From Alphaproteobacteria bacterium (lineage in GTDB: Bacteria; Pseudomonadota; Alphaproteobacteria; Rhizobiales; Rhizobiaceae): a stretch of 14,997 bases of DNA. A model generated the notes under the pieces. It saw only the letters and a list, made by a program, of their open reading frames with translations, searched no databases and had not been told where the DNA came from. Within the stretch, counting starts at the first letter, position 1; each line of letters opens with the position of its first letter. Both the position numbers and the translations under genes were made by a program. This document shows, piece after piece, positions 1-14,997 of this stretch. Where the stretch lies: NCBI GenBank assembly GCA_017308345.1, contig JAFKFE010001206.1:1-14997 (forward strand), given 5' to 3'.

Positions 1-172
1 CGGTGTCCTTGACCGTCTTCATCGGGTTGGCGACCAGGAAGGTGCCGAGCGCCGCGCCGCAGATGACCACCGCTTCCCAGGGCTGCAGCAAGACGTGCAG
101 ATGGCCGCCCATGGCCATGAAGCCGCCGAGAACGCAGCCGAGCGTCACCACAAGTCCGATCAGAATGCCCAC
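1..172 (-). CDS. motA: Flagellar motor stator protein MotA, N-terminal part (runs off the window)
   Basis: MotA is the inner-membrane stator subunit that, with MotB, conducts protons and drives flagellar rotation. Only the first 57 codons are present. The translation begins [20 protein letters not shown] and continues through MGGHLHVL and [20 protein letters not shown] to NPMKTVKDT. This is the first transmembrane helix and start of the second typical of MotA (the hydrophobic start, GGHL and ANPMK motifs). The start is GTG at 172: an in-frame stop lies a few codons upstream, and a purine-rich AAGGA sits just before the GTG. The gene is divergent from the DUF1217-flgF unit, sharing a control region of about 147 bp. 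Initiation at GTG is inferred. The family assignment is firm despite the short length. Confidence 0.93.
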
Positions 173-206
173 GACAGGTCCTTCCGCATGTCACGTCGTG
201 GATGAG

Positions 207-229
207 GGATAGTCCTCGTGCCTTGTGTG
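207..229 (-). promoter_or_regulatory. Candidate motA promoter element, CAAG-N9-CTA class
   Basis: On the minus strand the bases read CACACAAG, then nine bases, then CTATCC. The element ends 34 nt before the motA GTG. The same arrangement precedes three other units in this window (266-288, 4407-4429, 13475-13497). CTA resembles the start of the rhizobial -10 hexamer CTATAT. The CAAG half could be an activator site, because no CTTGAC-like -35 is seen at the expected distance. The role is inferred. Confidence 0.45.
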
Positions 230-265
230 AAGCTTGAAGCGAGGGCAACGAACGCGATTCAGCTT

Positions 266-288
266 CGCGCAAGGAAGTGACGCTATCG
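266..288 (+). promoter_or_regulatory. Candidate promoter element of the DUF1217-flgF-fliI unit, CAAG-N9-CTA class
   Basis: CGCGCAAG (266-273), nine bases, then CTATCG (283-288), ending 31 nt before the preferred TTG start. It lies back to back with the motA element in the same divergent region. A perfect inverted repeat, GCTATC (282-287) and GATAGC (295-300), overlaps the CTA half. It could be an operator or a small leader hairpin. Function is inferred from recurrence of the motif at four flagellar units. Confidence 0.45.
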
Positions 289-319
289 TGCAGGGATAGC
301 TTCGGCCGGAGGCGTGTCC

Positions 320-1441
320 TTGCTCAGTACCTACATCAGCTACCAGTTGATCGCCAAAGACATCAACAAATCGATCACCCAGGTCGAGCAACAGCCGACG
401 GTCGATCGCGATACGCAATATTACCTGGCCAATATCGGCAAGGTTACATCGATCGACGATTTCGTAAACAACGACCGCCTGTTCAAATACGCCATGAAGG
501 CTTACGGGCTGGAGAACATGGACTACGCCAAGGCCTTCATGGTCAAGGCGCTGAAGGAAGGCGTCTCCGACGCCGACAGCTTCGCCAACAAGCTGACTGA
601 CAAGCGCTACGCCCAGTTCGTCGCGGCCTTCAACTTCGCGTCCGATGGCGCCAATGCGACGGTCTACAATCCAACGCAGCAGCAGGTGACAGCGAACTAC
701 GCCACACAGGCCGAGATCGCCGGGCTCGATCCCGAATCGGATTATGTGAAAGGCGAGACGACCTACTATCTCGCCAACATCACCAAGGTGAAGTCGATCG
801 ACGACCTGATGTCGAACGACCGGCTCTACACTTACGCGCTGGCCGCGTTCGGCCTGGATTCAGCCACCGAGGACAAGGACCTGATCAAGTCCGTCCTGCA
901 AGGCGGCGTGAAGGATCCCGACAGCGTCGCGAACCAGCAAACCAACAAGGCCTATGCCGGGCTCGCCGCCGCTTTCAACTTCGCGCAGTACGGCGACACG
1001 ACGACCACTCGCGTCGCGGCGCAGCAGCCGACCGTGGACATGTATCTGCGCCAGACATTGGAAGAGAATGCCGGCAAGACCAACGAAGGCGTCCGGCTGG
1101 CGCTCTATTTCCAGCGCAAGGCGCCCGACATCACCAGCTGGTACGACGTGCTGGCCGACACCGCTTTAGCCAGCGTGGTGCGCACCGCGCTCGGCCTGCC
1201 CGATTCCTTCGCCACGGCAGACATCGACAAGCAGGCGCAGCTGTTCGAGCAGAAGCTCGACATCAAGGACTTCACCGACCCCGAAAAGCTCGGCAAGTTC
1301 CTGACCCGCTTCACCAACATGTACGAGATCGCCAACCCGACCTCGACGGCCGTGTCGTCGGTCAGCGTGCTCTTCGCGCAGCCGACCACCATCGGCATCT
1401 CCACCGATCTGATGATGGCCATGCAGCAATTGAAGTTCTGA
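320..1441 (+). CDS. DUF1217-type flagellar-cluster protein with internal repeats
   Basis: This looks like the DUF1217 protein found in rhizobial flagellar clusters; its biochemical role is not known to me. Start choice: GTG at 314 lies one base after GGAGG (308-312), too close to be served by it. TTG at 320 has ideal 7-nt spacing and gives a product starting MLSTYISYQ, so TTG is preferred (373 residues). The protein contains two clear tandem copies of one unit. Copy one is at about residues 34-108 (YYLANIGKVTSIDDF ... AAFNFA) and copy two at about 148-224 (YYLANITKVKSIDDL ... AAFNFA). A third, much more divergent unit lies at about 240-340, beginning with a repeated QQPTVD motif. No signal peptide or transmembrane segment is evident; the protein is mostly helical and soluble-looking. 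It is first in a unit with flgF, 7 nt upstream of it, which suggests a role in rod or hook assembly or its regulation. That role is inferred from position only. Confidence 0.85.
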   Translation: MLSTYISYQLIAKDINKSITQVEQQPTVDRDTQYYLANIGKVTSIDDFVNNDRLFKYAMKAYGLENMDYAKAFMVKALKEGVSDADSFANKLTDKRYAQFVAAFNFASDGANATVYNPTQQQVTANYATQAEIAGLDPESDYVKGETTYYLANITKVKSIDDLMSNDRLYTYALAAFGLDSATEDKDLIKSVLQGGVKDPDSVANQQTNKAYAGLAAAFNFAQYGDTTTTRVAAQQPTVDMYLRQTLEENAGKTNEGVRLALYFQRKAPDITSWYDVLADTALASVVRTALGLPDSFATADIDKQAQLFEQKLDIKDFTDPEKLGKFLTRFTNMYEIANPTSTAVSSVSVLFAQPTTIGISTDLMMAMQQLKF

Positions 1442-1448
1442 GACGATC

Positions 1449-2171
1449 ATGCAGGACAGCCTTTACGTCGCCCTTTCCTCTCAGATCGCGCTCGAGCGCC
1501 GTCTCGACACCATTGCCGACAACGTCGCCAATGCCTCGACCATCGGCTTTCGCGCCACCGGCGTGAAGTTCGAGGACGTCGTCTCCGGCACCGGGTCGAG
1601 GTCGGTCTCCTTCGCCTCCTCCGGCAACACCTATCTTTCCGGCGCGCATGGGGCTCTGACCGAAACCGGCAACCCGTTCGACTTCGCCGTCCAGGGCGAC
1701 GCCTGGTTCGCCATCGAGACGCCCGCCGGCACGGTGATGACGCGCGACGGCCGTTTCTCCATGAACGAGAACGGCGAACTGATGTCGATCGAAGGCTATC
1801 CTGTGCTGGACGGTGGCGGCGCCCCGATCCAGCTCGACCCGCGCAACGGCCCGCCCAAGGCGGGCGCCGACGGGTCGCTGAGGCAGAACGACCAGTTGGT
1901 CGGAGCTCTCGGCCTCTACAATTTCGACCCGGGCGAGAATTTCGTCCGCTACGGCAATTCAGGCATCGTTCCGGCGCGCACGCCCGAACCCGTCACCGAT
2001 CGTTCGGATGTCGGCATCGCGCAGGGATTTGTGGAAGAGTCGAACGTCAACCCGGTGCTGGAAATGACCCGGCTGATCCAGGTGCAGCGCGCTTTCGAGA
2101 ACACGGCGGCGCTGATGCGGCAGACCGATTCCTCCACCGACGACGCGATCAAGACGCTCGGCTCGAAGTGA
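1449..2171 (+). CDS. flgF: Flagellar basal-body proximal rod protein FlgF
   Basis: FlgF is one of the proximal rod proteins, exported to the periplasm by the flagellar type III system without a cleaved signal. The 240-residue product has the rod/hook-family N-terminal motif at about residues 22-36 (DTIADNVANASTIGF). The central flagellar-hook fold follows (GNPFDFAVQGDAWFAIETP and a TRDGRFSMNENGEL segment). The typical C-terminal coiled-coil tail is present (VEESNVNPVLEMTRLIQVQR ... TDSSTDDAIKTLGSK). It is shorter than FlgG (5597-6385) and more diverged, consistent with FlgF. It starts 7 nt after the DUF1217 stop and ends 4 nt before fliI. In many bacteria flgF sits directly beside flgG; here the two are in different operons, as in other rhizobia. 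Confidence 0.96.
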   Translation: MQDSLYVALSSQIALERRLDTIADNVANASTIGFRATGVKFEDVVSGTGSRSVSFASSGNTYLSGAHGALTETGNPFDFAVQGDAWFAIETPAGTVMTRDGRFSMNENGELMSIEGYPVLDGGGAPIQLDPRNGPPKAGADGSLRQNDQLVGALGLYNFDPGENFVRYGNSGIVPARTPEPVTDRSDVGIAQGFVEESNVNPVLEMTRLIQVQRAFENTAALMRQTDSSTDDAIKTLGSK

Positions 2172-2175
2172 CGGC

Positions 2176-3597
2176 ATGACGACCGGCTCGTCCCTGTTGC
2201 GCGCTTCCGAGGGCCCGGCGGATTCCGGAAGGACGGACAGGCTGGCCGCGCTCGAACGCGTCTGGCGCCGGTTCGACGATCCGCAGGCGCTGCTGTCGCG
2301 CGGCGGCCGCATCGTCGAGATATCGCCCACGCATTACAAGGTCCGTGGCGTCTCCGGAATTGCTAGGCTCGGCGACATCGTGGAGCAGCGCGGCAAGGCC
2401 GGCGCGCGACGCGGCGAGATCGTCAAGATCGGCAGCGACGAAGTCGTGATCGCGCCTTTCGAGCGTAGCGCCGATGCAGGTATCGGCGACGCCGTTTTCC
2501 GCCGCGGCCCCCTCGCGGTCACGCCGCATGTCTCATGGCGCGGGCGCGCCATCGATGCCTTGACCCGAGCCATCGACGGCGGCCCGCCGCTGATCAGGCC
2601 GAATGCCGCCGATGTCACCCACGGCGCGACGCCGGGCGCCTTGTCGCGCCAGCGTGTCGGCACCGGCTTCCTCACCGGAGTCCGGGTGATCGACATTTTC
2701 ACCCCGCTCTGCTTCGGCCAGCGGCTCGGCATCTTCGCCGGTTCCGGCGTCGGCAAGTCGACGCTGCTTGCCATGCTCGCCGGCGCCGAGGCCTTCGATA
2801 CGGTGGTCGTGGCGCTGATCGGCGAGCGCGGCCGTGAGGTGCGCGAGTTCCTCGAGGATACGATCGGCGCCGAGAGCATGGCCAAGACGATCGCCGTCGT
2901 CGCCACCAGCGACGAGAGCGCCATGATGCGCCGGCGCGCGCCAGACACCGCCATGTGCGTGGCCGAGCATTTCCGTGACCAGGGCCATCGCGTGCTCCTG
3001 GTGCTGGATTCCATCACCCGCTTCGCGCATGCGCTGCGCGAGGTTGCGACGGGAACCGGCGAGCCGCCGGTCGCGCGCGGCTATCCGGCCTCGGTCTTCA
3101 CCGACCTGCCGAAGCTGCTCGAACGCGCCGGTCCGGGAGCCGAGGGCCCTGGGGTTAAAGGTAGGGGTTCGATCACCGCCATCATTTCCGTGCTGGTCGA
3201 CGGCGACGACCACAACGATCCCGTGGCCGACTCGGTGCGCGGCATCCTCGACGGCCACGTCGTGCTCGACCGCGCGCTTGCCGAGCAGGGCCGCTATCCG
3301 CCGGTCAATCCGCTGTCGTCGATCTCGCGCCTTGCCGACAAGGCCTGGAGCGCCGAGCAGCGCATGCTGGTGACAAAGCTGAAATCGATGATCGCGCGCT
3401 TCGAGGATACGCGCGACATCCGCCTGCTGGGCGCTTACCAGAGCGGCGCCGATGCCGAGCTCGACAACGCGGTGCGCCAGGTGCCGCTGATTTACGAGGC
3501 GCTCACGCAATCGCCGAGGGACCGCGCGTCGGTTGATCCGTTCGCCGATCTCGCCCGCCATCTCAAGGGGAAGCTGAATGGCGATCAAGGAGACTGA
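2176..3597 (+). CDS. fliI: Flagellum-specific export ATPase FliI
   Basis: FliI is the cytoplasmic hexameric ATPase of the flagellar type III export apparatus. It unfolds and delivers rod, hook and filament subunits to the export gate. The 473-residue product has an N-terminal beta-barrel region (to about 120). The F1/Vo-type catalytic core carries Walker A AGSGVGKST at about 188-196, the catalytic-glutamate segment IGERGREVREF from about 215 (Glu217), and Walker B VLLVLDSITRF with Asp near 278. A downstream GRGSITAI segment and the C-terminal helical domain follow. Length is slightly above the usual 440-460. It begins 4 nt after flgF. Its last 20 nt overlap the start of the next gene at 3578, so the two are probably translationally coupled. 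Confidence 0.97.
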   Translation: MTTGSSLLRASEGPADSGRTDRLAALERVWRRFDDPQALLSRGGRIVEISPTHYKVRGVSGIARLGDIVEQRGKAGARRGEIVKIGSDEVVIAPFERSADAGIGDAVFRRGPLAVTPHVSWRGRAIDALTRAIDGGPPLIRPNAADVTHGATPGALSRQRVGTGFLTGVRVIDIFTPLCFGQRLGIFAGSGVGKSTLLAMLAGAEAFDTVVVALIGERGREVREFLEDTIGAESMAKTIAVVATSDESAMMRRRAPDTAMCVAEHFRDQGHRVLLVLDSITRFAHALREVATGTGEPPVARGYPASVFTDLPKLLERAGPGAEGPGVKGRGSITAIISVLVDGDDHNDPVADSVRGILDGHVVLDRALAEQGRYPPVNPLSSISRLADKAWSAEQRMLVTKLKSMIARFEDTRDIRLLGAYQSGADAELDNAVRQVPLIYEALTQSPRDRASVDPFADLARHLKGKLNGDQGD

Positions 3598-4369
3598 ACT
3601 CCAATATACCGAGCGCATGCTGCGCGACATGCTTGCCGAGGCGGAGGCGGCGGAGCGGGCTGAGGCCGACCAGGCAAGAATTGCCAGGGACAAAGCCGCG
3701 CGCGCCAGGACGGAGAAGACGGCGGCTGTTCTGATGAGAGCCGACAGGCCGCATTTGCCCAGGACTTCCGTCGGCGATACCGCCGCCGATGCGACGCAGG
3801 CCAACCGCGATTCGTTGCTGGATGGACTTTTTCCCCGCACCGAGTGGCCGGAGCCGCCAAAAGCCCAATTCCCGCGCCTGGCCGACAGGAGCGCCGACCG
3901 GCGCAGCGATTTCGTCATCGCCGCGCTCGGCATCACGCTCGGCCTGATCTGCGCATTGTTTCCCTGGTACATCTTCTTCAACCAGGAGCAGTTCGGCGTC
4001 CAGACCATCAAGTTCGGCGGCAGCGGCAGCAATTCGGGACGCGCGGGCGGCGGCGTTGTCACGCAAGGCAGCGGACCGCTGACGGCAAAGGACATTCCCA
4101 ATTCCGATATCGACCTGTTTGCCACCGGGACGGTGCAGGACGATCCCGCGCCGGCGCCCGGCGACCAGCCCTTCCCCGCCCCCGCTTCGGAATTCAAGAT
4201 GGTGCATGTCGCCAACGGCCGGGCCATGATCGAGGACGATACGGGCCTGTGGATCGTTCAGCGCGGCTCCATCCTGCCGGATTCCAGCCGTGTCGCCTCG
4301 ATCGAGCAGCGCGGCGGCAAGTGGGTGATCGTCACCAGCACCGACAAGGTGATCCAGCTCTCCAAGTAA
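3578..4369 (+). CDS. Unnamed single-pass membrane protein of the flagellar cluster (not FliJ)
   Basis: I do not recognise a named family for this 263-residue protein. Residues about 8-50 are very rich in Ala, Glu and Arg (TERMLRDMLAEAEAAERAEA) and look like a coiled-coil or long charged helix. A basic stretch (RLADRSADRRS) precedes one hydrophobic segment at about 111-134 (DFVIAALGITLGLICALFPW and on). A Gly/Ser-rich and then Pro-rich linker (about 145-205) leads to a compact C-terminal domain (about 207-263; VANGRAMIEDDTGLWIV ... KWVIVTSTDKVIQLSK). The positive-inside rule predicts N terminus in the cytoplasm and C-terminal domain in the periplasm. It overlaps fliI by 20 nt, with AAGGGG 7 nt before its ATG. 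It takes the place fliJ holds in many species, but the membrane segment argues against FliJ. It is the last gene of its unit. Confidence 0.85.
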   Translation: MAIKETELQYTERMLRDMLAEAEAAERAEADQARIARDKAARARTEKTAAVLMRADRPHLPRTSVGDTAADATQANRDSLLDGLFPRTEWPEPPKAQFPRLADRSADRRSDFVIAALGITLGLICALFPWYIFFNQEQFGVQTIKFGGSGSNSGRAGGGVVTQGSGPLTAKDIPNSDIDLFATGTVQDDPAPAPGDQPFPAPASEFKMVHVANGRAMIEDDTGLWIVQRGSILPDSSRVASIEQRGGKWVIVTSTDKVIQLSK

Positions 4370-4394
4370 CGGCGCCGGGCCTGACAGGCTCATC

Positions 4395-4414
4395 CCGCGC
4401 AAGGTCCGCGCAAG
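4395..4414 (+). repeat. Tandem direct repeat CCGCGCAAG, 11-bp period, upstream of flgB
   Basis: CCGCGCAAG occurs at 4395-4403 and again at 4406-4414. The period is 11 bp, about one helical turn, so both copies face the same side of the DNA. The downstream copy is the CAAG half of the candidate flgB promoter element. It is a plausible double binding site for a regulator; function is inferred. Confidence 0.5.
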
Positions 4415-4429
4415 ACTGGCCGCCTAGTC
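4407..4429 (+). promoter_or_regulatory. Candidate flgB-operon promoter element, CAAG-N9-CTA class
   Basis: CGCGCAAG (4407-4414), nine bases, then CTAGTC (4424-4429), ending 27 nt before the preferred flgB ATG. It sits in the 87-bp gap between the unnamed membrane protein and flgB. A perfect inverted repeat overlaps it: CAAGACT (4411-4417) and AGTCTTG (4426-4432), with 8 nt between. The eight bases CTAGTCTT are identical to those in the fliF element at 13492. This suggests the ten-gene operon has its own promoter. Confidence 0.5.
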
Positions 4430-4456
4430 TTGTCCGTACTTGCCCGGGAGATTCCC

Positions 4457-4837
4457 ATGGAACCCGTAAATCTTTTCGATCTCGCCACGCGACAGTCGCA
4501 ATGGCTGGCCGTGCGCCAGTCGGCGATTGCCTCCAACATCGCCAATGCCAACACGCCGGGCTACACGGCCAACGATGTCGAGCCGTTCGAAAAGGTCCTT
4601 GACCGGACCGCGGTGAAGCTGGTGGCCACGGAGGCGGGCCATCTTGGCGCCGAAACGGCCAATGCCGGCTTCAACGTCAAGCCGGAGGACCCCAACGGCG
4701 CGATCATGCCGTCGAAGAACACCGTCGTTCTCGAACAGGAGCTGATGAAGGCCGGCGAGGTCCGCCGCTCCTTCGAGCTCAACACGGCGATCGTCAAAGC
4801 CTTCCATTCGATGATGACGATGGTGGTGAAGAGCTGA
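4457..4837 (+). CDS. flgB: Flagellar basal-body rod protein FlgB
   Basis: FlgB is the rod subunit nearest the MS ring, assembled on FliE. The product is 126 residues from ATG at 4457. That start has GGGAG (4446-4450) at good spacing and gives [20 protein letters not shown]. An in-frame TTG at 4430 would add nine residues but overlaps the inverted repeat of the control region and has no clear ribosome site. The rod-family motif is at about residues 26-40 ([15 protein letters not shown]). The C-terminal helix ([20 protein letters not shown]) is typical of FlgB. It is the first gene of the flgB-fliP operon, and flgC begins 2 nt after its stop. Confidence 0.96.
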
Positions 4838-4839
4838 TC

Positions 4840-5256
4840 ATGGACGCCCTCACTGCAGCCCTCAAAGTCGCGGCATCAGGCCTGGGCGCCCAGTCGGAGC
4901 GCCTGCGCGTGGTTTCGGAAAACCTCGCCAACGCCCAGTCGACCGGCAGCACGCCCGGTGCCGATCCCTATCGTCGCAAGACGATCACCTTCCAGTCGGA
5001 GGTCGACCGCGCAACCGGCGGCTCGCTGGTGGAAGTCAGCTCGATCTCCCGCGATCCGTCGGACTTCCCGATCGAATTCCAGCCCGGCAACGAAGCCGCC
5101 GATGACAAAGGGTACGTCAAGATGCCCAACGTCAACACGTTGGTCGAAATGGCCGACATGAGTGAGGCGAACCGCTCCTATGAAGCCAACCTGCAGGTCA
5201 TCAAGCAGGCTCGCGATCTGATTTCCATGACCATCGACCTGATGAGGAACCAGTAA
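4840..5256 (+). CDS. flgC: Flagellar basal-body rod protein FlgC
   Basis: FlgC is a proximal rod subunit, exported by the flagellar type III system. The 138-residue product has the FlgC-type N terminus ([20 protein letters not shown], then [10 protein letters not shown]). The [13 protein letters not shown] segment, with the invariant PYRR, is characteristic of FlgC. The C-terminal helix follows ([20 protein letters not shown] ... [11 protein letters not shown]). Length is normal for the family. It lies between flgB (2 nt gap) and fliE, whose ATG immediately follows the flgC TAA. That spacing points to one transcript and coupled translation. Confidence 0.97.
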
Positions 5257-5586
5257 ATGATCGGCGGTATCGGGGCACTACAGTTCAAGACGGCGGTCGA
5301 TGGAGCGGATCAGGCTTCACCGGGTTTGCTTCAAGGCGGCGTCGGGACACAGGCCGGCGACAGCGTCGGCAGCACCTTCGCCGAGGTCCTCAGCCAGGCA
5401 GCGACGAAGACGGTCAACACGCTGCAGGGCGCCGAACAGATGTCGATACAGGCGCTCAAGGGCGACGCCGACACGCGTCAGGTCGTCGATGCGGTGCTGA
5501 GCGCCCAGCAGGCGCTGCAGACGACCATCGCGATCCGCGACAAGGTCGTCTCGGCCTATCTCGAAATCAGTCGCATGAGTATCTAG
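5257..5586 (+). CDS. fliE: Flagellar hook-basal body complex protein FliE
   Basis: FliE joins the MS ring (FliF) to the rod and is needed for export of later rod proteins. The 109-residue product has the family pattern: a Gly/Ala-rich variable N-terminal half, then [20 protein letters not shown] and a conserved C-terminal helix pair ([34 protein letters not shown]). Length is normal. Its start touches the flgC stop and flgG starts 10 nt after it, so it lies inside the operon. The next gene's ribosome site (AGGAA) overlaps its stop. Confidence 0.96.
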
Positions 5587-5596
5587 GAACCGCGTC

Positions 5597-6385
5597 ATGA
5601 AAGCACTCGCCATCGCCGCCACCGGCATGAACGCCCAGCAGACCAATCTGGAAGTCATTGCCAACAACATCGCCAACATCAACACCACCGGCTACAAGCG
5701 GGCCCGCGCCGAATTTTCCGACCTCCTCTACCAGGTCGACCGCACGCAGGGCGTGCCCAACCGCTCGAATACCTCGCTGGTGCCGGAAGGCGTGTCGATC
5801 GGCCTTGGCGTCAAGACGACGGCGGTTCGCAACGTTCATACCCAGGGCGAGCTGGCCAGCACCGGCAACAGCTTCGACCTGGCTTTGACCGGCAGGGGCT
5901 GGTTCCAGATCGAGGGCGCCGACGGTGGCACGCTCTACACCCGCGCCGGCGCCTTCAACACCAACGCCACCGGCCAGCTCGTGACGGTGGACGGCGCCAA
6001 CGTCATCCCGGCCATCACAGTGCCGACCGACGCGGTCGAGGTGATCGTCAACAAGACCGGCCAGGTCTTCGCCCGCCTCGACGGCCAGACCGATTTGCAG
6101 TTGCTCGGCCAGCTCCAGATCGTCAACTTCGCCAATGAGGCGGGGCTGGCGCCGCTTGGCGACAACCTCTTCCAGGAAACGGCTGCCTCTGGCCCGGCCA
6201 ATGTCGGCGTACCAGGCGATCCCGGCTTCGCCACGATCCAGCAGGGTTATCTGGAATCCTCCAACGTCGATCCGGTCAAGGAAATCACCGAGCTGATCTC
6301 GGCGCAGCGCGCCTATGAAATGAACTCCAAGGTCATCCAGGCAGCCGACGACATGGCCTCGGTTGTCTCCAAGAACATCAGGTAA
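5597..6385 (+). CDS. flgG: Flagellar basal-body distal rod protein FlgG
   Basis: FlgG forms the distal rod that passes through the P and L rings to the hook. The 262-residue length equals the family norm. The N terminus [20 protein letters not shown] is followed by the rod motif [20 protein letters not shown] (about residues 20-39). The Dc segment FSDLLYQ, the central hook-like domain ([18 protein letters not shown]) and the tail ([20 protein letters not shown]) complete it. The FSDLLYQ insert and overall length separate FlgG from FlgF. It begins 10 nt after fliE and is followed 3 nt later by flgA. Confidence 0.97.
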
Positions 6386-6388
6386 CGG

Positions 6389-6913
6389 ATGATGGCCGAG
6401 CCGATCTCCTCCGCATTCCGCCGCGCCGCGCTGGCCGCCGTCCTGGTGGCCGCCGGCACGCCGGCTCTAGCGCAGGACACGACCGGTCAGTCGGCGAACC
6501 AGATTGCCGCCGGCCAGGCGGTCGGCGAGGCCGTGCTGATCCCCAACCGGGTCATCTATCCCGGCGAGACAATCGAGTCCGCCTCGCTCAAGCAGGTGAC
6601 GCTGATCCCCGGCAAGCACAAGCCGGACGGCATGGCGACGCGTTCCGAGGAGCTCCAGGGCAAGGTCGCCAAGCGCACGCTTCTGCCCGGCCGCTACATC
6701 CCGGTCACCGCCATCCGCGAAGCCTGGCTGGTCGAACAGGGCGCTTCCGTGCAGGTTTATTTCACCGCCGGCGCGCTGACCATTTCGGCGGCCTGCGTCA
6801 CGCTGCAGCCAGGCGCGGCTGGCGACCAGATCAAGATCCGCAACATCGACAGCGGCAAGATTATCTCCGGCACGGTGATGACCGACGGCACCATCAAGGT
6901 CGGCGCTTCGTGA
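6389..6913 (+). CDS. flgA: Flagella basal body P-ring formation protein FlgA
   Basis: FlgA is a periplasmic chaperone that helps FlgI assemble into the P ring around the rod. The 174-residue product starts with a Sec signal peptide (about residues 1-28, ending TPALA before QD). A SAF-like domain follows (VLIPNRVIYPGETIESASLK, LLPGRYIPVTAIREAW). The C-terminal part has the family pattern (ASVQVYFTAGALTISA ... IKIRNIDSGKIISGTVMTD). Two adjacent ATGs (6389 and 6392) are possible starts. The stop overlaps the flgI start, so the P-ring chaperone and its client are translationally coupled. Confidence 0.95.
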   Translation: MMAEPISSAFRRAALAAVLVAAGTPALAQDTTGQSANQIAAGQAVGEAVLIPNRVIYPGETIESASLKQVTLIPGKHKPDGMATRSEELQGKVAKRTLLPGRYIPVTAIREAWLVEQGASVQVYFTAGALTISAACVTLQPGAAGDQIKIRNIDSGKIISGTVMTDGTIKVGAS

Positions 6914-8151
6914 TGCGCGCCTTCGTCCTTCTGCTCGCCGCGGCCATCGGTATTCAGCCGGCATTGGCGGATGGGTTGACGCCCAAGGCCAAGCGCGAGC
7001 TGGCGCAGAAAAATGGCGGCGTCTACGACGATCCGGAATACGATCCGGCCACGACCCAGCGCATGTTCCGCGTTTCCACCGGGCCAAGCACGCTGCCGCC
7101 CGGCCAGGTCGCCGCGCGCATCAAGGACATCGCCCAGCTGCAGAGCGCGCGCGACAACCAGCTCGTCGGCTACGGCCTGGTCATCGGCCTTGCCGGCACC
7201 GGCGACAGCCTGCGCAACTCGCCGTTCACCGAACAGTCGATCCGCGCCATGCTGGAGAATCTCGGCATTGCCACCGAGGGCGGCAGCGCGCGCGCCAAGA
7301 ATGTGGCCGCCGTCATCGTCACGGCCAACATGCCGCCCTTTGTCCAGTCGGGCGCCCGCATCGATATCGACGTCTCCTCGATGGGCGACGCCACCTCGCT
7401 TACCGGCGGCACGCTTGTGATGACCCCGCTGAAGGCCGCCGATGGCGAGATCTATGCCGTCGGCCAAGGCTCGGTGATCGTCGGCGGCTTCACCGCCCAG
7501 GGCCAGGCCGAGCAGTTGACGCAGGGCGTGCCCACAGCCGGCCGCGTGCCGAACGGCGCCATTGTCGAGCGCGCCGTGCCGGCCGAGTTCGATGACCAGG
7601 GGGTGCTGACGCTGCAGCTGCGCAATCCCGATTTCTCGACCGCCATCCGCATCGCCGACGCCATCAACGACTACACTTCGCAGCGTTTCGGCATGCGGGT
7701 CGCCGCCGAGCGGGATGCCCGCACGGTGCAGATCAGGCGGCCGAGGAACGTCTCCGCCGCGCGTTTCTATGCGGAGATCGAAAACCTCGTTGTCGAGTCC
7801 GACGCCCCTGCCCGCGTCGTCATCGACGAGCGCACCGGAACCATCGTCATCGGCAACAATGTCAGGATCTCGCGCGTGGCGATCAGCCACGGCACGCTTA
7901 CCGTGCGCATCACCGAGGCGCCGCGGGTCGTCCAGCCCGAACCCTTCTCCAAGGGCCAGACCGCGGTGGAACCATCCACGGCGATCGACGCGAGCCGGCC
8001 CAACGCGCGCGTCGCCGTGCTCGATGGCCCCGATCTCGAAACGCTCGTCTCCGGCCTCAATCGCCTCGGCGTGAAGCCCGACGGCATCATAGCCATCCTG
8101 CAAGGCATCAAATCGGCCGGCGCCCTGCAGGCCGACCTGGTTCTCCAATAG
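6913..8151 (+). CDS. flgI: Flagellar P-ring protein FlgI, with an N-terminal extension
   Basis: FlgI builds the periplasmic P ring, the bushing in the peptidoglycan layer. From ATG 6913, whose A is the last base of the flgA stop, the product is 412 residues; GTG at 6910 would add one. A signal peptide (about 1-19, ending PALA) is followed by about 49 residues rich in charge (DGLTPKAKRELAQKNGG and on). Only then comes the conserved family beginning, RIKDIAQLQSARDNQLVGYG and GLVIGLAGTGDSL. The rest is canonical (NVAAVIVTANMPPFVQSG ... VLDGPDLETLVSGLNRLGVK). Most FlgI proteins reach RIKD right after the signal peptide and total about 370 residues, so this lineage carries an insertion. An internal Met before the conserved region lacks a signal peptide, so the long form is preferred. 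Confidence 0.95.
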   Translation: MRAFVLLLAAAIGIQPALADGLTPKAKRELAQKNGGVYDDPEYDPATTQRMFRVSTGPSTLPPGQVAARIKDIAQLQSARDNQLVGYGLVIGLAGTGDSLRNSPFTEQSIRAMLENLGIATEGGSARAKNVAAVIVTANMPPFVQSGARIDIDVSSMGDATSLTGGTLVMTPLKAADGEIYAVGQGSVIVGGFTAQGQAEQLTQGVPTAGRVPNGAIVERAVPAEFDDQGVLTLQLRNPDFSTAIRIADAINDYTSQRFGMRVAAERDARTVQIRRPRNVSAARFYAEIENLVVESDAPARVVIDERTGTIVIGNNVRISRVAISHGTLTVRITEAPRVVQPEPFSKGQTAVEPSTAIDASRPNARVAVLDGPDLETLVSGLNRLGVKPDGIIAILQGIKSAGALQADLVLQ

Positions 8152-8159
8152 GAACGCCG

Positions 8160-8780
8160 ATGATCGCGCTTTTCTCCTCAAGACTGCATCGCGGCCCAGG
8201 ACTTCGCCTCGGGACCGGGCTCCTCGCCATTGGCGCGATCGTCGCGCTAACCAGCGGCGTCGTCCGCGCGGATGAAGTGCGCCAGGTGCTGCCCGGCGGT
8301 CAGGCGGCGGTTGAGCCGGCCCAGCTTACCCGGGAAACCGCGCCGGTTCAGGCGGCCGCGCTCACGGGCGGAAAGGCGCCTGACGAAAGCGAGATCCAGC
8401 GCTTCTGCTCCAACATCGCGGACGCCGCGCGCGACCGCCGCTACGCCTTGCAGGCCGAGGAGCTGAAACAGCTGCAGACCGGCATCGACGAGCGCATGAA
8501 GGCGCTCGACGCAAAGCGGGCCGAATACGAGGAATGGCTGAAGCGCCGCGAAGTGTTCCTGGCACGCGCCGAGGATGGCGTCGTCAAGATCTATGCCGAC
8601 ATGAAGCCGGACGCCGCCGCCGAGCGGTTGGCGATGGTCAATGCCGAGCTCGCGGCAGCCATCCTGATGAAACTCGATTCGCGCAAGGCCGGCGTCATCC
8701 TGAACGAAATGGACCAGAAGGCGGCGGCGACGCTCACCGGCATCATGGCCAGCGCGGCGCGAAGGGTTGATCCGTCATGA
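8160..8780 (+). CDS. motE: Motility protein MotE, periplasmic chaperone of MotC
   Basis: In Sinorhizobium meliloti, MotE is a periplasmic chaperone needed for folding and stability of the motor protein MotC, and works as a disulfide-linked dimer (literature knowledge). This 206-residue product has an N-terminal hydrophobic export segment (about 15-37, GLRLGTGLLAIGAIVALTSG). One cysteine follows (about residue 83, in EIQRFCSNIADAARDRR), which could form the inter-subunit disulfide. A coiled-coil-like charged stretch comes next (AEELKQLQTGIDERMKALDA). The C-terminal MgtE-N-like domain is MKPDAAAERLAMVNAELAAA ... LDSRKAGVILNEMDQKAAAT. The position between flgI and flgH is the rhizobial motE position. 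Its TGA overlaps the flgH ATG by four bases. Confidence 0.88.
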   Translation: MIALFSSRLHRGPGLRLGTGLLAIGAIVALTSGVVRADEVRQVLPGGQAAVEPAQLTRETAPVQAAALTGGKAPDESEIQRFCSNIADAARDRRYALQAEELKQLQTGIDERMKALDAKRAEYEEWLKRREVFLARAEDGVVKIYADMKPDAAAERLAMVNAELAAAILMKLDSRKAGVILNEMDQKAAATLTGIMASAARRVDPS

Positions 8781-9481
8781 AGTTGAAGTTGCTTGCCCTG
8801 ATCGCTATCGCCTCCCTCGCCGGATGCGGCACCGATCCCAAGGAGATCAACAGGGAGCCCGCCTTGTCTCCGGTCGGTTCCGGAATTGCCGCGGGCGGCT
8901 CCGGTCCTTACAGCTACCCCGAGCCGCCTGCTTCGCGGCCGAAGAAATTCTCGCTGTGGGATGATCGCCAGAGCCGGCTCTTCACCGACCCGCGCGCGCT
9001 GCGCGCCGGCGACATCCTGACCGTCAACATCAAGCTCAACGACAGGGCCAATTTCAAGAACCAGAACGACCGCAGCCGCACCGCCGCGCGCAAGCTCGGT
9101 TACGACATCAATCTCGGCTGGGAAGCGGCGAGCACAAGCGGCAAGGGCGACGCCGGCCTAAGCTCCAGCACCGAGACCAACGCCGACGGCGAGATCAAGC
9201 GCTCGGAAGATATCGCGCTCAATGTCGCCGCGGTCGTGACCGAGGTGCTTCCCAACGGCAATCTGATGATCAGGGGCTCGCAGGAAGTCCGCGTCAACTA
9301 CGAGCTTCGGGTCCTCACCATCGCCGGCATGGTGCGTCCGTCCGACATCGGCGCGGAGAACACCATCCCATACGAGCGCATCGCCGAGGCGCGTATCTCC
9401 TATGGCGGTCGAGGCCGCGTGAGCGAGGTCCAGCAGCCGGCCTATGGCCAGCAGGTCCTGGATCAGGTTCTTCCCTTCTAG
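8777..9481 (+). CDS. flgH: Flagellar L-ring lipoprotein FlgH
   Basis: FlgH forms the L ring in the outer membrane. The 234-residue product has a lipoprotein signal with lipobox LAGC (Cys17), marking acylation and outer-membrane sorting. The family segment SLWDDRQSRLFTDPRALRAG followed by DILTVNIKLNDRANFKNQND is present. The C-terminal conserved region is also seen (GNLMIRGSQEVRVNYELRVL, GMVRPSDIGAENTIPYERIA, then EARISYGGRGRV). Length is normal. The start overlaps the motE stop (ATGA), indicating coupled translation, and fliL follows 18 nt downstream. Confidence 0.96.
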   Translation: MKLKLLALIAIASLAGCGTDPKEINREPALSPVGSGIAAGGSGPYSYPEPPASRPKKFSLWDDRQSRLFTDPRALRAGDILTVNIKLNDRANFKNQNDRSRTAARKLGYDINLGWEAASTSGKGDAGLSSSTETNADGEIKRSEDIALNVAAVVTEVLPNGNLMIRGSQEVRVNYELRVLTIAGMVRPSDIGAENTIPYERIAEARISYGGRGRVSEVQQPAYGQQVLDQVLPF

Positions 9482-9499
9482 GGCCGGGAGAGCGCGACC

Positions 9500-9994
9500 G
9501 TGGCCAATGTCGAGCAGGTCCAGCCCAAGAAGGGACCTTCCCTGGTCATCCAGCTCGCCATGCTGCTGGTCATGACCGGTGCTGCCATCGGCATGGGCTG
9601 GGTTTCCGGTGGCTATCTCAAGCAGGGTGAGACGCCGGCGCCAGTGCCCTCGGCGCCGGAGAATGCCGGCACGGCGGAGAAGCCCGGCGAAGCCGGCAAG
9701 GCGACCGCCGGGCCAACGCTGATTCAACTGGCGCCGATCACCACCAATCTCGCCTCGCCGTCGGACGTGTGGATCCGGCTGGAGGCATCGCTGCTCTATG
9801 ACGCCCCGCAGCCGCCGGAAATGACCGAGCAGATCCACCAGGATCTGCTCGCCTACGTGCGTACGCTCAAGCTGCATCAGATCGAGGGTGCCAGCGGCTA
9901 CCAGCACCTCAAGGCCGATCTCGACGAGCGCGCCGCACTGCGCAGCGGCGGCCACGTCAAACAGGTTCTCGTCAGGACGATGCTGCTCGAATGA
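9500..9994 (+). CDS. fliL: Flagellar basal body-associated protein FliL
   Basis: FliL is a single-pass inner-membrane protein that surrounds or supports the MotAB stator and the basal body. The 164-residue product starts at GTG 9500 after a GGGAG ribosome site (9486-9490). A short basic cytoplasmic N terminus (VQPKKGP) is followed by one transmembrane helix (about 14-40) and a Pro/Ala/Glu-rich linker. The periplasmic domain has the family pattern (LAPITTNLASPSDVWIRLEA, LLAYVRTLKLHQIEGASGYQ, ending VLVRTMLLE). Its stop overlaps the fliP start by four bases (ATGA), so it is coupled to fliP. Confidence 0.94.
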   Translation: MANVEQVQPKKGPSLVIQLAMLLVMTGAAIGMGWVSGGYLKQGETPAPVPSAPENAGTAEKPGEAGKATAGPTLIQLAPITTNLASPSDVWIRLEASLLYDAPQPPEMTEQIHQDLLAYVRTLKLHQIEGASGYQHLKADLDERAALRSGGHVKQVLVRTMLLE

Positions 9995-10722
9995 GAAAGT
10001 TCCTCATAGCCACGGCGCTGATCGTCGTCACCACCTCCGTCGCCGCGGCCCAGCAGCTCGATCTCGGCGGCATCGGCAAGGCCGACGGCACGACCGTCGG
10101 CTATCTGATCCAGATGTTTGGCCTGCTCACCGTGCTTTCAGTGGCGCCGGGCCTTCTGATCATGGTGACGAGCTTCACCCGCTTCGTCATCGCCTTCTCG
10201 ATCCTGCGGGCCGGCATCGGCTTGCAGTCGACGCCGGCCAACCTGATCCTGATCTCGCTGTCGCTGTTCATGACCTTCTATGTCATGGCGCCGACCTTCG
10301 ACCAGGCGTGGAACACCGGCGTGAAGCCGCTGATGGACAACCAGATCACGCAGGCCGAGGCATTCGAGAAGATTTCCGGTCCTTTTCGCGACTTCATGCT
10401 GCACAACGTGCGCGACAAGGATTTCGACCTCTTCGCCGACCTCGCCCGCGAGCGCGGCCAGACCGTCTCGCGCGAGACCGTCGACCTGCGCATCCTGGTG
10501 CCGGCCTTCATGATCTCGGAAATCCGGCGCGGCTTCGAGATCGGCTTTCTCATCGTCCTGCCGTTCCTCGTCATCGACCTCATCGTCGCCACCGTCACCA
10601 TGGCCATGGGCATGATGATGCTGCCGCCGACGGTGGTGTCGCTGCCGTTCAAGATCCTGTTCTTCGTGCTTATCGACGGCTGGAACCTTTTGGTCGGCAG
10701 CCTGGTTCGATCCTTCACCTGA
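9991..10722 (+). CDS. fliP: Flagellar type III export gate protein FliP
   Basis: FliP is the main subunit of the FliP5-FliQ4-FliR1 export gate in the inner membrane. The 243-residue product has a cleavable signal peptide (about 1-20, ending VAAA before QQ), as FliP proteins often do. The family core is present: VAPGLLIMVTSFTRFVIAFS, then ILRAGIGLQSTPANLILI and LSLFMTFYVMAPTF. The C-terminal helices follow (LVPAFMISEIRRGFEIGFLI, MAMGMMMLPPTVVSLPFKIL, FFVLIDGWNLLVGSL). It is the last gene of the flgB operon. No convincing intrinsic terminator follows, so some read-through into the flagellin region is possible. Confidence 0.97.
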   Translation: MRKFLIATALIVVTTSVAAAQQLDLGGIGKADGTTVGYLIQMFGLLTVLSVAPGLLIMVTSFTRFVIAFSILRAGIGLQSTPANLILISLSLFMTFYVMAPTFDQAWNTGVKPLMDNQITQAEAFEKISGPFRDFMLHNVRDKDFDLFADLARERGQTVSRETVDLRILVPAFMISEIRRGFEIGFLIVLPFLVIDLIVATVTMAMGMMMLPPTVVSLPFKILFFVLIDGWNLLVGSLVRSFT

Positions 10723-10778
10723 CACCGCAAAAAACCGGCGCCGGATATTCGCTCGAATTTTAGGCAATATATTTTCGA

Positions 10779-10798
10779 TTAACCCTGCGATTTAGGTC
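10779..10798 (+). promoter_or_regulatory. Candidate control element of flagellin 1: TTAACC-N7-TTAGGTC
   Basis: TTAACC (10779-10784) and TTAGGTC (10792-10798) lie about 140-160 nt before the flagellin 1 ATG. The same pair, with 6 instead of 7 bases between, precedes flagellin 2 (12172-12190). The CAAG-N9-CTA element of the other units is absent. TTAACC is also a CtrA half-site sequence. The rest of the 214-nt gap holds an AT-rich stretch before this element, a CTAG at 10810 and a leader hairpin at 10880-10900. Function is inferred. Confidence 0.35.
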
Positions 10799-10879
10799 TT
10801 TGGTAGGGACTAGCCCGCATATTGCTCGCAGATGGCGGGTGATCGGGTTCCACAGATCATTGGCATGATGCCGCACCGT

Positions 10880-10900
10880 CATACCGGACATGCCGGTATG
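10880..10900 (+). repeat. Perfect 8-bp inverted repeat in the flagellin 1 leader
   Basis: CATACCGG (10880-10887) and CCGGTATG (10893-10900) are perfect complements with a 5-nt loop, ending 36 nt before the flagellin 1 ATG. The run after it is A rather than T on this strand, so it is not an intrinsic terminator. It would form a stable hairpin in the flagellin 5' leader, or could be an operator. Confidence 0.6.
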
Positions 10901-10936
10901 TAAAAAAAATCCGTGTAAAAATAGGGTACGTGTACC

Positions 10937-11932
10937 ATGTCCAGTATCATGACGAACGCCTCGGCGTTGACCGCGCTGCAGAGCTGGAACGCCACCCAGA
11001 AGAACCTCGACACCACCCAGGCCCGCATCTCGACGGGCTATCGCGTTTCCCAGGCTTCGGACAACGCCGCTTACTGGTCGATCGCCACCACCATGCGTTC
11101 CGACAACCAGGCCATGTCCACCGTTTCGGACGCGCTCGGCCTCGGCGCCTCGAAGGTCGACACCGCCTACACCGGCATGGACAGCGCGATCACGACCATC
11201 AACCAGATCCAGCAGAAGCTGACCGCGTCCTACGGCCAGACGGATGCTTCGAAGGAAAAGACTCAGGTCGAAATCAAGGCCCTTCAGGACCAGTTGAAGG
11301 CCTACGCCGACGGCGCCACCTTCTCCGGCACGAACATGCTGTCGGTCAACAGCGGCGCCACCGCCACGACCGCGGCCGACGTCAAGATCGTTTCGGCCTT
11401 CAACCGCAGCGCCACTGGCGCGGTTTCGATCTCGACGATCGACGTCAACGTGGAAAGCATCAAGCTGTATGAAGCCGGCACCGCCGTGGGCGTGTCGAAG
11501 GGTATCCTCGACGCCAACCGCCTCGGCACCGATGGCAGCGTCGTAGCTGCGGCCTCGGCGCCGACGCTGGGCGCTGCTGCTGCGGCCACCGACACCTACA
11601 CGGTCGCCGGCCTGGCGATCTTCTCCGGCACCACCGCTGCGAGCGACAGCCAGATCCAGCAGATGATGAACGTCGTCGACGCCGCGCTCAAGGACATGAC
11701 GAACGCCGCCACCAAGCTCGGCGCCGCCAAGAGCTCGATCGACCTGCAGAAGACCTTCACCTCGAGCCTGATGGACTCCATCGACCGCGGCGTCGGCCAG
11801 CTCGTCGATGCCGACATGAACAAGGAATCGACCCGCCTCCAGGCTCTGCAGGTTCAGCAGCAGCTCGGCGTCCAGGCGCTGTCGATCGCCAACAGCTCCT
11901 CGCAGTCGATCCTGTCGCTCTTCCGCGGCTGA
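10937..11932 (+). CDS. fla: Flagellin 1 (filament subunit)
   Basis: This is the main filament protein, exported by the flagellar type III system and polymerised at the filament tip. The 331-residue product has conserved D0/D1 ends: N-terminal SSIMTNASALTALQSWNATQ, QARISTGYRVSQASDNAAYW and SIATTMRSDN. C-terminal are SSLMDSIDRGVGQLVDADMN, QALQVQQQLGVQALSIANSS and SQSILSLF. The central part (about residues 170-250) is Ala/Thr/Ser rich and low in conservation, with no large D2/D3 insertion, as in rhizobial flagellins. The ATG start has only a weak AGGG (10923-10926) upstream. The position just after fliP matches flaA of S. meliloti, but the paralogue name is uncertain. The last 207 nt of its conserved 3' part are almost identical to flagellin 2. 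Confidence 0.97.
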   Translation: MSSIMTNASALTALQSWNATQKNLDTTQARISTGYRVSQASDNAAYWSIATTMRSDNQAMSTVSDALGLGASKVDTAYTGMDSAITTINQIQQKLTASYGQTDASKEKTQVEIKALQDQLKAYADGATFSGTNMLSVNSGATATTAADVKIVSAFNRSATGAVSISTIDVNVESIKLYEAGTAVGVSKGILDANRLGTDGSVVAAASAPTLGAAAAATDTYTVAGLAIFSGTTAASDSQIQQMMNVVDAALKDMTNAATKLGAAKSSIDLQKTFTSSLMDSIDRGVGQLVDADMNKESTRLQALQVQQQLGVQALSIANSSSQSILSLFRG

Positions 11933-11958
11933 TCGCCCAAAAGACGGCTACATCGGAC

Positions 11959-11989
11959 AATCGGGCCGCGCCGAAAGCGCGGCCCGATT
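11959..11989 (+). terminator. Hairpin terminator after flagellin 1
   Basis: A perfect 13-bp stem (arms 11959-11971 and 11977-11989, core ATCGGGCCGCGC) with loop CGAAA lies 26 nt after the flagellin 1 stop. It is followed by a short T-containing tract (TTGCGTT counting the last stem base), weaker than a classical U-run. The very stable stem just after the gene supports termination or 3' mRNA protection. A second small perfect hairpin (TCACCGT-CTC-ACGGTGA, 12004-12020) follows. Confidence 0.75.
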
Positions 11990-12029
11990 TGCGTTGGGGC
12001 GGCTCACCGTCTCACGGTGACGGCAAACA

Positions 12030-12050
12030 GCTTCATTTCATTTTTGAAGC
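12030..12050 (+). repeat. Inverted repeat GCTTCA / TGAAGC in the gap between flagellins
   Basis: GCTTCA (12030-12035) and TGAAGC (12045-12050) flank nine T-rich bases in the 350-nt gap between the two flagellin genes. It is too weak and too far from either gene to call a terminator. It may be an upstream binding site or chance. Confidence 0.3.
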
Positions 12051-12136
12051 AATTGCGCGCGGCAAAACCTTTGCTTGGAATTATTCTCGCTCAAGGTTCG
12101 CGCAATCCTCGTTTCTTAACTTCTCAAAGCCGAGTT

Positions 12137-12175
12137 TTAACAGGCCATTAACCATATCGGGCTAGGTATGGTTAA
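12137..12175 (+). promoter_or_regulatory. CtrA-type box fused to an inverted repeat upstream of flagellin 2
   Basis: TTAA (12137-12140), seven bases, TTAAC (12148-12152) matches the full CtrA consensus TTAA-N7-TTAAC. The second half is also the left arm of a perfect inverted repeat: TTAACCATA (12148-12156), ten bases, TATGGTTAA (12167-12175). TTAACCAT is the 8-base CtrA half-site reported in Caulobacter and rhizobia. A further TTAAC lies at 12116. The shared flagellin element TTAACC-N6-TTAGGTC runs on at 12172-12190, and a GANTC site (GAATC, 12194) follows. CtrA as the binding protein is inferred from the consensus only. Confidence 0.6.
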
Positions 12176-12228
12176 CCAATGACTTAGGTCGTCGAATCGG
12201 CCCGACCGGCACGATCGCGACCCGTGGG

Positions 12229-12247
12229 CAGGCCGAGACCCGGCCTG
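12229..12247 (+). repeat. Hairpin in the flagellin 2 leader
   Basis: CAGGCC (12229-12234) and GGCCTG (12242-12247) form a perfect stem with a 7-nt loop. It ends 21 nt before the AAGGAG ribosome site (12269-12274). With the flagellin 1 hairpin (10880-10900), both flagellin leaders carry a hairpin ahead of the ribosome site. Confidence 0.5.
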
Positions 12248-12282
12248 TGTGGCATGCCGGCTTTTGAGAAGGAGCGAGTTTC

Positions 12283-13353
12283 TTGGCGAGCATCATGACG
12301 AACGCTGCGGCGTTGACTGCACTTCAAAGCCTCAACGCCACCAACAAATCGCTCCAGCAGACCCAGGCCCGTATCTCGACCGGCTACAGGGTCTCCGAAG
12401 CCTCCGACAACGCCGCCTACTGGTCGATCGCCACCACGATGCGCTCCGACAATTCGGCGCTCTCGACCGTGCAGGACGCGCTCGGCCTCGGCGCTTCGAA
12501 GGTCGACACCGCCTATACCGGTATGAACAACGTCCTTTCGACGATCGGCCAGATCAAGACCAAGCTTTTGTCGGCCGTCGGCCAGTCGGATGCAAACAAG
12601 GCAAAGACGCAGACCGAAATCACCGCGCTGCAGGCGCAGATGAAATCCTTCGCCGATGCCGCGACCTTCTCCGGCTCGAATTACCTTTCGGTAACGTCCA
12701 AGCAGGTTGCGGCTCCCAATGACGGCGTCCAGCCCGATGCCCAGATCGTCTCATCGTTCAACCGCTCGTCGTCCGGCGCCATCTCGCTCGGAACGATCGA
12801 CATCGATGTCGAAAGCACCAAGCTGTTCGATTCCGGTCTTGCCACCGACGTCAAGAACCAGGGCATCCTCGATCGCCAGACCTCGATATATTCCACCGCC
12901 GCGGACCAGTCCGCGTATGACACGGCCTATGCAGCCGCGATCGCCGGCGGCGCCACCGACATCGCCGCCAACACCGCCGGCCAGGCCGCCGTGTCGGGCA
13001 CGCCCGTCAAGATCGACAACGTCTCCGCCTTCAATCTCGACATCACGGCATCCGGCGTGACCGACGACATCATCACGCAGATGATCACCAAGATCGACAA
13101 CGTCATGAGTCAGCTCACCGACTCCGCCACCATCCTCGGCGCCGCCAAGAGCTCGATCGACCTGCAGAAGACCTTCACGCAGAGCCTGATGGACTCCATC
13201 GACCGCGGCGTCGGCCAGCTCGTCGATGCCGACATGAACAAGGAATCGACCCGCCTCCAGGCCCTGCAGGTTCAGCAGCAGCTTGGCATCCAGTCGCTGT
13301 CGATCGCCAACAGCTCCTCGCAGTCGATCCTGTCGCTCTTCAAGAACGGCTAA
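12283..13353 (+). CDS. fla: Flagellin 2 (filament subunit), TTG start
   Basis: A second filament subunit of 356 residues, closely related to flagellin 1 at both ends: ASIMTNAAALTALQSLNATN, ARISTGYRVSEASDNAAYWS at the N terminus; QSLMDSIDRGVGQLVDADMN and QVQQQLGIQSLSIANSSSQS at the C terminus. Its middle is longer by about 25 residues and differs (DRQTSIYSTAADQSAYDTAY, AAAIAGGATDIAANTAGQAA). TTG at 12283 is preferred: AAGGAG (12269-12274) is 8 nt before it, and it makes the N terminus line up with flagellin 1 (MASIMTN against MSSIMTN). The alternative ATG at 12295 is too far from that site. It has its own upstream region and a terminator, so it is probably a separate transcription unit. The position matches flaB of S. 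meliloti, but the paralogue name is uncertain. Confidence 0.96.
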   Translation: MASIMTNAAALTALQSLNATNKSLQQTQARISTGYRVSEASDNAAYWSIATTMRSDNSALSTVQDALGLGASKVDTAYTGMNNVLSTIGQIKTKLLSAVGQSDANKAKTQTEITALQAQMKSFADAATFSGSNYLSVTSKQVAAPNDGVQPDAQIVSSFNRSSSGAISLGTIDIDVESTKLFDSGLATDVKNQGILDRQTSIYSTAADQSAYDTAYAAAIAGGATDIAANTAGQAAVSGTPVKIDNVSAFNLDITASGVTDDIITQMITKIDNVMSQLTDSATILGAAKSSIDLQKTFTQSLMDSIDRGVGQLVDADMNKESTRLQALQVQQQLGIQSLSIANSSSQSILSLFKNG

Positions 13354-13382
13354 AGCCGTCCTGTCGTCCCGACCGGCAGAAT

Positions 13383-13408
13383 GGCCGCGCCCCAAGCGCG
13401 GCCTTTTT
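13383..13408 (+). terminator. Intrinsic terminator after flagellin 2
   Basis: GGCCGCGC (13383-13390) and GCGCGGCC (13396-13403) form a perfect 8-bp stem with loop CCCAA, followed at once by TTTTT (13404-13408). It lies 29 nt after the flagellin 2 stop. The stem arms are identical in sequence to the core of the flagellin 1 hairpin. It separates flagellin 2 from fliF. Confidence 0.85.
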
Positions 13409-13474
13409 CGTTGGTGGAAAGAAGCCGCCAGTCCCGCATTTCGCAGGTTCTTCGGCGGCGCGCCCTATCATCCT

Positions 13475-13497
13475 CGCACAAGCTTCGCGGTCTAGTC
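13475..13497 (+). promoter_or_regulatory. Candidate fliF promoter element, CAAG-N9-CTA class
   Basis: CGCACAAG (13475-13482), nine bases, then CTAGTC (13492-13497), ending 35 nt before the fliF GTG. It lies after the flagellin 2 terminator, which fits fliF starting a new transcription unit. CTAGTCTT here is identical to the flgB element. The role is inferred from recurrence. Confidence 0.5.
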
Positions 13498-13532
13498 TTC
13501 TGGCGGACAGTCATGCTGGGAGCGGTTGAATC

Positions 13533-14997
13533 GTGCCGGAACAGATCCAGAGCATCATCGCGAATTTCAAGAGCTTCGGCGCGAGGCGTCTGGCGCTCAT
13601 GGGCGGTATCGCGGCCCTGGTCATGGCCGTCATCGGCATCGCCTCCGTCTATCTCAACCGTCCGGCCTATGAGACGCTCTATGTCGGCCTCGAGCGCTCC
13701 GACGTGAACCAGATCGGCCTGGTGCTGGCCGATGCCGGCATCGGCTTCGATGTCGGTTCCGACGGCACCTCCGTCCTGGTGCCGGCCGGCACCACCGCGC
13801 AGGCGCGCATGCTGCTTGCCGAGAAGGGCCTGCCGACCAGCGCCAATGCCGGCTACGAGCTGTTCGACAATGTCGGCTCGCTCGGCCTCACCTCCTTCAT
13901 GCAGCAGATCACCCGCGTGCGCGCGCTGGAGGGCGAGATCGCGCGCACCATCCAGTCGATCTCCGGCGTCAAGGCGGCGCGCGTCCACATCGTCATGTCC
14001 GAGCGCGCCAATTTCCGCCGCGACGAGCAGCAGCCTTCCGCCTCGGTGGTCATCCGTTACGCCGGCAACGATGCCGAGAAGAGCGCCATGTCGATCCGCC
14101 ACCTGGTCTCGTCGGCCGTTCCCGGCCTCTCGGCCGACAAGGTCACGGTGCTCGATTCCAACGGCAATCTGCTGGCCGCCGGCGATGATCCTTCCAACAC
14201 CAGCGCCGCACGCACGCTCGGCGTCGAGCAGACGGTCGAGGCGCAGATCGGCGACAACATCCGCCGCGCGCTCACCCCTTATCTCGGCCCGGACAATTTC
14301 CGCGCCAGCGTCAAGGCCGACGTCAACACCGACACGCGCCAGACCGAGGAGACGATCTTCGATCCGAACTCGCGCGTCGAGCGTTCGGTGCAGACGGTGA
14401 AGACCAACGAGGCCAGCAACCAGAAGCAGGCCTCGACCCCGACCAGCGTCGAGCAGAACCTGCCCGAGACGCAGACGACCACCACCGAGGGACCGCAATC
14501 TTCCTCGCAGAACGACCGCAAGGAAGAGATCACCAACTACGAGATCAACTCGAAGAAGATCGCAACCGTCTCCAACGGCTACACGGTCAACAAGATGTCG
14601 ATCGCGGTCGTCGTCAACCAGGATCGGCTGAAGACCGTCCTCGGCAAGGACGCCACGCCGGAGCAGATTGCCAAGCGCGTCGCCGATATCCAGAAGATGG
14701 TGGCCTCGGCGACCGGCTTCGACGACAAGCGCGGCGATGTCATCGACGTGTCGGCGGTCGAGTTCATCAGCGGTCTCGACGGAGAGCCGATCGATCAGCC
14801 GGGCATCCTCGCCTCGATCGGCACCTATACCGGCACGCTGATCAATGCCGGCGCCTTCATTGTCGTCGTTTTCCTGGTTGCCTTCTTCGGCCTGAAGCCG
14901 ATGGCCGCCGCGCTGACGGGGGCGAAGCCTGCCGCCATCGCCGGCCCGAGCTTCGACGACGTCCAGCGATCGCTCCCGACGCCCGACGCCCCGGTCG
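13533..14997 (+). CDS. fliF: Flagellar M-ring protein FliF (C terminus beyond the window)
   Basis: FliF forms the MS ring in the inner membrane, the base on which the rod, switch and export gate assemble. The frame is open from GTG at 13533 to the window end (488 codons); the family is about 530-560 residues, so only the C-terminal FliG-binding tail is missing. Transmembrane helix 1 is at about 20-41 (LALMGGIAALVMAVIGIASV). The ring-building YscJ/FliF domain follows (AYETLYVGLERSDVNQIGLV, MLLAEKGLPTSANAGYELFD, VKAARVHIVMSERANFRRDE and QQPSASVVIRY). The periplasmic domain has a Thr/Ser/Gln-rich loop (about 285-330). Helix 2 is at about 439-462 (AGAFIVVVFLVAFFGLKPMA). GGGAG (13518-13522) lies ten bases before the GTG, and no better in-frame start is seen. 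Confidence 0.96.
   Translation, partial: MPEQIQSIIANFKSFGARRLALMGGIAALVMAVIGIASVYLNRPAYETLYVGLERSDVNQIGLVLADAGIGFDVGSDGTSVLVPAGTTAQARMLLAEKGLPTSANAGYELFDNVGSLGLTSFMQQITRVRALEGEIARTIQSISGVKAARVHIVMSERANFRRDEQQPSASVVIRYAGNDAEKSAMSIRHLVSSAVPGLSADKVTVLDSNGNLLAAGDDPSNTSAARTLGVEQTVEAQIGDNIRRALTPYLGPDNFRASVKADVNTDTRQTEETIFDPNSRVERSVQTVKTNEASNQKQASTPTSVEQNLPETQTTTTEGPQSSSQNDRKEEITNYEINSKKIATVSNGYTVNKMSIAVVVNQDRLKTVLGKDATPEQIAKRVADIQKMVASATGFDDKRGDVIDVSAVEFISGLDGEPIDQPGILASIGTYTGTLINAGAFIVVVFLVAFFGLKPMAAALTGAKPAAIAGPSFDDVQRSLPTPDAPV

Follow-up and report, generated by a model that had tools for sequence, protein, structure and literature searches.

The window analysed here, a stretch of 14,997 nucleotides, contains four flagellar units that do not encode flagellins, headed by motA, by a DUF1217 protein gene, by flgB and by fliF, and it raises the question of which common signal, and which regulator, could switch them on together. 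An earlier note on this DNA had described a bipartite element, CRCRCAAG-N9-CTAK, ahead of each of these units and had suggested that it marks an activator-dependent basal-body promoter, perhaps one for an OmpR-type regulator such as Rem of S. meliloti.

The box, its target units and its specificity

All four copies are indeed exact (Table 1), with 0.01 matches expected in the window and no set of four in any of 200 dinucleotide shuffles. The rarity of CTAG is likewise borne out: in 300 kb comprising flagellar regions of five genomes, base composition predicts 989 copies and 110 were found. The claim that the element ends 27–35 nt before the start codon holds for motA (34 nt from the GTG at 172, minus strand), flgB (27 nt from 4457) and fliF (35 nt from 13533), but for the DUF1217 gene only if translation begins at TTG 320 (31 nt) and not if it begins at GTG 314 (25 nt). 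The motA fragment in the window has no Pfam match; its orthologue in a relative (G077) scores above the Pfam cut-off for MotA. A further in-cluster gene, present in four genomes and FliH-like by eye, was dropped as a candidate and kept unnamed, because its two scanned copies had no Pfam match.

Table 1. Predicted promoter elements and target genes in the window
Feature	Position	Strand	Details
motA Rem-type box (predicted) and -10	206–236	-	exact element 209–229; CAAG 236–233 and 225–222, 11 bp apart; CACACAAG 229–222; -10-like TATCCC 211–206; T23 absent
DUF1217-flgF-fliI unit Rem-type box (predicted) and -10	259–289	+	exact element 266–286; TCAG 259–262; CAAG 270–273; -10-like TATCGT 284–289
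flgB operon Rem-type box (predicted) and -10	4396–4430	+	exact element 4407–4427; exact CGCGCAAG twice, at 4396 and 4407; CAAG 4400–4403 and 4411–4414; -10-like TAGTCT 4425–4430
fliF Rem-type box (predicted) and -10	13468–13498	+	exact element 13475–13495; TCAT 13468–13471; CAAG 13479–13482; CTTCG; -10-like TAGTCT 13493–13498
motA, target unit	3–172	-	GTG start 172; 3' end beyond window
DUF1217 protein gene (PF06748)	314–1441	+	opens unit with flgF 1449–2171 and fliI 2176–3597
flgB	4457–4837	+	opens basal-body operon
fliF	13533–14996	+	3' end beyond window
Degenerate box CAAG-N7-CAAT	12094–12118	+	one mismatch to refined pattern; 164 nt before second flagellin
TTAA-N7-TTAA, CtrA-type site (predicted)	12137–12151	+	ahead of second flagellin; only copy in window

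A genome scan with the short pattern CRCRCAAG-N9-CTA, as the earlier note had proposed, proved unspecific: in the own genome it matched at five places and its reversed control at 14, and across 119 genomes of the genus, in which the control was usually the commoner of the two, it reached as many as 15 matches in a single genome. The short pattern was rejected as a genome-wide predictor because it yields chance matches. One of its recurrent copies, CGCACAAGGCTCAATCCCTA, has a flank crossed by a long open frame and so seems to be intragenic. In contrast, the refined form ANNYYCRCRCAAG-N10-TA is specific: the 5.4-Mb draft genome contains seven matches in all, and none to its reversed pattern. The matches are at the four units of the window, at flgE (directly behind rem), at flhA and at the unlinked gene of a protein of 58 residues; six of the seven lie at flagellar units (basal-body, hook, export and motor genes) and none at flagellins. 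Outside the cluster, nine refined matches were found in relatives (two in G466, one each in G474 and G021, two in G034 and three in G254). The open frames next to them give no clear flagellar gene, and these matches are treated as unexplained or due to chance.

Of the two flagellin genes, both said to be without the element, neither has an intact copy, but a degenerate box precedes the second, and four relatives have comparable copies that differ from the short pattern at two positions. This flagellin also has ahead of it the TTAA-N7-TTAA sequence, which we take to be a CtrA-type site from its consensus; no such sequence was found at the motA, DUF1217-flgF, flgB or fliF units of the window.

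Geometry of the box

The box is composed of CAAG half-sites, mostly 11 bp apart, at a fixed distance from a -10-like TANNNT hexamer, and has no -35. Among 74 non-fliF boxes, a CAAG-like word (three or four of four positions) stands exactly 11 bp upstream in 52, compared with none at 8, 9, 10 or 12 bp, one at 13 bp and two at 14 bp; a start-codon filter retained 22 of the 30 flgB loci for this count. The fliF boxes prefer a spacing of 10 bp (15/88) over one of 11 bp (4/88). Where a fliF region had several cores, the core taken was by preference one with YTTCG or YTTGG after it. In the -10 columns of the family's fliF boxes, A19 is invariant (88/88) and T23 nearly so (85/88). In other families the values are 32/34 and 26/34, from an alignment anchored without the -10 columns in which the best matrix place of one genome (G153) is a neighbouring register and probably wrong. 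T23 is missing at motA, both in the window and in five relatives. The non-fliF boxes were required to contain TA for inclusion, and their TA counts are therefore no evidence. A TTGAC-like word was absent from the -35 slot in the seven own-genome boxes, in agreement with the earlier observation that no normal -35 is seen.

Operators of the PhoB/OmpR type, such as the pho box, have tandem half-sites 11 bp apart that replace the -35 and lie about 10 bp before the -10, and tandem half-sites with an 11-bp period are to be expected of OmpR-type regulators. As far as can be read from the sequence, the geometry of the present box is that of an OmpR/PhoB-type activator site, in its tandem period as well as in its replacement of the -35. 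Since the two blocks are conserved, keep a fixed spacing and precede one functional class of genes, they could also be read as -35 and -10 elements recognised by an alternative sigma factor. This is very improbable, as only 10 bp separate CAAG from TA, whereas the -35 and -10 of a sigma factor are spaced 16–18 bp, and the core recurs 11 bp away in the upstream half-site. Sigma-54 promoters have -24/-12 elements of the GG-N10-GC type. This pattern was not found in the window and occurs in 2/90 fliF upstream regions of the family, and a sigma-28-like pattern in 1/90; both promoter types were set aside.

Conservation and the candidate regulator

The element extends far beyond the genome of origin. 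The CRCRCAAG core is found upstream of fliF in 88 of 90 family genomes (84 genera), and it is exact at 27/30 flgB loci and 25/28 flgE loci, the remainder having one mismatch, so that the conservation at orthologous promoters expected from the earlier note is found. The two fliF regions without a box belong to genomes (G514 and G417) that nevertheless have Rem. A gene-independent scan of the genomes of 84,980 species placed the exact long form at 47 sites, 46 of them before fliF and one before flhA. Within the order, a matrix trained on the 88 family fliF boxes matched 33 of 42 Rem-type fliF regions and none of the 16 from genomes lacking Rem. The box is missing from 8 or 9 of these 42 regions in other families, the strict TA form was not found in any of the 42, and the bare 8-base core occurs, by chance or otherwise, in one of the 16. 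Twelve genomes carry two flagellar systems; among these, the box stands ahead of the Rem-associated fliF in 11/12 and of the other fliF in 0/12.

A common ancestry of promoters within one cluster is conceivable, and kinship inflates counts of this kind; an origin by chance, or by duplication of promoters without function, is nonetheless hardly credible in view of the 0.01 matches expected in the window, the persistence of the fliF core over 84 genera, the retention of the core at flgB and flgE amid their own distinct flanks, and the difference between the two fliF genes within the same genomes.

Other known sites were considered for the same units. FtcR, the Brucella flagellar master regulator, is reported in the parts consulted of PMC9456535 to bind upstream of fliF, with TGTGGGCA as its ChIP-seq motif, and CtrA activates flagellins in S. 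meliloti according to the excerpts consulted. It is extremely doubtful that the units are driven through either site while the box serves something else: TGTGGGCA was found in 0/90 and TTAA-N7-TTAA in 5/90 family fliF upstream regions, against 88/90 for the box core. The single TGTGGGCA copy in the window (7536, minus strand) lies inside flgI and at no promoter. TGTGGGCA was rejected here as a flagellar promoter motif, and so was CtrA as driver of the four units.

Rem is described as an OmpR-like activator of class II flagellar genes in the sections consulted of PMC9812332 and PMC6180460, the former also reporting an aspartate-less receiver class that is active without phosphorylation. The own Rem gene (G000:C512:5452-6117) has the flgE box directly behind it, and encodes Response_reg and Trans_reg_C domains; its closest own paralogue is 31% identical. 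It reached no NCBIfam cut-off. Among 120 listed relatives two (86–87%) are named FtcR by JGI, and the other listed names are generic. By comparison with these listed relatives, the regulator appears to be rem/ftcR orthologue-like. Of 121 family genomes, 99 contain both Rem and FliF; the sole genome with FliF but no Rem has a distant FliF. In four relatives no box copy within two mismatches was found shortly upstream of rem itself.

The suggestion of an activator-dependent promoter, perhaps for Rem, is supported by the tandem half-sites, the -10-like TANNNT, the targets, the conservation and the co-occurrence with Rem, and the leading candidate for the regulator that would act at the box is Rem/FtcR, whose gene lies beside flgE. 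Co-inheritance, the sole basis of the association here, cannot by itself decide between Rem and some other regulator belonging to this flagellar lineage. One such regulator is VisN/VisR (LuxR type), which the excerpts consulted place above Rem, as class IA master regulator, in S. meliloti and Agrobacterium. That the box binds such an activator, with Rem merely co-occurring, is unlikely: most non-fliF boxes have tandem half-sites with an 11-bp period, as for OmpR-type regulators, and the same excerpts have VisNR acting mainly via rem.

The predicted regulon and comparison with known systems

From the observed sequence, spacing, conservation, specificity and co-occurrence with Rem, we infer binding by Rem, function of the -10 and activation, and propose that the box serves as operator and core element in class II flagellar promoters activated by Rem (probability about 0.8). 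A Rem dimer (OmpR/PhoB-type, encoded just before flgE) would bind the tandem half-sites, which lie on one strand with a spacing of about 11 bp and have the consensus CAAG (in the upstream copy often CAG or CAT). The box would take the place of the missing -35, and Rem would recruit sigma-70 RNA polymerase to the -10-like TANNNT, which begins 10 bp past the downstream CAAG. The motA, DUF1217-flgF-fliI, flgB, fliF, flgE and flhA units and the unlinked 58-residue protein gene would be switched on jointly, and the flagellins would be driven otherwise, via a CtrA-type site. More speculatively, and with considerable doubt, these may form a single regulon of ancient origin, with about seven promoters and a nearly common code across much of the order, in which the unannotated 58-residue protein, the sole non-flagellar member in the own genome, could be a feedback partner of Rem (a MirA-like anti-activator, or MirA). 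As its gene carries the box, Rem would then activate its own brake.

In plant symbionts and related bacteria, flagella are turned on by regulators of the Rem/FtcR/LafR group. Since a common box, likely a Rem site, stands before the flagellar units, its specificity would allow Rem-controlled genes to be read from sequence alone in many genomes of the order. Where a genome has two flagellar systems, the box also indicates the one that a regulator serves; it gives mutagenesis an exact target and points to the small 58-residue protein as a possible new player.

In the literature searched, which was seen in part and did not extend to the main Rem paper, no Rem operator was found described apart from the FtcR ChIP motif. 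The main text of the S. meliloti transcription start site paper (PMC3616915), searched by term, yielded no flagellar, chemotaxis or Rem passage, and nothing on the box was found in the parts consulted of the corresponding agrobacterial paper (PMC10469942). The box conflicts with the Brucella FtcR ChIP-seq motif (PMC9456535, seen in part): both are claimed sites of a Rem-like regulator upstream of fliF, but the sequences differ, and the Brucella motif is absent from the 90 family fliF regions examined.

With CtrA-dependent flagellar promoters the box shares its alphaproteobacterial and flagellar setting and its paired half-sites, but CtrA half-sites are AT-rich and, in the window, occur only before the second flagellin. 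It resembles PhoB/OmpR-type operators in its tandem half-sites, the replaced -35 and the distance of about 10 bp to the -10, but its half-site is CAAG-like with a CRCR linker. Unlike pho box regulators, Rem is reportedly aspartate-less and phosphorylation-independent (PMC9812332, in the sections consulted). The closest parallel in target class is the class II regulon of Rem, FtcR and LafR (S. meliloti, A. fabrum, Bradyrhizobium lateral flagella; ActR of Azorhizobium), which also has its flagellins in a separate tier and whose regulator has an orthologue-like counterpart beside flgE in the own genome. To this, the present analysis adds the box, its spacing, the seven-place set of one genome and the taxonomic range.

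The box in the window and its genome

The pattern CRCRCAAG-N9-CTAK occurs four times in the window against 0.01 expected (none of 200 shuffles held four), and the matches precede motA, the DUF1217-flgF-fliI unit, the flgB operon and fliF, as the earlier note had claimed for a single element ahead of all four units. The genes of these units were named with Pfam and NCBIfam, and motA via its full-length orthologue in a relative (G077). The tetranucleotide CTAG, which had been called rare, is about ninefold less frequent than base composition predicts. The window is the entire contig C363 of a 5.41-Mb draft genome (1307 contigs, about 80% complete), the genus of which is probably Mesorhizobium, since records under that name share up to 91% identity in fliF.

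The short pattern is found in five places of the whole genome, four of them inside the window. A refined pattern was formed by adding A at position -5 and pyrimidines at -2 and -1 (counted from the CRCRCAAG core), the bases common to orthologues, and by replacing CTA with TA. The genome scan that the note had called for yields seven places with this pattern, six of them at flagellar units, and none with the reversed pattern; since the refinement used prior knowledge of these units, the informative part is the lack of other matches and of control matches. The best NCBIfam match of the flgE gene is hook protein FlgE, below the cut-off of that model and above that of the FlgEFG subfamily.

Refined and related boxes in the window, its genome and relatives
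Feature	Location	Position	Remark
Refined box	C363 (window)	ahead of motA, DUF1217-flgF-fliI, flgB and fliF	four sites
Refined box	C512	between rem and flgE	
Refined box	C440	48 nt ahead of flhA	gene truncated by locus end; best NCBIfam match FlhA
Refined box	C1178 (G000:C1178:2444-2699; L005/L267)	60 nt ahead of 58-aa protein gene	
Box-bearing unnamed in-cluster genes	L362, L364, L370, L371	four family genomes	
Degenerate box CAAG-N7-CAAT	12094-12118 (window)	just upstream of the second flagellin's TTAA-N7-TTAA	last core G replaced; similar copies in four relatives

The seventh place precedes a gene for a 58-residue protein (beginning MERFVEDYQKRRLTERVDI) without Pfam or NCBIfam match, which by eye adjoins ABC-transporter-like genes, with no flagellar gene seen beside it at this locus. 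The protein is widespread in Mesorhizobium (211 matches, the 120 listed being named 'hypothetical' or 'uncharacterized'), and a wider profile collects 788 proteins and is represented in 30 of 121 family genomes. Ten of 26 small-gene loci in the family carry the box within one mismatch: the relaxed motif is exact at six (49–64 nt upstream in G012, the window's own genome G000, G444, G456 and G464; 124 nt in G484) and has one mismatch at four (52–60 nt; G472, G493, G487 and G478). At the other 16 loci no motif was found within one mismatch.

Consistent with the earlier observation that the flagellin genes lack the element, there is no intact box within 330 nt of 11 flagellin starts, located by word search in the window and five relatives. 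The second flagellin of the window and of four relatives has a TTAA-N7-TTAA sequence, which we take to be a CtrA-type site, 154–173 nt ahead of its start region; none of the six first flagellins is preceded by one. The degenerate box next to this sequence could be a remnant or else a weak site.

Conservation within the family

The survey of the Rhizobiaceae covered 121 genomes from 109 genera, 100 of them with FliF, and the fliF upstream region was read for 90 of these (84 genera by handle code). An exact CRCRCAAG is present within 260 nt upstream of fliF in 88 of the 90, the exceptions being G514 and G417. Among these 88 boxes, A at -5 occurs in 83, TT at +9/+10 in all, T at +18 in 77, A at +19 in all and T at +23 in 85. 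The second part therefore reads TANNNT, and would represent a sigma-70-type -10 element starting with the CTA, as had been suspected. About a dozen fliF boxes require one extra base or a different -10.

Conservation extends to other orthologous promoters. For flgB, matched in 99 of the 121 genomes, CRCRCAAG-N10-TA is exact within 250 nt upstream at 27 of the 30 loci returned, and has one mismatch at the other three. At the flgE locus behind rem the box is exact in 25 of the 28 loci read (from 102 genomes with Rem) and has one mismatch in three. The distance from box to gene varies from 17 to more than 170 nt, and that from box to TA is fixed among exact matches.

In a gene-independent search, a 26-base extended version of the fliF box, TTCGCRCAAGYTTCG-N4-CTAGTGT, was looked for as an exact match in the genomes of 84,980 species of Bacteria and Archaea, a set that may omit the window's own genome. 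The 47 matching stretches come from Mesorhizobium, Rhizobium, Pararhizobium, Xaviernesmea, Hoeflea and records with no name beyond Rhizobiales, Phyllobacteriaceae or 'Bacterium'. A fliF start lies 31 to 159 nt downstream of 46, and the remaining stretch (Hoeflea) is ahead of flhA, with FlhA over the cut-off.

The refined form with T23 occurs at 1 to 8 places in each of 23 further genomes (reversed control, 0 or 1). Twenty such places were inspected. Seven lie ahead of genes read as motA, DUF1217, flgE or flhA, one of these readings being confirmed by Pfam and the others made by eye from comparison with named orthologues; four lie in front of a nameless gene within the flagellar cluster (two scanned, neither with a Pfam match), and nine are not clearly ahead of either group. 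The box may arise where a unit with the unnamed gene has moved. By eye, a similar gene directly follows fliF in G077. Outside the flagellar cluster, a full refined box was seen 45 nt ahead of a gene for a 145-residue protein (L356, G466:C1:2276877).

Rem and the box outside the family

The genome encodes a single clear Rem candidate, 98% identical to a reference gene (in G034) presumed to be rem from its position before flgE and its sequence; the next paralogue reaches 31%. The candidate combines a receiver domain with a Trans_reg_C domain and scores below every NCBIfam cut-off. Two of its best 120 relatives listed (86–87%) are JGI-named flagellar system response regulator FtcR, the rest having generic names, and structurally known relatives include RegX3, PhoP, KdpE and PhoB.

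Rem was found in 102 of the 121 family genomes, 99 of them also having FliF. FliF without Rem occurs in G440, and this FliF is a distant one (34% identity). Rem without a FliF match occurs in G435, G442 and G471, possibly through assembly gaps or decaying flagella. In G435 and G442 a flgE-side box with one mismatch was seen.

In the order, 83 of 297 genomes contain Rem at E 1e-40, absences being provisional because scoring was limited to ten first-look candidates in most genomes. Two types of FliF are seen at order level, one associated with Rem and one distant. Among 80 chosen genomes, 48 have Rem; 42 of these have FliF at 41–51% identity to that of the window, five have no FliF match and one (G232) has only distant FliF. 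Of the 32 without Rem, 22 have FliF, always distant (29–35%), and ten have none. Twelve Rem-bearing genomes carry both types and so provide an internal control.

A weight matrix trained on family fliF boxes only was applied to other families, a pass meaning that it beat more than 95 of 100 shuffles. The matrix does so upstream of 33 of the 42 Rem-type fliF genes, counts in related sequences not being independent events. In the twelve dual genomes it passes at 11 Rem-type fliF regions (G311 fails) versus none of the 12 distant-type ones, and at none of 16 distant-type regions obtained from the 22 Rem-less genomes. An exact copy of the bare core occurs in 22/42, 0/12 and 1/16 regions, respectively. 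Re-anchoring without the -10 columns places a box in 34 of the 42 regions, with A19 in 32 and T23 in 26; the full strict pattern occurs in none of the 42. T18 is not retained in these other families (3/34), which makes the strict TA form specific to the family of the window.

Architecture and known regulators

In the literature, Rem is described as an OmpR-like regulator without the aspartate, controlled by VisNR and activating class II genes (PMC9812332; PMC6180460; PMC4018554), and is bound and inhibited by MirA in A. tumefaciens (PMC12632262, PMC9731437). Also described are dual flagellar systems (PMC6406911), control of Bradyrhizobium lateral flagella by LafR (PMC5996035), and the need of Azorhizobium motility for the FtcR-like ActR, FtcR-like genes lying mostly near flagellar genes (PMC8639532). 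The box differs from the FtcR ChIP-seq motif, TGTGGGCA (PMC9456535), which is missing at all 90 family fliF upstream regions. No account of the box was found in the literature searched, the primary Rem paper lying outside that search.

A second word stands upstream of the core. In the window's genome this is CAAG at motA, flgB and the small gene, CAG at DUF1217 and flgE, CAT at fliF and CAC at flhA, and flgB has two copies of the full 8-mer CGCGCAAG with an 11-bp offset (4396, 4407). Among 74 non-fliF boxes (flgB 22, flgE 32, small gene, motA, DUF1217 and flhA 5 each), 52 have a CAAG-like word (3 or 4 of 4 positions) at a distance of exactly 11 bp upstream of the core CAAG, one has it at 13 bp, two at 14 bp and none at 8, 9, 10 or 12 bp. 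In fliF boxes a CA stands 10 bp upstream, and the column counts show a TTCG repeat at 11 bp. In other families, a row count gives 21 of the 34 re-anchored boxes with a CAA at their start, exactly 11 bp ahead of the one in the core.

The two blocks could be read as a sigma -35/-10 pair, but the gap of only 10 bp argues against this. The box marks a putative promoter class, family-wide and partly order-wide; the earlier finding was correct, and larger than stated. This class is best explained as a predicted Rem operator: the spacing and the split between FliF types in dual genomes support the activator promoter that the note had proposed, and binding by Rem, which it had offered as a possibility, is what we infer. 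Sites of PhoB/OmpR-type activators consist of tandem half-sites with such a period, which replace the -35 and lie about 10 bp before the -10. Judged against this geometry, the box is alike in its tandem half-sites, its lack of a -35 and its distance of about 10 bp to the -10.
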